Positions 1 through 64,000 of a stretch of 64,000 nucleotides of DNA are shown here, in pieces. The notes below the pieces were generated by a model. The model did no database searches, was not told where the DNA came from, and saw only the letters and a program-made list of their open reading frames with translations. The stretch spans positions 17,986 to 81,985 of the forward strand of contig CAKZNT010000040.1 of NCBI GenBank assembly GCA_937132065.1. Reading direction: 5' to 3'. Position numbers and translations under genes: made by a program. This DNA is from an uncultured Loktanella sp. (GTDB taxonomy: Bacteria; Pseudomonadota; Alphaproteobacteria; Rhodobacterales; Rhodobacteraceae). Within the stretch, counting starts at the first letter, position 1. Every line of letters starts with the position of its first letter.

Positions 1-780
1 ATCCAATTCGATTTGAATCGACTCTTCGCCGTCGTAGGCAACTTCAAATCCATACCTATACAAAACCCAATATCGGTCTTTTGCGACCGCGGAGGCTTGA
101 ATGCCTTTTCCATGACGCAAAAGTGAGCATCCTAGCATAAAGCAAAAGTTGGCTGTCGCGTGTAGTTTGTAACTGTCCAGCCAACTTGTTCCAGGCCCGT
201 TCTGCAGCCGGTGATCTAACCATTTGTCAAAATCAGTTGGGTCGCGGAGCTCTTGATCAAAATTTCCTGAGAGGATTGATGGCGCAATTTTCTCCATCTG
301 ACTTGAGATGTCATATCGGTTATGGGGGTTGGAATCCCTCCAAAGCGTTACCAGTGGGTGATTGTGTTTCGAGCAAATAGCGACGTGCGGAACCATCCAA
401 TGCCCTCGAAGCGCCATTGACCAGTGTGGGCGTAGATCTAAGTCTACAGCATCTTCTTTTAAGCAAATTGGGCAACCGCGGACTATAGGATCACGGATGA
501 TTTTTGACGGAAAGAGTTCCCCACAAAACCTATGCTGTCTATTTGACAGCTTTTGTGGTGTTGATTTCAAAAGTGTTTCGACTGACGCGCCACCTAGCCA
601 TGCAAGAGCCTCAATTACCTTTGGATCGCCATCCAAAACTTTCTGAAAGCTAATATCTTGATCGAGGCCGAACTCAGAGATGGACACACCATTTCGCGAA
701 CTCAGCCGCGACATGTAGGAAAAAGCCGTTTCATGGTCCTTAGAAATAAGACCGAGTCTTAATGGGGTAGACTGAACCAA
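1..780 (-). CDS. tniQ: TniQ/TnsD-family transposition target-selection protein (partial, 3' end outside window)
   Basis: The minus strand is open from a stop at 823-825 down to base 1, so the C-terminus is missing. I chose the TTG at 778-780 because GAGGAG at 787-792 sits 6 bases before it and no ATG is near. The 260 visible residues show the TniQ pattern: PLRLGL and SYMSRLS near the N-terminus, then a zinc-finger-like C103-x2-C106 and C136-x2-H139 with RPHW between them. TniQ proteins bind the attachment site, directly or through a partner, and recruit the TnsC ATPase. The gene follows the HAD-PRTase gene by 126 bases on the same strand. Its likely partners, tnsABC, are some 17 kb away, which is unusual because tniQ normally follows tnsC. 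Family assignment is firm; pairing with this tnsABC is inference. Confidence 0.85.
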   Translation of the reverse strand, partial: MVQSTPLRLGLISKDHETAFSYMSRLSSRNGVSISEFGLDQDISFQKVLDGDPKVIEALAWLGGASVETLLKSTPQKLSNRQHRFCGELFPSKIIRDPIVRGCPICLKEDAVDLDLRPHWSMALRGHWMVPHVAICSKHNHPLVTLWRDSNPHNRYDISSQMEKIAPSILSGNFDQELRDPTDFDKWLDHRLQNGPGTSWLDSYKLHATANFCFMLGCSLLRHGKGIQASAVAKDRYWVLYRYGFEVAYDGEESIQIELD

Positions 781-906
781 CAGGGTCTCCTCGTTAGCTT
801 TACGAATGGGATTGTAAATGGGTCAGAGTGTCGGAGGCCGCAGGTCATCGCCAGATATTGGTTGTTGATAAAAGCCGTATTCTGACGGTATTTGGTCAGC
901 TATTCC

Positions 907-2154
907 CTAAGGCCATTCCCAGTTGTAATATTTCTCAAAGACCGTGTTGAGGTCGGAAGTAGCTGCTGGATTGACGACGTATTGTGAAAACCAATGTGAA
1001 GTTTTGGCAGGTTCATTTTCAATTGTATTCGCCACATAGGGATCGGAAACTAGCACCATTGGATTCAACTCATTGTAATCCGTGCTGATGGTTTTTAGCC
1101 AAGAAAGGCAAATCACATCTGCTCCCGACGCTAGGATATATGCCCTTGCCGCTTCAAAGGAGTTTCCTTGGGTGCAAAAGTCATCAACAAGCAAAACAGT
1201 TTTTCCTTTCTTCAGCGGCGGGTTTTTATAGCGATCACCTTTCTTAGTTTTCAGAGGAGTAGGATTGAGGTGAATGGTATCGATCTGGTTTTTTATGCCA
1301 ACAGTTTGACCCGCAATTCGAGCGGTCTGAGATTTTTGCGCTGTTGTGTGCCGTATAAGAAGGTCTGGTATGAACTTTGCTTGCATACAGTCAGCAAAAA
1401 CAGTGAGCGCTTCATTGACGCTTGGATCAACTGAATCTGTAGAATGGCCTGGATAAGAAGTTACGAAGGAAATTTCTTCGGCAAGGCCTGAGGCATAAAC
1501 CGATGAGGCTAATAATCGCCCCCAAAAGGTGGCGTCTCCGCCTCCCGACTTGGCCGTATTCCTGGCATGGTAGGAGTAGCCATGCGCGTCCGTGTATCGA
1601 GCCGACATAGTCGAAAAGGGAGCCAGCGAAAACACTCGTAAGTTCTCACTTTCTAGCGCCCAGAACCATCCGTGAATTCCAATATAGAAACAATCAATGA
1701 ATCTCGCGATGTCTTTCGGGCTATCGAATTTGAAGCCGTAATCATTTGCCTCGCCATGCCACAACGCATTTAGGAAGAGCAAGCCACTGTTCCGAGCCGT
1801 TCGCATGTCTGTCTCGGTGTTCCCAACATAAACAGCTTCATTCTTTTCCCAGCCAAGTTGGTCAAGCACATACTCCATTGCCGCTTTTTTGGGTTTGTAG
1901 GGCATCGGAGAAGAGTCCGCCATGAACCAGTCAAAATCACCAATATTTGTGGCAACAAATTCTTGAAATGGAATTTTGCCTCCGTCTTTCAAAGTCATCG
2001 TCCAGCTGTGGTTCCCAACAAAGACGGGTTTAAGGTCGTTTGCTATCATCCATTTAATGAGCTTCTCAAACTCTTTAAAAATTGTTGCGTCCATGGTGCC
2101 GCTTTTGACGACCACGTCACGCAGTGAAAAGATCACACCTTTTAACTGTGACAA
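907..2154 (-). CDS. HAD-like domain fused to a phosphoribosyltransferase domain, putative defence protein
   Basis: A 415-residue two-domain protein. Residues about 1-155 resemble a HAD phosphatase, but motif I reads FSLRDVV (9-15) where the catalytic DxD should be, and the last motif reads VGNTETD (110-116) with Asn for Asp, so phosphatase activity is probably lost. Residues about 200-415 form a PRTase-like domain with the PRPP-binding loop VLLVDDFCTQGNS (320-332). Translation appears to start at a TTG with AGGA upstream, 9 bases after the stop of the DprA-like gene, so the two form an operon. Nucleotide-handling domains of this kind are common in prokaryotic conflict systems. The substrate is unknown, and a simple salvage role is possible but less likely in this context. 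Confidence 0.7.
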   Translation of the reverse strand: MSQLKGVIFSLRDVVVKSGTMDATIFKEFEKLIKWMIANDLKPVFVGNHSWTMTLKDGGKIPFQEFVATNIGDFDWFMADSSPMPYKPKKAAMEYVLDQLGWEKNEAVYVGNTETDMRTARNSGLLFLNALWHGEANDYGFKFDSPKDIARFIDCFYIGIHGWFWALESENLRVFSLAPFSTMSARYTDAHGYSYHARNTAKSGGGDATFWGRLLASSVYASGLAEEISFVTSYPGHSTDSVDPSVNEALTVFADCMQAKFIPDLLIRHTTAQKSQTARIAGQTVGIKNQIDTIHLNPTPLKTKKGDRYKNPPLKKGKTVLLVDDFCTQGNSFEAARAYILASGADVICLSWLKTISTDYNELNPMVLVSDPYVANTIENEPAKTSHWFSQYVVNPAATSDLNTVFEKYYNWEWP

Positions 2155-2163
2155 TTGAAAATC

Positions 2164-3189
2164 CTAAATGAGGTCAAGTTGGGTTTCGGGCAAAGGTAAA
2201 GGTGCAGACAATGCATTTAGCACAAATTCAAAAAATGAATTTTGATCACGAGGCACTGTGAATACTCCAGAATTAAAATGTGATTTGCTTGGTAGTAAAA
2301 CGCGAGTTTCGGGCCAATCAACAGCCTTTAGGGCGGCGATTGGTCGACGGAGTTTTGAAGCAAAGTTGACGGTGTGAGCTGTGCCGCTTTTAGGTGACCA
2401 CTCAATGGGAATTAGAACTTTCCCCAGTGCCGCTTGGAGCCTATTTCTGCGGACGAAGTTCTCGCCGCTATAGCTATCATTTGGCAGATACTCCGTCACG
2501 ATTGCACCACCTTCGCTAACAATCCTGTCGGCTAGTCGACTTGATCCTTTGGGATATTCGGTCTGTATTCCTGTCCCCAGAACCGCAATTGTAGGAACCT
2601 TCATCCGAATCGAAAACTCGTGGACGGCTTGATCCATTCCTGTCGCCAAGCCACTGACTGTCGATGCTTTCCAATCGGCAAGATTCATCCCGACATACTG
2701 GCTCAACCATTCGCCGTCCGCCGAAGGTTTACGCGTTCCAACTGCGGTGATGGAGGGCCTACTTAATGCCGTGGCGTCCCCTCTAATAAAGAGCCAAGCG
2801 GGAGGTTCTTCTAGGCCCAAGAGGGCTTTAGGATAAATTGCAGAACCTAAGAAAGCAATCTGGGTCCCTTTACTCAAAAGATCGTCGTATAGACGATGGG
2901 ATCTTTCCGATGCTTTGGAAGATGCGTCCTTCCAATCAATGTTCGATTCCCCAATTCTTGCACCGTGTTTTCGCAGCAGATTTGTGACTTCAGCGCCGTC
3001 ATCCAAATCTAGAATGCTACTGAATGTTATATTTTGGCGTTTCAGACCAAAAAGCGTCCAATACCCGACCCCTTTCAGGCTCGCCAAGGCAAGCAATGCT
3101 AGGGCCTCTTTGTTGCTGTGGTCGGATGCAATTAAACTATTTTCCAACTCTTTAAGCTTCCCATCTAAACAAATTTCGTAGGTCTCCAT
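2164..3189 (-). CDS. DprA/SMF-family (SLOG-fold) protein
   Basis: A 341-residue DprA-like protein. After an N-terminal helical region with LASLKGVGYWTLFGL (35-49, helix-hairpin-helix-like) comes the Rossmann-type SLOG domain: AVGTRKPS (149-156), SGLATGMDQAVH (179-190), VLGTGIQTEYP (203-213) and the FVRRNRL segment (245-251) that contacts DNA in DprA. The usual C-terminal winged helix is short or absent. A strong GGAGG precedes the ATG. True DprA loads RecA on transforming DNA; here the gene is paired with a HAD-PRTase gene 9 bases downstream inside a defence island, so a role in sensing or processing foreign DNA or nucleotides is more likely. It is probably not the genome's housekeeping dprA. 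Confidence 0.8.
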   Translation of the reverse strand: METYEICLDGKLKELENSLIASDHSNKEALALLALASLKGVGYWTLFGLKRQNITFSSILDLDDGAEVTNLLRKHGARIGESNIDWKDASSKASERSHRLYDDLLSKGTQIAFLGSAIYPKALLGLEEPPAWLFIRGDATALSRPSITAVGTRKPSADGEWLSQYVGMNLADWKASTVSGLATGMDQAVHEFSIRMKVPTIAVLGTGIQTEYPKGSSRLADRIVSEGGAIVTEYLPNDSYSGENFVRRNRLQAALGKVLIPIEWSPKSGTAHTVNFASKLRRPIAALKAVDWPETRVLLPSKSHFNSGVFTVPRDQNSFFEFVLNALSAPLPLPETQLDLI

Positions 3190-3306
3190 GGCCCTCCAAG
3201 AAATTACGAGTATCAGGAAAAAGGCAATAAACGACGTTCAAAACAGTATCATGTAGTGCCATCTTAGTTTGAAGAATATGTAACAGCAATGAGATGAACT
3301 GCTTTG

Positions 3307-4248
3307 TCAAAATCTCGACATTCCAGGTAATGACCAGCATAACTGCTCCGCTTCATCGCGGGTGCCCAAAAAAAATTCACCACCAAGGCTTTCGAGCTTT
3401 GCTGCGGCGCGGGCTTTGAAAAGGTTTTCTACGTCTTCGGCGGCTTGTTTGCTTGGGAACGCTTGAGAGGTTAGGCGGATCTCCCATTTCCCTGGGACCG
3501 CCGGGGGGAAGCTTTGGTTCAGCTCGTCTCGTCGGCGCACCGGATCATTGGACACACCGATCTTCAACATAACCGACTTGTCGCCGAAGGCCTTTTTGCG
3601 ACCCAGTAGAGAATGCCCATTGCCAGTATATTCTGCGAGATAAAGATAGGTATCGCCGTCTTCATAGATTGAGGTGCGTTCTCCTGCAGATCCTGGAAAT
3701 GCGCGGGATGGTTTGAATACCTCAGCGAACGGTTGGACCTTAGTATCGGCTTCAGCGATGGGTGGCTCCCCGAAGACGCTGACCTCGCGCACCTTGATTT
3801 TAAGGGCCTGCACGATTTCATCCGTGTCAAGGTCGGTGCCATGGGTGGCGAGCGACTGACCCGCCTCGGGACGGTAGGAGTTGAAAGCGATACGGCTGAT
3901 CATCACCTTTTCTTCAGCCCGCCATGCGCGGCGTATTGGGATGGCCTCGGACCATTGCCCCTCGTGTCCGGCATCGCGTTTGCGTGTCATACCTAATTCG
4001 GATGATTTCTCATGGTCGTGGATAGGGTTTGTATCGACCTGCACAAAACCCAGAACATAAGAGCGTTCGGCCTTAGCCGTTTCAGCGCTGACCGCGCCGT
4101 AAATCAGTATCAGATCACCATCGTTCAGCCGCGCAGCATAACGGTCGCGGGCGGAGCTTTTAGTCCAGCCAACATAGCCGTCTTCCTCGGGGCTGAATCC
4201 ATAGAATGACCGTGTCCAGATTTGCGTGCCTTCCGGAAGGGCGCTCAT
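3307..4248 (-). CDS. EVE/PUA-like domain fused to a GIY-YIG-type nuclease domain
   Basis: A 313-residue protein whose ATG overlaps the hsdS stop (ATGA), so it is translated with the restriction operon. Residues about 10-125 (WTRSFYGFS, LNDGDLILIYGA, SYVLGFVQVD) resemble an EVE/PUA-like modified-base reader. Residues about 198-300 match the T5orf172/MUG113 branch of GIY-YIG nucleases: YLYLAEY, LKIGVSNDPVRRRDEL (229-243) and a glutamate in AAEDVENLF that fits the metal ligand. Combining a modified-base reader with a nuclease suggests cleavage of modified phage DNA, complementary to the type I system. The EVE-like call rests on pattern only; the nuclease call is firmer. A 117-base gap separates it from the downstream DprA-like gene. 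Confidence 0.7.
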   Translation of the reverse strand: MSALPEGTQIWTRSFYGFSPEEDGYVGWTKSSARDRYAARLNDGDLILIYGAVSAETAKAERSYVLGFVQVDTNPIHDHEKSSELGMTRKRDAGHEGQWSEAIPIRRAWRAEEKVMISRIAFNSYRPEAGQSLATHGTDLDTDEIVQALKIKVREVSVFGEPPIAEADTKVQPFAEVFKPSRAFPGSAGERTSIYEDGDTYLYLAEYTGNGHSLLGRKKAFGDKSVMLKIGVSNDPVRRRDELNQSFPPAVPGKWEIRLTSQAFPSKQAAEDVENLFKARAAAKLESLGGEFFLGTRDEAEQLCWSLPGMSRF

Positions 4249-5963
4249 GCGGCCACTTCTTCGCGAGTTGCTGGCTCCAACGCCTCGTGCAGAAGGGCTT
4301 CGAGGAGGCGGGTGCGGGTTGTGTTGGCGGTGGTCAAAGTGGCCTCCAGGCGGTCGCAGAGGGCCATGAGGGCGTCGACTTTGGCTACGATGCGGTGTTG
4401 TTCTGCAAGAGGCGGGAGCGGCACTGGCAAGCCATTCATTGCTTTGAGAGAAAGGTTCTTGATCGTAGCTCCCGTTGCTTGTTTGATGGCGTATTCAACA
4501 TAGTAAGGTGTCTGGATTAGAATTCGAATGAACTGCATATCTACCAAGGGCGAAATTTCAAAATAGCAGGCACTCTTTCCAAGTAGAACGCGTTCACCGT
4601 TGTAGAAGGCATAGTTTGTCAGTGTGCCATTGATCGAAACGAGCAAAGTTCTTTCATTTAGAGGTTTCGCATGCTTCTCATACTCTTCCTGAGACACCAA
4701 TTTGGTATTTGGAAGGATTGAAATTTGCCCATCGCGAAGATTAGTCCCATTGATGAAGTGAATATTTCCAGTGCTAATGTAATTTGGGGTGCCGTGAAGT
4801 CCGTCGCCGAGATTGTAGGATAGCTCGCGTAAAGCAGCGACTGACCAGCTAGCAGGTAACGAGAAAGGCAAGTCTTCCTTGTTGCAGGAAAACTTGGTCG
4901 AACGCTTCATTTCTTGCGGTTCAACGTCTTCTTTTTTCCGCTTTCGAACCTGAACCAACAACTGTTCACCCGAACCATCCGCCTCATCCTGCTCCACAAG
5001 CTTCCCCTGCACGGCGAGGTTTAGGATGGTTTGGCGGAGGGTTTTGATTTGGTCGGGGCGGAATGTGAGGGTGGGGAGGGTCTCGAGGGCGAAGCGGGCG
5101 TGGGCGGGGAAGTCCTCGGGTGTTGTGTCGGCGGCGGTCAGTCGGCCGAGGCTGGCGGCGGTGAGCTTGTTGCGCGTCTCTTCGCGGGTCTTGCGGGCCT
5201 CTTCCAGCCGATCACAGAGCGCCATGAGTTCATCGACCTTCGCCACTATCCGATGCTGCTCTGCGAGGGGTGGGAGAGGAAAAGCGGTTTCATTGATTTG
5301 TTTTGAACTTAAATTCGGGATCGCGCTACCCAATGAAATGCTCAGGTTTCGCGCTATCACAGTCTCGAAAAATATTCTTACAAACTTGATACTTGTTGAG
5401 AACGCCTCAATGCGCCCAACACGTTGGTTTAGAAGAAGTTGGTGGCCAGTGCGGTTGAAGGCTGTTTTTCCAGTAGTTGCTCCGGACATTGCGAGCAAAA
5501 GAGCATTCTCAGGTATCCAGACTTCCTGCGAAACAGAATTTGCGGTCTCATCCGTAACACATTTTGCTGACGAAAGTGAAACCTCGCCGTCAACTAAATT
5601 GCCAATGCGGATGACCGGAACGCCAGATGCCTTGAAGTCGGCGCTCTTGAAAGCAAAGCCATTCCAAAGTTTGATAATGTTGCCAAGCGGTTGCCAAATC
5701 CATCCGGACGGCAGCAAAAACTCCTGATCTAGAGCTGAAACATTTTCTAGGGAAATTGCTGTCGAAACACGTATACCTTGTAGACGCTCAGCTTTCTCAG
5801 CTTCAATTTTTTTCAAAAGCACCGATGCTGGTTCTTCGTCCGAGATCTGTGCTACCAGTTTCCCGCGCACTGCAAGATCTAGAACAAACCTTCGTAGCCG
5901 CACGATGGCATCTGGCGCATCGCTGATCTTCTCATAATGTTCCAAAAGACGGTCGGCGTTCAT
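4245..5963 (-). CDS. hsdS: Type I restriction-modification system specificity subunit HsdS
   Basis: A 572-residue HsdS that directs the HsdM and HsdR subunits to a bipartite DNA target. It has two target-recognition domains (about 75-225 and 380-525), each followed by the same conserved helical segment: LPPLAEQHRIVAKVDELMALCDRLEE and later LPPLAEQHRIVAKVDALMALCDRLE. The recognition domains are visibly more A+T-rich than the helical segments, a usual sign of domain exchange. The ATG overlaps the hsdM stop by 4 bases, and the stop overlaps the start of the downstream nuclease gene, so the operon is tightly coupled. Both recognition domains look complete. The DNA sequence it recognises cannot be read from the protein. 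Confidence 0.95.
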   Translation of the reverse strand: MNADRLLEHYEKISDAPDAIVRLRRFVLDLAVRGKLVAQISDEEPASVLLKKIEAEKAERLQGIRVSTAISLENVSALDQEFLLPSGWIWQPLGNIIKLWNGFAFKSADFKASGVPVIRIGNLVDGEVSLSSAKCVTDETANSVSQEVWIPENALLLAMSGATTGKTAFNRTGHQLLLNQRVGRIEAFSTSIKFVRIFFETVIARNLSISLGSAIPNLSSKQINETAFPLPPLAEQHRIVAKVDELMALCDRLEEARKTREETRNKLTAASLGRLTAADTTPEDFPAHARFALETLPTLTFRPDQIKTLRQTILNLAVQGKLVEQDEADGSGEQLLVQVRKRKKEDVEPQEMKRSTKFSCNKEDLPFSLPASWSVAALRELSYNLGDGLHGTPNYISTGNIHFINGTNLRDGQISILPNTKLVSQEEYEKHAKPLNERTLLVSINGTLTNYAFYNGERVLLGKSACYFEISPLVDMQFIRILIQTPYYVEYAIKQATGATIKNLSLKAMNGLPVPLPPLAEQHRIVAKVDALMALCDRLEATLTTANTTRTRLLEALLHEALEPATREEVAA

Positions 5964-7414
5964 CGGGCCAGCGCCTCGGTCAGGATGGATTTCAACTCGG
6001 CGCGTAGGCTTTCGACGGAAGTCTCTGCCTTGGTTAGATCGTTCAGCAGGTCTTCTGGGTCGCCATGGTCATCTTCGACCACGTGGGGGTTTTTGATGTC
6101 GAGGTTAAAGCCACGCTCGCGGATCGTGTCGATTGACACCTTCCATGCTTGCTCGTTTTCCTCGCGGCCCTCGCGGCCCTCGCGGTCCACACCGCCCCAC
6201 CATTCGGCGCAGTCATCCAGATGCTCCAGCTTGATTGGTCGCGTCATTGAGTAGGCCTTTTGCCCCTCTGGCACGCGGTGCTCCCAATACCAGACGTCTT
6301 GCGTTGGCGTGCCCTTTTCAAAGAACAGCAGGTTGGTGCCGATGGAGGCGTAGGGTTTGAATACCGAGTTGGGCATGCGCACGATGGTGTGCAGGTTACA
6401 TTCCTTGAGGAGGTGTTCCTTAAGCCGCGTTTTGATGCCTTCGCCAAAGAGCGAGCCATCGGGGAGAACCACGGCTGCTCGGCCGTTATTCTTGAGCAGG
6501 CGAATGATGAGGGCGAGGAAGAGGTCAGCTGTTTCACGTGTCTTGAAAGCAGGGAAGTTGTTCTCGATCCCGTCCTCTTCCTTGCCACCAAACGGCGGGT
6601 TGGTGAGAATGATGTCGACGCGTTCATCCTTCGTCCAGCTGATTAGCGGACGGGCAAGGGTGTTGTCGTGCTTGACCCATGACGGCTCTTCGATGTTGTG
6701 GAGCAGCATGTTGGTTGTGCAGAGCATGTGGGGCAGCGGTTTCTTTTCCACCGCGCGGAGGGAGGCCTGCATGAGGGCCTCGTCCTCTGGCCGTTTGACG
6801 TAATTCTCGCGCATGTGGCGCATAGCGCAGGTCAGGAAGCCACCTGTGCCACAAGCGGGGTCCATCAGGATCTCGCCGGGGTGCGGGTCCATCTGCTTGA
6901 CGATGAAGGCAGTGACGGCGCGGGGCGTGTAGTATTCGCCGGAGTTGCCTGCGTTCTGAAGGTCGTTGAGTAACTGCTCGTAAAGGTCGCCGAAGTGCTG
7001 ACGTTCGGTCAGAGAGTTGAAGTCCACTTCGTTGATCTTGTTGATGACCTGACGCATAAGCGTGCCGGATTTCATGTAGTTGTAGGCGTCTTGGAAGACA
7101 GAGCGGACCACTTTGGCCCGAGGTGTCTTGCCTGGCAATTCCTTGAGCGTCGCGAAGAGGTCGTCGTTTACGAAGGTCAGTAAATCATCACCAGTGATGC
7201 CCTCAGGATCAGTGGCCCAATTCCGCCACTGAAGGTTCTCTGGGATTGGCGACGTATAGTCTTCGCTGTTGAATTCCATCGCTTCGTCTTGGTCGTCGAT
7301 AATTTTGAGGAAGAACATCCAAACGAGTTGTGACAATCGCTGTGCGTCACCGTCGACGCCAACGTCTTTGCGCATGACGTCTTGGATGGATTTGACGAGG
7401 TTTCTCATAGACAT
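5960..7414 (-). CDS. hsdM: Type I restriction-modification system methyltransferase HsdM
   Basis: A 484-residue N6-adenine methyltransferase subunit. The SAM-binding motif DPACGTGGF is at about 185-193, the catalytic NPPF at 272-275, and the region GRAAVVLPDGSLFGEG follows as usual. The N-terminal HsdM helical domain is present. I placed the start at the ATG 7412-7414, one base after the stop of the upstream protease-like gene; a longer frame uses a TTG at 7432 and another ATG lies at 7408. Near the C-terminus three 9-base units at 6161-6187 encode an REG repeat, whose copy number could vary without shifting the frame. Intact motifs suggest a working methylase. Confidence 0.95.
   Translation of the reverse strand: MSMRNLVKSIQDVMRKDVGVDGDAQRLSQLVWMFFLKIIDDQDEAMEFNSEDYTSPIPENLQWRNWATDPEGITGDDLLTFVNDDLFATLKELPGKTPRAKVVRSVFQDAYNYMKSGTLMRQVINKINEVDFNSLTERQHFGDLYEQLLNDLQNAGNSGEYYTPRAVTAFIVKQMDPHPGEILMDPACGTGGFLTCAMRHMRENYVKRPEDEALMQASLRAVEKKPLPHMLCTTNMLLHNIEEPSWVKHDNTLARPLISWTKDERVDIILTNPPFGGKEEDGIENNFPAFKTRETADLFLALIIRLLKNNGRAAVVLPDGSLFGEGIKTRLKEHLLKECNLHTIVRMPNSVFKPYASIGTNLLFFEKGTPTQDVWYWEHRVPEGQKAYSMTRPIKLEHLDDCAEWWGGVDREGREGREENEQAWKVSIDTIRERGFNLDIKNPHVVEDDHGDPEDLLNDLTKAETSVESLRAELKSILTEALAR
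6161..6187. repeat. Three tandem 9-bp units inside hsdM
   Basis: The units are CTCGCGGCC, CTCGCGGCC and CTCGCGGTC, placed head to tail. They encode a charged REG-REG repeat near the HsdM C-terminus. A 9-base period keeps the reading frame when copies are gained or lost, so length variation between strains is likely to be tolerated. Confidence 0.8.
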
Positions 7415-7415
7415 G

Positions 7416-7961
7416 TTATTCAGTCTTTTCAATTAACAGGAGTTCACTCGGCTTTATACAAGTTTTGCCTTCGGAGGCGGTTTTGACTTCTCCGATGTAT
7501 ATTTCCTCTATCAAGAAGGGTTTCACCGGATTTTTCTTCGCGATGCTGTCGATCTTCTTCCAGCCATATTTGGTGTCATATGTAACTACAATCCAGTGAT
7601 CGCTTGGCGAAGTGATCCGTAAGATTGCGCATTTCGACTTTGAATTTGGTAGGAAAAAATTTTCGAGCTCTTGGACGAAGGTTTTTAGCGTTCGGCGGTT
7701 CTTGTTTGCACGCCTTACCTGCAGGTGCGCCGATCCCGATTGTTTAATGCACTCCTCTACCAGGCGATGCATTTCGCCAAATGCTATGCCATTTCTGTTA
7801 AGCTCATCGAGAGGGATAATTGTTTCATCGCAACAAACATCGAAAAAGTATTCTGCACCAAGCAGTTTCGCCTTTTTACGGCACTCGAGGTAGCGGAAAG
7901 CATTTGCAATTGCATAAAAGCCGCAGAAAAAATCAAACGTCCCTTGTTGGCCAAACCTCAT
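7416..7961 (-). CDS. Papain-like cysteine protease family protein encoded inside the hsd operon
   Basis: A 181-residue protein encoded between hsdR (5-base gap) and hsdM (1-base gap), so it is part of the operon. The N-terminus, FGQQGTFDFFCGFYAIANAF, resembles the active-site helix of C39/papain-like peptidases: a Gln seven residues before Cys13, followed by Gly and a hydrophobic helix. SDHWIVVTYD supplies a His at 122 and WKKIDS an Asp at 138, giving a plausible Cys-His-Asp triad in the expected order. No signal peptide or membrane segment is visible, so it is likely cytoplasmic. It is not a standard part of type I systems. It might process a restriction subunit or a phage protein, or be an immunity factor. 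Fold assignment is from motifs only. Confidence 0.6.
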   Translation of the reverse strand: MRFGQQGTFDFFCGFYAIANAFRYLECRKKAKLLGAEYFFDVCCDETIIPLDELNRNGIAFGEMHRLVEECIKQSGSAHLQVRRANKNRRTLKTFVQELENFFLPNSKSKCAILRITSPSDHWIVVTYDTKYGWKKIDSIAKKNPVKPFLIEEIYIGEVKTASEGKTCIKPSELLLIEKTE

Positions 7962-7966
7962 TGTGG

Positions 7967-10441
7967 TTATGCGCTTTCTTCATACAGAGCGTTCTGCAGA
8001 TCATGAACGGCCCGCAAATAATCAGGCTTTTTCCCGAATGCGCGCATGAGTTCAATCGGTGTTCCCATATGGGAGAATGGATTGATTTGCAGGATGTTGG
8101 TGTCGTCGAGATCGAATACACCGTCGTCGGCATATTTTTCAAGGAGTGCTTCCAGAACTGCTCTGGCCTGAGCGCCATAGCGGTTGAATACGTCCCGCTT
8201 TTTGACGTTTTCGGCGCGTTCTTTCCGTGTCAGCGGCTTGGCATCGAACGCAACGTGGCAGACGAGGTCGAAAGGATCGAGGTCCTGTCCGAGTTCGGCG
8301 CCGATCATGTTTAAGTCCAGGCCTTCTTCGGCAAGTTCATCAAAAATGGCTTGCTTGCGTTCTTCAGCATTCCAGCGTTTCAGAAAGTCATCCAACGATG
8401 CGTAGCGTCGTGTGAGATGCTTGCGAGTGAAGTCTTTGAGGCTTTCAGTAACAAGCTTTCCGTCGGCATCTAGATATTCCACCCGTTCTTTGATGATCGT
8501 CGCGCCAATACCATCGACATAGATTTTACGAATTGGACCGGTGCCGTTTGTCCCGAGCACACACCCCGCATCGTCCTCATCGTTAGGGTTGATTAGGATT
8601 TCGATGTCTTCTGGTTCATTTGAACTGTCAGGTCCTTCTCCACCAGTGGTGGGAGCATCGTCGGCTTCATCCGGCGGAACCATAGGGCCATCACCCTTCG
8701 GTTCGTAAATCTGGACAGGGTCGCCATCAAAGTCGGGATCAGCGAAATGGCTTGTCGCGCCCCGGAAATCCATGAGTGTGAAATAGTATTTGCCAGTGTC
8801 GCCATGCACACGGGTGCCTCTGCCGACAATTTGTTTGAACTCTGTCATGGACCCGATCTGACGATCAAGAACGATTAGACGGCAAGTCTGAGCATCCACG
8901 CCAGTGCTGAGCAAGCGTGAGGTCGTAACAAGCACAGGATAGGCGGCTTCAGGGTCGATGAAATTCGCGAGTTCATTCACCCCATCTTTGTCGCCGCCTG
9001 TGATCCGCATGACATATCGAGTGTCCTTTGCGACCAAATCTTGATTTTCATTGATCAGAGCCTGTCGCATGCGCGCGGCATGTTCTTGATCGACGCAGAA
9101 GATTATCGACTTCTGCATCCGGTCGCCGCTCTCTTTCAGGAATTGGGTCACACGGCGTGCTACAAGCTTGGTGCGGTCATCAATAACGATGACGCGATCG
9201 AAATCCTTGGTGTTGTAGATGCGGTCGTCAACCTCCACTCCATCTCGATCGACCTGACCAGCCTCTGGCCTGTATCCTTCTACATCTCTATCAATATGAC
9301 ACTTTATCACCTTGTATGGAGCCAAAAATCCGTCGTCGATCCCTTCCCGTAAGGTGTAGGAGTAGACGGGTTCCCCAAAGTAATCGATGTTGGAGACGTA
9401 TTCCGTTTCCTTCGGGGTCGCGGTGAGGCCGATGTGCGTCGCGCTTGAAAAATGATCGAGGATTTCTCGCCACGCGGAGTCCTCAGCTGCGCTACCGCGG
9501 TGGCACTCGTCGATGATGATCAAGTCAAAGAAGTCAGGCGACAACTCCTTGAATATCTTTTGGGATTCCTGTGGGCCGGTCAGGGCCTGATAAAGGCCCA
9601 GATAGATTTGGTATGCCGTATTGATGCGCCGTTTTTTGTCAACGGCCAAAGTAACTTTTTCCAGGCTGCCATCGGGGCGCTCAATGGTTTTGGCGTGCGA
9701 CGATAACTTGGCCATATCTCCAATGAAGGGGCGGAAATCGTTGATCATTGTCTGGTCGATCAGGATGTTTCGATCTGCAAGAAAGAGAACGCGCTTCTTC
9801 GCGCCGGATTTCCAAAGGCGCCAGATGATTTGGAATGCGGTCATCGTCTTGCCGGTGCCTGTTGCCATAACAAGAAGCAAACGGTTTTGGCCTTTTGAAA
9901 TTGCCTCCAAAGAAGCGTTGATCGCGTTCATCTGGTAATAGCGCGGCGTCTTTCCCTCTTCATAATACGGATAGAGGGCCTTCTCTGCTTGGGTATCTGA
10001 TAAACCCTTCCATGCCTTGTATTTAGCAAGAAGGATCTCCGGTGAAGGAAAGTCATCAAGCCCAATCAGCGTTTCCATTTCGGCAGACTGACCTGTTCGG
10101 TCATGGAAAACGAACCCATCCCCGTTGGATGAAAACGCAAATGGAACACGAAGCATGTTAGCATAGGTCAACGCTTGCTGCATTCCGTCACCGACGCTGA
10201 GCTTGTTAACTTTTGCTTCAATGACGGCAATCGGGACGTTGGGTTTCAAATACAGAACGTAATCGGCACGCTTCTTCGGGCCGCGAGCAACCATTTTACC
10301 GCGGACAATAATGCGACCATCAGTCAGCGTCGTCTCTTCTGAAATCTGGGTCTTTAGATCCCAGCCTGCCGCGATCAATGCCGGCATAATGTATTTACTG
10401 CAAATGTCTCTTTCAGAGAGGAGGTGTCTTTTCATTCCCAT
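7967..10441 (-). CDS. hsdR: Type I restriction-modification system endonuclease/translocase HsdR
   Basis: An 824-residue motor and nuclease subunit that translocates and cuts unmethylated DNA. The N-terminal nuclease motif is D60 with E75-A-K77 (IAVIEAK). The helicase has Walker A MATGTGKT (192-199), DECH (311-314), GLTATP, and the later SMTEFKQIVGRGTR motif. An acidic, low-complexity linker (about 600-650, EADDAPTTGGEGPDSSNEPEDIE) separates the motor from the C-terminal HsdM-binding region. It is the first gene of the operon hsdR-protease-hsdM-hsdS-nuclease. The promoter should lie in the 10442-11014 gap. A second in-frame ATG two codons later could also be the start. All key motifs are intact. 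Confidence 0.95.
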   Translation of the reverse strand: MGMKRHLLSERDICSKYIMPALIAAGWDLKTQISEETTLTDGRIIVRGKMVARGPKKRADYVLYLKPNVPIAVIEAKVNKLSVGDGMQQALTYANMLRVPFAFSSNGDGFVFHDRTGQSAEMETLIGLDDFPSPEILLAKYKAWKGLSDTQAEKALYPYYEEGKTPRYYQMNAINASLEAISKGQNRLLLVMATGTGKTMTAFQIIWRLWKSGAKKRVLFLADRNILIDQTMINDFRPFIGDMAKLSSHAKTIERPDGSLEKVTLAVDKKRRINTAYQIYLGLYQALTGPQESQKIFKELSPDFFDLIIIDECHRGSAAEDSAWREILDHFSSATHIGLTATPKETEYVSNIDYFGEPVYSYTLREGIDDGFLAPYKVIKCHIDRDVEGYRPEAGQVDRDGVEVDDRIYNTKDFDRVIVIDDRTKLVARRVTQFLKESGDRMQKSIIFCVDQEHAARMRQALINENQDLVAKDTRYVMRITGGDKDGVNELANFIDPEAAYPVLVTTSRLLSTGVDAQTCRLIVLDRQIGSMTEFKQIVGRGTRVHGDTGKYYFTLMDFRGATSHFADPDFDGDPVQIYEPKGDGPMVPPDEADDAPTTGGEGPDSSNEPEDIEILINPNDEDDAGCVLGTNGTGPIRKIYVDGIGATIIKERVEYLDADGKLVTESLKDFTRKHLTRRYASLDDFLKRWNAEERKQAIFDELAEEGLDLNMIGAELGQDLDPFDLVCHVAFDAKPLTRKERAENVKKRDVFNRYGAQARAVLEALLEKYADDGVFDLDDTNILQINPFSHMGTPIELMRAFGKKPDYLRAVHDLQNALYEESA

Positions 10442-11014
10442 CTTCCCATAAGTATTTGATCAGACTATCGGATTGGTGTCGGCTTACAAGCTTTGCGATG
10501 TTGAATTACATTCGAAATCGAATTTGGCCAAATAACCCAGTGTTGGCGGACGATAGCGATGCTGCATGATTTGGCACCAAATGAAGTGCATTTTTTGCAG
10601 CCTCGACACGAGAAATGGCCCATTGTGACAGGTAAAATGGGTTTGAGGCTGCACACTTTCCTTAACATCTATGTATATAAAACAATGCAGTTGCGCTCTC
10701 CCATTCGCTGGTTTGATATGTATTGCCATTCGCTGCACCACGCACGAATTCACACAATGCGGACAAAGCTGCTATTGATTTTGAAGTGTTCAATGACTGC
10801 TTTTGTTTTGCTGCATATTTGGCGAACGGCACCGATCGGAAAGTGGACTTAGGACCGATCCGTCGCTCATTCCGTTTTCAAAGCTGCTGGGGTCAGTTTC
10901 CTGACAGTCGGTTGAAGTCTTTCCAAGGCTATGTTCCCCGCCATAAACCCCTTCAAAATTCAAACTTTCTTGATCATTTCTAATTCCCAAGGTTCCAGAG
11001 GCCTTAATTTTCAT
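10442..11014. other. Gene-poor 573-bp interval between hsdR and frcR
   Basis: No convincing gene: the short open frames here lack recognisable domains and ribosome sites. The interval must hold the hsdR promoter. It contains a nested inverted repeat (10596-10653) and, near 10710-10740, two copies of CCATTCGCTG that resemble the short CATTCGCTGC element also seen at 15476 and, without the final bases, at 60206. Part of it may be decayed sequence left by earlier insertions. Confidence 0.5.
10596..10653. repeat. Nested inverted repeat
   Basis: The outer arms are TGCAGCCTC (10596-10604) and GAGGCTGCA (10645-10653), a perfect 9-bp match. The inner arms are CCCATT (10619-10624) and AATGGG (10636-10641), extendable by wobble pairs. 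As RNA this would be a two-step hairpin. There is no T-run, so it is not a typical terminator. Its role is unknown. Confidence 0.5.
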
Positions 11015-12214
11015 TTACAAAACGCCTTGTCCGACATTTGCATTTAGAAAAAACTGCGCACGAATTGGTTCGCAAGCAGCCCCCTGCGCACGGGCGTTGC
11101 CGCCGATGCTACCTGTTTCAATCTTTGGCGGGATCAGGCCGCGGGTGTCTTGTGTCGCGACATAGCGGCGAACGCGGTTCACGAGGTCTTCGCGCAGGCT
11201 GGCGGGGAATGAGCCGTCAATCAGGATCGCCTCAAAATCAATGACCGAGCAGATTGAAAGGCTGGCTTTGGCCAGTTCCTGAGCGGTCTGCAATAACCAT
11301 GGCTCTACATATCGACCTAATTTCGTCCAGCTTTCAGGGTCATCCCAAAGCTGGCGCGTGTCGATATCGACCTCGCGCAGTCGCGCCTCCAGCTGATGGA
11401 TCGAGGCCATATCGACAAGTTGCATACTCTCACCGATGGGGCTGATGCTACGCAGGGAACCGAGTGCACCTGCGTTCCCCTGCCGTCCAATGTAGACGGA
11501 ATTGTTCAGCACGATGCCGCCGCCGATGAAGGCCCCAATGTAGAAGTAGGCGTAGTCCTGAAATTCTTTGCCGCGCCCGTAAGTGTGTTCGGCCTGACAG
11601 GCGGCGGTTGCATCGTTCATTTGCACGACGGGCAGGTCGCTGAATTTGGCGATCTCGGCGGCCATATCCACGTCTCTCCATGACACAAAGGAATGAGGCG
11701 GGATATCCTTGGGCTCTTCCCAATTCCAAAGTTCAAACGGGGCCGCAACTCCGATACCACAAATGCGCGTTTTTTCGTCGCTTGATAGAGTGGCGCTCAG
11801 TTCTGCAAGACCGTCCGCTAGGAAATCGAGCACGGTTTGTGTGACGGGGTAGTCATAAGTGATCTGGAGCTGGCCCTTCGTGCCTCCCCGAAAATCCATC
11901 AGCATCAGATCGGCCGACCTGCGCCCAATCTTGATCCCAAAAGCAAAAGCACCGTTTGCCGCGAGCCGCATAGGAACCGAGGGTTTACCCACCTTGCCGC
12001 GCACAGGGTCACCACGCTCAATAAGCCCATCAGCTTCAAGCTGGCGCAAGATGCCGGAAACGGTTGGCGGGGAGAGGCCTGCAATCTTGGCAAGGTCACT
12101 TCCGGGGAGCGAATCGTGGCGCTGGATAAGCGAAAGTAGCAGGCGTTCGTTGTGATCCCTCACGCCCCTTTGGCTTAAACCAATGCTCAGTGCTCTAACT
12201 AATCCGTCATCCAT
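11015..12214 (-). CDS. frcR: ROK-family transcriptional regulator of fructose uptake (FrcR-like)
   Basis: A ROK repressor of about 399 residues, divergent from frcB. The N-terminus has a winged helix-turn-helix (LAKIAGLSPPTVSGILRQLEADGLIERG), and the rest is the sugar-kinase-like ROK fold (GIGVAAPFELW, NDATAACQAEHTYGRG, FIGGGIVLNN). The usual CxCGxxGCxE zinc motif of ROK kinases is absent, which fits a regulator rather than a kinase. I chose the ATG at 12212-12214, which has AAGG 8 bases upstream, over a GTG three codons earlier. By position it should repress frcBCA and respond to a sugar or sugar phosphate. A candidate operator lies at 12276-12293. Confidence 0.8.
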   Translation of the reverse strand: MDDGLVRALSIGLSQRGVRDHNERLLLSLIQRHDSLPGSDLAKIAGLSPPTVSGILRQLEADGLIERGDPVRGKVGKPSVPMRLAANGAFAFGIKIGRRSADLMLMDFRGGTKGQLQITYDYPVTQTVLDFLADGLAELSATLSSDEKTRICGIGVAAPFELWNWEEPKDIPPHSFVSWRDVDMAAEIAKFSDLPVVQMNDATAACQAEHTYGRGKEFQDYAYFYIGAFIGGGIVLNNSVYIGRQGNAGALGSLRSISPIGESMQLVDMASIHQLEARLREVDIDTRQLWDDPESWTKLGRYVEPWLLQTAQELAKASLSICSVIDFEAILIDGSFPASLREDLVNRVRRYVATQDTRGLIPPKIETGSIGGNARAQGAACEPIRAQFFLNANVGQGVL

Positions 12215-12275
12215 TTTGCACACCTTATCTGTGCTTTCCTTAAGAAAACATACCAGAAGTGAATTAATAAAGAAA

Positions 12276-12293
12276 GTTAACTAATTAATTGAC
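12276..12293. promoter_or_regulatory. Imperfect palindrome in the frcR/frcB intergenic region, candidate operator
   Basis: GTTAACTAATTAATTGAC matches its own reverse complement at 14 of 18 positions. It lies in the A+T-rich gap between the divergent frcR and frcB genes, where a ROK repressor would be expected to bind. Binding is inferred. Confidence 0.4.
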
Positions 12294-12396
12294 GCAGGGA
12301 CAGAATCGCGCAATGTTACGCCCAGCAACTGCAACATGCAGAACGCTGGGAGATTGGGGCAGGCGCCCCACACAAATTGATTTCTGGGAGGAAACG

Positions 12397-13404
12397 ATGA
12401 AGAAATTACTGGCTGGGTCCGCATTGGCCCTTATCGCATCCGTTGGTATGGCATCTGCCGCTGACCTGACTTGCTTGATCACCAAGAACAACACCAACCC
12501 GTTTTTCGTGAAAATGAAAGAAGGCGCCGAGGCTGCCGCAACCGCAGCTGGCATGGATTTCCAAGCTTACGCAGGTATCACTGACGGCGACGCTGCCCCA
12601 CAGATCAACGCGATTGAAAACTGTGTGGCCTCTGGCGCCAAGGGTATCTTGATCACTCCGTCTAACGATTCTGTTGGTCCAGCTTTGATAGACGCCCGCG
12701 CTGCAGGCGTGTTGGTTATCGCGCTTGATACACCACTTGCCGATCCAGAAGCTCAAGACATGACATTCGCGACTGATAACTTTGAAGCAGGTTTGCTGAT
12801 CGGTCAGTGGGCTGCGGCAACACTCGGCGACGAGGCTGCAAACGCGAAAATCGGCATGCTCGACATCAACAAAGACAACATCTCTGTGGACGTGGCACGC
12901 GACACGGGTTTCCTTGTTGGCTTCGGCATCGAAGTGCCTAACTTGGCCGTGATGGGGTCTGAAACTGATCCACGAGTCATCGGTCATGAGACCTCACAGG
13001 CATCCGTTGAGGGTGGCGTCACTGCGATGGAAAACCTGCTCGCAAAAGACCCTGACATCAACGTGGTCTACACAATCAACGAGCCTGCCGCTGAGGGTGC
13101 TTACCAAGCACTGCAAAACGCGGGTAAAGCTGAAGGCGTTCTTGTTGTTTCCGTCGACGGCGGCTGCCCTGGCATTGCAAGCGTCAAAGATGGCGTGATC
13201 GGCGCTACATCTCAGCAGTATCCACTCCTGATGGCGTCCAAAGGCATCGAGGCAATCGCGGCTTACGCGGCCGACGGCACAAAGCCATCGGCGTCTGACG
13301 GTCTGACGTTCTTCAACACAGGTGTGAACCTTGTGACCGACGCACCAGCAGATGGCGTGCCATCTATTGACAGCGACAAGGGCACTGAGCTCTGCTGGGG
13401 CTAA
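12397..13404 (+). CDS. frcB: Fructose ABC transporter periplasmic substrate-binding protein FrcB
   Basis: A 335-residue periplasmic binding protein that delivers sugar to FrcC-FrcA. The ATG at 12397 has a strong GGGAGG before it and starts a clear signal peptide (KKLLAGSALALIASVGMASAA). The mature protein closely follows the Sinorhizobium FrcB pattern as I recall it: ITKNNTNPFFVKMKEGA, IALDTPLADP, FATDNFEAG, INEPAAEGAYQAL, VSVDGGCPGI and GATSQQYPLLM, ending in CWG. That match supports fructose as the main ligand, though ribose or mannose cannot be excluded. A terminator hairpin directly downstream should make frcB the most abundant product of the operon. No frcK kinase gene follows frcA. Confidence 0.88.
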   Translation: MKKLLAGSALALIASVGMASAADLTCLITKNNTNPFFVKMKEGAEAAATAAGMDFQAYAGITDGDAAPQINAIENCVASGAKGILITPSNDSVGPALIDARAAGVLVIALDTPLADPEAQDMTFATDNFEAGLLIGQWAAATLGDEAANAKIGMLDINKDNISVDVARDTGFLVGFGIEVPNLAVMGSETDPRVIGHETSQASVEGGVTAMENLLAKDPDINVVYTINEPAAEGAYQALQNAGKAEGVLVVSVDGGCPGIASVKDGVIGATSQQYPLLMASKGIEAIAAYAADGTKPSASDGLTFFNTGVNLVTDAPADGVPSIDSDKGTELCWG

Positions 13405-13427
13405 GCCTTTAGCACGCTAGAGTAGTG

Positions 13428-13457
13428 AAAGGGCGGCATTGCGATGTCGCCCTTTTT
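13428..13457 (+). terminator. Intra-operon terminator/attenuator between frcB and frcC
   Basis: The arms AAAGGGCG (13428-13435) and CGCCCTTT (13448-13455) form an 8-bp stem, followed by a T-run. It lies 24 bases after frcB and 40 before frcC. Partial termination here would give excess binding protein over membrane components. Confidence 0.8.
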
Positions 13458-13497
13458 CTCACAATCGGACCGGACAAGTTTGGGGAAAACACAGATT

Positions 13498-14577
13498 ATG
13501 ACTGACCAGAAACCAGAAGCGCCCGCAGGCTCTGATTTTGAGGCAGGGCTTTCCGCCGCCGATAAATCCGTGGCCTCGTTTGCGCGCGATGATAAAACCA
13601 TCGGCTATATTTTACGCGGCATTTTGCGCCGCAATCCAACAATCATTCCTGCGATGGTGCTGCTTGTCAGCGTCATCTGCTTTGGCATTATCGCCCCGAA
13701 CTTTATGTCGCCGGGCGTGCTCTCGCTAGTGCTCAAGCAAGTCACAGTGACAGGTGTCGTCGCCATTGCGCAGACCCTGATCATCCTCACTGCAGGCATC
13801 GATCTGTCTGTGGGCGCGATTATGGTGCTATCTTCTATGATTATGGGGCGCTTAGCAGTCGATTTCGGGGTGCCGCCATTCTTTGCTGTGACTGTGTCGA
13901 TGTTCTTTGGCGCGTTAATGGGCTGGCTGAACGGTTTCCTCGTGACTTACGTAAAGCTCCCACCGTTCATTGTTACCCTCGGGACCCTATCGGTCTTCAC
14001 AGCGCTTCTTCTTTGGTATTCTGGCTCGCAATCAATTCGCGGTGCAGACATTCGCGAACTTGCGCCAAGTATTCTGTTCTTTGGCAATTCCCTGCGGTTC
14101 GGTGGCTTCGTGCTGACCTATGGAGGGATAGCTTTGATAGTTCTCGCAATCGTTGTTTGGTATCTACTAAATCAAACTGCATGGGGGCGGCATGTGCACG
14201 CCATCGGTGATGATCCGGACGCAGCTATGCTTTCTGGCATCAAAATCAACCGCACTTTGATCTCAGTCTACGCACTCGCGGGCCTCATCTGCGGCTTTGC
14301 GGGATGGGTCGCAGCGGGGCGCGTTGGCTCAATTTCACCAATCGGATTTACCGACATCAACCTCGCCAGCATCACCGCTGTTGTGATCGGCGGCACCTCG
14401 CTCTTTGGTGGCCGTGGGTCAATCCTAGGCTCTGTTTTAGGAGCTATGATCGTCGGTGTATTCAACACAGGTCTCTCGCTCGCAGGCGTTGACGACTACT
14501 GGCAAATGTTTGCAGCGGGCAACCTTGTTCTGATCGCTGTTGCCCTTGACCAATGGCTGCGGAGGGCCACGAAATGA
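13498..14577 (+). CDS. frcC: Fructose ABC transporter permease FrcC
   Basis: A 359-residue inner-membrane permease of the ribose/fructose type (BPD_transp_2 family), matching the known FrcC length. After a hydrophilic N-terminus of about 50 residues there are eight or more hydrophobic segments. The family hallmarks TAGIDLSVGAIMVL and IGGTSLFGGRGSILGSVLGAMI are present, the latter containing the contact loop for the ATPase. I chose the ATG at 13498, because an upstream in-frame start falls inside the terminator hairpin. The stop overlaps the frcA start by 4 bases, so translation is coupled. Confidence 0.88.
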   Translation: MTDQKPEAPAGSDFEAGLSAADKSVASFARDDKTIGYILRGILRRNPTIIPAMVLLVSVICFGIIAPNFMSPGVLSLVLKQVTVTGVVAIAQTLIILTAGIDLSVGAIMVLSSMIMGRLAVDFGVPPFFAVTVSMFFGALMGWLNGFLVTYVKLPPFIVTLGTLSVFTALLLWYSGSQSIRGADIRELAPSILFFGNSLRFGGFVLTYGGIALIVLAIVVWYLLNQTAWGRHVHAIGDDPDAAMLSGIKINRTLISVYALAGLICGFAGWVAAGRVGSISPIGFTDINLASITAVVIGGTSLFGGRGSILGSVLGAMIVGVFNTGLSLAGVDDYWQMFAAGNLVLIAVALDQWLRRATK

Positions 14578-15344
14578 GTGATATTCAACCAGTCATCCGT
14601 GCACGCGGTCTGATGAAACGCTATGGCACTGTAATCGCCATGGATGGGGCCGATTTTGACCTCTACCCTGGTGAGATTTGTGCAGTTATCGGCGATAACG
14701 GCGCGGGCAAGTCAACGCTGATCAAGGCGCTGTCTGGCGCGGTCACACCCGACCACGGCGAGGTTCTCGTCGACGGCAAACCTGTTCACTTCAAGTCGCC
14801 AGATGACGCGCGCCGCGAAGGGATCGAGACGGTTTACCAAAACCTCGCTTTGTCGCCAGCGTTGTCCATTGCTGACAACATGTTCTTGGGTCGGGAAATC
14901 CGCAAAGAGGGGATCATGGGCTCGGTCTTTCGCCAGATGGACCAACGCAAGATGCAAGACTTTGCACGCGATAAGCTGTCGGAACTTGGCCTGATGACGA
15001 TCCAGAACATCAACCAAGCAGTTGAGACGCTCTCGGGCGGTCAGCGGCAAGGCGTGGCTGTGGCCCGCGCAGCAGCATTCGGGTCTAAGGTCATCATCCT
15101 AGACGAGCCAACCGCGGCGCTCGGCGTCAAAGAATCCCGCCGCGTGCTGGAGTTGATCCTCGACGTGCGCTCACGCGGTATTCCGATCATCCTGATCAGC
15201 CACAACATGCCGCATGTGTTCGAGGTCGCGGATCGCATCCATGTGCACCGTTTGGGCAAACGGCTCTGCGTCATCGATCCCAAGGACTATACGATGTCCG
15301 ACGCGGTGGCCTTTATGACAGGGGCAAAAGAAGCGCCCGTTTAG
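14574..15344 (+). CDS. frcA: Fructose ABC transporter ATP-binding protein FrcA
   Basis: A 256-residue single-domain ATPase that powers FrcC; related sugar importers of this class often have two fused ATPase domains, but FrcA has one. Walker A is GDNGAGKST, the signature is LSGGQRQGVAVARA, Walker B is VIILDEPTAALG and the switch His is in LISHNM. The ATG overlaps the frcC stop. No kinase gene follows, unlike the frcBCAK order known in Sinorhizobium, so sugar phosphorylation must be encoded elsewhere. A hairpin at 15363-15408 could end the transcript. Confidence 0.88.
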   Translation: MSDIQPVIRARGLMKRYGTVIAMDGADFDLYPGEICAVIGDNGAGKSTLIKALSGAVTPDHGEVLVDGKPVHFKSPDDARREGIETVYQNLALSPALSIADNMFLGREIRKEGIMGSVFRQMDQRKMQDFARDKLSELGLMTIQNINQAVETLSGGQRQGVAVARAAAFGSKVIILDEPTAALGVKESRRVLELILDVRSRGIPIILISHNMPHVFEVADRIHVHRLGKRLCVIDPKDYTMSDAVAFMTGAKEAPV

Positions 15345-15362
15345 ATCTCGACTTCCCCTTTC

Positions 15363-15408
15363 CACGAGGCAAGCATGAAGCCTATCCATACCTTCAGTTT
15401 GCCTCGTG
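15363..15408. terminator. Inverted repeat after frcA, possible terminator
   Basis: The arms CACGAGGCAA (15363-15372) and TTGCCTCGTG (15399-15408) form a perfect 10-bp stem with a 26-base loop. It lies between the convergent frcA gene and the gene ending at 15574, so it could stop transcription from both sides. The T-run is weak. Confidence 0.45.
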
Positions 15409-15573
15409 TCCAGACATTCCACTGTTTTACTCAAAGAACGCTACCACGTTCATTTTCTATGAAGGCGGGATAGCCGTCATTCGCTGCGAGACAGAAAACT
15501 GGCACTTTGGGCTCTCAACCGCCGTTCGCTGCATCTTGTTCCAATGTCTGGATTGCGGTCATCTAAGCATATT

Positions 15574-17370
15574 TCAAAAATTCAATATTCCCGCGGAGAC
15601 CTTGTTAAGGTCACGTTCCAATTGTGACTGAAGCCGATTTATTCTGACAAGAGTATCTTGGCGCGTTTGAAATGCCTTTAAAAAGAGTTTTTGCCGTGCG
15701 GCAAATTTCTTGTTGTGTGCAACATTTTCTTTGGACTTGTTCTTAAAAACGAGAAGCGGCTCGGCAATTTCAAGCCGTTCGATGCTGCCAATGGAAAGGG
15801 ACGGGCTTCGTATGTCGGTTGCCGTTTCTCTCCAGTATTTTTGAATTACCGGAGATTGCAGATACATGAACAGCATACGTGGATCGCAGGCTGGTCTTCC
15901 AATTTGGTCTGCTGATTTGGTGCGAGCCCGCAAAATCATTACGGATTGGCCCGCCCATACTTTTAGATCGCTTCCGTCATCGCCAAGTTTTGGAACGTAG
16001 TAGGCGACGCGACCAACAGGGCCGCGATGAGCAAGTAGAATATCTCCAGGGCTGAGTTCCTGCTCTTCAAGCTTGTCGGCTTTTGTAGTCATCACCAAAA
16101 GCTGTCGAGAGGTCTCTGCAATCTCTCCCAATTCGGTAATGTCGCCGGCACGCACTTCGGTTATTGGGAAATCCCCGTTGGAATCATGGCGGGTCGTTTT
16201 TGGGCGAATAACATCGAACAGGTCTGCCAACCGTGTTCTGACTGGCCTATGCAGGTTTTCAAATATCTTCTGAAGCTCATTGCCGGCTGTAGGACCGTTT
16301 CCGAGGTATTTGGATGGTAGTAGGACACCTTGAAGGTTTTCTATTTCGGCAGGACTAATTGTCTGGTTCGCCCCCCGAAGTTCCCTTGCTTCAAATTCAA
16401 ACTGCTGCGGGAGACGGTTCGCACTTTTCATTATAACATTATCATAATGCTGGTCTGCGGCACCAAGCTCGACTGCAAAGCGGGTTATTTTTTTTAGATC
16501 ATGAATCGCGGCGACACTCCGCATTCTGCCAGATTTCCGAAGAATTTTTCGCGTGTGTGCCCTGGACCGTTTTGGTGTTGTCAGGAAGTCATGAGAAACA
16601 AAAGCCAACGATGACGATGGCCGCGTTGCAAGGTAGGCCAGCATGACGCTTTCTAGATCAAATTTCTTATTGTCGACCGCGCGTGGAATTTTGGTTTTAC
16701 GAATGCTGGGTTCGATTTCGTCGTCTTTTTTTTGATAACCAGACCAATCGTCAGAGGTAAAGACAGCAGGGGGGCAGGTAACCTCAAGGCCAGGTGCCGT
16801 GATAGTAGGTTCGTCGTCAACATCATCGTCAGTGTCTATGACTTCTGTTTCCCACGGCGTCCCAGTTTCAACGTGAATAGGTAATTCCAGAAAAAGTGCT
16901 GTAACCGCTACGAGAGATAAATCCGCCTCAATCCCCGCGTATACTACAGGAGCTGGCGCTCTGTCGCGCCGAGTAGGGCGGGAGACCGTGTTGGCATAGG
17001 TTAAACATGCCACAATTGCTGCAGGGAATGAGAAACGGATGACTTTGTATGGGCCGCAATATTTAAGAGTGTCCTCAATCAACTGAGTGTTAATCAATGC
17101 ATTCTCGATATTCGCATTCGAAATTAGGCTGATCACGGCCTTCACGCGATCAGCCTGCTCAAAGCTCTCGATGAGGCTTGCGACATAAGTAAGGTCTAGC
17201 TCGCGGGAAATGGTTGGCGTCTGCGTTTTTATATTGAAGCGTGTTTCAACATCATTGAGCGCCTTTAAGTTTGTCTTCCCTGCGCGTTTTCGGATTGCAT
17301 GCTGCAATAGTTGAGTAATGTCCTCAATCGTCGAAAAGTCGAAGGCAACGATTTTTTCGGCAAAACTCAT
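15574..17370 (-). CDS. Degenerate N6-methyltransferase-like domain fused to an HsdS-like target-recognition domain
   Basis: A 598-residue protein; the ATG at 17370 has GGGGAG upstream. Residues about 140-300 resemble the core of a type I/ISP N6-adenine methylase: VVYAGIEADLSLVAVTALFLELP (143-165) matches the GxE motif, and LAFVSHDFL (255-263) the strand after the catalytic loop. The catalytic NPPY/F is replaced by CPPA (199-202), and no DxxxGxG SAM motif is evident, so it is probably inactive. Residues about 380-560 look like an HsdS recognition domain (ITEVRAGDI, LSPGDILLAHRGPVGRVAYY, SPSLSIGSIERLEIAEPL), with a helical tail. It is divergent from tnsABC across a 785-bp structured gap. It may be a DNA-recognition factor for the transposon or a remnant of a restriction system. 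Confidence 0.65.
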   Translation of the reverse strand: MSFAEKIVAFDFSTIEDITQLLQHAIRKRAGKTNLKALNDVETRFNIKTQTPTISRELDLTYVASLIESFEQADRVKAVISLISNANIENALINTQLIEDTLKYCGPYKVIRFSFPAAIVACLTYANTVSRPTRRDRAPAPVVYAGIEADLSLVAVTALFLELPIHVETGTPWETEVIDTDDDVDDEPTITAPGLEVTCPPAVFTSDDWSGYQKKDDEIEPSIRKTKIPRAVDNKKFDLESVMLAYLATRPSSSLAFVSHDFLTTPKRSRAHTRKILRKSGRMRSVAAIHDLKKITRFAVELGAADQHYDNVIMKSANRLPQQFEFEARELRGANQTISPAEIENLQGVLLPSKYLGNGPTAGNELQKIFENLHRPVRTRLADLFDVIRPKTTRHDSNGDFPITEVRAGDITELGEIAETSRQLLVMTTKADKLEEQELSPGDILLAHRGPVGRVAYYVPKLGDDGSDLKVWAGQSVMILRARTKSADQIGRPACDPRMLFMYLQSPVIQKYWRETATDIRSPSLSIGSIERLEIAEPLLVFKNKSKENVAHNKKFAARQKLFLKAFQTRQDTLVRINRLQSQLERDLNKVSAGILNF

Positions 17371-17484
17371 ACAGCGCTCCCCAGCGTTTAGCTTGATTAA
17401 GCAAAGACGCGAGTCTGCCTTAAATGTCAAAGTAGAACTGAAGGTCTAGAATAGCGTCCAACAGGAAGCTGTAAATTTCTTCGA

Positions 17485-17505
17485 TTCTATCAGTGTCTGA
17501 TAGAA
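17485..17505. promoter_or_regulatory. Perfect palindrome, candidate operator
   Basis: The arms are TTCTATCAG and CTGATAGAA around a 3-base centre (TGT), 9 bp each and perfect. It lies 115 bases upstream of the methylase-like gene start and is followed by a short T-run. The shape suits a dimeric repressor; a weak terminator is the alternative. Confidence 0.5.
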
Positions 17506-17791
17506 GTTTTTTCAGCACAGCTACATCGCTAGAACCGCGGACACCTTCCTGCTATTGATTGGTTGTCACGTGAAAAGACGAAGCGAAAAGGTTGTATTTG
17601 TCAGATACACAACTTGCGAAAAACGAGAGGCTCAGAATCCTCGCAACATATTGATTTAGAAGGATGATTTGACTCGAATCGATATGTGTGAAAACGCTGA
17701 AAGCCTACCCAAAACACGTGGTTCTACTACTCATGTAGGGCCGCTCAACTAAAATGCCGAAAGGAGCGAGCAATGAAATAACAGGGCAAAG

Positions 17792-17827
17792 AAAAGGGCT
17801 TAACTGCGCTAACAGTCAAACCCTTTT
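17792..17827. terminator. Long interrupted stem-loop, possible terminator
   Basis: The arms AAAAGGG (17792-17798) and CCCTTTT (17821-17827) pair, and the interior continues with TT/AA and ACTG/CAGT around a 6-base loop, with single mismatches between. On the plus strand it ends in TTTTG. It could end a short transcript or shield tnsA from read-through. Confidence 0.5.
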
Positions 17828-17922
17828 GTGACTGGAAATCCAGCTACCACACATGAACTGATAGTTCATAGCAGCCTTCGAGGCAACGGATTTCCCTCAA
17901 TATGAGCACGTCACGCATGAGT

Positions 17923-17999
17923 GACCGATCGCTGGTAACGCCAACGACCGGTCGCCTCTGCCTAGATGAAATGCAGTGCCGGTCGGCGAAATGACCGGA
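17923..17999. repeat. Four copies of a GACCG(G/A) motif upstream of tnsA
   Basis: The copies are GACCGATC (17923), CGACCGGTCG (17945, a perfect palindrome), GCCGGTCGGC (17978) and GACCGGA (17993). They lie 157-233 bases before the tnsA ATG. They could be binding sites for a regulator of transposition genes. They are too short and irregular for a CRISPR array. Confidence 0.4.
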
Positions 18000-18155
18000 A
18001 CCCCAATCATATTCTTGGCTCAAAATTCCCGCTCAAATTTTTCTGCGTGAATTAAGCCAAGCCCCCTCGTGAATTTCGATCAAGCGCCTGGAAGGCCACG
18101 ATCCAAATTACATCGAATTCAGCTGGAAATTCCGATTTCCAGAATTGGAGAAGCT

Positions 18156-18914
18156 ATGTCACTTGATGATATTGACGACGTCGAAACCCTCTATGGGATT
18201 AAGAAACTACCTCGCCAGTCTAAGATTGAGCTACGCGAAATTCATGGAGTTTTGCCAAGCCGCCACGACCGAAACCCAATTAGAACTAGCGCCACGTCAC
18301 AAACCTCGACATTCGTATACAAAGTTGCGGCGACGGGCTTCAAAGAGGAAATCGGGCTTGTAGAGAGTCAGGCCGAGGTCGCTGTGGGCGAAGAGCTTTT
18401 GCTCTCACCAGAGACCTATGATGTTGAGTTCCAGCCACTTACATTCGACTACGAATATCCGAAAGGGCGCACAAAACCGCACACAATTGATATTCGGCTG
18501 ACCACGATCTCTGGCCGGCGGGTGTTAGTTTTTGTTCGCTATGAGGAGAGCCTACTAAAGCCAAAAGTGTGGGATGAGATCGAAGCAATTCGGGCTGCTT
18601 ACCCCCGAACAGAGGCAGATGATTTCATTGTCATCAATGCGAATGATTACACGCGTCCAAGGCGTGAAAACCTTCGCAGGATGCATCGATTGGTGATGTT
18701 TCAGCCGGACGATTTGGCCGACGAAATGGTTTTTGAAGCAGTTCAAGAACTGAAGACGCTGTGGCTAATGAAGGATCTTTGCAAGGCAATGAACCTTTCG
18801 AAAGCCCGCGTTTTCCAGTCCTGCCTTCGGTTGATCGCTAGAGGCCGACTTGGCGCCAACATGGACGCAGTCATTTGTCATCATTCACGGATCTGGAGGA
18901 CCGAAACATGCTGA
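18156..18914 (+). CDS. tnsA: TnsA-like endonuclease of a Tn7-like transposon
   Basis: A 252-residue TnsA homologue; in Tn7, TnsA cuts the 5' ends so that the element moves by cut-and-paste. The ATG at 18156 has GGAG 5 bases upstream and is preferred over a GTG 29 codons earlier. The N-terminal restriction-enzyme-like fold is recognisable: VESQAEVAVGE with E74, VEFQPLTFDYEYP, then HTIDIRL with D112. Where TnsA has Q-x-K, this protein reads F-V-R (126-128), so the usual catalytic lysine is replaced by arginine. The C-terminal part (about 190-252) is the helical domain that contacts TnsC in Tn7. The stop overlaps tnsB by 7 bases. Family is clear; nuclease activity is uncertain. Confidence 0.8.
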   Translation: MSLDDIDDVETLYGIKKLPRQSKIELREIHGVLPSRHDRNPIRTSATSQTSTFVYKVAATGFKEEIGLVESQAEVAVGEELLLSPETYDVEFQPLTFDYEYPKGRTKPHTIDIRLTTISGRRVLVFVRYEESLLKPKVWDEIEAIRAAYPRTEADDFIVINANDYTRPRRENLRRMHRLVMFQPDDLADEMVFEAVQELKTLWLMKDLCKAMNLSKARVFQSCLRLIARGRLGANMDAVICHHSRIWRTETC

Positions 18915-21088
18915 AACCAAAATACAACATCGCGCGTGGGATGGAGTTTTCTCATCCCAGTGCGGGGAAGCAGGTCGTTACTCAAAGCAAGAATGGTGCC
19001 TACCATGCGGTGAGCGTCGAGACTGGGCAAACCTCTGTTTTGACCTATCGAGAGATGATTTCGACGTTGAGCCGTCCTGGCACGTCTGCCGCTAACGGTC
19101 ATAAGAGTTTTGCCGCTGGAAGTGCGCGTATTCGCGATGGTGGTTTGCACCATGAAGCGCAGCTTACGCCTAAAGTGCGTCAACAAAAGAGGTTTCTTGG
19201 CGCTGTAATGCGCGGGATCAAAGAGTTAGAAGATGGAGGACTTCGCATTTACGCGACGGGTCTCAACGACTTAGAAACGCGGAAAGAGATCGCTGCGATT
19301 GCGCGTCAGGAATATACCGAGCACCCTATTGCGGTAGTTATGCGAGGTGGTTCGATTTCGTTTTTGGCGGTGATGCCTGCTGGTCGAACACTCATGCAGA
19401 AATACGAACAATGGGTGGAATCTGGGTATGACGACATGGTTCTTCCCGACCACTCTCATTTTCGTGGCAATCGGACAAACCACGGAGTTTGCCAGCGTCT
19501 TTACGAGCTGATTTCGGAGGCCATTGAAAGTGTTTACCTCGATACGAGGAAACCAACGCCTGCAGCAGTTCTAAGAAAACATACCGACTTGGTCGTTGTT
19601 GAAAATGAATCTCGTCGACGCAACGATCTTAAAGAACTGAAAGCGGTCGCCCACAAAACCATTACGCGCCAAATCAAGAACCTAAATAAGACGGCCGTTG
19701 ATATTGCGCGAGAGGGTGAGCGATGGGCTTTGAATAACCGAACAAGTGGGTCGACTGATTATCGATCGCTTATGATCGGTGAGGAGGTCGAAATTGACGA
19801 GTGCAAACTGTCATTGATTGTGGAGGCGCGGAGGAAAGGGATTTGGGACCGCTTAAGCCCCGAGCAGCAAGAGGCCCTCGAAGAAATTGATGAGATTATC
19901 AAAACCCGAATTTGGCTTGTCTTGATGCTTGATGTTGCAACTCGCAACCCACTTGGTTGGGCATTGACGGATACACCCTCTCATGAGGTAACTTTGGAAG
20001 TTATCAGAATGGCAACGCGTGATAAAACACGTGAAGCGCGTAAATACGGGTGTGAGTGCGAGCCGATGCCTGCTGTTGGTATCGGCTGTATGAAGGGCGA
20101 TAACGGGACTGGTCTCCGAAATTCAGAAGTGAAATCGACTGCCAGCGGAATTCGAACGCAGACTGTTGATGCGCGCACCTATCGTGGCGTCGATAAGCCC
20201 TATGTCGAGCGGATTTTTGGCACGATCGAAAGTGTGCTGATCAGTATGCTTACCGGTTACACAGGGCGTCGTGCAGGGCAGGTGCCTGGATATGACCCAA
20301 TCGCAAGTGGCGTCCTTGATGTCGAAGAGCTCTACGGGATCATCACGCGCTACTTGATCGACGTGTATCCCCAGGAGCGTCACTACGGTGTGACAATGAT
20401 GGGCGCACGGCCAGCTAACATGGCAAGAGCAGTAAATGATGAATACGGGTGCATTCTTCCACCTGCCGATCATGACAGACGGATTCAGCTTGGGTGGTCG
20501 GATGAGGCCAAAGTCACAGATGATGGGGTCAAGTTTTTGAACCTGCCTTACAATTCGAAAGACCTTCAAGACGTCCGTGATGCGGTAAAAGGTAAAGTCA
20601 CTGTCTTTGTCGATCCCGACAACATTGCCAGTGCCACGATTTTGGTGGTTGGGCGCCCGGAGCCGATCCTGGTTGAGTTGACTTGGACCGCGATGCGAGA
20701 CTTGACGTTACACGAATTTTTGGACGTCGCACTTCAGGCCCGCAAGGAAGCACCCGAAGAAACGCGGCTGATCGAAAGTCATCTCGCTAAGGTCCGCGGT
20801 GATCTCGAAGCTGACATGACGCAAAAGATGCGTGAGCGAAAAGTGCCGCGAAGCTTTCACACGTGGCCTGAAGCGCTCAAAAAGGCTCAAGTTATTCGTA
20901 GGGGCATGCAGGATCTGCGCCAGTCGGAGCCAATGGCTGGGACAGTTCAGGCTGGACGTATCATGGACGCTGTGCGTGATGATTTGCCCGACCACGGCAC
21001 CGCGCAGATCGAAGATCAGGCCAATGAGATCATCACGCCAGAAACGGCTAAGTTTGCGCCCCCCAAAAACACAGGAAAACTGTCATGA
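18908..21088 (+). CDS. tnsB: TnsB/TniA-type DDE transposase
   Basis: A 726-residue transposase that binds the element ends and performs 3' cutting and strand transfer. I chose the ATG at 18908 with GGAGG 8 bases upstream; a TTG 11 codons earlier is weaker. The integrase catalytic triad is complete: D297 (EVEIDEC), D398 (KGDNGTG) and E434 (KPYVERIF), with the D-x35-E spacing typical of the superfamily. A helix-turn-helix-rich N-terminal half precedes it, and a Mu-type C-terminal barrel (VTVFVDPDNIASATI) follows. A C-terminal tail of about 130 residues probably contacts TnsC. The gene overlaps tnsA by 7 bases and tnsC by 4. Confidence 0.93.
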   Translation: MLKPKYNIARGMEFSHPSAGKQVVTQSKNGAYHAVSVETGQTSVLTYREMISTLSRPGTSAANGHKSFAAGSARIRDGGLHHEAQLTPKVRQQKRFLGAVMRGIKELEDGGLRIYATGLNDLETRKEIAAIARQEYTEHPIAVVMRGGSISFLAVMPAGRTLMQKYEQWVESGYDDMVLPDHSHFRGNRTNHGVCQRLYELISEAIESVYLDTRKPTPAAVLRKHTDLVVVENESRRRNDLKELKAVAHKTITRQIKNLNKTAVDIAREGERWALNNRTSGSTDYRSLMIGEEVEIDECKLSLIVEARRKGIWDRLSPEQQEALEEIDEIIKTRIWLVLMLDVATRNPLGWALTDTPSHEVTLEVIRMATRDKTREARKYGCECEPMPAVGIGCMKGDNGTGLRNSEVKSTASGIRTQTVDARTYRGVDKPYVERIFGTIESVLISMLTGYTGRRAGQVPGYDPIASGVLDVEELYGIITRYLIDVYPQERHYGVTMMGARPANMARAVNDEYGCILPPADHDRRIQLGWSDEAKVTDDGVKFLNLPYNSKDLQDVRDAVKGKVTVFVDPDNIASATILVVGRPEPILVELTWTAMRDLTLHEFLDVALQARKEAPEETRLIESHLAKVRGDLEADMTQKMRERKVPRSFHTWPEALKKAQVIRRGMQDLRQSEPMAGTVQAGRIMDAVRDDLPDHGTAQIEDQANEIITPETAKFAPPKNTGKLS

Positions 21089-22104
21089 GTTTCATTCAAG
21101 AAAAAACGTTTGCCGTCACGAAAACCCTTCAGGGCGCCCACTATGCGTTTGAGAGGGCCAAAGAACTTCGCGCTGGCATGGAGTGGATGATTACGGATTA
21201 CGCTGCCAAGGCGGCCAACGAGAGGCCGTTTGAGGCGCGCGGTCTAATTGTTACGGGACCATCACGCACCGGGAAGTCGGATGAAATCGCAAACATGCTG
21301 AGCGCTGTAAATGACGGTTCCACAATTATGCCAGACGGTCGCCCCGCAATGATCGAGAAGGTTACATTGAGTGGTTCCTTAAGCTTCAAGGAACTCGGCA
21401 AAAGGACCCTGAAAGATGCGCTTGGTTATGGCGTCAACGGTTCGGATAAATTGGCCAGCCGTTCAAACCAAGACGACGTATGGGACAAGGTCTTTTTTCA
21501 AGCGAAAGAGCAGGGGGTCATTGGTATCCATTTCGATGAATGCCAACACATCTTTTCGGGTAAAAGCGCTGCAGTCCGGCGGGTTGTTCTGGATAGTTTC
21601 AAGTCTTTGCTCAAGCGGACAGATTGGCCGTTGATGTTGATCTTGTCTGGGGTCGATGATTTGACCGCTTATGTATCTGAGGAAGAGCAACTTTCTTACC
21701 TTCTGCGACCGATCGAATTCGGTGAAATCCGATCATACAATCAGGCCGACCTGAGTGAGATCAATGACCTTTGCCACCTCTATGCCGGCAAAGTTGATAT
21801 GATTTTTCCTAAGGATTTATGGACGGAAGACTTCTTCAAGCGATTGGCATTTAGTTCAGGAAATCGCTGGGGTCTATTGATTGAGCTTGTGATCAGCGCA
21901 CTGAAAATCGCTCATGCAGCTGATGCCGATCATGTTGGCAGGTCAAGTTTTTGCAGGGCATTCACCGATCGAACCGCGTTCCCAATCGGACATTCTCCTT
22001 TTGTGACGGATGACTATGAAGCTGCGTTCGACACCCAAAAGATCTTGGATATGGTTCGGCGGAAAGAGGTCGCAGCGAAGGCCAAGGCGCAAAAGGCGAA
22101 ATAA
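21085..22104 (+). CDS. tnsC: TnsC/TniB-type AAA+ ATPase regulator of transposition
   Basis: A 339-residue AAA+ ATPase that links target choice by TniQ to the transposase. Walker A is GPSRTGKS (58-65), Walker B is GIHFDECQH with D151-E152, and LILSGVDDL fits sensor 1. The ATG overlaps the tnsB stop by 4 bases. No tniQ follows: the gene is succeeded by a rho-independent terminator and then the right-end repeats. Transcription therefore runs out toward the transposon end, whereas in Tn7 and Tn5053 the transposase genes start beside an end and read inward. Confidence 0.92.
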   Translation: MSFIQEKTFAVTKTLQGAHYAFERAKELRAGMEWMITDYAAKAANERPFEARGLIVTGPSRTGKSDEIANMLSAVNDGSTIMPDGRPAMIEKVTLSGSLSFKELGKRTLKDALGYGVNGSDKLASRSNQDDVWDKVFFQAKEQGVIGIHFDECQHIFSGKSAAVRRVVLDSFKSLLKRTDWPLMLILSGVDDLTAYVSEEEQLSYLLRPIEFGEIRSYNQADLSEINDLCHLYAGKVDMIFPKDLWTEDFFKRLAFSSGNRWGLLIELVISALKIAHAADADHVGRSSFCRAFTDRTAFPIGHSPFVTDDYEAAFDTQKILDMVRRKEVAAKAKAQKAK

Positions 22105-22139
22105 GTTTCGACACACCTCAATCTGTTTCGTTATTGAAG

Positions 22140-22163
22140 CCCGCGCATTGCGCGGGTTTTTTT
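22140..22163 (+). terminator. Terminator of the tnsABC operon
   Basis: The stem CCCGCGC (22140-22146) pairs with GCGCGGG (22150-22156) around ATT, followed by seven T. It lies 35 bases after tnsC and insulates the chromosomal genes to the right. Confidence 0.92.
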
Positions 22164-22192
22164 ATGTGGATAGACTGAATTTAACACTGAGG

Positions 22193-22322
22193 ATTTGCAT
22201 GCTTATGCGTTAAATTTGCATGGTTATGGAGGACTCGCCATTGGCGCGCGCTTTATTCCTTATTAATCAAGGGCTTACCAATGCTCCCTATTGATTCTAT
22301 TGGGAAATTTGCACTCTTATGG
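22193..22322 (+). repeat. Three direct repeats at the right transposon end, probable TnsB binding sites
   Basis: Copies are ATTTGCATGCTTATGC (22193-22208), ATTTGCATGGTTATGG (22214-22229) and ATTTGCACTCTTATGG (22307-22322). The first two are 21 bp apart, about two helical turns; the third ends 10 bp before the candidate terminus. The arrangement of outer and inner sites inside a TGTCAG end matches transposase-binding arrays of the Tn7 family. Confidence 0.75.
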
Positions 22323-22337
22323 GCTACTGACAGTGTG
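22323..22337. other. Candidate right terminus (22332) and target-site duplication
   Basis: Read inward from 22332 the complementary strand begins TGTCAGTAGCCC. The next five chromosomal bases, GTGTG (22333-22337), would be the target duplication if the element follows the usual 5-bp rule. The exact boundary needs the left end or an empty site. Confidence 0.55.
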
Positions 22338-22351
22338 TGCGGGTGTCGGCG

Positions 22352-22750
22352 TTAACCGACAGCCCGCGCCATCATAACCCCTGCCCATGCTGCAAATCCG
22401 GTGAGCACCCCGCCCCAGATTGTGTCGACGGCGACCTGTTCAAACGACCAGTCCCGCAGGGTCGCGTAGTTGGTAAATTCGTAGGTTCCGTAGGCCATCA
22501 GGCCCAAGAGCACCCCACCGACGAGCGCCGCCATTGGATCGCCTGCGCGCAGGGCTGGCGCGGAAACGAAGTAGAGCACCCCGCCCACATAGCCGAGATA
22601 GAAGATCAGGGCAGGGACCACCCGAAACGGGTCGGCAAACAGGTGTGCGATGTGGCGGTCAAAGACCGGCTTGACCAGAAGTCGAAGCCCGATCGCATCC
22701 ACCAGAAAGAAAATGACGGCTGTTGCGGCATAGAGGGTCAGGATCTTCAT
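22352..22750 (-). CDS. DUF2177 family membrane protein
   Basis: A 132-residue inner-membrane protein with four predicted membrane segments and the family's central GTYEFTNYATLRDW and DTIWGGVLTG patterns. Function is unknown. It is the last gene of the operon that starts at 27396 and is expected to be under RpoE control; its ATG overlaps the stop of the TspO-like gene by 4 bases. The frame is also open upstream of this ATG, but that part lies inside the TspO-like gene and is rejected. The putative transposon end lies 19 bp downstream of its stop codon, so the 3' end of this gene may be the attachment site. Confidence 0.85.
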   Translation of the reverse strand: MKILTLYAATAVIFFLVDAIGLRLLVKPVFDRHIAHLFADPFRVVPALIFYLGYVGGVLYFVSAPALRAGDPMAALVGGVLLGLMAYGTYEFTNYATLRDWSFEQVAVDTIWGGVLTGFAAWAGVMMARAVG

Positions 22751-23466
22751 GCGCTTGCTCCTTTTGAAAGGGATTTGAAGGTGCGGACCCCTAGCAGGGC
22801 GATTCCGCCGAGTGCCAGTCCGGTGACGGGTAGGTTGAGTGGCGCGGCATTTGCGACGACGACCCCGACTAGCGCCCAGATCACAGCGGCGGGATAACCC
22901 CATTCGCGGGGCCGTGCCGCTTGGGTTACAAGGGCGACAATCAGCACCCCGATGAGGCACAAGATTGCGGCGGCCTGCGCCGACAGGATGCCGTAGCCCC
23001 CCAAGAGCACCCCGATGCCGACCCCTGTGGCCGCCGTGAGCCAGCCTGCGTAAAGCGCGACAGGGCGCGCCTGATAGGCGGGCGCACTTTTGCCGGCTTG
23101 CAAGAGCGCCCTGATCGCAGTGGCGGCCATGACGATGATCATCGCGGTCGCAAGGATTGGCGCCGCATTTGCCGCCGCCAGCCAGAAACATCCGATGACG
23201 AGGCTGACGAGAAGAGGTGTCCGCATCGCCCGCCAGTCAGGGTCGGTTGCCGCATTCAAAACCCCGTAACCCGCCCCGACGATCAACCAGACATAGATCA
23301 GCCCCCAGATAGAGAAGGCATAGCCTGCTGGCTGCACAGGTGGATTTTCGATTACGACTGGAAACTGCCCTTCGGTGAACCCGTTGAACCCAAGCGTAAC
23401 GAAAGGCGACAAAGCGAATGCGATGGCGGCAACGAGGGTGGCGATAGCAAGTGATCTTGATGACAT
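22747..23466 (-). CDS. TspO/MBR-like tryptophan-rich membrane protein
   Basis: A 239-residue, very hydrophobic protein with six or seven membrane segments. PAGYAFSIWGLIYVWL near residue 46 and several helix-end tryptophans resemble the tryptophan-rich sensory/TspO-like group, though it is longer than classic TspO (about 160 residues), so homology may be partial. It lies in the RpoE-type operon between the SDR (13-base gap) and the DUF2177 gene (4-base overlap). A role in membrane or tetrapyrrole stress would fit but is inference. Confidence 0.65.
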   Translation of the reverse strand: MSSRSLAIATLVAAIAFALSPFVTLGFNGFTEGQFPVVIENPPVQPAGYAFSIWGLIYVWLIVGAGYGVLNAATDPDWRAMRTPLLVSLVIGCFWLAAANAAPILATAMIIVMAATAIRALLQAGKSAPAYQARPVALYAGWLTAATGVGIGVLLGGYGILSAQAAAILCLIGVLIVALVTQAARPREWGYPAAVIWALVGVVVANAAPLNLPVTGLALGGIALLGVRTFKSLSKGASA

Positions 23467-23479
23467 GATGCGTCCTTTG

Positions 23480-24217
23480 TTAACGGGTGAGACGCCGCGT
23501 GAGCGGCAGGGCTGCCCAATAGGGCAAGACGCTAAGCACCTTGAGCGCGTAAGTGAGGCGGCGCGGGAAATGCACCTCGAATGCCCCTGATGTCAGCCCT
23601 TTGATGATCGCATTGGCCGCCGTTTCTGGCGTGACCATCGCGGGCATGGTGAAATCGTTGCGCTGGGTCAGGCGGGTATCAACAAAGCCCGGCGAAATCA
23701 GCCGCACGTCGATGACGCCATTCAGTTCGGCGCGCAAGGATTCCGCCAAGCTGATGACGCCCGCCTTGGTGGCCGAGTAGATTTGCCCCTGTGGCAATCC
23801 GATGTAGCCCGCGACCGATCCGCAAAGGGCCAGTTGCCCGCCGCTGCGCAACACCGAAGGCGCGATTTGCGCGATGTGGAAACTGCCTGCGAGGTTCACG
23901 GTGATAATCTTGGTGGCGGTGTCTGGATCAAGGTCCATCACCTTGCCCGGATCGTAGAGCGCCGCCAGATGCACGATCCGGTCGACGGGGCCGATCTCGC
24001 CCAGTGTTTTTGCCGCTGCGGTGACGCTTGCGGGGTCGCTGACGTCAACGGGCAAGGCGACATGTTCGTGCCCGAGGTCGGCCACCATCGCATCTAGTTT
24101 GTCGGCTGATCGCGCAGACAAAACCAGCCGCGCGCCCCTATCCGCCCATGCCGCAGCAAGTGCCGCGCCGATCCCTTCGGTCGCCCCGATGATCCAGATT
24201 GTTTCACGGTTATGCAT
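23480..24217 (-). CDS. Short-chain dehydrogenase/reductase of the RpoE-ChrR operon
   Basis: A 245-residue SDR. The cofactor motif GATEGIG is at about residues 10-16, the NAG-type strand is replaced by LAALYDP, and the catalytic YSATKAG (YxxxK) and the Ser region LCGSVAGYIG are present. The ATG at 24217 is chosen because it begins just before the fold and overlaps the upstream gene's stop by 8 bases. A similar SDR belongs to the singlet-oxygen regulon of Rhodobacter, as I recall. The substrate is probably a lipid-derived or aldehyde compound; unproven. Confidence 0.85.
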   Translation of the reverse strand: MHNRETIWIIGATEGIGAALAAAWADRGARLVLSARSADKLDAMVADLGHEHVALPVDVSDPASVTAAAKTLGEIGPVDRIVHLAALYDPGKVMDLDPDTATKIITVNLAGSFHIAQIAPSVLRSGGQLALCGSVAGYIGLPQGQIYSATKAGVISLAESLRAELNGVIDVRLISPGFVDTRLTQRNDFTMPAMVTPETAANAIIKGLTSGAFEVHFPRRLTYALKVLSVLPYWAALPLTRRLTR

Positions 24218-25367
24218 GGGCCAGTTCCACTTGCACAACGTCAGTTTGCCTAACGGCAAAAGAGGCCGCGCAAACGCTTAGGTAGTAGCGCCAGTTGCGC
24301 AAAAAGCCTTCGTCAAAGCCGAGCTTTTTGATCCGCTCCGCCTTTTCGTCAAGGCGGTCGTGCCACATCGCGCAGGTGCGTGAATAGTCCTGACCGAATG
24401 CGAAAGTGTCTGTCACAGCCAGCCCTGCGCGTTCCGCCTGTGCGCGGATCACGCCGTCCGACAGCAACATGCCACCCGGGAACGTATAGTGGCGGATATA
24501 GTCGGAGGTGCGGCGGTAAGTGTCGAAGTAGTCGTCCTCGACGGTGATCGCTTGCACCATTGCGCGTCCGCCCTCTGCGAGGCTTGATTTCAGGGTCGCG
24601 AAATAGGTCGGCCAATAGTCCTCGCCGACCGCTTCGATCATTTCGATCGACACGACGCTGTCGTATTTTCCTTCGCTCTTGCGGTAGTCTTGCAGGCGAA
24701 TGTCGGCGCGCCCGTCAAGGCGTGCATCGGCGTAGCCTTTTTGGCTTGGCGAGATGGTGAGTCCCGTGACGCGGCGCCCTGTGTCGGCGGCCCGTTCTGC
24801 AAATCCGCCCCATCCGCAGCCGATTTCCAGCACGTTCTCTGCGCCCTCCAGCCGCTCAAGAATGCGGTCATATTTGCGGTGCTGCGCCGATTGCAGGTCT
24901 GTTTCGCCTTGCGCAAATAGCGCGGATGAATAGGTCATGCTCTCGTCGAGCCAGAGCTGGTAGAACTCGTTGCCTACATCATAATGCGCCCGAATATTGC
25001 GAGACGCACCGCGCTGCGAATTGGCGCGCATCAAGCGGTTCACGAACTTGAATTTCAGCCCGTTCCAGAACCCCGCATAGGCGTAGCCCTCGAATTGATC
25101 GAGGTTTTTCAGCGCGACTTCGGTCAGGTCTTGCAAAGATGGCGTATCCCAAAGCCCTGCAACATAGGTTTCCCCAAGCCCGATATCGCCGCGCGCCGCG
25201 ATGGCGGTGATCACGGACCAGTCGTGGATTTGCATCTCGACGGCGGGGCTCCCTTGCCCGAAATCATGCACTTCTCCTTCCGGAGTGCGCAACCGCAGGC
25301 TCCCTGTTTTGAGCTGGGCGCAGGTCTCGAGAAAGTCGTGTTTCACGCGGTTCGTCAGAAAGAGCAT
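24210..25367 (-). CDS. Cyclopropane-fatty-acyl-phospholipid synthase family methyltransferase
   Basis: A 385-residue SAM-dependent enzyme that adds a methyl or methylene group to unsaturated acyl chains of phospholipids at the membrane surface. Motifs include RAHYDVGNEFYQLWLDESMTYSSA (about 125-148), the SAM-binding VLEIGCGWGGFAE, and ITVEDDYFDTYRRTSDYIRHYTFPGG, all typical of the CFA family. The bicarbonate-site residues appear to be kept. It overlaps the DUF1365 gene by one or two bases. In Rhodobacter, related genes under RpoE make cyclopropane or furan fatty acids that protect against singlet oxygen; the exact product here is open. Confidence 0.9.
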   Translation of the reverse strand: MLFLTNRVKHDFLETCAQLKTGSLRLRTPEGEVHDFGQGSPAVEMQIHDWSVITAIAARGDIGLGETYVAGLWDTPSLQDLTEVALKNLDQFEGYAYAGFWNGLKFKFVNRLMRANSQRGASRNIRAHYDVGNEFYQLWLDESMTYSSALFAQGETDLQSAQHRKYDRILERLEGAENVLEIGCGWGGFAERAADTGRRVTGLTISPSQKGYADARLDGRADIRLQDYRKSEGKYDSVVSIEMIEAVGEDYWPTYFATLKSSLAEGGRAMVQAITVEDDYFDTYRRTSDYIRHYTFPGGMLLSDGVIRAQAERAGLAVTDTFAFGQDYSRTCAMWHDRLDEKAERIKKLGFDEGFLRNWRYYLSVCAASFAVRQTDVVQVELAHA

Positions 25368-26119
25368 TAAGTTACCTCTGTTTTAGGCGGTGTAGGGCGA
25401 TTGCGGTATTTTGCGCCTTTGAGGCGCAGCCGAAGCGCCTGCCAGTAGATCAGGAAAAGCGTGCGTAACCCGCCAAGCGGGCGGCGCAGGCTGGCGCGCA
25501 AAAGGCTTGTGTTGGTCATGGGCGCGCGTGGTCCTGCAAGGTTCGCGATGACCCCCTGCGCGCCGTTTTGATGTGCGATCAGGATCGAGATTCGGTCAGG
25601 TGAAATGTCGAAAACAAACTCATAGCTGCCTTTCACGTCTTGGAACGGCGACACATGCAGCGACTTGGGCGTGGTGATCCGCGTCTCGCGGGTGATCGGC
25701 CCGTGGACGGGGGGCTGGCACAGATAGGAATGCCGATCCCCGAACGGCGTCGAGACTTCGGCAATCACGGCCAGCAGGTCGTCTTGGTCCATCGCAAGCC
25801 AGAAACTAACGGGTTTAAAAACCCGCCCGAGGAACCGCGGCTGGGTGAGCAGCTTGATTTGCAGTTTCGCGCAATCCAAACCACCGGAGGTGAAGACCTC
25901 ACGCGCCCATTGCACGCCGCGCCCTTCGTTGAGAGGCCCACCATGATCACGGTCGTAAACCGCCGCGAGATTAAAGCGGTTGCGTGAGAACAGGCGCGGT
26001 GTGTTGGTCGCGTCAGGATCGATCAGCACATAGTCAACGCCGTAGCGAAACCGGTGCTTGATTTCGCCGCGCCGCGTGTGGGTTGTGAGGCCCACGATAT
26101 GTTCCGCGTGACCGGTCAT
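25367..26119 (-). CDS. DUF1365 family protein
   Basis: A 250-residue protein of the DUF1365 family (RFRYGVDYVLID, PVSFWLAMDQDD, HVSPFQDVKGSYEF are family hallmarks). The true start is taken as the ATG at 26119, overlapping the amine oxidase stop by 4 bases; the open frame continues 31 codons upstream but inside that gene. DUF1365 genes regularly sit between an FAD amine oxidase and a CFA-like gene, and are thought to act with them in modified fatty acid synthesis. A C-terminal hydrophobic helix (LRTLFLIYWQAL) may anchor it to the membrane. Confidence 0.88.
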   Translation of the reverse strand: MTGHAEHIVGLTTHTRRGEIKHRFRYGVDYVLIDPDATNTPRLFSRNRFNLAAVYDRDHGGPLNEGRGVQWAREVFTSGGLDCAKLQIKLLTQPRFLGRVFKPVSFWLAMDQDDLLAVIAEVSTPFGDRHSYLCQPPVHGPITRETRITTPKSLHVSPFQDVKGSYEFVFDISPDRISILIAHQNGAQGVIANLAGPRAPMTNTSLLRASLRRPLGGLRTLFLIYWQALRLRLKGAKYRNRPTPPKTEVT

Positions 26120-27396
26120 GCGATCTGGCGCTCCATCAGGCGGGCGATGCGCGCGGCACTGGCAAACCCGTCTTCGTGAAAACCGTGCCGTGTATAGGCG
26201 CCCGCAAACCAAGTATTGTTCAGCCCTTGCATGTCCGTCAACTGTTGCTGCGCTTTGATCGCGGGGGCGTCAAAGACAGGGTGGCGAAAGGTTTTCTGGT
26301 CATAGATCAGGTGATCTGGCACGGGCTGCGCAGGATTGAGGGACACAAACAGCGGATCATCATGCGAGATGTTTTGCAGCTTGTTCATCCAGTAGGTCAC
26401 GCCGATTGCGGGCTCGGGCCGCGTGGTGTCGGCCTTGTAAACCCAGCTTGACCACACCGATTTGCGCTGGGGCATCTGGTTGACATCACTATGCAGGATC
26501 ATCTGGTTGTCCTGAAACCGAATGGCCGACAACGCCGCCTTTTCCTGCGGTGTCGGCTGGGTGAGCAGGGCCAGTGCCTGATCCGAGTGACAAGCAAAGA
26601 TCACCTGATCAAAGGTCGCATCCTCGCGCCCAGCCACGTGCACTGTGCTTTGCGTGCCAGAGCGGGAAACGCCAAGCACAGGCGTGTTCTTGTGCAGCGC
26701 AACGCCGCGCCCGCGCAGGTGATGCTCGAGCCGTTTCACATATTCAACACTGCCGCCGTCGACCGTCCACCATTGATGCTGACCCGAGGCGCCGAGCAGG
26801 GCGTGATTGCGAAAGAACTGCACCAAGGATTTCGCAGGGAACCCGCGGATTTGATCGGGGGGCGTAGACCAGATCGCGCCGCACAGAGGCATCAGATAGT
26901 AACGCTGGAACCAATCGCCCAAACGCAGGTCGGCCATAAGGTCGCCAATGGTCGCGGTGTCGTTGTCAGCCAGCGACTCTGCTTTGTTGTTGAAGCGCAC
27001 GATGTCGCGGATCATCCGCAAAAATCCGGGCCGCAGCAGGTTTCGCTTTTGCGCAGTCAACGAATTCAGGTTGCGCAGGGCATATTCGATTTCGCCATTG
27101 TTGATAGACGCCCCGAAGCTCATGTCGCTTTTGGCGACAGGCACATCAAGTGTCTCGAACATGCGCGTCATGTGGGGATAGTTGGCATAGTTGAACACGA
27201 TAAAGCCCGTATCAACAGGCTGGTCGCCGTTCTTGCCTGCAACAATCGTGCGCGCGTGCCCGCCAAGCGAGGGCGCGGCCTCGTAAAGGGTGACCCTGTG
27301 TTGCCCCTCAAGAAGATAGGCCGCAGCGAGCCCCGAAATACCGCCGCCAATAATGGCGATGCGCTGTGGGCTTTGGGGAAGGGTATCAAGAGACAT
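26116..27396 (-). CDS. FAD-dependent amine oxidase/desaturase-like flavoprotein
   Basis: A 426-residue flavoprotein. The N-terminal dinucleotide motif is IAIIGGGISGLAAAYLLEG followed by YEAAPSLGGHARTI; the C-terminal FAD segment NNTWFAGAYTRHGFHEDGFASAARIA is intact. It belongs to the NAD(P)/FAD 'amine oxidase' group that accompanies DUF1365 and CFA-like genes, and probably oxidises or desaturates a lipid rather than an amine. The ATG at 27396 has GGAG 7 bases upstream and is preferred to a GTG two codons earlier. It is the first gene of a six-gene operon read from a TGATCC-N18-TAATCA promoter at 27421-27450. Confidence 0.88.
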   Translation of the reverse strand: MSLDTLPQSPQRIAIIGGGISGLAAAYLLEGQHRVTLYEAAPSLGGHARTIVAGKNGDQPVDTGFIVFNYANYPHMTRMFETLDVPVAKSDMSFGASINNGEIEYALRNLNSLTAQKRNLLRPGFLRMIRDIVRFNNKAESLADNDTATIGDLMADLRLGDWFQRYYLMPLCGAIWSTPPDQIRGFPAKSLVQFFRNHALLGASGQHQWWTVDGGSVEYVKRLEHHLRGRGVALHKNTPVLGVSRSGTQSTVHVAGREDATFDQVIFACHSDQALALLTQPTPQEKAALSAIRFQDNQMILHSDVNQMPQRKSVWSSWVYKADTTRPEPAIGVTYWMNKLQNISHDDPLFVSLNPAQPVPDHLIYDQKTFRHPVFDAPAIKAQQQLTDMQGLNNTWFAGAYTRHGFHEDGFASAARIARLMERQIA

Positions 27397-27420
27397 AGGC
27401 ACTCCGCGTGTTGTTTGGGG

Positions 27421-27484
27421 TGATTACGGGGCGGAAAGAAATTTGGATCATAAATGATCTAGGTTTATTCCCGCGCCGTATTGG
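27421..27484. promoter_or_regulatory. Divergent RpoE-type promoter pair
   Basis: Plus strand: -35 TGATCT (27455-27460), 18 bases, -10 TATTGG (27479-27484), toward rpoE. Minus strand: -35 TGATCC (27450-27445), 18 bases, -10 TAATCA (27426-27421), toward the amine oxidase operon. The two -35 elements lie back to back 4 bp apart. TGATC with an 18-base spacer to TA is the pattern known for RpoE of Rhodobacter. Confidence 0.75.
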
Positions 27485-27563
27485 GGGTATGATGATTGCA
27501 TTAACTCCCAGCCGCTTTGCCGGCCCAATCCCGCCCTTGCGGGTGCAAAAGGACATCTTGTCG

Positions 27564-28121
27564 GTGACCCAATCATCCAACTCGTTTTCGCCACAAACGG
27601 TGTGGATGCTTGATGTGCGGGACAACCGTGATCGGGATGCTTTTGCTGCCATTTTCGACCATTTCGCGCCCCGCCTGAAAGGGTTTGTGATGCGCTCGGG
27701 GACAAGTGCGGCGCAGGCCGAAGAGATCGTGCAAGACGTCATGCTGACCGTTTGGCGCAAGTCCGACCAGTTTGATCCGGCCCGCGCGCAGGTCTCGGCG
27801 TGGATTTACCAGATTACTCGCAACCGCCAGATTGATGTGTTGCGCAAAGAAAATCGCCCGATCCCTGACGAGTTAACGATTGATCCAGAGGCGGCGCCTG
27901 ATGCAAGTCAGGTGATTGCCGTCGAACAAGAGGCGGGCAAGCTCAAGCAGGCGATTGCGCGGCTCAAGCCCGATCAACGCCGCATCATCGAGCAGGCCTA
28001 TTTGGGCGAGCTGACCCACCAAGAGATCAGCACCCGAACCGGTCTGCCCCTTGGCACGATCAAATCAAGAATTCGCCTCGGCCTCGAGAAACTCCGACAC
28101 GACCTGAAGGACATGCACTAG
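27564..28121 (+). CDS. rpoE: ECF sigma factor RpoE (singlet-oxygen response)
   Basis: A 185-residue group of ECF sigma factor partnered with ChrR. Region 2 begins DAFAAIFDHFAPRLKGFVMRSG and contains the promoter-melting stretch; region 4 is LKPDQRRIIEQAYLGELTHQEISTRTGLPLGTIKSRIRLGLEKL. The frame is open 52 codons further upstream, but homologues start near the GTG at 27564, which has AAAGGA nearby; a TTG at 27558 is an alternative. The upstream open stretch contains the promoter, which rules it out as coding. The stop codon directly abuts the chrR ATG. Auto-activation through the promoter at 27455-27484 is expected. Confidence 0.92.
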   Translation: MTQSSNSFSPQTVWMLDVRDNRDRDAFAAIFDHFAPRLKGFVMRSGTSAAQAEEIVQDVMLTVWRKSDQFDPARAQVSAWIYQITRNRQIDVLRKENRPIPDELTIDPEAAPDASQVIAVEQEAGKLKQAIARLKPDQRRIIEQAYLGELTHQEISTRTGLPLGTIKSRIRLGLEKLRHDLKDMH

Positions 28122-28757
28122 ATGACCGCGATTACCCATCATACACCCGACGCGCTGCTTGCGGCCTATGCGGCTGGCAATCTGGCCCGCCCCTATGCGT
28201 TGCTAGTCGCCGCGCATATTTCGATGTGTCTTGAGTGCCGCGCGGCTCTGGATGCGCATCATGTGGCGGGCGGCGTTGTGCTGGATGCAACTGACGCAGC
28301 CGAGATCAGCACCGACCTCAAGGCCGCAACGCTCGCCATGCTTGATACCCCATACGAGGCCAAGCCTGTGCAAGCCCGCTCTGGTATTTATCCCGGTGCG
28401 ATCATGGCAGCCCTGAAGGGAAAGCCGCCCCGTTGGAAGCCGTTGGGGATGGGCGTGCGCCAGTGTATTCTGTCTGACAGTGCCGAAGGATCGGCGCGTT
28501 TGCTCTACATCCCAGCGGGTCGCGCCGTGCCTGATCATAGCCACAACGGGCTGGAGTTGACGCTTGTTCTACAGGGTAGTTTTAGCGACAGCACGGGCCG
28601 TTTCGGTGTGGGTGACCTTGAGGTTGCAGATCAGTCGCTTGAGCATACGCCGACCGCTGATCCGGGTGTGCCGTGTATCTGCATTGCGGCGACGGACGCG
28701 CCACTGCGCTTTAACGCCCGCATTCCACGCATTTTGCAGCCGTTCTTTCGCATCTAG
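28122..28757 (+). CDS. chrR: Zinc anti-sigma factor ChrR
   Basis: A 211-residue cytoplasmic anti-sigma factor that holds RpoE inactive until singlet oxygen or organic peroxide releases it. The N-terminal zinc anti-sigma domain has H6, H32, C36 and C39 (HISMCLEC). The C-terminal cupin has VPDHSHNGLELTLVLQG with its H-x-H...E and a later EHTP histidine, the metal site needed for the singlet oxygen signal in Rhodobacter. The gene begins directly after the rpoE stop. Its 3' end overlaps the convergent gene at 28754 by 4 bases. Confidence 0.93.
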   Translation: MTAITHHTPDALLAAYAAGNLARPYALLVAAHISMCLECRAALDAHHVAGGVVLDATDAAEISTDLKAATLAMLDTPYEAKPVQARSGIYPGAIMAALKGKPPRWKPLGMGVRQCILSDSAEGSARLLYIPAGRAVPDHSHNGLELTLVLQGSFSDSTGRFGVGDLEVADQSLEHTPTADPGVPCICIAATDAPLRFNARIPRILQPFFRI

Positions 28758-29008
28758 GCCCAGTTTCGCAGCATTCGCGCGATGGCGATTAGCAAACATG
28801 CGCCCGTGGCCGCGATGATCGCTTGGACAACCCAACCGCCAAGTGTGGCGCCGATTGCGGCGAACACCAGCATGTTCAGGACGAGTGCGCCTGCGACACC
28901 AAGGATCACGTAGTGGAGCACGCCCGTGCCTGCGCGATCAAGCCGCGCGAGCGCCCAGCCTGTCGCGGCCCCCACAATCACCGAACCAATCCATCCCAAT
29001 GTTATCAT
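28754..29008 (-). CDS. GlsB/YeaQ/YmgE family (transglycosylase-associated) membrane protein
   Basis: An 84-residue protein of three membrane helices with the Gly-rich pattern of the family (GWIGSVIVGAATGWALARL, VILGVAGALVLNML, WVVQAIIAATGACLLIAIARML). These small inner-membrane proteins are often induced by general stress. It lies at the border between the RpoE module and the EcfG stress cluster. No clear EcfG or RpoE promoter was seen upstream. Confidence 0.85.
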   Translation of the reverse strand: MITLGWIGSVIVGAATGWALARLDRAGTGVLHYVILGVAGALVLNMLVFAAIGATLGGWVVQAIIAATGACLLIAIARMLRNWA

Positions 29009-29239
29009 TTCTCAGCGCCTTATCGTTTGGCCACGCAGAAACCTGTGACACTTTTGTGGTGCACGCAGGCGTGGTGACCCGCTGCTTGTGCGATTGATAT
29101 AATGGGGGCAGCTCTGCCAGCTGCGTGATATGACGTAGCAGCCGCATGTTTTCTGGAACGGCCTGTTTACGTCATTTCACATAGGCGCGCCGCGCGCGTT
29201 GGGGTAATGTGCACACCAGACCAGCAAAGGATTTGTCCC

Positions 29240-29968
29240 GTGGCCACTGATTGCAAACACTGTCCTCTGCGGCGCAAAGATCTGTTCGCCCCGATGACGG
29301 CTGAAGACGTCGCAAGTATGCAGCGCTTCAAGGTCGGTGAACTGGTCGTTGATGCGGGCACGCCGATCCTGATGGAAGGGTCAAACAGCCCGCAACTTTT
29401 CACCGCATTGCACGGGATGGGCCTGCGGTATCGCCACCTTGAGAACGGCGAGCGCCAAGTGATCAGCTTTGTCTTTCCGGGCGATTTTTTGGGCCTTCAG
29501 GCGGGCGTCATGGGCGAGATGGGCCATTCTGTCGAGGCGACGACAAAGATGACGCTCTGCGTTTTTGATCGCCGTGAACTGTGGACCTATATCAAGGCCG
29601 ACCCCGAACGCGGGTTCGAGCTTGCTTGGCTTGCGGCTGTCGAAGAGCACTTTTTGGGTGAAACCCTGACCACTGTTGGCCAGCGCACGGCCATGCAAGC
29701 GGTCGCTTGGGCCTTGATCCGCATTTATCTGCGATTGGAGGCAAGCGGCTCTGACGGCGGCGGGCAATTCAGGTTCCCCTTCAAGCAACGTGACCTCGCG
29801 GATGCGCTTGGCCTGTCGCTTGTGCATACCAACAAGACCATCGCGCAACTCAAGTCCCGCCAGCTCATTGGCTGGGAGGGCGACCTTGTGCAGATCCCTG
29901 ATCTGGAGGCCTTGGCCGAGGTGGGGCTTACGACGCTCAACCGCCCGAAAACCCGCCCGATCATGTGA
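29240..29968 (+). CDS. Crp/Fnr-family transcriptional regulator
   Basis: A 242-residue regulator with an N-terminal cyclic-nucleotide-like barrel (ISFVFPGDFLGLQAGVMGEMGHSVEA) and a C-terminal winged helix (FPFKQRDLADALGLSLVHTNKTIAQLKSRQLI). I chose the GTG at 29240, preceded by AAAGGA; the frame is open 11 codons further. With this start the N-terminus has only a CKHC pair before PLR, not the four cysteines an oxygen-sensing [4Fe-4S] cluster needs, so it is probably not FnrL. The signal is unknown. It is convergent with the AI-2E-type gene. Confidence 0.85.
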   Translation: MATDCKHCPLRRKDLFAPMTAEDVASMQRFKVGELVVDAGTPILMEGSNSPQLFTALHGMGLRYRHLENGERQVISFVFPGDFLGLQAGVMGEMGHSVEATTKMTLCVFDRRELWTYIKADPERGFELAWLAAVEEHFLGETLTTVGQRTAMQAVAWALIRIYLRLEASGSDGGGQFRFPFKQRDLADALGLSLVHTNKTIAQLKSRQLIGWEGDLVQIPDLEALAEVGLTTLNRPKTRPIM

Positions 29969-29983
29969 ACAGGTGCGCGGGCG

Positions 29984-31060
29984 CTAGCCGGATTTGCGCG
30001 GCGCGCGTGCGCCAAGGAAGTTGCCGAACACCGCAAGTGGCGCAACATTGTCGCTGATCACCTTGGTCACGACAAGGAATGGCACGGCCATCAATGCCCC
30101 TGGAACATTCCAGAGCCAGCTCCAGATGATGACTGTCAGGAACACCGAAACCGTGTTGAGCTCCAGCCTGCGCCCCAAGATAGCGGGTGTCAGAAACTGC
30201 CCTTCCAAGGTCGTGAAGAAAAAGTAGATCGCAGGGACCGTCAACCCAAGCGCAAGCGTGTCGAAGGCCAGCATCGCATAGGCCGCAATCGCGATTACGC
30301 CGATCATCGCCCCCACAAACGGCAGGAAGTTGAGCGCGAACGCAAGCACCCCCCAAAGCAGGGCATTCGGCAGTCCCAGCCAATAAAGCGACAGGCCAAT
30401 GCAGATGCCCAGACCCGCATTGATGACGCTGATGGTCAGCAGATAGTGAGACAGTTGGCGTTCGACATCGCGCACCATTTTCACCGCCCGCTTTTTGTCA
30501 GCGAAATTCGGGATCGCATTCACCAGCTTGACGTAAAACAGGTCGCCAGACGCAAGGATGAACATCGCCAAGATCAGCCCGACCAGCCCGAGCGACAGGA
30601 AGCTCGCCACGCTGCCTGCGGCAAAGACCAGAAGGCTGGGCTGTTTGACTGAAACTGCGGGTGCGGCATTGCCACCCGAAGTGAGGTCTTCAACCTGATC
30701 GGATGCGTCTTGCACAGCTTCCAGTGAATCAAGGACAGTGCTCATCTTGTCGCGCAGGGCCGCGCTTACTTTGGGCGCAAGGTCGACGATTTCGGTGGCG
30801 GGGCCAGACAATGCGTAAACGCCCATCACGCTGGTCAATGTGATCCCGAGAATAATGACTGGGGCTGTGAATGGCGCGGGGAGTCCCGCCCGCGCAAGTG
30901 CGCGCACGATCGGGCTGAGCGTCAAGGCGACAAGCAACCCGATAACAATGGGCAACAACATGTCACGCGCGAAATAGACGGCGCCAAAGGCGAGAATGAG
31001 AAAGATCCCCAAGAGCAGGTTCTTGATCTTTTGGGTATCGTCCATCGGTGTCACCTGCAT
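29984..31060 (-). CDS. AI-2E family (PurR/YdiK-type) transporter
   Basis: A 358-residue inner-membrane protein of the AI-2E/UPF0118 exporter-like family. It has paired N-terminal helices, a soluble middle (about 95-150), and the conserved ALLWGVLAFALNFLPFVGAMIG and ILGRRLELNTVSVFLTVIIWSWLWNVPGALMAVP segments near the C-terminus. The transported substrate is not predictable. An EcfG-type promoter at 31099-31123 on the minus strand places it in the general stress regulon. Confidence 0.88.
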   Translation of the reverse strand: MQVTPMDDTQKIKNLLLGIFLILAFGAVYFARDMLLPIVIGLLVALTLSPIVRALARAGLPAPFTAPVIILGITLTSVMGVYALSGPATEIVDLAPKVSAALRDKMSTVLDSLEAVQDASDQVEDLTSGGNAAPAVSVKQPSLLVFAAGSVASFLSLGLVGLILAMFILASGDLFYVKLVNAIPNFADKKRAVKMVRDVERQLSHYLLTISVINAGLGICIGLSLYWLGLPNALLWGVLAFALNFLPFVGAMIGVIAIAAYAMLAFDTLALGLTVPAIYFFFTTLEGQFLTPAILGRRLELNTVSVFLTVIIWSWLWNVPGALMAVPFLVVTKVISDNVAPLAVFGNFLGARAPRKSG

Positions 31061-31098
31061 GTCATCAGCCTCGCAGGAATTGCGAACGCATGCGGGAC

Positions 31099-31123
31099 AA
31101 CGCGCGACTTGCGACTTGGTTCC
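31099..31123 (-). promoter_or_regulatory. EcfG-type promoter of the AI-2E gene
   Basis: On the minus strand GGAAC (31123-31119) is followed after exactly 17 bases by GTT (31101-31099), the general stress sigma consensus in alphaproteobacteria. It lies 39 bases upstream of the start codon. A weaker plus-strand GGAAA-N16-GTT (31129-31152) faces the sensor kinase gene. Confidence 0.75.
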
Positions 31124-31233
31124 GAATTGGAAATCGGTTTGCCTTTTTGGTTCCGCAGACCATATCTGAGGGGCGAGCCTGTTTAGAGACGCAAGACGAT
31201 TTCTACCTGATTACCAAAAGGACGAACGCAGAC

Positions 31234-32955
31234 ATGGTCAATATTTTGATGGCTTCGCGCCGTGCAGTCGACAGGTTGGGCGTGCGTTTCGCAATTGTTC
31301 TTGCGGTTGCGTTGTTGCCACTGACGATCGTTTCTATTGTGCGATCTCAAAGCGTTATGAGCGAGGCGCGCGCGCAATCGGAGGCCTCGCTTGACGGAGA
31401 AACCCTTCGGGCGGTGGCCAGCGAACTTGCGCTGATCGAAGAGGCGAAAGGGGCGGCGGCGGCGTTATCTCAGGTGATGCCGCAACTGCTTTTGACACCT
31501 GCCGCATGTCAGGACGCAATGGAGCAGCTCGTTTTGCGACAGGCGTTTTCATTTGCAGGATTCTACGATCAGGACGGCAATGTGCCCTGTTCGAATGCCC
31601 CTGAGCCCTTCAACTTTGGCGTCAACGATAACCTGCGCGGGCAGATTCTTGACCCGCGCGCGACCGTGCTTGTGAACCGTGATGCGCCTGTTTCCAACGG
31701 GTCCGTCATCTATGCGTCAGCACCGGTTTACGCGCCGCAATCTGCGACCTTGTTAGGTTTTGTCGGGGTGTCTGTGCCCCATAGTGCGCTTGTGCCCAAG
31801 CGGCAGCGCCACACCAATGATGTGGCGTTTCTGACGCTGAACCGTGATGGTGAGGTGCTGACCTCGACGGGGCAATTTAACAACGCGCTGGACGTGCTGC
31901 CAGAGAATGTCGAGATCGCTGATTTTCTGGACCGCAAAGAGCCGTTTACCCGCATGGATCGCATGGGGATCATGCGCACATATGCGGTCATTCCGGTGTT
32001 GAACGACAGGATTTTTGCGCTGGGCACATGGCCAGAATCCCACATCCGCAATAGTGGGTTTTACCTCGATAATCCCGCCTTCTTTCCAGTGCTGATGTGG
32101 TTGGCCAGCCTCGCCGTGGCTTGGTTTGCCTCGCTTGTGTTGGTGACAGGGCATGTTGTGCGCCTGCGTGATTCCATGCGCCTGTTTGCCCAAAAGCGGC
32201 GGCGCGTTGAAATCGAAACCTTTGCCGCCGCGCCGCAAGAATTGCGCGAAGTTGCGCAGGCCCATATCGAAATGACCGACCAGTTGATGCGCGACGAGGC
32301 CACGCTCGAGGACAATGTGCGCCAAAAGGAAGTGTTGCTGCGCGAGGTTCACCATCGGGTGAAAAACAACCTGCAACTGATCGCTTCGATTATGAACATG
32401 CAAATGCGCCAATCCCGCTCGCCGGAGGTGAAACAGTTGATGCGTGGCCTGCACGACCGTGTGCTTAGCCTCGCGACCATTCACCGTGGCCTGTATCAAA
32501 CGACCGGGGTTGCGGATGTGCGCATGGATGAACTGCTTGCCGATATTGTGCGACAGGTGGTGCGCATCGGGGCAACGGATGAAAAATCCGTCGACCTGAA
32601 GATGACGTTCGACGAATTGCACCTCAATCCCGACCAAGCGGTCCCGCTTTCGCTTATGGTGACAGAGGCGCTGACGAATGCGTTGAAGTATATCGGATCA
32701 AAGGACGATCACCCGCCCAAGTTGCGGGTGCGGCTCTGGGCGCATGAGGATGGCAGCGCGCAGGTGCGGATCATGAACTCGCTCCCCGCAGAAACCTTAT
32801 CGCCCCGCGACGAAAATGCCTCCGGGCTGGGTAGCCAGCTTTTGGAGGCATTCAGCCAACAGCTATATGGTGAAATCGAGCGTAGCAATGACGGCGACTG
32901 GTTTATCATTAGTGTGAAGTTCGAGGTCGAAGACCTCTTGGCCAAGCCAGACTAG
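31234..32955 (+). CDS. HisKA_2-type sensor histidine kinase of the general stress locus
   Basis: A 573-residue membrane sensor kinase. The first helix (about 18-36) and a second near 285-310 frame a periplasmic sensor domain with a CACHE-like size; a short HAMP-like linker follows. The phospho-acceptor region is LLREVHHRVKNNLQLIASIMNMQMR (HisKA_2), and the ATPase part has VTEALTNALKY and ASGLGSQLLEAF. Kinases of this type phosphorylate PhyR in other alphaproteobacteria, and phyR lies 2.7 kb away, so this is the likely upstream sensor. The ATG at 31234 is chosen; more upstream frame overlaps promoter sequence. A terminator follows. Confidence 0.88.
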   Translation: MVNILMASRRAVDRLGVRFAIVLAVALLPLTIVSIVRSQSVMSEARAQSEASLDGETLRAVASELALIEEAKGAAAALSQVMPQLLLTPAACQDAMEQLVLRQAFSFAGFYDQDGNVPCSNAPEPFNFGVNDNLRGQILDPRATVLVNRDAPVSNGSVIYASAPVYAPQSATLLGFVGVSVPHSALVPKRQRHTNDVAFLTLNRDGEVLTSTGQFNNALDVLPENVEIADFLDRKEPFTRMDRMGIMRTYAVIPVLNDRIFALGTWPESHIRNSGFYLDNPAFFPVLMWLASLAVAWFASLVLVTGHVVRLRDSMRLFAQKRRRVEIETFAAAPQELREVAQAHIEMTDQLMRDEATLEDNVRQKEVLLREVHHRVKNNLQLIASIMNMQMRQSRSPEVKQLMRGLHDRVLSLATIHRGLYQTTGVADVRMDELLADIVRQVVRIGATDEKSVDLKMTFDELHLNPDQAVPLSLMVTEALTNALKYIGSKDDHPPKLRVRLWAHEDGSAQVRIMNSLPAETLSPRDENASGLGSQLLEAFSQQLYGEIERSNDGDWFIISVKFEVEDLLAKPD

Positions 32956-32965
32956 GCGGGCATGA

Positions 32966-33001
32966 AAAAGGGGCCAGTGGCGGTTGCCAGTGACCCCTTT
33001 T
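32966..33001. terminator. Bidirectional terminator between the kinase and DUF1328 genes
   Basis: AAAAGGGG (32966-32973) pairs with CCCCTTTT (32994-33001), with further pairing of TGGC and GCCA inside. The palindromic A/T tails let it work for both convergent genes. Confidence 0.88.
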
Positions 33002-33017
33002 GCGGCTGTCGCGTCCC

Positions 33018-33191
33018 TTATACGGGGGGGCGGCCCCGCACGGCGCGCGCGATCATGGCGACCACGAACAACACAATAAACACCAAGAACAGGATTTTTG
33101 CGATCCCTGCTGATGCACCTGCGATGCCGCCAAAACCAAGTGCCGCCGCAATCAATGCGACCACTAGAAAAGTAAGAGCCCAACCTAGCAT
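33018..33191 (-). CDS. DUF1328 (YtjA-like) small membrane protein
   Basis: A 57-residue protein with two membrane helices and the DUF1328 pattern: [20 protein letters not shown] followed by [21 protein letters not shown] and a basic tail. AAGGAG lies 7 bases before the ATG. The family is often stress-induced, and an EcfG-type promoter lies at 33238-33262. Function is unknown. Confidence 0.9.
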
Positions 33192-33237
33192 TTTAAATCT
33201 CCTTCATCGTCTTTTTTCAGTGTCGTTATGGTAAAAG

Positions 33238-33262
33238 AACGCTTTGAATTCGAATTGGTTCC
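33238..33262 (-). promoter_or_regulatory. EcfG-type promoter of the DUF1328 gene
   Basis: On the minus strand GGAAC (33262-33258) is followed after 17 bases by GTT (33240-33238). It lies 47 bases upstream of the DUF1328 start. It matches the promoters at 35632 and 36507. Confidence 0.8.
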
Positions 33263-33269
33263 ATAGGAT

Positions 33270-34838
33270 CTAGATGAGTTCTTCTGGCGCACCTGGCACG
33301 GCCAATGCCGCCGCTTTCGCAGGGGTCAGGTCATAGGGCATCACGAACCCTTGCCTGTTGGCGGGGCGTTGACTGGCGTTGAGTTTGGCCAGCTGCACCC
33401 AGCTGTCAAAGGCGGTATCAATCGCAAAATAGGACGGGTCCACGTGACTTGGCAGCCAGTGCTGGAATGCGGCATCGCGCAGGGTTTTGACCTGCGCGCA
33501 ATCATTAATGACAACGCCGGTTTCCGTGTCCCATTTCAAACTCCGCCCGTTCAGGTTCGCAGAGCCGACAATTGCGCAAGTGTCGTCAAAAATCGATACC
33601 TTGGCGTGCACATAGACGATGGGCGCATCCGCAAGTGCGGCGCGTTCAATCTTGCTGTCGCCTTTGCCAATCGCGCGCGGCTGCACAGGGCTGACGATAT
33701 AAAACCTGTCACCAAACACCTTGCGGACTTGCTTGATTGCGCGCGCTTGGAGGTATTCACCGTATCGGGCATCGAGGCTTAACTCGGTTTCAAACGCGAT
33801 GACCTCGGGGGCGGCAGGCAAAAGCATCAAGACTGACAGTTTCGGGTTTTTACGCCCTGCCTCTGCGAGGGCCGCAGCAATGCGCCGATCCCGAAAATAC
33901 TGTGTTTCAATGTAAATGAACGTGCGCGCGGCGCGTATCGCGGCAAGGTGGGCCTGCAACAATCCATCACTGACGGTCTCGGGGGCAAGCCCGAACAGCC
34001 TGTTGTGGCGCATGCGCGAAAGAGTGGTGCACAGGCGTGATCTAATCGCTGGCGGAGGTTGCTGGCCTGTCACCGTTGCGGGCAGGGTGCGCAGGAAGGC
34101 GGCACTGTCTTGGGCAAGGGCCGTGTCGCGCAAGATCAGCTGCACATCATGCCAAGTCTCTTGTGCCGGGCGGTTGTGGTCATGGTCATCATATCGGCGC
34201 GCGTTCAGGTCCAGCCCGCCGATATAGGTCGTTTCACCGTCAAAAATCGCCATTTTCTGATGCAAGGTGACAGGGTATATCTTGGGCAATGTCCAAGGCT
34301 TGAGCGTCACGGTCTCGTCGCGTTTCTCAAGCATTTCGCGCAGCGCAGGCAAGAACCGCAGTGTTGCATCCTGTTTGCTGTTATCGTTCAGATCACGTGC
34401 AATCGCGCGCAGTTTTTTGCGTGTTTGCGGCGCAAATAGCAGGCGGGCAAACAGGCCTCCTTGGGCAGGATGGCGCATGCAGGTCAGCGAAAATCTGGCT
34501 GCCCCTTCGTTTGTCATCTCGTTGAGCGCGAGCAATATGCGTGCCGCCTTCCAAGTATCCCTATGCAAGCCATAGCCCGCGATGGGATCAAAGTCCGACA
34601 ATGTCATTGTGATGGTCACACCGCGATTGAGCGTGGCCACAATAAGATCGACCCAAGTGTCGCCAACCGCGCGCGCGGCTGTCGAGTGTAGCGGCGTCAG
34701 CGGGTCAAATATCCGAAAGCCAAGCGTGATATCGGCGCGGGCCTCTAAAAACAGGCCCTCGAACGCGGGATAGGCCTGTTTTGCGGTCACCAGAACCGTC
34801 ATGTCCCCACACGTGGCGGGCGGCAATCGCGGTGACAT
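33270..34838 (-). CDS. Phospholipase D family protein in the nepR-ecfG operon
   Basis: A 522-residue protein with two HKD motifs: TLHQKMAIFDGETTYIGGLDLNAR and YVHAKVSIFDDTCAIVGSANLNGRS, the paired active site of phospholipase D and phosphatidyltransferase enzymes. No signal peptide is visible, so it is likely cytoplasmic or attached to the inner membrane. The ATG lies one base after the ecfG stop, so it is cotranscribed with the general stress sigma factor. It may hydrolyse or remodel phospholipids under stress; transphosphatidylation is also possible. Confidence 0.88.
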   Translation of the reverse strand: MSPRLPPATCGDMTVLVTAKQAYPAFEGLFLEARADITLGFRIFDPLTPLHSTAARAVGDTWVDLIVATLNRGVTITMTLSDFDPIAGYGLHRDTWKAARILLALNEMTNEGAARFSLTCMRHPAQGGLFARLLFAPQTRKKLRAIARDLNDNSKQDATLRFLPALREMLEKRDETVTLKPWTLPKIYPVTLHQKMAIFDGETTYIGGLDLNARRYDDHDHNRPAQETWHDVQLILRDTALAQDSAAFLRTLPATVTGQQPPPAIRSRLCTTLSRMRHNRLFGLAPETVSDGLLQAHLAAIRAARTFIYIETQYFRDRRIAAALAEAGRKNPKLSVLMLLPAAPEVIAFETELSLDARYGEYLQARAIKQVRKVFGDRFYIVSPVQPRAIGKGDSKIERAALADAPIVYVHAKVSIFDDTCAIVGSANLNGRSLKWDTETGVVINDCAQVKTLRDAAFQHWLPSHVDPSYFAIDTAFDSWVQLAKLNASQRPANRQGFVMPYDLTPAKAAALAVPGAPEELI

Positions 34839-34839
34839 G

Positions 34840-35427
34840 TCAGCTGCGGTTGACAGGCAAGTGGGCCGTCAACACGGCCATCGTGCCTTTGTCGGTCAGC
34901 TCCAGCGAGTCGTCCTCGTCTAAAGCGAGCAATTCAACAAGCCGCAGGCGCGCGCGGTTGACCCTGCTTTTCATCGTGCCTGTCGCAACACCGCACATTT
35001 CGGCGGCCTCGTGATAGGCAAACCCCGACGCGCCAACCAAGGTAAGCGCCTCGCGTTGCTCGTCCGGCAGCTGGTCAAAGGCCTCCAGAAAATCGTTCAT
35101 CGCCATTTTGCCGTCATGCTCTGGCTTGACAGAAAGGGTCGCTGCGAAATGGCCGTCAGTGTCGGCAACCTCGCGCGATGACTTGCGGTGCACCGTATAA
35201 TAGGTGTTACGCAAAATGGTGAATAACCATGCCCGCATGTTCGTGCCCTGCTCGAACGAGCCGATCGACTTCCATGCTTTCATAACGGTTTCTTGCACAA
35301 GATCATCTGCGGTGCTTGCATTGCGGCACAGGCTCAAGGCAAAGGCGCGCAACACACCGAGGTGCGTCACAAGTTCATCACGCGGATCAAGCGCGGGTTC
35401 AAATTCACTTTGGCTCATTCTGCTCAT
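34840..35427 (-). CDS. ecfG: General stress ECF sigma factor EcfG
   Basis: A 195-residue ECF15 sigma factor. Region 2 includes FALSLCRNASTADDLVQETVMKAWKSIGSFEQGTNMRAWLFTILRNTYY, typical of EcfG; region 4 is LPDEQREALTLVGASGFAYHEAAEMCGVATGTMKSRVNRARLRL. The start at 35427 has AGGGGG upstream and lies inside the nepR coding region, giving a 23-base overlap typical of this locus. Phosphorylated PhyR binds NepR and frees EcfG, which then reads GGAAC-N17-GTT promoters, including its own at 35632-35663. Confidence 0.94.
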   Translation of the reverse strand: MSRMSQSEFEPALDPRDELVTHLGVLRAFALSLCRNASTADDLVQETVMKAWKSIGSFEQGTNMRAWLFTILRNTYYTVHRKSSREVADTDGHFAATLSVKPEHDGKMAMNDFLEAFDQLPDEQREALTLVGASGFAYHEAAEMCGVATGTMKSRVNRARLRLVELLALDEDDSLELTDKGTMAVLTAHLPVNRS

Positions 35428-35563
35428 CTTGCCCCCTCAACTGTGCAAGTAGTGCCATTAGGTCGTCGGGCAATTGCTCGGTCGCTTTGTCGTCATAGGC
35501 GCGGCGTAAGTTTTCCTTGATCAGGTTTTCTTTGCGCGCTTCTGATGTGTCTCTGTTCATCAT
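35405..35563 (-). CDS. nepR: Anti-sigma factor NepR
   Basis: A 52-residue protein easily missed by length cut-offs. The core KENLIKENLRRAYDDKATEQLPDDLMALLAQL matches the two-helix NepR signature (NLR.VYD...E.lPD....LL..L). It inhibits EcfG and is captured by phosphorylated PhyR. Two adjacent ATG codons (35563 and 35560) could be used. The 3' end overlaps ecfG by 23 bases, and the gene is divergent from phyR, the classical arrangement of the general stress locus. Confidence 0.92.
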   Translation of the reverse strand: MMNRDTSEARKENLIKENLRRAYDDKATEQLPDDLMALLAQLRGQDEQNEPK

Positions 35564-35631
35564 CGTACCTCTTGCCCATTTTAACTGTCAGACAGCCCCA
35601 GCAAATATTTTTTAAATTTTCACCTATTCAT

Positions 35632-35663
35632 GGAACCAAACGCGCGACACAGGGTTTGGTTCC
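35632..35663. promoter_or_regulatory. Palindromic divergent EcfG promoter shared by nepR-ecfG and phyR
   Basis: On the plus strand GGAAC (35632-35636) is followed after 17 bases by GTT (35654-35656), toward phyR. On the minus strand GGAAC (35663-35659) is followed after 17 bases by GTT (35641-35639), toward nepR. The ten outer bases on each side, GGAACCAAAC and GTTTGGTTCC, are perfectly inverted, so each -35 partly overlaps the opposite -10. Confidence 0.88.
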
Positions 35664-35690
35664 AAAGAAATGTGAAAAAGGACGAAAAAA

Positions 35691-36506
35691 ATGTCATCAG
35701 ACGCAACTCAAAAGCACCTGTCCCTTGTGGTGGCCGATCTTTTGCCATTTTTGCGCCGCTACGCCCGCGCGCTGACCGGATCGCAAAAAACGGGTGACCG
35801 TTATGCTGCGATGACCTTGGAGTCCTTGCTGGTGGATCGCACTATTTTTGACGAGGCCTCCAGCCCCAAGGTTGCATTGTTCGCAACCTTCCACCGGATT
35901 TGGGCCAGCCTTGGCGAGCCTGTTCAAAACGACGAAACGGGGCTCACTGAAAAGGCGATGTCCCATCTTGAGAACCTGACTGCAAACACCCGCGAGGCCT
36001 TGCTCTTGCACACCATCGAGGAATTTACGGTGAGTGAAGTTGCGCAGATCATGGATGTTGACGCCTCCGAGGTCGAGCATCTGCTTGCCATCGCGTTGGG
36101 CGAGATGGAAAAGTCGGTGACTGGCGATATTCTCGTCATCGAGGACGAGGCGATCATTGCCCTTCACATCAAGCAGGTCGTGACCGAGCTTGGCCATAAC
36201 GTGACAGGTGTTGCGCGCAAACACACCGACGCCGTCAAGCTTGCGGCCAAAAAGCGGCCCGATCTCATTTTGTCTGACATCCAGCTTGCTGATGGCTCGT
36301 CTGGCGTTGATGCCGTCAATGATATCCTTGCAGAGCATGGCAATATTCCGGTGATCTTTATCACAGCCTTCCCCGAGCGCCTGCTCACCGGCGAGCGCCC
36401 CGAACCTGCGTTCCTGATCAGCAAGCCCTACACAGAAGAGCAGGTGCGCTCGGCTGTCAGTCAGGCAATGTTCTTTGCATCAAGCGCGGAGATTTCGGTC
36501 GCCTAG
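35691..36506 (+). CDS. phyR: General stress response regulator PhyR
   Basis: A 271-residue regulator. Residues about 1-140 are a sigma-like domain that mimics EcfG; residues about 145-265 are a receiver domain with DILVIEDEAIIAL, the phospho-acceptor LSDIQLADGSSG, FITAFPE and the lysine in LISKPYTEE. When phosphorylated it sequesters NepR and so releases EcfG. It is divergent from nepR-ecfG and read from the shared palindromic promoter. AAGGA lies 8 bases before the ATG. The HisKA_2 kinase at 31234 is the likely phosphodonor. Confidence 0.95.
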   Translation: MSSDATQKHLSLVVADLLPFLRRYARALTGSQKTGDRYAAMTLESLLVDRTIFDEASSPKVALFATFHRIWASLGEPVQNDETGLTEKAMSHLENLTANTREALLLHTIEEFTVSEVAQIMDVDASEVEHLLAIALGEMEKSVTGDILVIEDEAIIALHIKQVVTELGHNVTGVARKHTDAVKLAAKKRPDLILSDIQLADGSSGVDAVNDILAEHGNIPVIFITAFPERLLTGERPEPAFLISKPYTEEQVRSAVSQAMFFASSAEISVA

Positions 36507-36531
36507 GGAACCATTACTTTACAACTGCGTT
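36507..36531 (+). promoter_or_regulatory. EcfG-type promoter of the DUF883 gene
   Basis: GGAAC (36507-36511) is followed after 17 bases by GTT (36529-36531), 37 bases before the start codon of the DUF883 gene. It begins directly after the phyR stop codon. Confidence 0.8.
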
Positions 36532-36567
36532 AACCCTGTGAATGAAGCAAATGAATGGAGACGCCCA

Positions 36568-36891
36568 ATGGCACAATCTGCAAAAAACAATGTTTCCGAC
36601 CTTGGTGGTGACGTGAATCAGCAAATGGCGGTCCTGCGCGACGATATCGCTAACCTGACGGCTGCTGTCGCTGAATATGGCAAGGCGCAAGGTTTGCACC
36701 TGAAGTCGGTCGCGACCGATAAGGCAAACGAAGCGGCGCAAGCTGGCACTGCAACAGCTGCGGCCGTCAAGGAAAAGGCTGAAGTGGCTTATTCCGACGC
36801 CGAAAATGCGGTGCGCACAAACCCGGCTGCGGCCGTGGGGATCGCTGCGGGCATCGGTTTCCTTGTGGGTATGATCGCGACACGCCGCTAA
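36568..36891 (+). CDS. DUF883 (ElaB/YqjD-like) membrane-anchored protein
   Basis: A 107-residue protein with a long amphipathic, probably coiled-coil region (about 10-75, Ala- and Lys-rich) and one C-terminal membrane helix (AAAVGIAAGIGFLVGMIA) followed by a TRR tail, the layout of ElaB/YqjD proteins. Those bind ribosomes or the inner membrane in stationary phase in Escherichia coli. An EcfG promoter lies upstream. The stop overlaps the next ATG (TAATG), so it forms an operon with the holin-like gene. The ATG at 36568 has GGAG 7 bases before it. Confidence 0.87.
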   Translation: MAQSAKNNVSDLGGDVNQQMAVLRDDIANLTAAVAEYGKAQGLHLKSVATDKANEAAQAGTATAAAVKEKAEVAYSDAENAVRTNPAAAVGIAAGIGFLVGMIATRR

Positions 36892-37229
36892 TGTTTGGCG
36901 TTGAGAAAAAAGTAGCAGTCGCCGCCCGCAAGGCGGCGCTGTTTTCCGTTAGCGGATTGCTTGGGCTGGTTGGCGCGGCCTTCCTGACGGGCGCGGCTTG
37001 GCTGCTGTTGGTCGAACTGAAATCAGCGCTTTTCGCGGCGACCGTGATCGGCGGCGTTTACATGGGGTTGGCCCTTATCTTTGCGGCAATCGGGTCATCG
37101 TCCGCGCGCAAACCTGTGCAACAACACCCCGACGACCCGAACCCGAACGGGCTTTCGCCGCTACAGCTGGTGGTGGTGTCATTTCTGCAAGGTGTCGAGC
37201 AGGGCGCGCAGGCAAAGCGAAAGTCATAA
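36891..37229 (+). CDS. Phage-holin-3_6-like (YqjE-type) membrane protein
   Basis: A 112-residue protein with two membrane helices (LFSVSGLLGLVGAAFLTGAAWLLLV and ALFAATVIGGVYMGLALIFAAIG) joined by a short loop. It resembles the holin superfamily III/YqjE-like proteins that partner DUF883 genes, as yqjE follows yqjD in Escherichia coli. It is not evidence of a prophage. The start codon overlaps the preceding stop by one base. Confidence 0.8.
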   Translation: MFGVEKKVAVAARKAALFSVSGLLGLVGAAFLTGAAWLLLVELKSALFAATVIGGVYMGLALIFAAIGSSSARKPVQQHPDDPNPNGLSPLQLVVVSFLQGVEQGAQAKRKS

Positions 37230-37345
37230 ACGCGCGCCGTTGACCGGTAGATAAACGGCATCAAAGACGCTTGGACAGTCAGACAATCTGTGGGACAAAC
37301 CAGCGAGCCACTTGGCCACTGATATTCTTACAAAGGACCTGAACC

Positions 37346-37687
37346 ATGATTGAACGCATCGAAACCGGAGCACGCTCCTCCAAAATCGTCAAACATAACG
37401 GCGTGGCGTATATTACGGGCCAAGTGGGCGAAGGTGCAACGATTCAGGAGCAGACAATTGAATGCCTCGCGCGCCTTGATGCGCTGCTGACCAAGGCGGG
37501 TTCGTCACGCGAAAAGATGTTGCGCGCGACAATCTGGCTGGCCGACATGAGCGACTTTAACGGCTTGAACGAAATCTGGAACGCATGGGTTCCCGAGGGT
37601 CACGCACCTGCACGGGCCTGCGGCGAGGCGAAACTTGCGCGCGCTGAACTCAAGGTCGAGATCATTGTCGACGCGGCTTACGACTAA
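37346..37687 (+). CDS. RidA family (enamine/imine deaminase-like) protein
   Basis: A 113-residue YjgF/RidA-like protein. IVKHNGVAYITGQVGEGATIQEQTIECLARLDALLTKAGSSREKMLRATIWLADMSDF and the end ACGEAKLARAELKVEIIVDAA match the family. The usual active arginine near residue 105 of RidA is at the position of the A-R-A in ARACGEAKLARAELKVEI, so the exact subfamily and activity are uncertain. It probably removes reactive enamines from amino acid metabolism. AAGGACC precedes the ATG. A strong hairpin follows. Confidence 0.85.
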   Translation: MIERIETGARSSKIVKHNGVAYITGQVGEGATIQEQTIECLARLDALLTKAGSSREKMLRATIWLADMSDFNGLNEIWNAWVPEGHAPARACGEAKLARAELKVEIIVDAAYD

Positions 37688-37697
37688 GCCAAAGTAA

Positions 37698-37723
37698 CGC
37701 AGGCCCGCACCGCTGGGCCTGCG
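37698..37723. terminator. Hairpin between the RidA gene and hemN
   Basis: CGCAGGCCC (37698-37706) and GGGCCTGCG (37715-37723) form a perfect 9-bp stem with an 8-base loop between two convergent genes. No strong T-run is present on either side, so termination may be partial. Confidence 0.7.
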
Positions 37724-37730
37724 ATCTTGA

Positions 37731-39086
37731 TCAGGACGCTTTGGAATAGACCGCGCCTGTATCGGCGTAGGCGTCATAGAACTGCGCAATCATCCGCAGC
37801 AATGGCCGCCCCTGAGGCGTGACCGTTAGCGCGTCTTTCGAGAGGGTGACGTAGCCTGCAAACTTGGCGGCAACGGCCTCGTGCAGCGGAATAAGTGTCG
37901 CTTCATCCGCCCCGAAGGTTTCGCGTAACTCCACAAGATCAATGGCGAATGTGCACATCAACATTTCAATGGCGCGTGAGCGCAACTGGTCGATCTCGGT
38001 CATCGCATGGCCACGAAACCCCGCCAGTTTGCCCGCCTCGATGCGCTGGATATAGGCGGCGGTCGCAGAGGCATTTTGCACGTAGCCCTGCGCAAACCGC
38101 GATATTGACGACGCGCCAATCCCGATCAGGGTCGGGCAGGTATCGGCGGTATAGCCTTGGAAGTTGCGGCGCAGCGATCCATCACCCGCCGCAATCGCCA
38201 TGCTGTCATCTGGCTTGGCAAAGTGGTCGATGCCGATGGTCTGGAAGCCAGCTGCATTAAACTGGGCGGCGGCGCTTTCGGCCAAGGCGTATCGCGCGTG
38301 ATCATCAGGCAGAACGGCCTCGTCGATCAGCTTTTGCCGCTTGGCCATATGGGGCACATGGGCGTAACCAAACAGGGCGATCCGATCAGGATCGAGCGTC
38401 AGCACCTTGCTGACCGTGTCGGTGATCTTGGCAAGGGTTTGATGCGGCAGCCCGTAAACCAAATCGGCGTTCAGCGAATTGATCCCGGCCTTGCGCAGCA
38501 TCGCAACACAGGCGGCGGTGTCTTCAAACGGCTGGGCGCGGCCAATCGCGGCTTGCACGTCAGGCGAGAAATCCTGAATGCCGATGCTGGCGCGGTTCAT
38601 CCCCTCGGCGGCCAGCGCGTCGATCTTGGCGGCGTCCACCATCGTCGGGTCGATCTCGACAGAGAACTCGAACACCTCAGCAGGGGGAATGACCGCCTTG
38701 ATCGCTTGGGCAAGCTGGTGGATCATCTGCGGTGGTAAAATGGTTGGCGTGCCGCCCCCCCAATGCAAACGGCCCATGCGAATACCCTTTGGCAATGTCG
38801 CAGCGAGCTTGCGCAATTCTGTTTCAACGGTGTTCAGATAGCTTAGCACAGGGTGCAATGTGGACGTGCCTTGGGTGCGACAGGCGCAAAACCAGCAGAG
38901 CCGCTCGCAAAACGGGATATGCACATAAACCGACACAGGAACCGCAGGGTCCAACGCACCAATCCAGACGGATTGCGCCGTGTCATCAACCTCTTTCGAG
39001 AAAACGGGAGCGGTTGGATAACTCGTGTAACGAGGGACCCGCGCATCAAATAGCCCAAGGGGCGCAAGCTTTTCTATATGTTCCAT
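37731..39086 (-). CDS. hemN: Oxygen-independent coproporphyrinogen III dehydrogenase HemN
   Basis: A 451-residue radical SAM enzyme that oxidises coproporphyrinogen III in haem and bacteriochlorophyll synthesis without oxygen. The cluster motif is CERLCWFCAC (C-x3-C-x2-C-x-C), followed by LHWGGGTPTILPP, the VEIDP region and NADLVYGLPHQT. Length and the C-terminal helical domain (SDALTVTPQGRPLLRMIAQFYDAY) fit true HemN rather than HemW. A candidate Fnr site lies at 39122-39135, in line with low-oxygen control. Confidence 0.93.
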   Translation of the reverse strand: MEHIEKLAPLGLFDARVPRYTSYPTAPVFSKEVDDTAQSVWIGALDPAVPVSVYVHIPFCERLCWFCACRTQGTSTLHPVLSYLNTVETELRKLAATLPKGIRMGRLHWGGGTPTILPPQMIHQLAQAIKAVIPPAEVFEFSVEIDPTMVDAAKIDALAAEGMNRASIGIQDFSPDVQAAIGRAQPFEDTAACVAMLRKAGINSLNADLVYGLPHQTLAKITDTVSKVLTLDPDRIALFGYAHVPHMAKRQKLIDEAVLPDDHARYALAESAAAQFNAAGFQTIGIDHFAKPDDSMAIAAGDGSLRRNFQGYTADTCPTLIGIGASSISRFAQGYVQNASATAAYIQRIEAGKLAGFRGHAMTEIDQLRSRAIEMLMCTFAIDLVELRETFGADEATLIPLHEAVAAKFAGYVTLSKDALTVTPQGRPLLRMIAQFYDAYADTGAVYSKAS

Positions 39087-39121
39087 ACTGCGAGAAATAG
39101 GCGGGCAGGGCGCAGATCACT

Positions 39122-39135
39122 TTGCGCTAGATCAA
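39122..39135 (-). promoter_or_regulatory. Candidate Fnr-type site upstream of hemN
   Basis: On the minus strand TTGATCTAGCGCAA matches TTGA-N6-TCAA at 7 of 8 conserved positions. It lies 36-49 bases before the hemN start codon. Control of hemN by FnrL is known in Rhodobacter. Confidence 0.5.
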
Positions 39136-39230
39136 TCCTGCGCAAGAATTTGCATGTTGCCGATTAGTCGTTTCCCCTATGCGCAATAGCGCGGTAAACA
39201 CTGCACAAGTGAACAACGGCGGAGCGCGAG

Positions 39231-40841
39231 ATGAAATTGTTGAAAAGCCTGTTTCAGCCCAGCGAAAAACCGATGAACCTGTTTGTGTTCATTGCCCTGA
39301 TCTGCCTTGGCAATCTGATCGTTTACCAAAAGCCTCTGTTGTCCTTTGCAATCTCGGTGTCGGATTTTCCAAGCACCCTCGGGCTTGTGCAGTTGCTATC
39401 GTTGCAGGTCCTAAACTTCTGTTTGCTGGCCACGCTGTTGTTGCTGATCGCGACGATCTCGCTTGTGGCGCTCAAGGTCATTAGCACCGTTCTGGCGCTC
39501 ACAAATGCGGCTGCGCTCTACTTTATGCTGTCCTACCAGATGGTGATCGACAACACGATGGTGGCCAATATTCTGGCGACCGACGCGGGCGAGGCCTCGG
39601 GGCTATGGGACCCTGCAATTCTGCCTTATCTCATTCTGTTGGGCGTGGTCCCCAGCCTGCTGATCTGGAAAACCAAGCTGACCCGCCCGCGCTGGTTCTG
39701 GCGACTTGGGGCGGGCGTTGTCTCGCTTGCGGCGCTGATCGCGTTCCTGTTTGCGACCTCGTTCACGTGGCTTTGGTATGATCAACACGCAACCCGTTTG
39801 GGCAGTAAGATCCTGCCGTGGTCCTATATCGTGAACACCGCCCGCCACTTTAACCAAAAGGCGTTGCGCGATCGCGAGCAGGTTTTACTACCTGATGCGA
39901 CCTTCATCGACGGATCACCAAAAGCCAAAGAGGTTGTTGTGCTTGTCATCGGAGAGTCCGCGCGCGCGCAGAACTTCTCGCTTTATGGTCACACGCAAGA
40001 CACCAATGAATTCACCAAGGCAACCTCGCTTGTGGCGCTGCCGGTCGGGCAATCCTGCGCGACGAATACCATTTCCTCGACGGCCTGCATTCTGACCCAT
40101 GAGGGGCGCGAGGCCTCGTCGCACACAAGCTTCGAGCCGCTCCCGAGTTATTTGACGCGCAATGGTATCGAGACCTTCTATCGCACCAATAATTCCGGCC
40201 CACCGCCCGTGATCACCACACATTTCGAGCGGGCAAAAGATATTGCTGCGGCCTGCACAGACACCAATTGTCCGGACGGCAACCTTGACGAGACTCTCAA
40301 CTGGAACCTTGGCGCGATGCTGGCGCAATCGACGTCTGATCGCATGTTTGTCACGCTGCACCAAAAAGGGAGCCACGGCCCCGCTTATGCTGACCGCTAT
40401 CCTGCCGACTTCACGCATTTCACGCCCGTTTGCGACAGCGTGCAGGTCTCAGAATGCACCCAACAGGCGCTCGACAATACCTACGACAATTCAATCCGCT
40501 ACACTGATTTTCTGTTGGCCGACCTGATCGCGCAACTTGACGCGCTGCCAGATACAAATGCGGTGATGATCTATGTCTCTGATCATGGGCAATCACTTGG
40601 CGAGGGCGGCTATTACCTGCATGGCGCACCAACAAGCATCGCGCCCGCCGAGCAGCTGGATATCCCGTTTCTGGTCTGGATGTCGGACGGGTTTATGCAA
40701 GATCGCGGGCTGTCATACGCTGATATCATGCCTGCGCAAACCTACCCCCACGACCTGCCATTCCATAGCGTCATGGGGGCATTCGGGATGCGCAGCGAGA
40801 TTTACAAACCCGCGTTCGATATCTTTCATCTAGCCGAGTAG
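39231..40841 (+). CDS. Phosphoethanolamine--lipid A transferase (EptA family)
   Basis: A 536-residue inner-membrane enzyme that moves phosphoethanolamine from phosphatidylethanolamine to lipid A or core sugars. Five N-terminal membrane helices (about 17-190) precede a periplasmic sulfatase-fold domain: VVVLVIGESARAQNFSLYGH, the nucleophile threonine in SCATNTISSTACILT, LHQKGSHGPAY and YVSDHGQSLGEGG. Cysteines typical of the disulfide-stabilised domain are present. GGAG precedes the ATG. Its 3' end overlaps the convergent pssA by 12 bases. It may modify the envelope to resist cationic peptides. Confidence 0.9.
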   Translation: MKLLKSLFQPSEKPMNLFVFIALICLGNLIVYQKPLLSFAISVSDFPSTLGLVQLLSLQVLNFCLLATLLLLIATISLVALKVISTVLALTNAAALYFMLSYQMVIDNTMVANILATDAGEASGLWDPAILPYLILLGVVPSLLIWKTKLTRPRWFWRLGAGVVSLAALIAFLFATSFTWLWYDQHATRLGSKILPWSYIVNTARHFNQKALRDREQVLLPDATFIDGSPKAKEVVVLVIGESARAQNFSLYGHTQDTNEFTKATSLVALPVGQSCATNTISSTACILTHEGREASSHTSFEPLPSYLTRNGIETFYRTNNSGPPPVITTHFERAKDIAAACTDTNCPDGNLDETLNWNLGAMLAQSTSDRMFVTLHQKGSHGPAYADRYPADFTHFTPVCDSVQVSECTQQALDNTYDNSIRYTDFLLADLIAQLDALPDTNAVMIYVSDHGQSLGEGGYYLHGAPTSIAPAEQLDIPFLVWMSDGFMQDRGLSYADIMPAQTYPHDLPFHSVMGAFGMRSEIYKPAFDIFHLAE

Positions 40842-41576
40842 TTCGGCCGTTTTGCGCTGATAGGCGCGGTGCGACAGGGGCAGCGTGCACAGATACAACA
40901 GGTCGATTGCGATCAACGCCTGCCATGTAAACGTCATCAGGCAAACAATCGCCACGACGGCCACAACGATGGCCACCGCGATATTCTTGCGCTTGATCGA
41001 ACTATGCTTGATCGAGAATGTCGGGACCGTGCTCACGGCGAGCAGGCCGACACCGATAATATAGATTGCCCGCACAATCGGGAAATCTACCTTGTCCCAA
41101 CCCGAAAGCTGCAAAAAGATCGGCAAGAGCGCGAGGCAGGCCAGCGCAGGCGCGGGCACACCCACGAAAAAGCCGGCGGGCTTCGCCTTTTCGGCCTCAT
41201 CGTCCAGCGACAGGTTGAACCGCGCGAGGCGCAGCGCACAGCAGACGGCAAGGACCAGCGCGGCAAGCCAGCCAAGGTTGGCGTATTCAGTGCCAAGATA
41301 CAGCGTATTATAAAGCAGCACCCCTGGAACGATGCCAAAGTTGAAAAAGTCGGCAAGCGTATCAAGTTCGGCGCCAAAGGGGCTGGCCGTATCAAGATAG
41401 CGGGCGAGCTTCCCGTCAGCGGCATCAAGGAAAACGGCAATCAGGATGAACAGCAACGCGGCCTCGACGCGCCCCTCAAGGCTCATGCGCAAAGACGTCA
41501 TTCCCGCGCAAATCGCAAATACGGTCACCACGCTTGGTGCGATCTGGCTCAATCGAATGCGGCCGTTGTCAGTCAT
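40830..41576 (-). CDS. pssA: CDP-diacylglycerol--serine O-phosphatidyltransferase PssA
   Basis: A 248-residue CDP-alcohol phosphatidyltransferase with seven or eight hydrophobic segments. The family motif D-x2-D-G-x2-A-R-x8-G-x3-D-x3-D is intact (LDAADGKLARYLDTASPFGAELDTLADF). It makes phosphatidylserine, the precursor of phosphatidylethanolamine. I placed the start at the ATG 41576; an upstream in-frame start gives a basic extension without homology. The related phosphatidylcholine synthase is a less likely alternative because length and motif context fit PssA. Confidence 0.88.
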   Translation of the reverse strand: MTDNGRIRLSQIAPSVVTVFAICAGMTSLRMSLEGRVEAALLFILIAVFLDAADGKLARYLDTASPFGAELDTLADFFNFGIVPGVLLYNTLYLGTEYANLGWLAALVLAVCCALRLARFNLSLDDEAEKAKPAGFFVGVPAPALACLALLPIFLQLSGWDKVDFPIVRAIYIIGVGLLAVSTVPTFSIKHSSIKRKNIAVAIVVAVVAIVCLMTFTWQALIAIDLLYLCTLPLSHRAYQRKTAELLG

Positions 41577-41625
41577 AGATGTTGTTCCTCGATAGGGGCA
41601 AGCCGCTGTGTAGCGGGGCTTGGGC

Positions 41626-42021
41626 TCAAATGATACCTGCAAAGCCCGCAAGCAGTGTTAACAGATAAATGCCATTGGCAAACAGCAAACACATTGTCGC
41701 AAGCGACCCGAGGTCTTTTGCATCACGGGCGAATTCCTCCCAATTGGGGGCAAGGTGATCAACGATACATTCAATCGCCGTATTGAGGGCTTCTACCGCG
41801 ACAAGCAGAAAGAACAGGATCAGGAAAATACCGATTTGCGCGACACTGGCCCCGATCACACCCAGCAGGACTGCGCATATGACAAACACAAGCACGATAT
41901 GGCGAAACGCGGTTTCCTGCCAAAGCCGCTTGAGCCCGCCAATCGAATAGGACGCTGCGGCGAAAAAATGGCGCAGGCCGGTGATGCGGTCGGGCTTGGG
42001 GCGGGGGGCGTTCTCGGTCAT
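41626..42021 (-). CDS. dgkA: Diacylglycerol kinase DgkA
   Basis: A 131-residue integral membrane kinase that recycles diacylglycerol to phosphatidic acid. The catalytic segment VAVEALNTAIECIVDHLAPNWEEFARDAKDLGSLATM holds the glutamates and the E-x-A-R-D-AKD-GS pattern of bacterial DgkA, framed by three membrane helices. The ATG at 42021 gives the normal length; the frame is open 62 codons upstream but without homology and across the copA control region. pssA follows after 49 bases, forming a lipid-metabolism pair. Confidence 0.9.
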   Translation of the reverse strand: MTENAPRPKPDRITGLRHFFAAASYSIGGLKRLWQETAFRHIVLVFVICAVLLGVIGASVAQIGIFLILFFLLVAVEALNTAIECIVDHLAPNWEEFARDAKDLGSLATMCLLFANGIYLLTLLAGFAGII

Positions 42022-42101
42022 GTGGTGCGGCCTTTTGGGGTTTGGACGTTTGTGGTTCCTCCAAAACCGCCTTTTGGGATTGAAAGTCAAGCAATCTGCT
42101 C

Positions 42102-42132
42102 TTGACCTTCCAGCAACAGGAACCCCTAAGTG
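42102..42132 (+). promoter_or_regulatory. CueR-type MerR-family promoter of copA
   Basis: -35 TTGACC (42102-42107) and -10 TAAGTG (42127-42132) are 19 bp apart, the over-long spacer typical of MerR-family promoters. The spacer carries the half-dyad CCTTCC...GGAACC where CueR would bind. It lies 31 bases upstream of the copA ATG. Confidence 0.8.
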
Positions 42133-42163
42133 AAAGAGACCAAGCCACAAACGGACGCAGAAG

Positions 42164-44623
42164 ATGACCCAAGACAGCACATATTCCTTTGGCGTGACCA
42201 AGCTCAATTGCGCGTCCTGCGTCGGGCGGGCCGAAAAGGCGCTCGGCGGCGTGGCAGGCGTGACGGCGGTTCACATCAACCTTGCATCCGAAACGGCGCA
42301 AGTCACAGGGGCATCCCTCAAAGCCGCTGATCTGGCGGAGGCACTTTCCACTGCGGGCTACCCTGCCGCCACGACGACCCATGTGCTTGATGTAGCAAAC
42401 ATGAGCTGCGCCTCTTGCGTTGGGCGGGTCGAGCGGGCCTTGCTGGCAACCGATGGCGTGATTGCTGCAAACATCAACCTTGCGACAGAAACCGCAACGA
42501 TTGAGGTGCTCGGCACATCGCTAACCGCCCAGGCTCTCGCGCAGATCAGCTTCGATGCGGGCTACCCCGCAACCCCGCAGGCGGCAACGACCCAAGGCCC
42601 GAGCAAAGACGAGGCCAAACAGGCGCAGACAGCGTCCTTGCAGCAAATGACCTTGATTGCGGCCCTTCTTACGCTGCCTGTGTTTATCCTTGAAATGGGC
42701 GGTCACCTGATCCCCGCATTCCATCATTGGGTGCAGCAAACAATCGGTCTCACACTTAGTTGGGGCATCCAGTTTGTGCTGACAACTCTGGTGCTGGTCT
42801 GGCCGGGGCGTGCGTTTTTCGTGCAAGGCATTCCTGCGCTGATCAAGCGCGCGCCTGACATGAATTCACTTGTGGCTCTTGGGGCTGGCGCGGCGTGGAT
42901 ATTTTCGACAATCGCCCTTTTCCTGCCCGCCCTCCTGCCCGATGGCACACGCGCGGTCTATTTCGAGGCGGCTGCGCTGATCGTGACCCTGATCCTGTTG
43001 GGGCGCTTCCTAGAGGCGCGCGCAAAAGGGCAAACAGGCGCGGCGATCCGCAAGCTTGTCGGGTTGCGCCCAAGCACCGCAACCGTCGAGCGGGACGGCG
43101 ATCTGCGCCAAATCGCGGCAAGCGAGATTATCCGCGGCGACATAATCCACCTGAAGCCCGGTGAAAAGATCGCCGTTGACGGGGTCGTCACCTCTGGCGT
43201 GTCATTTGTTGATGAAAGCATGATCACGGGCGAACCTGTGCCCGTCGAAAAAACAGTCGACGGCGCGGTTGTCGGCGGCACGATCAACGGAAACGGCACG
43301 CTGACAATGCGGGCCACGAAGGTCGGCGAAGACATGATGTTGTCGCAGATCATTCGGATGGTCGAAACCGCGCAAGGCGCAAAATTGCCCGTGCAAGACC
43401 TCGTGAACAAGATCACCTTGTGGTTCGTCCCTGCGGTGATGGCCGTGGCGCTTGTCACGGTTGCCGTGTGGCTCGCCATCGGCCCTGACCCTGCGCTTTC
43501 GTTTGCACTTGTTGCGGGGGTTTCGGTTTTGATCATCGCGTGCCCCTGCGCCATGGGGCTGGCCACGCCGACCTCGATCATGGTTGGCACGGGGCGGGCC
43601 GCCGAGCTGGGCGTGCTCTTTCGCCAAGGGGACGCGCTGCAATCGCTCCATGACGTCAAAACCATCGCCTTCGACAAAACGGGGACATTGACCGAAGGGC
43701 GCCCCGTGCTGACAGACCTGATAATCTCGCAGGGGTTTGATGCACGCGAAGTGCTGCGCGCCATAGCGACCGTCGAGGCAAAATCAGAGCACCCGATTGC
43801 GCAAGCCATCGTGCAGCGGGCAAGCGACGACGGAGTGGCCCTTGGCGAGATGCAAACCTTTCAGGCTGTCACAGGCTACGGCGTGCAGGCGCACGTTGAC
43901 GGGCAAACCGTCCTGATCGGGGCCGACCGGTTCATGACCCGCGAAGGGGTCGATCTAGGCGCGGCCAAGTCCGTTGGTGGCGCCTTGGGCGAGAAGGGGA
44001 AGACCCCGCTATTCGCCGCAATCGACGGTGAACTTGCCGCTGTGATTGCCGTGTCCGACCCGATCAAACACGGGGCAAGGGACGCGATCCAAGCGCTGCA
44101 CGACCTTGGCCTGACTGTCGCGATGATCACGGGCGATAATGCGGGAACGGCGCGCGCTATCGCGGCTGAGCTGGGGATCGACACCGTTGTGGCCGAAGTC
44201 CTGCCCGGCGGGAAGGTCGACGCCCTGACGCGCCTGCAACAAAACGGGCCGCTCGCCTTTGTCGGGGACGGGATCAACGATGCGCCTGCGCTCGCACATG
44301 CCGATGTCGGCATTGCCATAGGCACAGGCACAGATGTGGCAATCGAGGCAGCCTCTGTGGTGCTGATCTCGGGCGATATCGGCGGGGTCGTGAACGCGAT
44401 CACCGTGAGCCAAAAGACAATGCAAAACATCAAGCAAAACCTGTTCTGGGCCTTTGGCTACAATGCCTTGCTGATCCCCGTTGCGGCAGGGGTGCTTTAC
44501 CCGGTCTTCGGGATCATGCTGTCGCCGGCCCTCGGGGCGGGGGCAATGGCGCTGTCGAGCGTCTTTGTGCTGTCCAACGCGCTGCGGCTGCGCTGGATCG
44601 CGCCAAGCGGAGGCACACAATGA
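42164..44623 (+). CDS. copA: Copper-exporting P1B-type ATPase CopA
   Basis: An 819-residue copper(I) pump. Two N-terminal heavy-metal domains carry NCASC and SCASC motifs (about 15-19 and 82-86). The transmembrane CPC is in [13 protein letters not shown], the phosphorylated aspartate in [10 protein letters not shown], with the HP motif [10 protein letters not shown] and [26 protein letters not shown]. It exports Cu(I) from cytoplasm to periplasm. It is read from a CueR-type promoter at 42102-42132, and its stop overlaps cueR by 4 bases, so pump and regulator form one autoregulated operon. Confidence 0.95.
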
Positions 44624-45009
44624 ACATCGGTGAGGTCAGCAAGAAGGCGGGACTGCCTGCCAAAACCATCCGCTATTACGAAGATATCGGGCTGATCAAG
44701 CCAGCGCGCGACACCAACGGGTATCGGGCGTTTTCGGGGGCAGACGTGCATAAACTGGCGTTCTTGGGGCGGGCAAGGGCGCTCGGGTTTACGATCGAAG
44801 ACTGCCGCAACCTCCTTGCGCTCTGGGAAGATCAGGGACGGGCAAGCGGAGACGTGCGCGCAATTGCAAAAGAGCATCTCGCCGAGATCGAAACCAAAAT
44901 CGCGAACCTGCAAGGGATGCGCGATACACTGGCCAATCTGGTGAGCGCCTGCGCGGGGGATGACCGGCCCGATTGCCCGATCCTCAACGACCTGCAAAGC
45001 CCGCGCTGA
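44620..45009 (+). CDS. cueR: Copper-responsive MerR-family regulator CueR
   Basis: A 129-residue MerR-family activator. The N-terminal helix-turn-helix is [26 protein letters not shown], followed by a coiled-coil dimer helix and the metal loop [10 protein letters not shown] near the C-terminus, whose C-x7-C spacing is the CueR signature for Cu(I), Ag(I) and Au(I). It should bend the 19-bp-spacer promoter of copA when copper is bound. The start overlaps the copA stop. Confidence 0.93.
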
Positions 45010-45128
45010 CGCCGCGCACTGTGGCGCATGGGCCATAGGCGCAAGGTGATGTATTTGTTTCCCTATGACGACTCGGGCAACTTCGTTAATTCGGAATGGC
45101 TCGGGGGGGCACTAAATTGGGAAATACT

Positions 45129-46034
45129 ATGCGCCGATTCTTGGTCCTTGCCGTGACATCACTGACACTTGCCAGCCCTGCCTTTGCAGACGGGCGCGAG
45201 GCCATTGGGTCGGGGCGTCTGTTTAACAACGACCTTCTGGGCGATGGGAAAGACCGCTGGCACACGGGCTCGTATGTCTATTCGCATGTGCGCGGGCGCG
45301 AGGCCTACACGGGCAGCGAAGCCTTTGGCGACTTGATCGAATATCGCTTTCGTGCCGAGATTATTGCCCCCAAACGCAGCACGCCAGCACCCGGTGACCG
45401 GCCCTATGTGGGGGCGTTGTCGCTGGGCGCGCATACGCATTTTGACATGCAGGGCACACAACTAAGCCTTGGCGCTGATCTGATGGCGATCGGGCCGCAA
45501 ACGGGGCTGTCGGATTTTCAACTCGCTTACCATGACGCCTTTGACATTCCGACACCGCCGCACGTCGATGATCAGCTAGGAAACGAGATTTTCCTGAACG
45601 GCGCGGCCGCAGCATCACGGACCTACCGCCTGTCCGACCGTCTTAGCTTGCGCCCATTCATCGAGGCGCAAGTGGGCGCAGAAGATCTGGTGCGGGTCGG
45701 GGGTGATGTGATCATCGGGACCGTGGCGCAAGACGACCTGCTGTTGCGGGATGTTGTAACTGGGCAACTCTATCGGGGGACCGAAACCGACGGGTTATCG
45801 GGGCTGTCCTATGTCTTTGGCGCCGATATTTCCTCCGTCTTCGGCAGCCGCTATTTGCCCGAAGATGCAGGGTATAGTGTGTCTGAAACGCGCACACGCG
45901 CTAGGGCTGGTGTGTTTTGGCAGATGGGGGACGATGTCTCGTTCTTCTATGGCGCGACCTACCTGTCCGAAGAGTTTGACGGTCAAACCGAAGGGCAGGT
46001 CGTCGGATCACTGAAGCTGAATTTCAACTTCTAA
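45129..46034 (+). CDS. LpxR-like outer membrane protein (lipid A deacylase family)
   Basis: A 301-residue outer membrane beta-barrel protein with signal peptide MRRFLVLAVTSLTLASPAFA. GRLFNNDLLGDGKDRWHTGSYVYSHVRG matches the Asn-Asp-containing start of the LpxR family, which removes the 3'-acyloxyacyl group of lipid A. The chain alternates polar and hydrophobic residues and ends with an aromatic Phe (LKLNFNF), as barrels do. I chose the ATG at 45129 because it starts the signal peptide; a start 11 codons upstream only extends it. Enzyme activity is not certain. Together with the EptA-like gene it suggests active lipid A remodelling. Confidence 0.8.
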   Translation: MRRFLVLAVTSLTLASPAFADGREAIGSGRLFNNDLLGDGKDRWHTGSYVYSHVRGREAYTGSEAFGDLIEYRFRAEIIAPKRSTPAPGDRPYVGALSLGAHTHFDMQGTQLSLGADLMAIGPQTGLSDFQLAYHDAFDIPTPPHVDDQLGNEIFLNGAAAASRTYRLSDRLSLRPFIEAQVGAEDLVRVGGDVIIGTVAQDDLLLRDVVTGQLYRGTETDGLSGLSYVFGADISSVFGSRYLPEDAGYSVSETRTRARAGVFWQMGDDVSFFYGATYLSEEFDGQTEGQVVGSLKLNFNF

Positions 46035-46150
46035 ACAAAAAGTTAACGCACGGCGTTAATGTGGGTTGATCGAAACTTAGCATGCTTGCTAGGCTTGTCT
46101 CATAAAATCGCGCGACAAATGACGCGATTAAGTTGAGGCAGATAGCAGGC

Positions 46151-47209
46151 ATGAAAACGGGCTTTACAGGCACGTTTGTCATCTCCTGGTCACAGACTGA
46201 AATCGACGGGCAACACACGGCGCCCGTGACCGATCTCGCTGTGGGAACCGCATGGTCTTGGACGGGCGAAGCGGTGCGTGTTGACGGACCAAGTGGCATC
46301 TTGCCGCTGGGGCTGGCAGCTGGAGAGGCAGACATTCGAAAGCGGGCGGGAATGACCGTGCGCAGACTTCTGACATCGGTGCAGATGGACACGCGCAAGC
46401 TGGATTCAGTTCCGCTGCAAGATCCGCTGTTTGATGACAGCTTTCGGGTTACCAATGGTTTCGAGACGTGGACGATCACACTGATTGATACCGGTGCAGG
46501 GCGCAAACCGCTATGCATGTTCCTTGATGAAATCCCGCCGCGCGGCGAACCTCTTTGGGTTGTCGATCATCACATCAAGGCAACCTTGCGCCAGCTTGAA
46601 TGCAAAAAGCCGGGCGGCGTGATTTGCTTTACGCCTGGCACAATGATCATGACCCCGACGGGCGCAAAAGATGTGGCGAGCCTTGTCGAAGGGGACGTGG
46701 TGCAAACAGCCGATAACGGCAGTGCCGAAGTGCTATGGCTTGGCAATCGACGGGTGTCGGGCGCGCGGATGAAGGCGATCCCTTCACTCACGCCAGTGCG
46801 TTTGCGCGCCGGGGCTTTGGACAAAGACGTGCCCGATGCGGGGCTGCTTGTGTCGCCGGATCACCGGATGGTGCTGCGCGGCCCGAATGCGCGGGCGCTC
46901 TACAATTGCGACGAGGTGCTTGTCACCGCCCGCGATCTTGTCAATGACCACACGATCATCAGGGATTATGCGCTGCGTGAAGTGACCTACATCCACATGA
47001 TGTTGCCACAGCATGAAATCGTTTTTGCCAACGGTGTGCCAACAGAGAGCTTTCACCCTGCAAGCGCCGAGCTTTCGGCAATGGACGAAATCGAAGAGGG
47101 GCGCATCTATGACAGGCTTCCCGACCTGCGGGGCAACATGGGCAACTACGGTGACTACGCGCGCCGCGTCTTGTCAGACAGCGAAGCCGCGATCCTGAAC
47201 TACGCGTGA
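46151..47209 (+). CDS. Hint-domain (hedgehog/intein-type) protein
   Basis: A 352-residue protein. Residues about 160-310 form a Hint domain: ICFTPGTMIMTPTGAKDVASLVEGDVVQT at the N-end with the splicing-type Cys, then VSPDHRMVLRG and the terminal block YIHMMLPQHEIVFANGVPTESFHP. The N-terminal 150 residues are not recognised. Such solitary Hint proteins are numerous in Rhodobacterales and may self-cleave; they lack the DOD endonuclease and C-extein junction of inteins. The ATG at 46151 is preferred to a TTG six codons earlier. No signal peptide is evident. Its 3' end overlaps the convergent rhodanese gene by 10 bases. Confidence 0.82.
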   Translation: MKTGFTGTFVISWSQTEIDGQHTAPVTDLAVGTAWSWTGEAVRVDGPSGILPLGLAAGEADIRKRAGMTVRRLLTSVQMDTRKLDSVPLQDPLFDDSFRVTNGFETWTITLIDTGAGRKPLCMFLDEIPPRGEPLWVVDHHIKATLRQLECKKPGGVICFTPGTMIMTPTGAKDVASLVEGDVVQTADNGSAEVLWLGNRRVSGARMKAIPSLTPVRLRAGALDKDVPDAGLLVSPDHRMVLRGPNARALYNCDEVLVTARDLVNDHTIIRDYALREVTYIHMMLPQHEIVFANGVPTESFHPASAELSAMDEIEEGRIYDRLPDLRGNMGNYGDYARRVLSDSEAAILNYA

Positions 47210-47583
47210 TCGACAGGGCCGCCGCTGGCCTCCCACGTTGTGAACCCTTCGCGTAAATGCGCGCAGGGGAACCCCATGTCGTTGAGGCTGGCGACCGTCA
47301 GGGCCGACCGCCAGCCAGAGGCGCAATGAAACACAAATGTTTTGTCCTGCCCGAAGACCTCTTTGTAATAGGGACTGTCTGGATCAACCCAGAATTCAAC
47401 CATGCCGCGCGGGCAATGAAAGCTGTCGGGAATGAACCCTGACCGCTGGCGCTCGCGCACATCGCGCAGGTCCACAAACACGACATCATCGCGACCAACC
47501 ATTGCAATCGCATCCTTGGTTTCGACTTCTTCAATTCGGGCGCGGGCATTTGCGACCATCTGCGCGGCGGAAATCTTGAGCAT
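47200..47583 (-). CDS. Rhodanese-like sulfurtransferase
   Basis: A 127-residue single-domain rhodanese. VVFVDLRDVRERQRSGFIPDSFHCPRG is the family's N-terminal block, and FHCASGWRSAL holds the active-site Cys and loop. It transfers sulfane sulfur, for example from thiosulfate, in the cytoplasm. The frame is open far upstream, but AGG 7 bases before the ATG at 47583 and the family length fix the start. It is divergent from the gcvT riboswitch leader. Confidence 0.9.
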   Translation of the reverse strand: MLKISAAQMVANARARIEEVETKDAIAMVGRDDVVFVDLRDVRERQRSGFIPDSFHCPRGMVEFWVDPDSPYYKEVFGQDKTFVFHCASGWRSALTVASLNDMGFPCAHLREGFTTWEASGGPVDHA

Positions 47584-47713
47584 GAGGTGACCTTTCGGGG
47601 GCTTGTTCATAACACTCTGGCGCGCGGACACAAAACGCGCAAGCCTTCGGCACACCATTGTATGCGAAAACACTTGCCCGAATGCGAGCGCCGCCGTAAC
47701 CTGCCCCCGACTC

Positions 47714-47869
47714 GATGGGAGAACTGCTCGCGCAGTGCCGAAGGAGCAACCGCCCCGGAAACTCTCAGGCCCAAGGACCGTCGTGTCACATGAAGACTCT
47801 GGAGAGAGATGCGCATGCATCCGCCGAAGGGATAACGATCTCAGGCGACACGGACAGGGGGGGCATCGA
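47714..47869 (+). ncRNA. Tandem glycine riboswitch upstream of gcvT
   Basis: Two aptamers in a row show the glycine riboswitch core. The first (about 47714-47793) has GGGAGA, GCCGAAGGAGCAA and CTCTCAGGC. The second (about 47797-47869) has GGAGAGA, CGCCGAAGGGATAAC and TCTCAGGCG ending in GACAGGGGG. They sit directly before a hairpin with T-run and then gcvT, so glycine should relieve termination and turn on glycine cleavage. Confidence 0.92.
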
Positions 47870-47870
47870 C

Positions 47871-47897
47871 GCGCTGGGGGCAATCCCGCGCCTTTTT
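47871..47897 (+). terminator. Expression-platform terminator of the glycine riboswitch
   Basis: GCGC-T-GGG (47871-47878) pairs with CCCGCGC (47885-47891), followed by five T. It lies between the second aptamer and the gcvT start codon, where glycine binding would be expected to prevent its formation. Confidence 0.7.
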
Positions 47898-47915
47898 GAT
47901 GCCGAAGGGGACGAT

Positions 47916-49031
47916 ATGACCGAATTGCTGCAAACACCGCTCTATGATTTTCACGTCGAGAACGGAGCCAAAATGGTTCCATTCGCAGGCTACAGCATGC
48001 CTGTGCAATACGCCGCGGGCGTGATGAAAGAGCACATCCAGACACGCGAAAACGCTGGCCTGTTTGATGTCAGCCACATGGGGCAAGTCATTGTGCGCGG
48101 GCCAGATTATGCAGCGGCTGCCACTGCCCTCGAGGCGCTGATCCCCGTTGATATTCTGGACCTCGACGCCAACAGGCAGCGCTACGGGTTCTTCACCAAC
48201 GATGCAGGCGGGATCACCGACGATCTGATGCTTGCCAATCGGGGCGACCACGTCTTTGTCGTGGTGAATGCGGCCTGCAAGGGCGCTGATATCGCCCATA
48301 TGACCACGAATATGCCCGCAGGCGTGACCGTCACCGAAATCACCGACCGCGCGTTGCTGGCCCTACAGGGGCCACGCGCAGAAGAAGCCCTCGCAACGCT
48401 GAACCCATCTGTGCGCGACATGAGCTTTATGGATGTTGAAACCGTGACATTGAACGGGGCAGAGTGCTGGGTCTCGCGCTCTGGCTACACTGGCGAGGAT
48501 GGCTACGAAATCTCTGTGGCAAACGATGCAGCAGTGGCGCTTGCACAGGCGCTTGTTGCGCATGAGGCGGTCGAACTGATCGGCCTTGGTGCACGCGACA
48601 GTCTGCGGCTGGAAGGCGGACTTTGCCTTTATGGGCATGACGTTGATGAAACCGTCACGCCGTCACAAGCGGCCCTGACTTGGGCGATCCAGAAGGTGCG
48701 GCGCACGGGTGGAGCACGCGCTGGCGGATTTCCCGGTGCAGAGGTCATTCTGGGCGAAATCGCTAACGGCGCACCGCGCAAACGGGTAGGTTTGCTTCCC
48801 GAAGGGCGCGCGCCGATGCGCGAAGGCGTCGCGCTGTTTGGCGACGAAACCGCGACCAGCCCGATTGGCAAAATTACCTCTGGCGGGTTTGGCCCGACTG
48901 TCGGTGCGCCCATTGCGATGGGCTATCTGCCAACGGGCTATGATGGCCCCGTCTTTGGTGAGTTGCGCGGCAAGCGTCTGCCGTTGACCCGCACCAAAAT
49001 GCCATTCACACCTGCAAACTTCAAACGATAA
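47916..49031 (+). CDS. gcvT: Glycine cleavage system T protein (aminomethyltransferase)
   Basis: A 371-residue tetrahydrofolate-dependent aminomethyltransferase, the T component of the glycine cleavage complex. TPLYDFHVENGAKMVPFAGYSMPVQY at the N-terminus and FDVSHMGQV, ALQGPRA and GYTGEDGYEI are typical. The ATG at 47916 has GAAGGGG upstream; the frame is open through the riboswitch, but that part is leader. It heads the gcvT-gcvH-gcvP operon, which converts glycine to CO2, ammonia and methylene-tetrahydrofolate. Confidence 0.95.
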   Translation: MTELLQTPLYDFHVENGAKMVPFAGYSMPVQYAAGVMKEHIQTRENAGLFDVSHMGQVIVRGPDYAAAATALEALIPVDILDLDANRQRYGFFTNDAGGITDDLMLANRGDHVFVVVNAACKGADIAHMTTNMPAGVTVTEITDRALLALQGPRAEEALATLNPSVRDMSFMDVETVTLNGAECWVSRSGYTGEDGYEISVANDAAVALAQALVAHEAVELIGLGARDSLRLEGGLCLYGHDVDETVTPSQAALTWAIQKVRRTGGARAGGFPGAEVILGEIANGAPRKRVGLLPEGRAPMREGVALFGDETATSPIGKITSGGFGPTVGAPIAMGYLPTGYDGPVFGELRGKRLPLTRTKMPFTPANFKR

Positions 49032-49048
49032 CAAAAGGACCCCTAAGC

Positions 49049-49408
49049 ATGAAATTTACCGAAGAACACGAATGGCTCCGCGAAGAAGACGGCATGATCG
49101 TTGTTGGCATCACAGAGCACGCAGCAACACAACTCGGCGACATCGTTTTTGTTGAACTGCCAGATGTTGGCACGACAGTCACCAAAGACGAAGAAGTTGT
49201 TGTGATTGAATCCGTTAAGGCCGCGTCTGACATTCTGGCCCCGATCGACGGCGAAATCGTCGAAGTGAACGAAGCCCTCAACGATGCTCCTGCGACCGTC
49301 AACGACGACGCAATGGGCAATGGCTGGATGTTCAAAATCGCCGCGTCCGATCCGTCCCAGATGGACGAATATATGGACGAAGCCGCTTACAAAAAACTCG
49401 TCGAATAA
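49049..49408 (+). CDS. gcvH: Glycine cleavage system H protein
   Basis: A 119-residue lipoyl carrier that shuttles the aminomethyl group between P, T and L proteins. The lipoylated lysine lies in VIESVKAASDILAP, and the start HEWLREEDGMIVVGIT and end GWMFKI are canonical. It follows gcvT by 17 bases and precedes gcvP by 12. Confidence 0.96.
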   Translation: MKFTEEHEWLREEDGMIVVGITEHAATQLGDIVFVELPDVGTTVTKDEEVVVIESVKAASDILAPIDGEIVEVNEALNDAPATVNDDAMGNGWMFKIAASDPSQMDEYMDEAAYKKLVE

Positions 49409-49420
49409 GGAACTGCGCCA

Positions 49421-52264
49421 ATGCCTTACGCACCTACATCTTATCTGCCCTACGACTTTGCGAACCGCCGCCACATCGGCCCGTCACCTGTGGAAATGGA
49501 CGAGATGCTCAAGGTCATTGGCGCGTCTTCCCTGACGGCCCTGATCGACGATACGCTTCCTGCGAAAATCCGCCAGAAAGAGCCGCTCAACTTTGGTAAA
49601 CCGAAATCAGAGCGCGAACTTTTGCACCACATGAAGCTGGTGGCCAAGAAGAACAAGCTTGTGACCTCCCTGATCGGGCAGGGCTATCACGGCACGGTTA
49701 CACCGCCCGCGATCCAGCGCAACATCTTCGAGAACCCCGCTTGGTATACCGCCTATACGCCTTACCAACCCGAGATTTCCCAAGGTCGCCTTGAGGCGCT
49801 CTTGAACTTCCAGACGATGGTTTCCGACCTGACAGGTCTCGAGATTGCCAACGCGTCCCTGCTTGACGAGGCAACAGCCTGCGCCGAGGCCATGACAATG
49901 GCGCAACGCGTTTCAAAGTCGAAAGTGACCGCGTTCTTTGTTGACGAAAACTGCCACCCGCAGAACATCGCCGTAATGAAAACCCGTGCCGCGCCGCTTG
50001 GTATCGAAGTGATCGTTGGCGCGCCCGACGACATGGATGCATCGGCTGTCTTTGGCGCGATTTTCCAGTTTCCCGGAACCACGGGCCATCTGCGCGACTT
50101 CACCGACCAGATCGCTGCATTGCACGACAACAAGGCGATTGGCGTCATCACCGCGGACCCGTTGTCGCTGACGCTCTTCAAGGAGCCGGGCGCAATGGGC
50201 GCGGATATCGCCGTTGGCTCGACCCAGCGTTTCGGCGTGCCCGTCGGCTACGGCGGCCCGCACGCGGCCTATATGGCGACCAAGGCGAACCTTGCGCGCA
50301 ACATGCCCGGTCGCATCGTGGGCGTGTCAATCGACAGCCACGGCAACAAGGCCTACCGCCTGTCGCTGCAAACCCGCGAGCAGCACATCCGCCGCGAGAA
50401 AGCGACCTCCAACGTCTGCACCGCGCAAGCGCTGCTGGCCGTCATGGCTGGCTTTTACGCGGTCTTCCACGGCCCCGAGGGGCTACGCGCGATTGCGCAG
50501 CGTATCCACCGCAAAACTGTGCGCTTGGTCGAGGGGCTCGAGGCTGGCGGCTATAAGATCGAGCAAGAGCACTTCTTTGATACCGTTACGGTCAATGTCG
50601 GTGACAAGCGTGACGCGATCATGGCGGCAGCGGTTGAAAACGGCGTAAACCTGCGCGCAGTTGATGCGGGCCGGATCGGGATCACCCTCGACGAGTTGAC
50701 GCGACGCGATGTGACCGAAGCCGTCTGGCGCGCCTTTGGTATCGAAACCGAGGACGACGCCCATCAGGTCGAATACCGCCTGCCAGATGCGCTCATGCGC
50801 CAGAGCGATTACCTGACGCACCCCGTGTTCCACATGAACCGCGCCGAGACCGAGATGATGCGCTATATGCGTCGCTTGGCCGACCGTGATCTGGCGCTTG
50901 ACCGTGCGATGATCCCGCTTGGGTCTTGCACGATGAAGCTCAATTCCGCTGCCGAAATGATGCCTGTCTCATGGCCCGAATTCGCGCTGATGCACCCGTT
51001 CTGCCCCGAGGATCAAGCGCTGGGCTACAAGGAAATGATCGACGATCTTTCTGCAAAGCTTTGCGATGTGACGGGCTATGACGCGATCTCCATGCAGCCG
51101 AACTCTGGCGCGCAGGGCGAATACGCAGGGCTGCTCAGCATCGCGTCCTATCACCGCGCACAGGGGCAGGGGCATCGCAACATCTGCCTCATTCCGATGT
51201 CCGCACACGGGACGAACCCCGCTTCGGCGCAGATGGTCGGCTGGAAGGTCGTCGTGATCAAATCGGCGGCCAATGGCGACATTGATCTTGAGGATTTCGC
51301 AGCCAAAGTCGAACAGCACAAAGACAACCTCGCCGCCTGCATGATCACCTATCCGTCCACGCACGGCGTGTTCGAGGAAACCGTGATCGACGTCTGCAAA
51401 ATGACCCATGACGCGGGCGGTCAGGTCTATATCGACGGGGCGAACATGAACGCAATGGTCGGCCTGTCGCGTCCCGGTGATCTGGGCGGTGACGTCAGCC
51501 ACTTGAACCTGCACAAAACCTTCTGCATTCCGCACGGCGGCGGTGGACCGGGCATGGGTCCAATCGGGGTGAAAACCCACCTGATCGACCACCTCCCGGG
51601 TGATCCAAACGGCGGCGTCGGGCCGGTTTCAGCCGCGCAATACGGCTCGCCAAGCTTGCTGCCGATCTCATGGGCCTATGTGCTGATGATGGGCGGCGAG
51701 GGGCTCACGCAAGCCACACGGGTCGCGATCCTGAACGCAAACTACATCGCCAAACGGCTCGAAGGGGCGTTCGACGTTCTCTACAAGGGGCCAACAGGGC
51801 GGGTGGCGCACGAGTGCATCATCGACACACGGCCCTTTGCCGATAGCGCACATGTCACCGTGGACGATATCGCCAAGCGCCTGATGGATGCGGGCTTCCA
51901 TGCGCCAACGATGTCTTGGCCCGTTTCGGGGACGCTGATGGTTGAACCGACAGAGTCTGAAACCAAGGCCGAGCTTGACCGTTTCTGTGACGCCATGCTC
52001 GCGATCCGCGAAGAGATCCGCGCGATCGAAAACGGCGAGATGGATGAAACCAACAACGCGCTGAAAAATGCGCCGCACACCGTGGAAGACCTCGTGTCGG
52101 CATGGGATCGGCCCTATTCACGCGAAGAGGGTTGCTTCCCCAAAGGGGCATTCCGCGTGGACAAATACTGGCCGCCAGTGAACCGTGTCGACAACGTTTA
52201 CGGGGATAGAAATCTGGTCTGTAGCTGCCCGCCGCTGTCAGATTACCTTGACGCAGCGGAATAA
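49421..52264 (+). CDS. gcvP: Glycine dehydrogenase (decarboxylating), P protein
   Basis: A 947-residue, full-length (fused P1-P2) PLP enzyme that decarboxylates glycine and loads the H protein. The N-terminal domain begins [15 protein letters not shown]; the PLP lysine is in [40 protein letters not shown] and the C-terminal [32 protein letters not shown] are typical. It is the last gene of the gcv operon; the lipoamide dehydrogenase (L protein) must be encoded elsewhere. Confidence 0.96.
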
Positions 52265-52421
52265 TCGGGGTCGTAAATAGACCTTGAAAAGACGGTTGTG
52301 AACAACTCGCAAGATTGTTAGGCCCTACGGAGCGCAGGATTGTTGCTGATTTCAAATGATAATCAGTTGCAATCTTGCGCTCTTTTGCGCGTTACTGCGC
52401 GCACTCACAGGGAGATTAACA

Positions 52422-53393
52422 ATGAATATGACAAAAATCGGTGCGGTATCCGCACTTGCGATCACACTTGGCGCGACATCTGCAATGGCAGACTGCGGCG
52501 AAGTTTCGATCACTGAAATGGACTGGGCATCGTCCGCCGTTGTGACATCGGTTGCAAACTTTTTGATGACACAAGGCTACGGCTGTGAGGTCACAATCGT
52601 GCCATCCTCCACCGTGCCTGCGCTGGCCTCTTTGGCGGAAACAGGCGAGCCTGATATCCTGACAGAAGTCTGGGCAAACTCGACACCGTCCTACGAGCCG
52701 CTTTTGACCGAAGGCAAACTTGTCGAATTGGGCAATGTCTTGTCTGACGGCGGTGTCGAAGGGTGGTGGATTCCACAATACCTCGCAGAATCCAACCCAG
52801 AGCTGACAACGCTTTCCGGCATCATGGCGAACCCTGCCGCAGTTGGTGGCCGGTTCCACGATTGTCCGTCAGGCTGGGCCTGCGACACGATCAACTTCAA
52901 CAACTTCAAGGCAGCAGGCATGGAAGCCGCTGGCGTAGAGCGCTTCCAGCACGGATCGGGCGAAACGCTTGCGACGGCGATTGCGGCGGCTGCGGCTAAT
53001 CAAGAACCATGGTTCGGCTACTACTGGGCGCCAACATCCGTCTTGGGCAAATACCCGATGGTCATGGTTGACATGGAAGCCGACTATAGCGCGGACGCAC
53101 ACACCTGTAACGGTGACGCGGAATGTGCCACGCCGACTTTGTCGCCATACCCGACGTCCAAGGTTGTGACGGCTGCGTCCCAAGCCTTTGTTGATCGTGA
53201 ACCAGCGGTTGCTGACATGCTGTCCAAAATGTCGTTCACAAACGCACAAATGGGCGGTGTTCTTGCTTGGCAGGATGATAACTCTGCATCCTACGAGGAA
53301 GCAGCCGTTTACTTCTTGACCAACAACACCGACGTCTGGGGCGAGTGGCTCAATGACGACGCAAAAGCAAAGCTTGCAGCACTGTTGAAGTAA
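52422..53393 (+). CDS. Glycine betaine/proline-type ABC transporter substrate-binding protein
   Basis: A 323-residue periplasmic protein of the OpuAC/ProX-like family with signal peptide MTKIGAVSALAITLGATSAMA. The mature chain has several conserved tryptophans (EMDWASSAV, EVWANST, GWWIPQYL, WFGYYWAPT) suited to an aromatic cage for a quaternary ammonium group, and two cysteines in GRFHDCPSGWAC that probably form a disulfide. The ATG at 52422 has GGGAG upstream. A strong terminator follows, so it should be made in excess over the permease. The exact ligand (glycine betaine, choline or proline betaine) is open. Confidence 0.87.
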   Translation: MNMTKIGAVSALAITLGATSAMADCGEVSITEMDWASSAVVTSVANFLMTQGYGCEVTIVPSSTVPALASLAETGEPDILTEVWANSTPSYEPLLTEGKLVELGNVLSDGGVEGWWIPQYLAESNPELTTLSGIMANPAAVGGRFHDCPSGWACDTINFNNFKAAGMEAAGVERFQHGSGETLATAIAAAAANQEPWFGYYWAPTSVLGKYPMVMVDMEADYSADAHTCNGDAECATPTLSPYPTSKVVTAASQAFVDREPAVADMLSKMSFTNAQMGGVLAWQDDNSASYEEAAVYFLTNNTDVWGEWLNDDAKAKLAALLK

Positions 53394-53407
53394 GCAAAAT
53401 GACAACA

Positions 53408-53446
53408 AACAGCCCTCCGCCAATATACTGCGCGGGGGGCTGTTTT
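53408..53446 (+). terminator. Terminator between the binding-protein and permease genes
   Basis: AACAGCCC-T-CCG (53408-53419) pairs with CGG-G-GGGCTGTT (53433-53444) and is followed by TTTT. It sits 14 bases after the binding-protein stop and 20 before the permease ATG, and probably allows partial read-through. Confidence 0.85.
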
Positions 53447-53465
53447 GTGCAATGGGGACGGATGA

Positions 53466-54500
53466 ATGGCATTTTATGATGGGCTTTTTGACGCGCTTGG
53501 CCTGCGCGAATGGTGCGACCAAAGTGCAAGCACTGCACCGATGTCGATGGCGGATTTGCTCAAGGCGAACAACGCTGCCGCCGTGGACCCGAACGCAGAG
53601 GTCTTTCCGTTTCCCTCACTTGATAATCTCAACGACTCTTGTGCGCAGATTAGCCAGACACGCGATCTGACCGCAGGCATCGAAAGCGGTTTCTTGGGGG
53701 CAAAAGACGTGCTTAAGGTCGTGCTCGACCCGATCACCCAACCGCTGTCATGGGCGCTTGACGGGGCGCTTTACGCGTTTACCGAGACGCCGTGGTGGAT
53801 CATCGTGCCGCTGCTTGTGTTCATTGCATGGTTCGTTTCTCGTTCTAAGCCGGTTACGATTTTCGTAGCGTTGTCTTTCCTCTTCCTCGGGGCGATTGAT
53901 CACCTTGATGTGGCGATGCAAACGCTGTCGATCATCTTTGTTTGCACAGGGCTATCGGTGCTCTTTGGCGTGCCCATTGGCATCGCGATGTCCAAATCCG
54001 ACAGGCTACAAAAGTCGCTCGTGCCTGTGCTTGACCTGCTGCAAACGCTGCCCACATTTGTCTATCTAATCCCGCTGATCTTCCTGTTCTCGGTGACCGA
54101 ATCCAAGCTCTACGGCATCGCGATCATCCTTTACGCGATCGTGCCCGTGATCCGTTTGACCGATCTGGGCATTCGGCTTGTGGATCAGGACGTGCTCGAG
54201 GCCGCCGACGCTTATGGCATGAATAGCAAACAACGGCTGGCCAAGGTCGAATTGCCGCTTGCGCTCCCCAACATTATGGCAGGGATCAACCAGACCATCA
54301 TGATGAGCCTCGCGATGGTTGTCATCGCATCGCTTGTTTCTGCGCCTGGACTTGGGGTGCTGGTGCTGCGCGGCATTCGCAACCTTGAACTGGGGGTCGG
54401 GATCGTCGCAGGTATCGGCATTGTGCTGCTGGCGGTGATCCTTGATCGCACGTCCAAGGCGGCGCTTGGTCGGGTCGATAAAGCCAACAAGAAACATTAA
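53466..54500 (+). CDS. Glycine betaine/proline-type ABC transporter permease
   Basis: A 344-residue ProW-like inner-membrane permease. A soluble N-terminal stretch of about 75 residues is followed by some seven membrane helices and the ATPase-contact loop EAADAYGMNSKQRLAKVELPLALPNIMAGI (EAA motif). It forms the channel of the importer with the ATPase encoded 14 bases downstream. Its ATG is close to the terminator hairpin at 53408-53446, so its expression depends on read-through. Confidence 0.9.
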   Translation: MAFYDGLFDALGLREWCDQSASTAPMSMADLLKANNAAAVDPNAEVFPFPSLDNLNDSCAQISQTRDLTAGIESGFLGAKDVLKVVLDPITQPLSWALDGALYAFTETPWWIIVPLLVFIAWFVSRSKPVTIFVALSFLFLGAIDHLDVAMQTLSIIFVCTGLSVLFGVPIGIAMSKSDRLQKSLVPVLDLLQTLPTFVYLIPLIFLFSVTESKLYGIAIILYAIVPVIRLTDLGIRLVDQDVLEAADAYGMNSKQRLAKVELPLALPNIMAGINQTIMMSLAMVVIASLVSAPGLGVLVLRGIRNLELGVGIVAGIGIVLLAVILDRTSKAALGRVDKANKKH

Positions 54501-54514
54501 GGGAGGGCAGTGAC

Positions 54515-55576
54515 ATGACCGATACACCAAAAGTCCAACTTCGCGGCCTCTACAAAATCTTCGGGCCAAACGACAAGGATATGATGCAGCACGTCGCGGC
54601 AGGGATGGGAAAGCCCGAACTGCTCGAAGAGCATCGCCACGTGCTTGGCCTGCAAGATATCAACGTCGATATGATGGCGGGTGAAATCACGGTGGTGATG
54701 GGGCTGTCGGGGTCGGGTAAATCCACCCTGATCCGTCACCTCAACCGGCTGATTGAACCAACGGCGGGTGAAATCCTGCTCGACGGCGTCGATGTGATGC
54801 AGTTGTCCGAAGGCGACCTGCGCAAAATGCGGCAGGAGAAAATGTCGATGGTGTTCCAGAAGTTCGCGCTTTTGCCCCATCGCACCGTGTTGCAAAACGC
54901 GGCAATGGCGCTCGAGGTGCAAGGGATCGACCAAAAGGCACGCGAAGCGGAAGGCGCCAAATGGCTCGCACGCGTCGGGCTTGAGGGCTATGAAAACTAC
55001 TACCCTTCCCAGCTTTCGGGCGGGATGCAGCAACGGGTCGGCATTGCCCGCGCCCTGACATCCAACTCCGACATTATGCTGATGGACGAGGCCTTCTCCG
55101 CACTCGATCCGCTTATTCGGACCGACATGCAAAACCTGCTGCTCGAACTGCAAAAAGAACTGCATAAAACCATCGTCTTTATTACGCATGATCTGGACGA
55201 GGCGCTTAAACTGGCTGATCACCTCGTGATCCTCAAGGACGGGGCCGTGGTGCAGCAAGGCGAGCCGCAGTCGATTCTGCTGAACCCTGCCGATCCCTAT
55301 ATCGAGGATTTTGTCAGCGATATTAACCGTGCGCGCGTGCTGCGGGTAAAATCCGTGATGGAACCGCTGCAAGATCCGACCATGCTCGACAAGCTGACAG
55401 GCAAGAAGTTTGAAGGCGATGTCGATATCCGTGACAACCTTGAATCATTAATTGCACGCTCGGAAGGCGACACGGCCTTGCATTATCGCGTAATGGATGG
55501 TGACGTGCCCGTAGGCGAACTTCACATGCGCGATCTGGTTAAGGCACTGGTCCCGCGGATATCATCAACGGCGTAA
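54515..55576 (+). CDS. Glycine betaine/proline-type ABC transporter ATP-binding protein
   Basis: A 353-residue ProV-like ATPase. The typical insertion before the core (DKDMMQHVAAGMGKPELLEEHRHVLGLQD) is present. Walker A is GLSGSGKST, the signature is LSGGMQQRVGIARAL, Walker B is IMLMDEAFSALDP and the switch His is in FITHDLDEAL. A C-terminal extension of about 80 residues stands where ProV proteins carry osmosensing CBS domains, but is shorter, so regulation may differ. The FAD oxidase gene follows after 3 bases. Confidence 0.92.
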   Translation: MTDTPKVQLRGLYKIFGPNDKDMMQHVAAGMGKPELLEEHRHVLGLQDINVDMMAGEITVVMGLSGSGKSTLIRHLNRLIEPTAGEILLDGVDVMQLSEGDLRKMRQEKMSMVFQKFALLPHRTVLQNAAMALEVQGIDQKAREAEGAKWLARVGLEGYENYYPSQLSGGMQQRVGIARALTSNSDIMLMDEAFSALDPLIRTDMQNLLLELQKELHKTIVFITHDLDEALKLADHLVILKDGAVVQQGEPQSILLNPADPYIEDFVSDINRARVLRVKSVMEPLQDPTMLDKLTGKKFEGDVDIRDNLESLIARSEGDTALHYRVMDGDVPVGELHMRDLVKALVPRISSTA

Positions 55577-55579
55577 AAT

Positions 55580-56785
55580 ATGACCCAAGCACCCATGCAA
55601 GGCTCCTATGACGTCATCATCGTCGGCGGGGCCATGTATGGGTCGTCGGTCGCTTGGTGGCTCTCGGAAAATAAGGATTTCAACGGCAGTGTTCTCGTTG
55701 TCGAACGGGATCCGACCTATGAATTCACCTCCACCGCGCATACCAATTCCTGTATGCGTCAACAGTTCTCGGCGCCGATCAATATCAAGATCAGCCAGTT
55801 CGCCGCAGATTTCGTCAAGAATTTCCGCGCCTATATGGGCGGTGACGACCGCGTGCCCGAACTGGCGCTGCAATCTTACGGCTATATGTATCTGGCGGGC
55901 GACGAGACACGCGCCGCCGAACTGCGCGCGGCCCAAGCGGTGCAAACGGCCAACGGCGCAGGCACGCAACACATGACGCGCGCCGAAATTCAGGCGGCCT
56001 ATCCGTTCTACAATCTCGAAGATATCGTTGCAGGCAATATCAACCTGATCGACGAAGGCTATTTTGATGGCGGCACATTGTTTGACTGGTGGAAACGATC
56101 CGCCCGCGAACGCGGCGTCGAATACATCCACAATAGTGTCACCGCGATGACCAAAAACGCAAACGGCACAAAGGTCGAAAGCGTCACCTTGGCATCGGGC
56201 GAGGTGATTTCTTGCGGCACTGTCGTTAACGCATCAGGGCCGCGCGCGGTGCTGACCAGCCGCATGGCAGGCATCGAAATCCCTGTCGAGCCACGCAAAC
56301 GCTATACCTTCATCTTTGACGCCGAGGACAAGCTAGATCGCGACCTGCCGCTGACCATCGACCCGTCTGGCGTCCACATGCGTTCAGAAGGCACATATTA
56401 CCTCGCGGGCTGCCCGCCTGATGAAGACCCCGCAGTAGACTACGACGACTTCACCCAAGACCACACGATCTGGGAAGAAAAAGTCTGGCCAGTCCTCGCC
56501 CACCGCGTTCCTGCATTTGAGCGGATCAAGCTGATCAATTCATGGGCGGGGCACTATGCCTATAATACCTTTGATCAAAACGCGATCATCGGGGCGCATA
56601 CCGAAGTCGAGAACTTTATCTTTGCCAACGGGTTCTCGGGGCACGGGTTCCAGCAATCGCCGGCAATGGGGCGCGGGATCGCTGAATTGATCGCGACAGG
56701 CAGTTACCAAACGCTCGACCTTGCGCCATTCAGCTTTGCGCGGATCACAAGCGGCAGCAAATTCATCGAAAAAGCAGTCATCTAA
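55580..56785 (+). CDS. FAD-dependent amino acid/amine oxidase (DAO family)
   Basis: A 401-residue flavoprotein of the DAO family. The N-terminal dinucleotide motif is YDVIIVGGAMYGSSVAWWL, followed by VVERDPTYEFTSTAHTNSCMRQQF; the C-terminal FAD segment is NFIFANGFSGHGFQQSPAMGRGIAELI. Related enzymes oxidise N-methylated or other secondary amines such as sarcosine. Because it is co-encoded with a betaine-type transporter and lies downstream of gcvTHP, a substrate among N-methyl glycine derivatives is plausible, but this is inference. The gene follows the ATPase by 3 bases. Confidence 0.85.
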   Translation: MTQAPMQGSYDVIIVGGAMYGSSVAWWLSENKDFNGSVLVVERDPTYEFTSTAHTNSCMRQQFSAPINIKISQFAADFVKNFRAYMGGDDRVPELALQSYGYMYLAGDETRAAELRAAQAVQTANGAGTQHMTRAEIQAAYPFYNLEDIVAGNINLIDEGYFDGGTLFDWWKRSARERGVEYIHNSVTAMTKNANGTKVESVTLASGEVISCGTVVNASGPRAVLTSRMAGIEIPVEPRKRYTFIFDAEDKLDRDLPLTIDPSGVHMRSEGTYYLAGCPPDEDPAVDYDDFTQDHTIWEEKVWPVLAHRVPAFERIKLINSWAGHYAYNTFDQNAIIGAHTEVENFIFANGFSGHGFQQSPAMGRGIAELIATGSYQTLDLAPFSFARITSGSKFIEKAVI

Positions 56786-56804
56786 GACCGAAGAAGGAAA
56801 ACCA

Positions 56805-57629
56805 ATGAAGAAACTCGTCCTGACAGGCGCAGCAGGGGCACTTGGCTCGAAGTTGCGCGCGCCGCTGGCCGCTATGTGCACTGATCTTGTCTCTACCGAT
56901 CTTGCGGATACGCTCCCCGATCTCGGGGCAAACGAAACCTACGTGAAGGCGGATGTTTCCGACCTTGGCGCGATGGAAGAGCTGCTTAAGGGTGCGGATA
57001 TGGTCATCCACTTTGGCGCCATTGCCGACGAGGCGCCGTGGGATGACATTCTGCAATCCAACATCATTGGCGCCTATAACGTCTGGGAAGCGGCCTATCG
57101 CAATGGCGTGAAGCGGGTGGTTTACGCCTCGTCCGTGCACGCCGTCGGGATGCACCCCAAGACCGACACTGTCGGCCTTGATGTGGCACACCGCCCCGAT
57201 ACCTATTACGGGCTATCCAAGTGCTTTGCCGAAGATCTGGCATCGCTCTACTGGGACAAGCGCGGGGTCGAGGCCGTGTGCATACGCATCTTCTCTGCCG
57301 CGCCGCCGACCAACGCGCGCGCGATTGGCACGTGGCTTTCCACTGACGATCTGATCCAGCTTGTGCAGCGGTCCGTCGATAGCCCCGTTGTCGGGAACAC
57401 CACCGTCTATGGCATCTCTAACAATGACCGCGCCGTGGTCGACAACAGCAAAGCGGGGCACTTGGGCTACCGTCCCAAGGACAACGCAGAAGACTATGCC
57501 AAAGAGGTCTTTGCCAAATCCCCACCCGTCAACAACAAAGACCCGATGCATCTCTGCATTGGCGGTCCTTTCGCCTCGATTGACCTTGGCGAATCCGGCG
57601 TAGCCCAGATCAAAAAGATGAACACCTAA
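56805..57629 (+). CDS. NAD-dependent epimerase/dehydrogenase, uronate-dehydrogenase-like
   Basis: A 274-residue extended SDR. The cofactor motif is TGAAGALGSKL (about 6-16), the active site YYGLSKC (YxxxK), and the serine region ASSVHAVG. The overall pattern (LQSNIIGAYNVWEAA, RIFSAAPPTNARAIGTWLSTDDLIQLV, GYRPKDNAEDYA) follows the uronate dehydrogenase family, but substrate residues may differ. AAGAAGGAAAA before the ATG at 56805 decides the start; the frame is open upstream into the oxidase gene. It is the last gene of the transporter operon. Confidence 0.82.
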   Translation: MKKLVLTGAAGALGSKLRAPLAAMCTDLVSTDLADTLPDLGANETYVKADVSDLGAMEELLKGADMVIHFGAIADEAPWDDILQSNIIGAYNVWEAAYRNGVKRVVYASSVHAVGMHPKTDTVGLDVAHRPDTYYGLSKCFAEDLASLYWDKRGVEAVCIRIFSAAPPTNARAIGTWLSTDDLIQLVQRSVDSPVVGNTTVYGISNNDRAVVDNSKAGHLGYRPKDNAEDYAKEVFAKSPPVNNKDPMHLCIGGPFASIDLGESGVAQIKKMNT

Positions 57630-57631
57630 GC

Positions 57632-58066
57632 TTAAGCGGATTTCTTCTTGGCGGCGCGTGTGACCCACATGCCGCCAAGAATCAAAGCGACCCCGACGAC
57701 GCGAGCAAACGGATTGCCCTGCACGCCCATCGCCACATCAATCAGCACCCCCGAAATCATCTGCCCCGCGATAATCAGCATCGCTGTTTGTGCAGCCCCA
57801 ATACGCGCTATCGCCCAACTCCCCGCCGCGATGAACAAAAAGCCGATCGGCCCCCCAAGGTAAGCCCACCAAGGGGCGTCCAGTGGCGCACCCGAAAACA
57901 GGCCGCCCCCGAGCAGTGCAATCAGGCTGACAAACACCAACCCGACCGCGTGATTCCAAAACGACGATTCCATCGCATTCGTGGAGAGGGCCAAGCGGCC
58001 ATTCAACTGGCGGCTCAACCCGATCAGAAGGCCCGCGACAACGGCCATTGCGATAACACCAATCAT
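57632..58066 (-). CDS. Half-size DMT-family transporter (YdcZ-like)
   Basis: A 144-residue membrane protein with four or five helices, a DMT-superfamily YdcZ/DUF606 unit (LLIGLSRQLNGRLAL, SSFWNHAVGLVFVSLIALL, GPIGFLFIAAGSWAIARIGAAQTAMLIIAGQMISGVLID). Such half-size units work as dimers. It overlaps the upstream paralogue by 4 bases, so the pair probably forms a heterodimer. The substrate is unknown. Its 3' end is 2 bases from the convergent dehydrogenase gene. Confidence 0.85.
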   Translation of the reverse strand: MIGVIAMAVVAGLLIGLSRQLNGRLALSTNAMESSFWNHAVGLVFVSLIALLGGGLFSGAPLDAPWWAYLGGPIGFLFIAAGSWAIARIGAAQTAMLIIAGQMISGVLIDVAMGVQGNPFARVVGVALILGGMWVTRAAKKKSA

Positions 58067-58527
58067 GGCGCACCCCCGAAAAAGATAAGGACAAGCGCGC
58101 CCGCTACGATCAACGCCAGCCCCGCATAGTCTCGCACCTGCGGCATCCGTTGGGGCAATCCGAACAGACCGCGCGCGTCAGCAAACAGGGAAAACACAAT
58201 CTGCCCCGCTAGGCCCAACGCCAATGTGCCCGACAGGGCCAGCACAGAATTCATCGCCGCAGAGGTCGCAATCACCGTCAATCCGCCCGAAACGCCGCCC
58301 AGATAGGCCCATAGCGGCGCGCGCTTGGTGCTGGCGCGGGCAGGGCGCAACACAAGCAGGATCAGCAACGCCAGAACCGTGCCCGTCAAATGGGGAACCC
58401 AGCTTGAAAACAACAAGCTGCCATATTGGGCCAATGTGCCGTTTGTCAGCAACATCAGCGAGATCAATCCACCCGCAGCAAACGCGCCGAGAAAGTGGAT
58501 GAAGCGGGGGGAGGTCATATCTGTCAT
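58063..58527 (-). CDS. Half-size DMT-family transporter (YdcZ-like), first gene of a pair
   Basis: A 154-residue paralogue of the following gene with the same fold (GAFAAGGLISLMLLTNGTLAQYG, LGGVSGGLTVIATSAAMNSVLALSGTLALGLAGQIVFSLFADARGLFG). The ATG at 58527 starts the homologous part; the frame is open 49 codons further but those residues are basic and unlike the family. The stop overlaps the next ATG (ATGA), supporting a two-subunit transporter. Confidence 0.85.
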   Translation of the reverse strand: MTDMTSPRFIHFLGAFAAGGLISLMLLTNGTLAQYGSLLFSSWVPHLTGTVLALLILLVLRPARASTKRAPLWAYLGGVSGGLTVIATSAAMNSVLALSGTLALGLAGQIVFSLFADARGLFGLPQRMPQVRDYAGLALIVAGALVLIFFGGAP

Positions 58528-58715
58528 AGGCACGGTTTGAGGGTATCGGCACGGCATTGCAACCCACCTGTTGACTCCGCGCCCAGCGCGCGTATAAGCC
58601 GCGAATTCATTGGTGTTGGTGGACCGCGCAAGCGGAACCCTGTCAGGCTTCGGCCAAAGGACAACGCCCTTCATGCCCCGCTCTTGGGGCGCACGACAAC
58701 GAAGGAGATCAGCGT

Positions 58716-59336
58716 ATGACTAAACGTACCGCTGCCAAATACAAAATTGACCGCCGTATGGGCGAAAACATCTGGGGCCGCGCTAAATCCCCTGTGAACC
58801 GCCGTGAATACGGCCCGGGCCAGCACGGTCAGCGCCGTAAAGGTAAACTGTCCGATTTCGGTCTTCAGTTGCGCGCCAAGCAGAAGCTCAAGGGCTACTA
58901 CGGCGACCTGACCGAGAAGCAGTTCCGCCGCATCTACGGCGAAGCAGAGCGCGTAAAAGGCGATACAGGCGAGAACCTGATCGGCTTGCTCGAGCGCCGC
59001 TTGGACGCAGTTGTTTACCGCGCGAAATTCGTGCCAACTGTTTTTGCGGCTCGCCAGTTCGTAAACCACGGCCACGTCACAGTGAACGGCAAGAAGGTAA
59101 ACATCCCTTCCTACCGCGTGAAAGAAGGCGACGTGATCGAAGTCCGTCAGAAGTCCAAGCAGTTGGAACTCGTTCTCGTGGCAACTCAATTGCCAGAGCG
59201 CGATGTGCCTGACTACATGGACGTTGATCACAACAAACTGACAGCGACATTCACACGCACACCAACACTCGGCGACGTTCCATACCCAGTTGCGATGGAA
59301 CCGAACCTCGTGGTCGAATTCTACGCCAAGAACTAA
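58716..59336 (+). CDS. rpsD: Small ribosomal subunit protein uS4
   Basis: A 206-residue ribosomal protein S4 that nucleates 30S assembly. The start [21 protein letters not shown] and the S4 RNA-binding core ([47 protein letters not shown]) are canonical for alphaproteobacteria. The codon usage is that of a highly expressed gene. It stands alone here rather than in the alpha operon, as is common in this class. A strong terminator follows. Confidence 0.97.
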
Positions 59337-59359
59337 TCGGTTCTCGGCCATTCAATATG

Positions 59360-59388
59360 AAAGGGCTGCACCTCTGTGCGGCCCTTTT
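59360..59388 (+). terminator. rpsD terminator
   Basis: AAAGGGC (59360-59366) pairs with GCCCTTT (59381-59387), extended inside by GCA/TGC, and ends in TTTT. It lies 23 bases after rpsD. Confidence 0.9.
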
Positions 59389-59432
59389 GCGTTTTGGGGC
59401 GATGGCTATCGCGCGACTTAGAAACATATAAT

Positions 59433-59460
59433 CCTTCCAAAAACGAGCGTTTTTGGAAGG
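59433..59460. repeat. Palindrome, left copy, flanking an AT-rich insert
   Basis: CCTTCCAAAAACG (59433-59445) and CGTTTTTGGAAGG (59448-59460) are perfect 13-bp inverted arms around AG. A near-identical copy lies at 60220-60243. Confidence 0.85.
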
Positions 59461-59525
59461 CAATTGAATGGCGGTTATGCGGACTTTTCTGCCGTTCGAT
59501 ATTGCTACGAGTAGTTCGAACTCGG

Positions 59526-59816
59526 CTAAAACTCATTGCCAAAGCGGAACATTACAAGTGATAGAATGAGCGAAAGCTGCAACGCATATTTGCACACTCT
59601 AAATCTTTTCTTAAGAGCTTGAGCGGCCTCTTCGCCTTGTTCAGATTTCACGTCTTTGAAAAATCTTCGTAGCACCTCATAAGCTACTGCGGTGAGAGCC
59701 AATGACGCAAGCCAAGTCCATGAAAGCTCGTCCATAACCGAACCCCCACTAGACCTCGGTAGAAATGTTCTAGCAACAATTTCAAAAAGAGGTTCGAAGA
59801 TATCCCCTTTCGCCAT
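59526..59816 (-). CDS. Hypothetical small membrane protein
   Basis: A 96-residue protein without a recognised family. Two membrane segments are visible (WLASLALTAVAYEVL and YALQLSLILSLVMF), separated by a charged stretch (FFKDVKSEQGEEAAQALKKRFRV). A second possible start is the Met at residue 28, just before the first helix. Base composition is clearly A+T-richer than its neighbours rpsD and the GNAT gene, and the gene lies between two palindromes, which suggests recent acquisition. Coding status is only moderately supported. Confidence 0.45.
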   Translation of the reverse strand: MAKGDIFEPLFEIVARTFLPRSSGGSVMDELSWTWLASLALTAVAYEVLRRFFKDVKSEQGEEAAQALKKRFRVCKYALQLSLILSLVMFRFGNEF

Positions 59817-59860
59817 ATTTCTTAGATTTCCCGTTGTTCTAAATAGGTTTTATCAAAAAT

Positions 59861-60106
59861 TCATTTCCAGCTTCGCTTCCACCCGAAGCCAATGACGTAG
59901 AGCGATCCAAGGTAAACCAAGATAACTACCGCTTCCAGAATAAAATCATCTAAACCAAATAGTTTCTTAAGCGGGAAACTTGCAAACAGTGCCAGACCAA
60001 CAAGGCAACCGATGGAAATGCTTGAATTCCTAATTTTATGAATCACGATTGGAGCTAGGCCGGAGCTTATGAGGCCGAAAACAATGATCGCTGTGGAGTA
60101 TTTCAT
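59861..60106 (-). CDS. Hypothetical small membrane protein
   Basis: An 81-residue protein without a recognised family, with three hydrophobic segments (AIIVFGLISSGLAPIVI, SIGCLVGLALFASFPL, EAVVILVYLGSLYVIGF) and a basic C-terminus. It lies 44 bases upstream of the other small membrane protein gene on the same strand, and both lie in the A+T-rich segment bracketed by palindromes. Function is unknown; coding status is moderately supported. Confidence 0.45.
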   Translation of the reverse strand: MKYSTAIIVFGLISSGLAPIVIHKIRNSSISIGCLVGLALFASFPLKKLFGLDDFILEAVVILVYLGSLYVIGFGWKRSWK

Positions 60107-60219
60107 CTTGGCCTTTCGACTTGGGTCTGTGGATGTGAGAATAAATTAGCAATCATCTGCAAAATGTCTAACCGATTTTAGTTCGTCCGCTTCGGGCTCC
60201 TTGCCGTCATTCGCGACCC

Positions 60220-60243
60220 TTCCAAAAACGACCGTTTTTGGAA
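60220..60243. repeat. Palindrome, right copy, flanking an AT-rich insert
   Basis: TTCCAAAAACG (60220-60230) and CGTTTTTGGAA (60233-60243) are perfect 11-bp inverted arms around AC. Together with 59433-59460 it brackets about 760 bp. Just before it, at 60203-60214, stands GCCGTCATTCGC, a short element also present near 15472. Confidence 0.85.
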
Positions 60244-60265
60244 CACCCCTTAAAAAGCCTTCCCC

Positions 60266-60976
60266 TCAAACCGCCCGCGTCACAAGTGGCGCCTTTTGCA
60301 TGCCGTCCGCATCAAAGTTCGTAGGGGCCAGCCACGCCTGAAACCCCGCCCTGATATCCTCCCAATCCTTGTCCAGCACCGAGAACCAAGCCGTGTCGCG
60401 ATTGCGTCCCTTATAGATCGTGGCCTGCGGGAACATCCCGTCATAGGTGAACCCGAACCTTCGCGCCGCCTTCTTGGAAGGGCCATTCAGATTGTCGCAT
60501 TTCCACTCGTAGCGTCGATACCCGAGGTCATCAAAAACATGGGCCATCATCAGATACATCGCCTCGGTCGCGGCCCGTGTCTTTTGAAGCAGGGGCGACA
60601 TGGCGATAAAGCCGACCTCGATCACACCCACGGCAGGGTCGATCCGCAGATAGCTGGCAAAGCCCAAGGCGCGCCCGCTCGCGTTGTCGATGATCGCATG
60701 AAACAACGGGTCGGTGCTTGTCTGCGCCTGCGTTAGAAACTCACGCAAAGCCTCGTTTGTTTCAAACGGGCCATTGGGCATATAGGTCCACATTTGGCCG
60801 GTCTCATCCGCTTGGAACGCGGCAAACAGATCGTCGAGATGCAGGTCGCAATCCAGCGGCACAACCTGCGCCCATGTTCCCGTCAGCGCCACTTTGGGCG
60901 GGCGCGGGCGGCTGACCCAGCCTGCAACATCAGCGCCGATGGGCTGTCCGAATGCATTCAGTCGATTGGGCATCAT
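60266..60976 (-). CDS. GNAT family N-acetyltransferase
   Basis: A 236-residue GNAT protein of the RimJ/RimL-like acetyltransferase_3 type: GRALGFASYLRIDPAVGVIEVGFIAMSP, TRAATEAMYLMMAHVFDDLGYRRYEWKCDNLNGPSKKAARRFGFTYDG and FSVLDKDW. The acceptor is unknown, perhaps a protein N-terminus or small amine. Two adjacent ATG codons lie at 60976 and 60973 with AAAGGAG upstream; the frame is open further but lacks a ribosome site. It is divergent from hisC. Confidence 0.88.
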   Translation of the reverse strand: MMPNRLNAFGQPIGADVAGWVSRPRPPKVALTGTWAQVVPLDCDLHLDDLFAAFQADETGQMWTYMPNGPFETNEALREFLTQAQTSTDPLFHAIIDNASGRALGFASYLRIDPAVGVIEVGFIAMSPLLQKTRAATEAMYLMMAHVFDDLGYRRYEWKCDNLNGPSKKAARRFGFTYDGMFPQATIYKGRNRDTAWFSVLDKDWEDIRAGFQAWLAPTNFDADGMQKAPLVTRAV

Positions 60977-61023
60977 GCGCTCCTTTGGTGGCAGTCGGGC
61001 TAGGTTTGTCTGGTTCAATCTTA

Positions 61024-61051
61024 GTGCACGTGCGGTGCACGTCCAGTGCAC
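61024..61051. repeat. Three GTGCAC sites at exact 11-bp spacing
   Basis: GTGCAC occurs at 61024-61029, 61035-61040 and 61046-61051; each copy is followed by G, and the first two by GT. The 11-bp period places the copies on one face of the helix. They lie in the divergent GNAT/hisC intergenic region and may be operator half-sites. Confidence 0.55.
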
Positions 61052-61141
61052 GGTTATCACACCCCCGTTTTTCCTCTTGGGTCACTGGTCAGGCAGATTG
61101 TGGCAGGGTAGAACATGCCAACCTCACGAGAAGTTTTTGAC

Positions 61142-62230
61142 ATGGCCAACAAGATCAAACCACAGCCCGGAATCATGAATATCGCCCTTTACCAAGGCGG
61201 TGCTTCCCATGTCGAGGGCGCAACGAATGTGTTAAAACTATCGTCCAACGAGAACCCGCTAGGCCCGTCCGATGCGGCAAAAGATGCCTTTAGTCGTGCC
61301 GTCCACAGCCTGCACCGTTACCCCAACACCGACCACGCAAGCCTACGCGCCGCCATTGGCGAGGTCTGGTCTGTTGATCCTGATCGCGTGATCTGCGGTG
61401 TTGGTTCTGACGAAATCATTCACTTTCTCTGCCAAGCTTATGTTGGCAAGAAAGACGAAGTTATCTTTACGGAACATGGGTTTGCGATGTATCGCATCTC
61501 GACCTTGGCCGCAGGCGGAACCCCCGTGGAGGTCAAGGAAAACGAGCGCGTGACCGATGTGGATGCGATCCTTGCGGCGTGCACGGCCAAAACGAAACTC
61601 GTGTTTATCGCCAATCCCAACAACCCTACGGGCACAATGATCGGTCAATCCGAGCTGGCGCGTTTGGCCGAAGGTTTGCCTGCACAAGCGATCCTCGTGC
61701 TTGATGGCGCATATGCGGAATATGTCGCGGGGTATGACGCAGGGCTCAAGCTGATCGAGGGGCGCGACAATGTTGTGATGACACGCACCTTCTCCAAAAT
61801 CTACGGCTTAGGCGGTCTGCGCGTCGGTTGGGGCTACGGCCCGCAAGCGATTATCGACGTCCTCAACCGTATCCGCGGCCCGTTCAACATGTCCTCAGGC
61901 GCATTAACCGCCGCTGAAGCCGCCGTGCGCGATGTTGCTTATACTGCAAAGTGTCGCGACGATAATGCCCGCTGGCGCGAGTGGCTGGCAAAGGGTCTGG
62001 CTGAAATCGGCGTGCCCTCGGATACGTCGACTGCCAATTTCGTTCTCGCGCGTTTTGGGTCCGAGGACGAGGCGAATGCATGTGATGACCACTTGAAATC
62101 ACAAGGAATTCTCGTGCGCCGTGTTGCGGGCTACAAGCTGCCAAACTGCTTGCGGATCACCGTTGGTGACGAGAGCGCTTGCCGCCGTGTCGTCCACGCG
62201 GTTGCACAATTCAAGGGGCTGCGCACGTGA
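61142..62230 (+). CDS. hisC: Histidinol-phosphate aminotransferase family enzyme HisC
   Basis: A 362-residue PLP aminotransferase of histidine synthesis that can also serve tyrosine/phenylalanine synthesis. [26 protein letters not shown], the pyridine-contact [10 protein letters not shown] and the PLP lysine in [17 protein letters not shown] are intact. I chose the ATG at 61142 because homologues begin just before PQPGIM; an ATG nine codons upstream with AGGG before it is a real alternative. The stop overlaps the prephenate dehydrogenase gene, so an aromatic amino acid role is likely. Confidence 0.9.
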
Positions 62231-63141
62231 CACAAATCTATGACCGTGTGGCTCTCATCGGCCTTGGCCTCATTGCTTCGTCAATGGCGCATGCTATCAA
62301 ACGCACAGGGCTGGCGCGCGAGGTCGTAGGCTATGCGCGCTCTGATGAAACCCGCCAGATTGCCCGCGACATTGGCCTGTGTGACCAGATATACGACACC
62401 GCTGTCGAGGCGGTAACGGGCGCGGATCTCGTCGTGCTCTGCGTGCCGGTTGGCGCGATGGAAACCGTGGCAATTGATATTGCCCCTGCGCTCAAGGCGG
62501 GCGCAACGGTGAGCGATGTCGGCTCCGTGAAACGCGCCGTCATTGACGCGGTGGCCAAGCATTTGCCCGAAGGCGCGCATTTTGTGCCTGCCCATCCGCT
62601 TGCTGGCACAGAGCATTCTGGCCCCAAGTCGGGATTTGCCGAGCTGTTCGACGGGCGCTGGTGCATTGTCGTCCCTGATATTTGTCAGGACGATCAGGCG
62701 ATCGAAAATCTAGAGGCGCTATGGCGTGGGATGGGGTCACATGTTGATCGCATGGACGCAGACCACCACGATCTTGTGCTCGCGGTGACAAGCCACACAC
62801 CTCACCTGATTGCCTATACGATGGTTGGTGTCGCGGATGATCTTGGCCGTGTGACTGACAGCGAAGTGATCAAATATTCAGCGGCGGGTTTTCGCGACTT
62901 TACCCGCATCGCGGCGTCTGACCCTACCATGTGGCGCGATGTGTTCTTAAACAACAAAGACGCGACGTTGGAAATTTTGGGGCGCTTCACTGAAGAGCTG
63001 TTTGCTTTGCAACGTGCGATCCGTACGGAAGACGGCGATATGTTGCATGACTACTTCACGCGCACACGCGCGATCCGTCGCGGAATTGTTGAAGCGGGGC
63101 AAGATACGGATGCTCCTGATTTTGGACGGGTGAAATCATGA
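62227..63141 (+). CDS. Prephenate/arogenate dehydrogenase family protein
   Basis: A 304-residue NAD(P)-dependent dehydrogenase of tyrosine synthesis (TyrA/TyrC type). The cofactor motif is [16 protein letters not shown], followed by [13 protein letters not shown] and the active-site [15 protein letters not shown]; the helical C-terminal domain has [15 protein letters not shown] and [18 protein letters not shown]. It begins at a GTG that overlaps the hisC stop. No chorismate mutase or ACT domain is present. Substrate preference cannot be settled by eye. Confidence 0.9.
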
Positions 63142-64000
63142 AACATCTGCTTGTTGCGGTAGTTTTCGCGAGCCTTGCGATGCCTGTAGCAGCGATCGGT
63201 CTAGATACGAGCCTGCGGCCTTTAGCGCGCGGTGACGAGCCTGTTTCTATTCTTACACGTCCAAAATTGCGCCCAGTTGGTGCAGCGCTTGCGGCTGTTG
63301 AAGCTTTGAAACCTTCGCGCCCAAAGCTGCGTCCTGTGTCCGAGCAAGAAATTGCACTGGACGGTGCCACGATAATTTTAGCTTCTGCTGCTGTGGGTTT
63401 GCCACAATCACTTCATCCGACGACACGGCCAAAAGGACTGGCACAGAAGGTTATGTCGAAGCGCCGCAAAGCGAAGCGTGAGCTTGCCAAAGGCGCTGTT
63501 TGCGGTGATCCGGCGTTGCAAGGCGATGTGGTTGGCAATGTGCCGGGGCGTATTCGTGGATGCGGGGTCAAGAATGCGATCAAACTGCGTTCTGTCTCTG
63601 GTGTTGTATTGAGCCAATCGTCGACAATGGATTGTGGGACGGCCAAGGCTTTGAAGCGGTGGATCGAGAAGGGCGTTAAGCCTGCACTTGGCAATCGTGG
63701 TGGTGGTGTGAAATCGCTCCGCGTGGCCGCGCATTACGCCTGCCGCACGCGGAACAACAAAAAAGGTGCGAAAATATCCGAGCATGGCAAAGGCCGTGCG
63801 ATTGATATTTCTGGGATCAAGTTGAAGAACGGTGAGGTGATTACGGTTTTGAAAGGTTGGCGTTCTGCGAAGAATGGGAAGGCTTTGAAACGTATGCACA
63901 AGGCGGCTTGTGGGCCCTTCGGGACAGTTTTGGGGCCGAATGCGGATCGTTATCACCAGGATCATTTCCATTTTGATACGGCGCGCTACCGTTCTGGAAC
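63138..64000 (+). CDS. Extensin-family protein (partial, 3' end outside window)
   Basis: The frame starts at an ATG overlapping the preceding stop and is open to the right edge, giving 287 visible residues. The first 20 residues ([18 protein letters not shown]) are a signal peptide. A proline/arginine-rich linker with repeated RPKLRPV follows. The C-terminal Extensin_2 domain has CGDPALQGDVVGNVPGRIRGCGV, TMDCGTAKALKRWIE, HGKGRAIDISGI and YHQDHFHFD; the His and Asp residues resemble the zinc site of D,D-peptidases. It is probably a periplasmic cell-wall protein. Confidence 0.88.
   Translation, partial: MKHLLVAVVFASLAMPVAAIGLDTSLRPLARGDEPVSILTRPKLRPVGAALAAVEALKPSRPKLRPVSEQEIALDGATIILASAAVGLPQSLHPTTRPKGLAQKVMSKRRKAKRELAKGAVCGDPALQGDVVGNVPGRIRGCGVKNAIKLRSVSGVVLSQSSTMDCGTAKALKRWIEKGVKPALGNRGGGVKSLRVAAHYACRTRNNKKGAKISEHGKGRAIDISGIKLKNGEVITVLKGWRSAKNGKALKRMHKAACGPFGTVLGPNADRYHQDHFHFDTARYRSG

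Follow-up and report, generated by a model that had tools for sequence, protein, structure and literature searches.

Do a tniQ gene and a tnsABC operon that lie far apart, with cargo between them, belong to one transposon, and which feature of the chromosome would such a transposon address? We examined this in an uncultured Loktanella sp., taking as the window the whole 64,000-nucleotide stretch of DNA that was analyzed; contig coordinates are used for features beyond its left edge. Our preferred reading, to which we assign a probability of roughly 0.85, is that the locus holds a complete 23,528-bp Tn7-like transposon 14 bp behind the nrdJ stop codon, with tniQ on the nrdJ side, tnsABC at the far end, a TniQ predicted to be a TnsD-type selector of nrdJ, and modules that have been exchanged between lineages. 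The sequence itself shows the two ends, the duplicated target, the order of the genes and, in other genomes, the recurrent pairing of this TniQ clade with the nrdJ 3' end.

Results

The tnsA, tnsB and tnsC genes were confirmed at the right side on the plus strand, reading rightward (18156-22104), with tnsA 17 kb from tniQ. From the ATG common to its relatives, tnsA (18156-18914; open frame from 18069) encodes 252 amino acids; its match to PF08722 is below the curated cut-off (E 8.7e-4), and its structural model matches Tn7 TnsA structures (1t0f and 1f1z; 1t0f_B at E 1.1e-8). The DDE transposase gene tnsB (18875-21088) was recognized by PF09299 (22.0 bits; cut-off 21.7) and by a family alignment that matches solved TnsAB or TnsB structures (best E 5.8e-33); Asp308, Asp409 and Glu445 are invariant across nine sequences. 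The AAA ATPase gene tnsC (21085-22104) scored 20.0 bits against PF05621, under the cut-off of 22.4, and its operon position and kin (52% identity to the tnsC product of G127, see below) are consistent with TnsC. Neither TniQ nor any of the three Tns proteins matched NCBIfam, and sequence-profile searches with TniQ and TnsA returned no relative among solved structures; fold comparison did find relatives.

The right end lies at 22193-22332 and is followed by GTGTG, as originally described. On the minus strand it carries two adjacent TnsB-type repeats (22194-22228), both exact matches to CATAAnnnTGCAAA (22194-22207 and 22215-22228), and a terminal inverted repeat (22305-22332) that includes the outermost TnsB-type repeat (22308-22321). 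Extending the sequence leftward, as had been suggested, revealed the matching left end at contig position 16790 (window coordinate -1195), 1.2 kb beyond the window edge, which reads TGTCAGTAACCCATAAGAATGCAAATTT. The terminal repeats of the nrdJ side and the far end are identical at 26 of 28 positions. The element is flanked on both sides by GTGTG, a target duplication of 5 bp (contig 16785-16789, immediately before the left end, and window 22333-22337). Five exact copies of CATAAnnnTGCAAA occur in the 81,985-bp contig, every one at the element's two ends; the chance expectation, from 60 runs of a first-order Markov simulation, averaged 0.017. TnsB would bind the arrayed repeats of both ends. 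With both ends located, the element measures 23,528 bp and is, by its sequence, complete.

The matching ends and shared target duplication place the split between tniQ and tnsABC within a single unit; the split-module Tn7-like transposon of the original prediction is upheld. A search for a left end inside the window found none, and the 19 kb comprising tniQ and the DNA to its left held no TnsA, TnsB or TnsC homologue. Two elements could also give the appearance of a unit, if tniQ were the relic of an older nrdJ element and tnsABC came from a second neighbor. The closest kin of TniQ and TnsB do differ, and several elements are found stacked behind nrdJ in relatives, but we rejected this reading as extremely improbable: the tniQ-side and tnsC-side ends agree, with the same repeat and the same duplication, and ends and duplication likewise match in four other nrdJ elements. 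The split is a family-wide architecture and no oddity of one copy, with tniQ reading out at the attachment side and tnsABC reading out at the far end in the window, in eight further genomes with a TniQ of the nrdJ clade, and in four elements with other TniQs.

The host gene, missed in the original prediction, is nrdJ (identified by TIGR02504); it ends at contig 16770, and the element sits at its 3' end, with the insertion point 14 bp past the stop codon. One genome scan yielded 45 TniQ relatives, and at 24 of their loci tniQ and nrdJ are tail-to-tail neighbors (20 of these 24 within 250 bp); in the TniQ tree all 18 nrdJ-labelled rows fall inside one 25-row clade (98/96). Inverted ends with a 5-bp duplication were present in five of six nrdJ elements tested. 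These five carry five different duplications, 10-18 bp past the nrdJ stop; their ends are of three kinds and their TnsBs of three lineages, and the differences indicate that each is a fresh insertion. For the sixth, L196, no end pair was found in the stretch tested, whose limits were a guess; as no tnsC turned up there either, this element is probably incomplete. A simple exact-seed search in relatives recovered no ends.

The link to nrdJ might instead reflect ancestry, a single old insertion having been inherited and its cargo and transposase later replaced, with no targeting. All nrdJ cases are from Rhodobacterales where named, which favors this account. The separate duplications, ends and TnsB lineages speak against it, as do the cousin TniQ clades, which lie at other fixed sites, adjoining tRNA genes (14 of 17 loci) or guaD; we consider it very unlikely. 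A search for an empty site encountered the right-flank proteins at 0 of 61 nrdJ loci or downstream stretches (the window's own included, some of them short); the search looked for nrdJ in 60 relatives, 57 of which gave a match, and for the right flank in 56 genomes of the genus, 39 of which did, many of the matches being short. An uninterrupted nrdJ/DUF2177 junction would have a predicted 33 bp separating the two stop codons. Our literature search, of mostly open papers and few subscription ones, did not find nrdJ as an attachment site.

The fragment noticed at the left edge is indeed tniQ: its first 260 codons occupy positions 1-780 on the minus strand, and the rest lies outside the window, the full gene (contig 16924-18765; 613 amino acids) falling within the element ends. 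TniQ scored 67.3 bits against PF06527, giving the element the TniQ domain by which Tn7-like transposons are recognized. The zinc motif that had been read from the sequence is conserved: in an alignment of 29 sequences, its own included, Cys136 and His139 are invariant, and conservation of Cys103 and Cys106 is at least 90%. In the structural model, residues 1-316 match the folds of TniQ and TnsD structures, residues 374-430 match MerR/excisionase DNA-binding folds, and about five helix-turn-helix folds in a row make up the back half. Based on length, modelled folds and site association, we predict that TniQ acts as a TnsD-type selector recognizing the nrdJ 3' end.

Between tniQ and tnsA lies the cargo, in which PADLOC and Pfam recovered both the restriction operon with extra genes and the DprA/HAD-PRTase pair of the original prediction. 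The pair is ShosTA-like and on the minus strand: a HAD plus phosphoribosyltransferase protein (907-2154; PADLOC ShosT, E 7.9e-87) and a DprA-family protein (2164-3189; PADLOC ShosA, E 5.2e-79). The type I restriction operon, also on the minus strand (3307-10441), encodes HsdS (4245-5963), HsdM (5960-7432) and HsdR (7967-10441), and its two extra genes (3307-4248 and 7416-7961) have weak matches only. Pfam further identified a minus-strand gene for a ROK-family regulator and plus-strand genes for a sugar ABC transporter (11015-15344), and a minus-strand gene (15574-17430) encodes a 618-amino-acid protein with no Pfam match and a weakly HsdS-like C-terminal part (residues 424-565; PADLOC Specificity_I, E 7.6e-10). 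The proposed mobile defence island therefore stands in part: ShosTA and the restriction operon are defence, but the regulator and transporter genes occupy 4.3 kb of the cargo, and movement we infer from the sequence. In the cargo proteins submitted to Pfam, no TnsE match was found.

TniQ might serve only as an adaptor, the site being named by a guide RNA or by some other protein of the cargo. Adaptor TniQs exist, according to passages of PMC10293859, and the 618-amino-acid cargo protein is partly HsdS-like. The same passages, however, lead one to expect direct selection from a TniQ longer than 400 amino acids, a range that includes this one, and the row of DNA-binding-like folds modelled in its back half also argues against an adaptor-only role, which we regard as unlikely. 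CRISPR guidance was rejected: window 1-22332 showed no direct-repeat array, and the scanned proteins included no cas effector (one weak Csa3 match fell on the helix-turn-helix of the ROK regulator).

Trees had been proposed as a check on whether TniQ and TnsB belong to one lineage, and they do not: the element's TniQ groups with the nrdJ-adjacent TniQs, and its TnsB with those of elements that have their own distant tniQ first in the tnsABC operon (99/97). TniQs of the nrdJ type occur with at least three TnsB lineages in related bacteria. TnsB data rejected a single origin of the TnsBs so paired (p-AU 3.8e-5); the converse test, on TniQ, did not reach significance (0.083). From the several pairings and the rejected single origin, we conclude that the address gene tniQ and the cut-and-paste machinery of the transposase operon have been swapped between transposon lineages. 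The stacking of elements behind one gene is the likely setting of the exchange. A published survey reportedly detected only a few hints that transposons exchange tniQ/tnsD. With moderate confidence, we favor a specific form of the exchange, in which one nrdJ-addressed tniQ cassette, sited at the end on the attachment side, was traded between at least three deeply separated alphaproteobacterial TnsABC lineages with their own ends, cousin cassettes addressing tRNA-Arg and guaD; the trade would be possible because address and machine are kept at opposite ends with cargo between them.

Discussion

In the mechanism that we propose, the front half of TniQ would recruit TnsC, and its back half, the modelled helix-turn-helix row, would read the nrdJ end. 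TnsB would bind the CATAAnnnTGCAAA repeats, TnsA and TnsB would together excise the element, and it would be pasted 10-18 bp past the gene, leaving nrdJ whole. With the cargo placed between tniQ and tnsA, each gene module remains beside one end.

The element resembles Tn7 in having TnsA, TnsB, TnsC and a TniQ-domain selector, a 5-bp duplication, and insertion just past a conserved gene (Tn7 features in part from passages of PMC11406308). The two are also alike in that tnsABC is directed away from the attachment side and that repeats are close-set there and spaced at the far end. It differs in its site, behind nrdJ rather than glmS, in the lone tniQ that reads outward at the attachment side with cargo between it and tnsA, and in the distance between the two genes, which contrasts with the prototypic tnsABCDE block. 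The closest TnsABC proteins to those of the window belong to operon-type Tn7-like elements of the same bacterial family (G127:C12, G171:C11 and G382:C8; identity to G127 is 53% for TnsA, 46% for TnsB and 52% for TnsC). Unlike the split arrangement here, tniQ comes first in their tniQ-tnsA-tnsB-tnsC operon, and their TniQs are distant (about 24-28% identity over the aligned part). A search upstream of the window's tnsA for a remnant of such an operon-type tniQ gave nothing better than E 0.22.

Type I-F3 CRISPR-associated transposons also divide tnsABC and tniQ between two operons and have cargo in the element, with opposite orientation in some (as excerpts of PMC12452197 describe), and the two operons apparently have separate evolutionary trajectories (excerpts of PMC12150760). 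They differ from the present element in their cas genes and repeat array, none of which was found here, and in their attachment gene, which lies nearest tnsA and not beside tniQ. In Tn6022, passages of PMC10293859 place the target selector, there TnsE, near one end and distant from the other transposon genes, a likeness to the present layout; that element has a tniQ-tnsF operon and a site inside comM, whereas in the Loktanella element the distant gene is tniQ itself and insertion is behind nrdJ.

These observations add the nrdJ 3' end as a chromosomal attachment site, with about two dozen natural cases. The attachment gene of this transposon family lies beside tniQ and not nearest tnsA; a nearest-to-tnsA rule would therefore name the wrong site. 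The family is also a natural collection of pairings between a single kind of selector and several transposases, so that comparisons among its members, or combinations of natural parts in laboratory strains, could test which part of TniQ sets the site and which must match TnsC.

An intact Tn7-like element behind nrdJ

The window occupies positions 17986-81985 of contig C40 (81,985 bp), and the DNA to its left was also read. There we found the left transposon end that the original prediction had sought by extending the sequence leftward: it lies at contig position 16790, reads TGTCAGTAACCCATAAGAATGCAAATTT, and has GTGTG directly before it. The right end described there also stood, with ...AAATTTGCACTCTTATGGGCTACTGACA followed by GTGTG. 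The two ends are alike at 26 of 28 positions, each adjoining the same 5-bp duplication, and the highest agreement among 300 shuffles was 18. Five exact copies of the repeat CATAAnnnTGCAAA occur in the whole contig (two at the left end, three at the right), with 0.017 expected. The element measures 23,528 bp, and its G+C content is 0.506 versus 0.593 and 0.578 in the flanks.

The left neighbor, at 14377-16770 of the window's contig (L002), is nrdJ, encoding an adenosylcobalamin-dependent ribonucleotide reductase (TIGR02504, 591.9 bits, cut-off 399.95), with its stop codon 14 bp from the left duplication copy. The right neighbor is a convergent DUF2177 gene; its stop codon and the right copy are likewise 14 bp apart. 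Computed without the element, the site would be 33 bp separating two convergent genes; among the relatives looked at, no empty allele was seen.

The tniQ gene (contig 16924-18765, minus strand) is whole at 613 codons, its 3' end faces the left transposon end, and its product matches PF06527. TnsC scored slightly below the PF05621 cut-off, and the TnsB family profile matches TnsAB and TnsB chains among solved structures. The PF08722 match of TnsA (E 8.7e-4) is below the curated cut-off, and its predicted model (pLDDT 84.9) resembles Tn7 TnsA (1t0f_B, E 1.1e-8). In PD-(D/E)xK nucleases, a catalytic Lys sits at the strand end where these TnsAs have Arg128; this Arg (window 18156-18914, residue 128) is invariant in 33 of 33 aligned TnsAs, and in a second alignment the position is Arg in 9 of 10 and Lys in genome G262. 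The cargo comprises a ShosTA pair, a type I restriction operon that holds two extra genes, a ROK regulator with a sugar ABC transporter, and a 618-aa protein, part of which resembles HsdS. Of the extra genes (window 3307-4248 and 7416-7961), one gave weak T5orf172 (GIY-YIG-like) and EVE signals, the other sub-threshold matches only.

Separate insertions at one site

Six nrdJ elements were tested for inverted ends with a 5-bp duplication, pairing the nrdJ side with the DNA beyond tnsC. Five were positive, with 22-26 of 28 end positions alike (equalled by 0 of 300 shuffles): the window (GTGTG, 14 bp behind the nrdJ stop) and loci L193 of G375 (TCTGG, 18 bp), L195 of G377 (GTTGT, 17 bp), L197 of Tabrizicola soli (CGGTC, 10 bp) and L206 of G387 (GAAGC, 15 bp). 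At the sixth, L196, neither an end pair with duplication nor tnsC was found. The tnsC stop is 213-242 bp from the far end in all five, whose sizes are about 20.4, 23.5, 23.9, 31.4 and 39.4 kb. With their differing duplications and distances, these are independent insertions at a single site, made by elements whose ends are of three kinds.

Stacking was also observed. Tabrizicola soli (L225 and L197) carries two split elements in a row, L203 has two TniQs in tandem at nrdJ, and at L208 and L239 the far end, by eye, adjoins another element's end. Within the window's genus (L104-L132), the DNA 3' of nrdJ varies between genomes. By eye, end-like sequences 17-40 bp past the nrdJ stop are common to L104, L108 and L121; to L105, L128 and L129; and to L111 and L125; no nrdJ-clade TniQ was found near them. 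Such comparisons make nrdJ a possible hotspot for more than one type of element.

TniQ clades and their neighboring genes

We screened 295 genomes from the family for TniQ, nearly one per genus and including the genome of the window; 69 had a match at E ≤0.001, and surroundings were fetched for the best of these. Neighbors were taken from draft genomes, so some were lost at contig ends. TniQs of 45-51% identity adjoin nrdJ in G039, G097 (frame-shifted) and G042 (front missing), as does a partial TniQ (37%) in G013; those of G218 (a 201-residue piece, also 45-51%) and G088 (42%) are not beside nrdJ. G051, of the 45-51% group, retains a 97-residue remnant about 5 kb from nrdJ. Here a single open frame (L068:10035-12104) fuses residues 297-389 of a TniQ (54%) with the greater part of a TnsB, and the locus reads as a decayed element. 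Among 17 loci fetched at 28-36% identity (L070, L072-L076, L083, L085, L091-L099), 14 have a tRNA gene tail-to-tail within about 310 bp of the tniQ 3' end (12 tRNA-Arg, one tRNA-Gln, one tRNA-Met).

An alignment of five TniQs, run as a profile against genome contigs, picked up 45 loci, overlapping the 295-genome set in some genomes (e.g., G097 and L223). Downstream of tniQ, tail-to-tail, nrdJ lies within 250 bp in 20 and within 2.6 kb in four; it is far in one, and for the remaining 20 it was not seen in the DNA retrieved. A tree of 61 TniQs placed all 18 nrdJ-labelled sequences within one clade of 25 (98/96), its other seven being beside another element or gene, or not settled. All 15 tRNA sequences fell within a clade of 18 (97/93), and three guaD sequences fell within one clade (100/99), labelled from the record annotation for Paracoccus ferrooxidans and from our reading of the protein for the other two.

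A TniQ clade at 41-42% identity (L209-L213, L215) lies away from nrdJ, several members having an open frame of about 117 codons directly behind tniQ in the same direction. At L218, the tail-to-tail gene behind an nrdJ-clade TniQ (11700-12332) is one we take to be upp; a change of address within the clade is possible.

An outward split layout common to relatives

Layout was compared where TniQ and TnsABC share one contig; a TnsB search via the loci of 30 genomes gave any match in 20, several on other contigs. In the window, tniQ and tnsABC stand at opposite sides and each points outward. The same split with an nrdJ-clade TniQ occurs in G376, G387, G379, G375, G377, G378, G386 and G400 (two such elements in tandem), numbering direction being confirmed by sequence for all except G377. 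It recurs in G067 and G262 and also, with almost no cargo separating tniQ and tnsABC, in Thioclava (L208) and on a P. ferrooxidans plasmid (L188); G183 holds a broken back-to-back copy. The exception is L189 (a Tritonibacter mobilis plasmid), where both face the same direction about 7 kb apart, perhaps as separate elements. The split layout is common to relatives. The L188 plasmid element (11472-16908) has two tniQ genes in tandem, the outer ending at guaD, and is possibly a two-address element.

TniQ and TnsB have different histories

In a tree of 31 TnsBs, the window grouped with G127, G171 and G382 (99/97), in which tniQ is the first gene of the tnsABC operon. A second clade (100/100) united L197, L206, L198 and L194 with tRNA, guaD and Thioclava elements; a third (100/100) held L193, L195 and L196, and a fourth L205. 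The paired set comprised 15 elements, nine with an nrdJ-clade TniQ. Forcing these nine into one TnsB clade cost 353 log-likelihood units (p-AU 3.8e-5), and a single lineage for TniQ and TnsB, the tree check suggested in the original prediction, was not borne out. The converse constraint on TniQ, in a small and poorly resolved tree, was not significant (p-AU 0.083).

These trees argue that the address (tniQ, the putative target selector) and the machine (the tnsABC transposase genes) are without a common history. Faure et al. (PMC10293859), surveying genes up to 50 kb from tnsC, found only a few examples favoring tniQ/tnsD exchange. We read this family as a case of tniQ/tnsABC exchange, in which either module may have moved.
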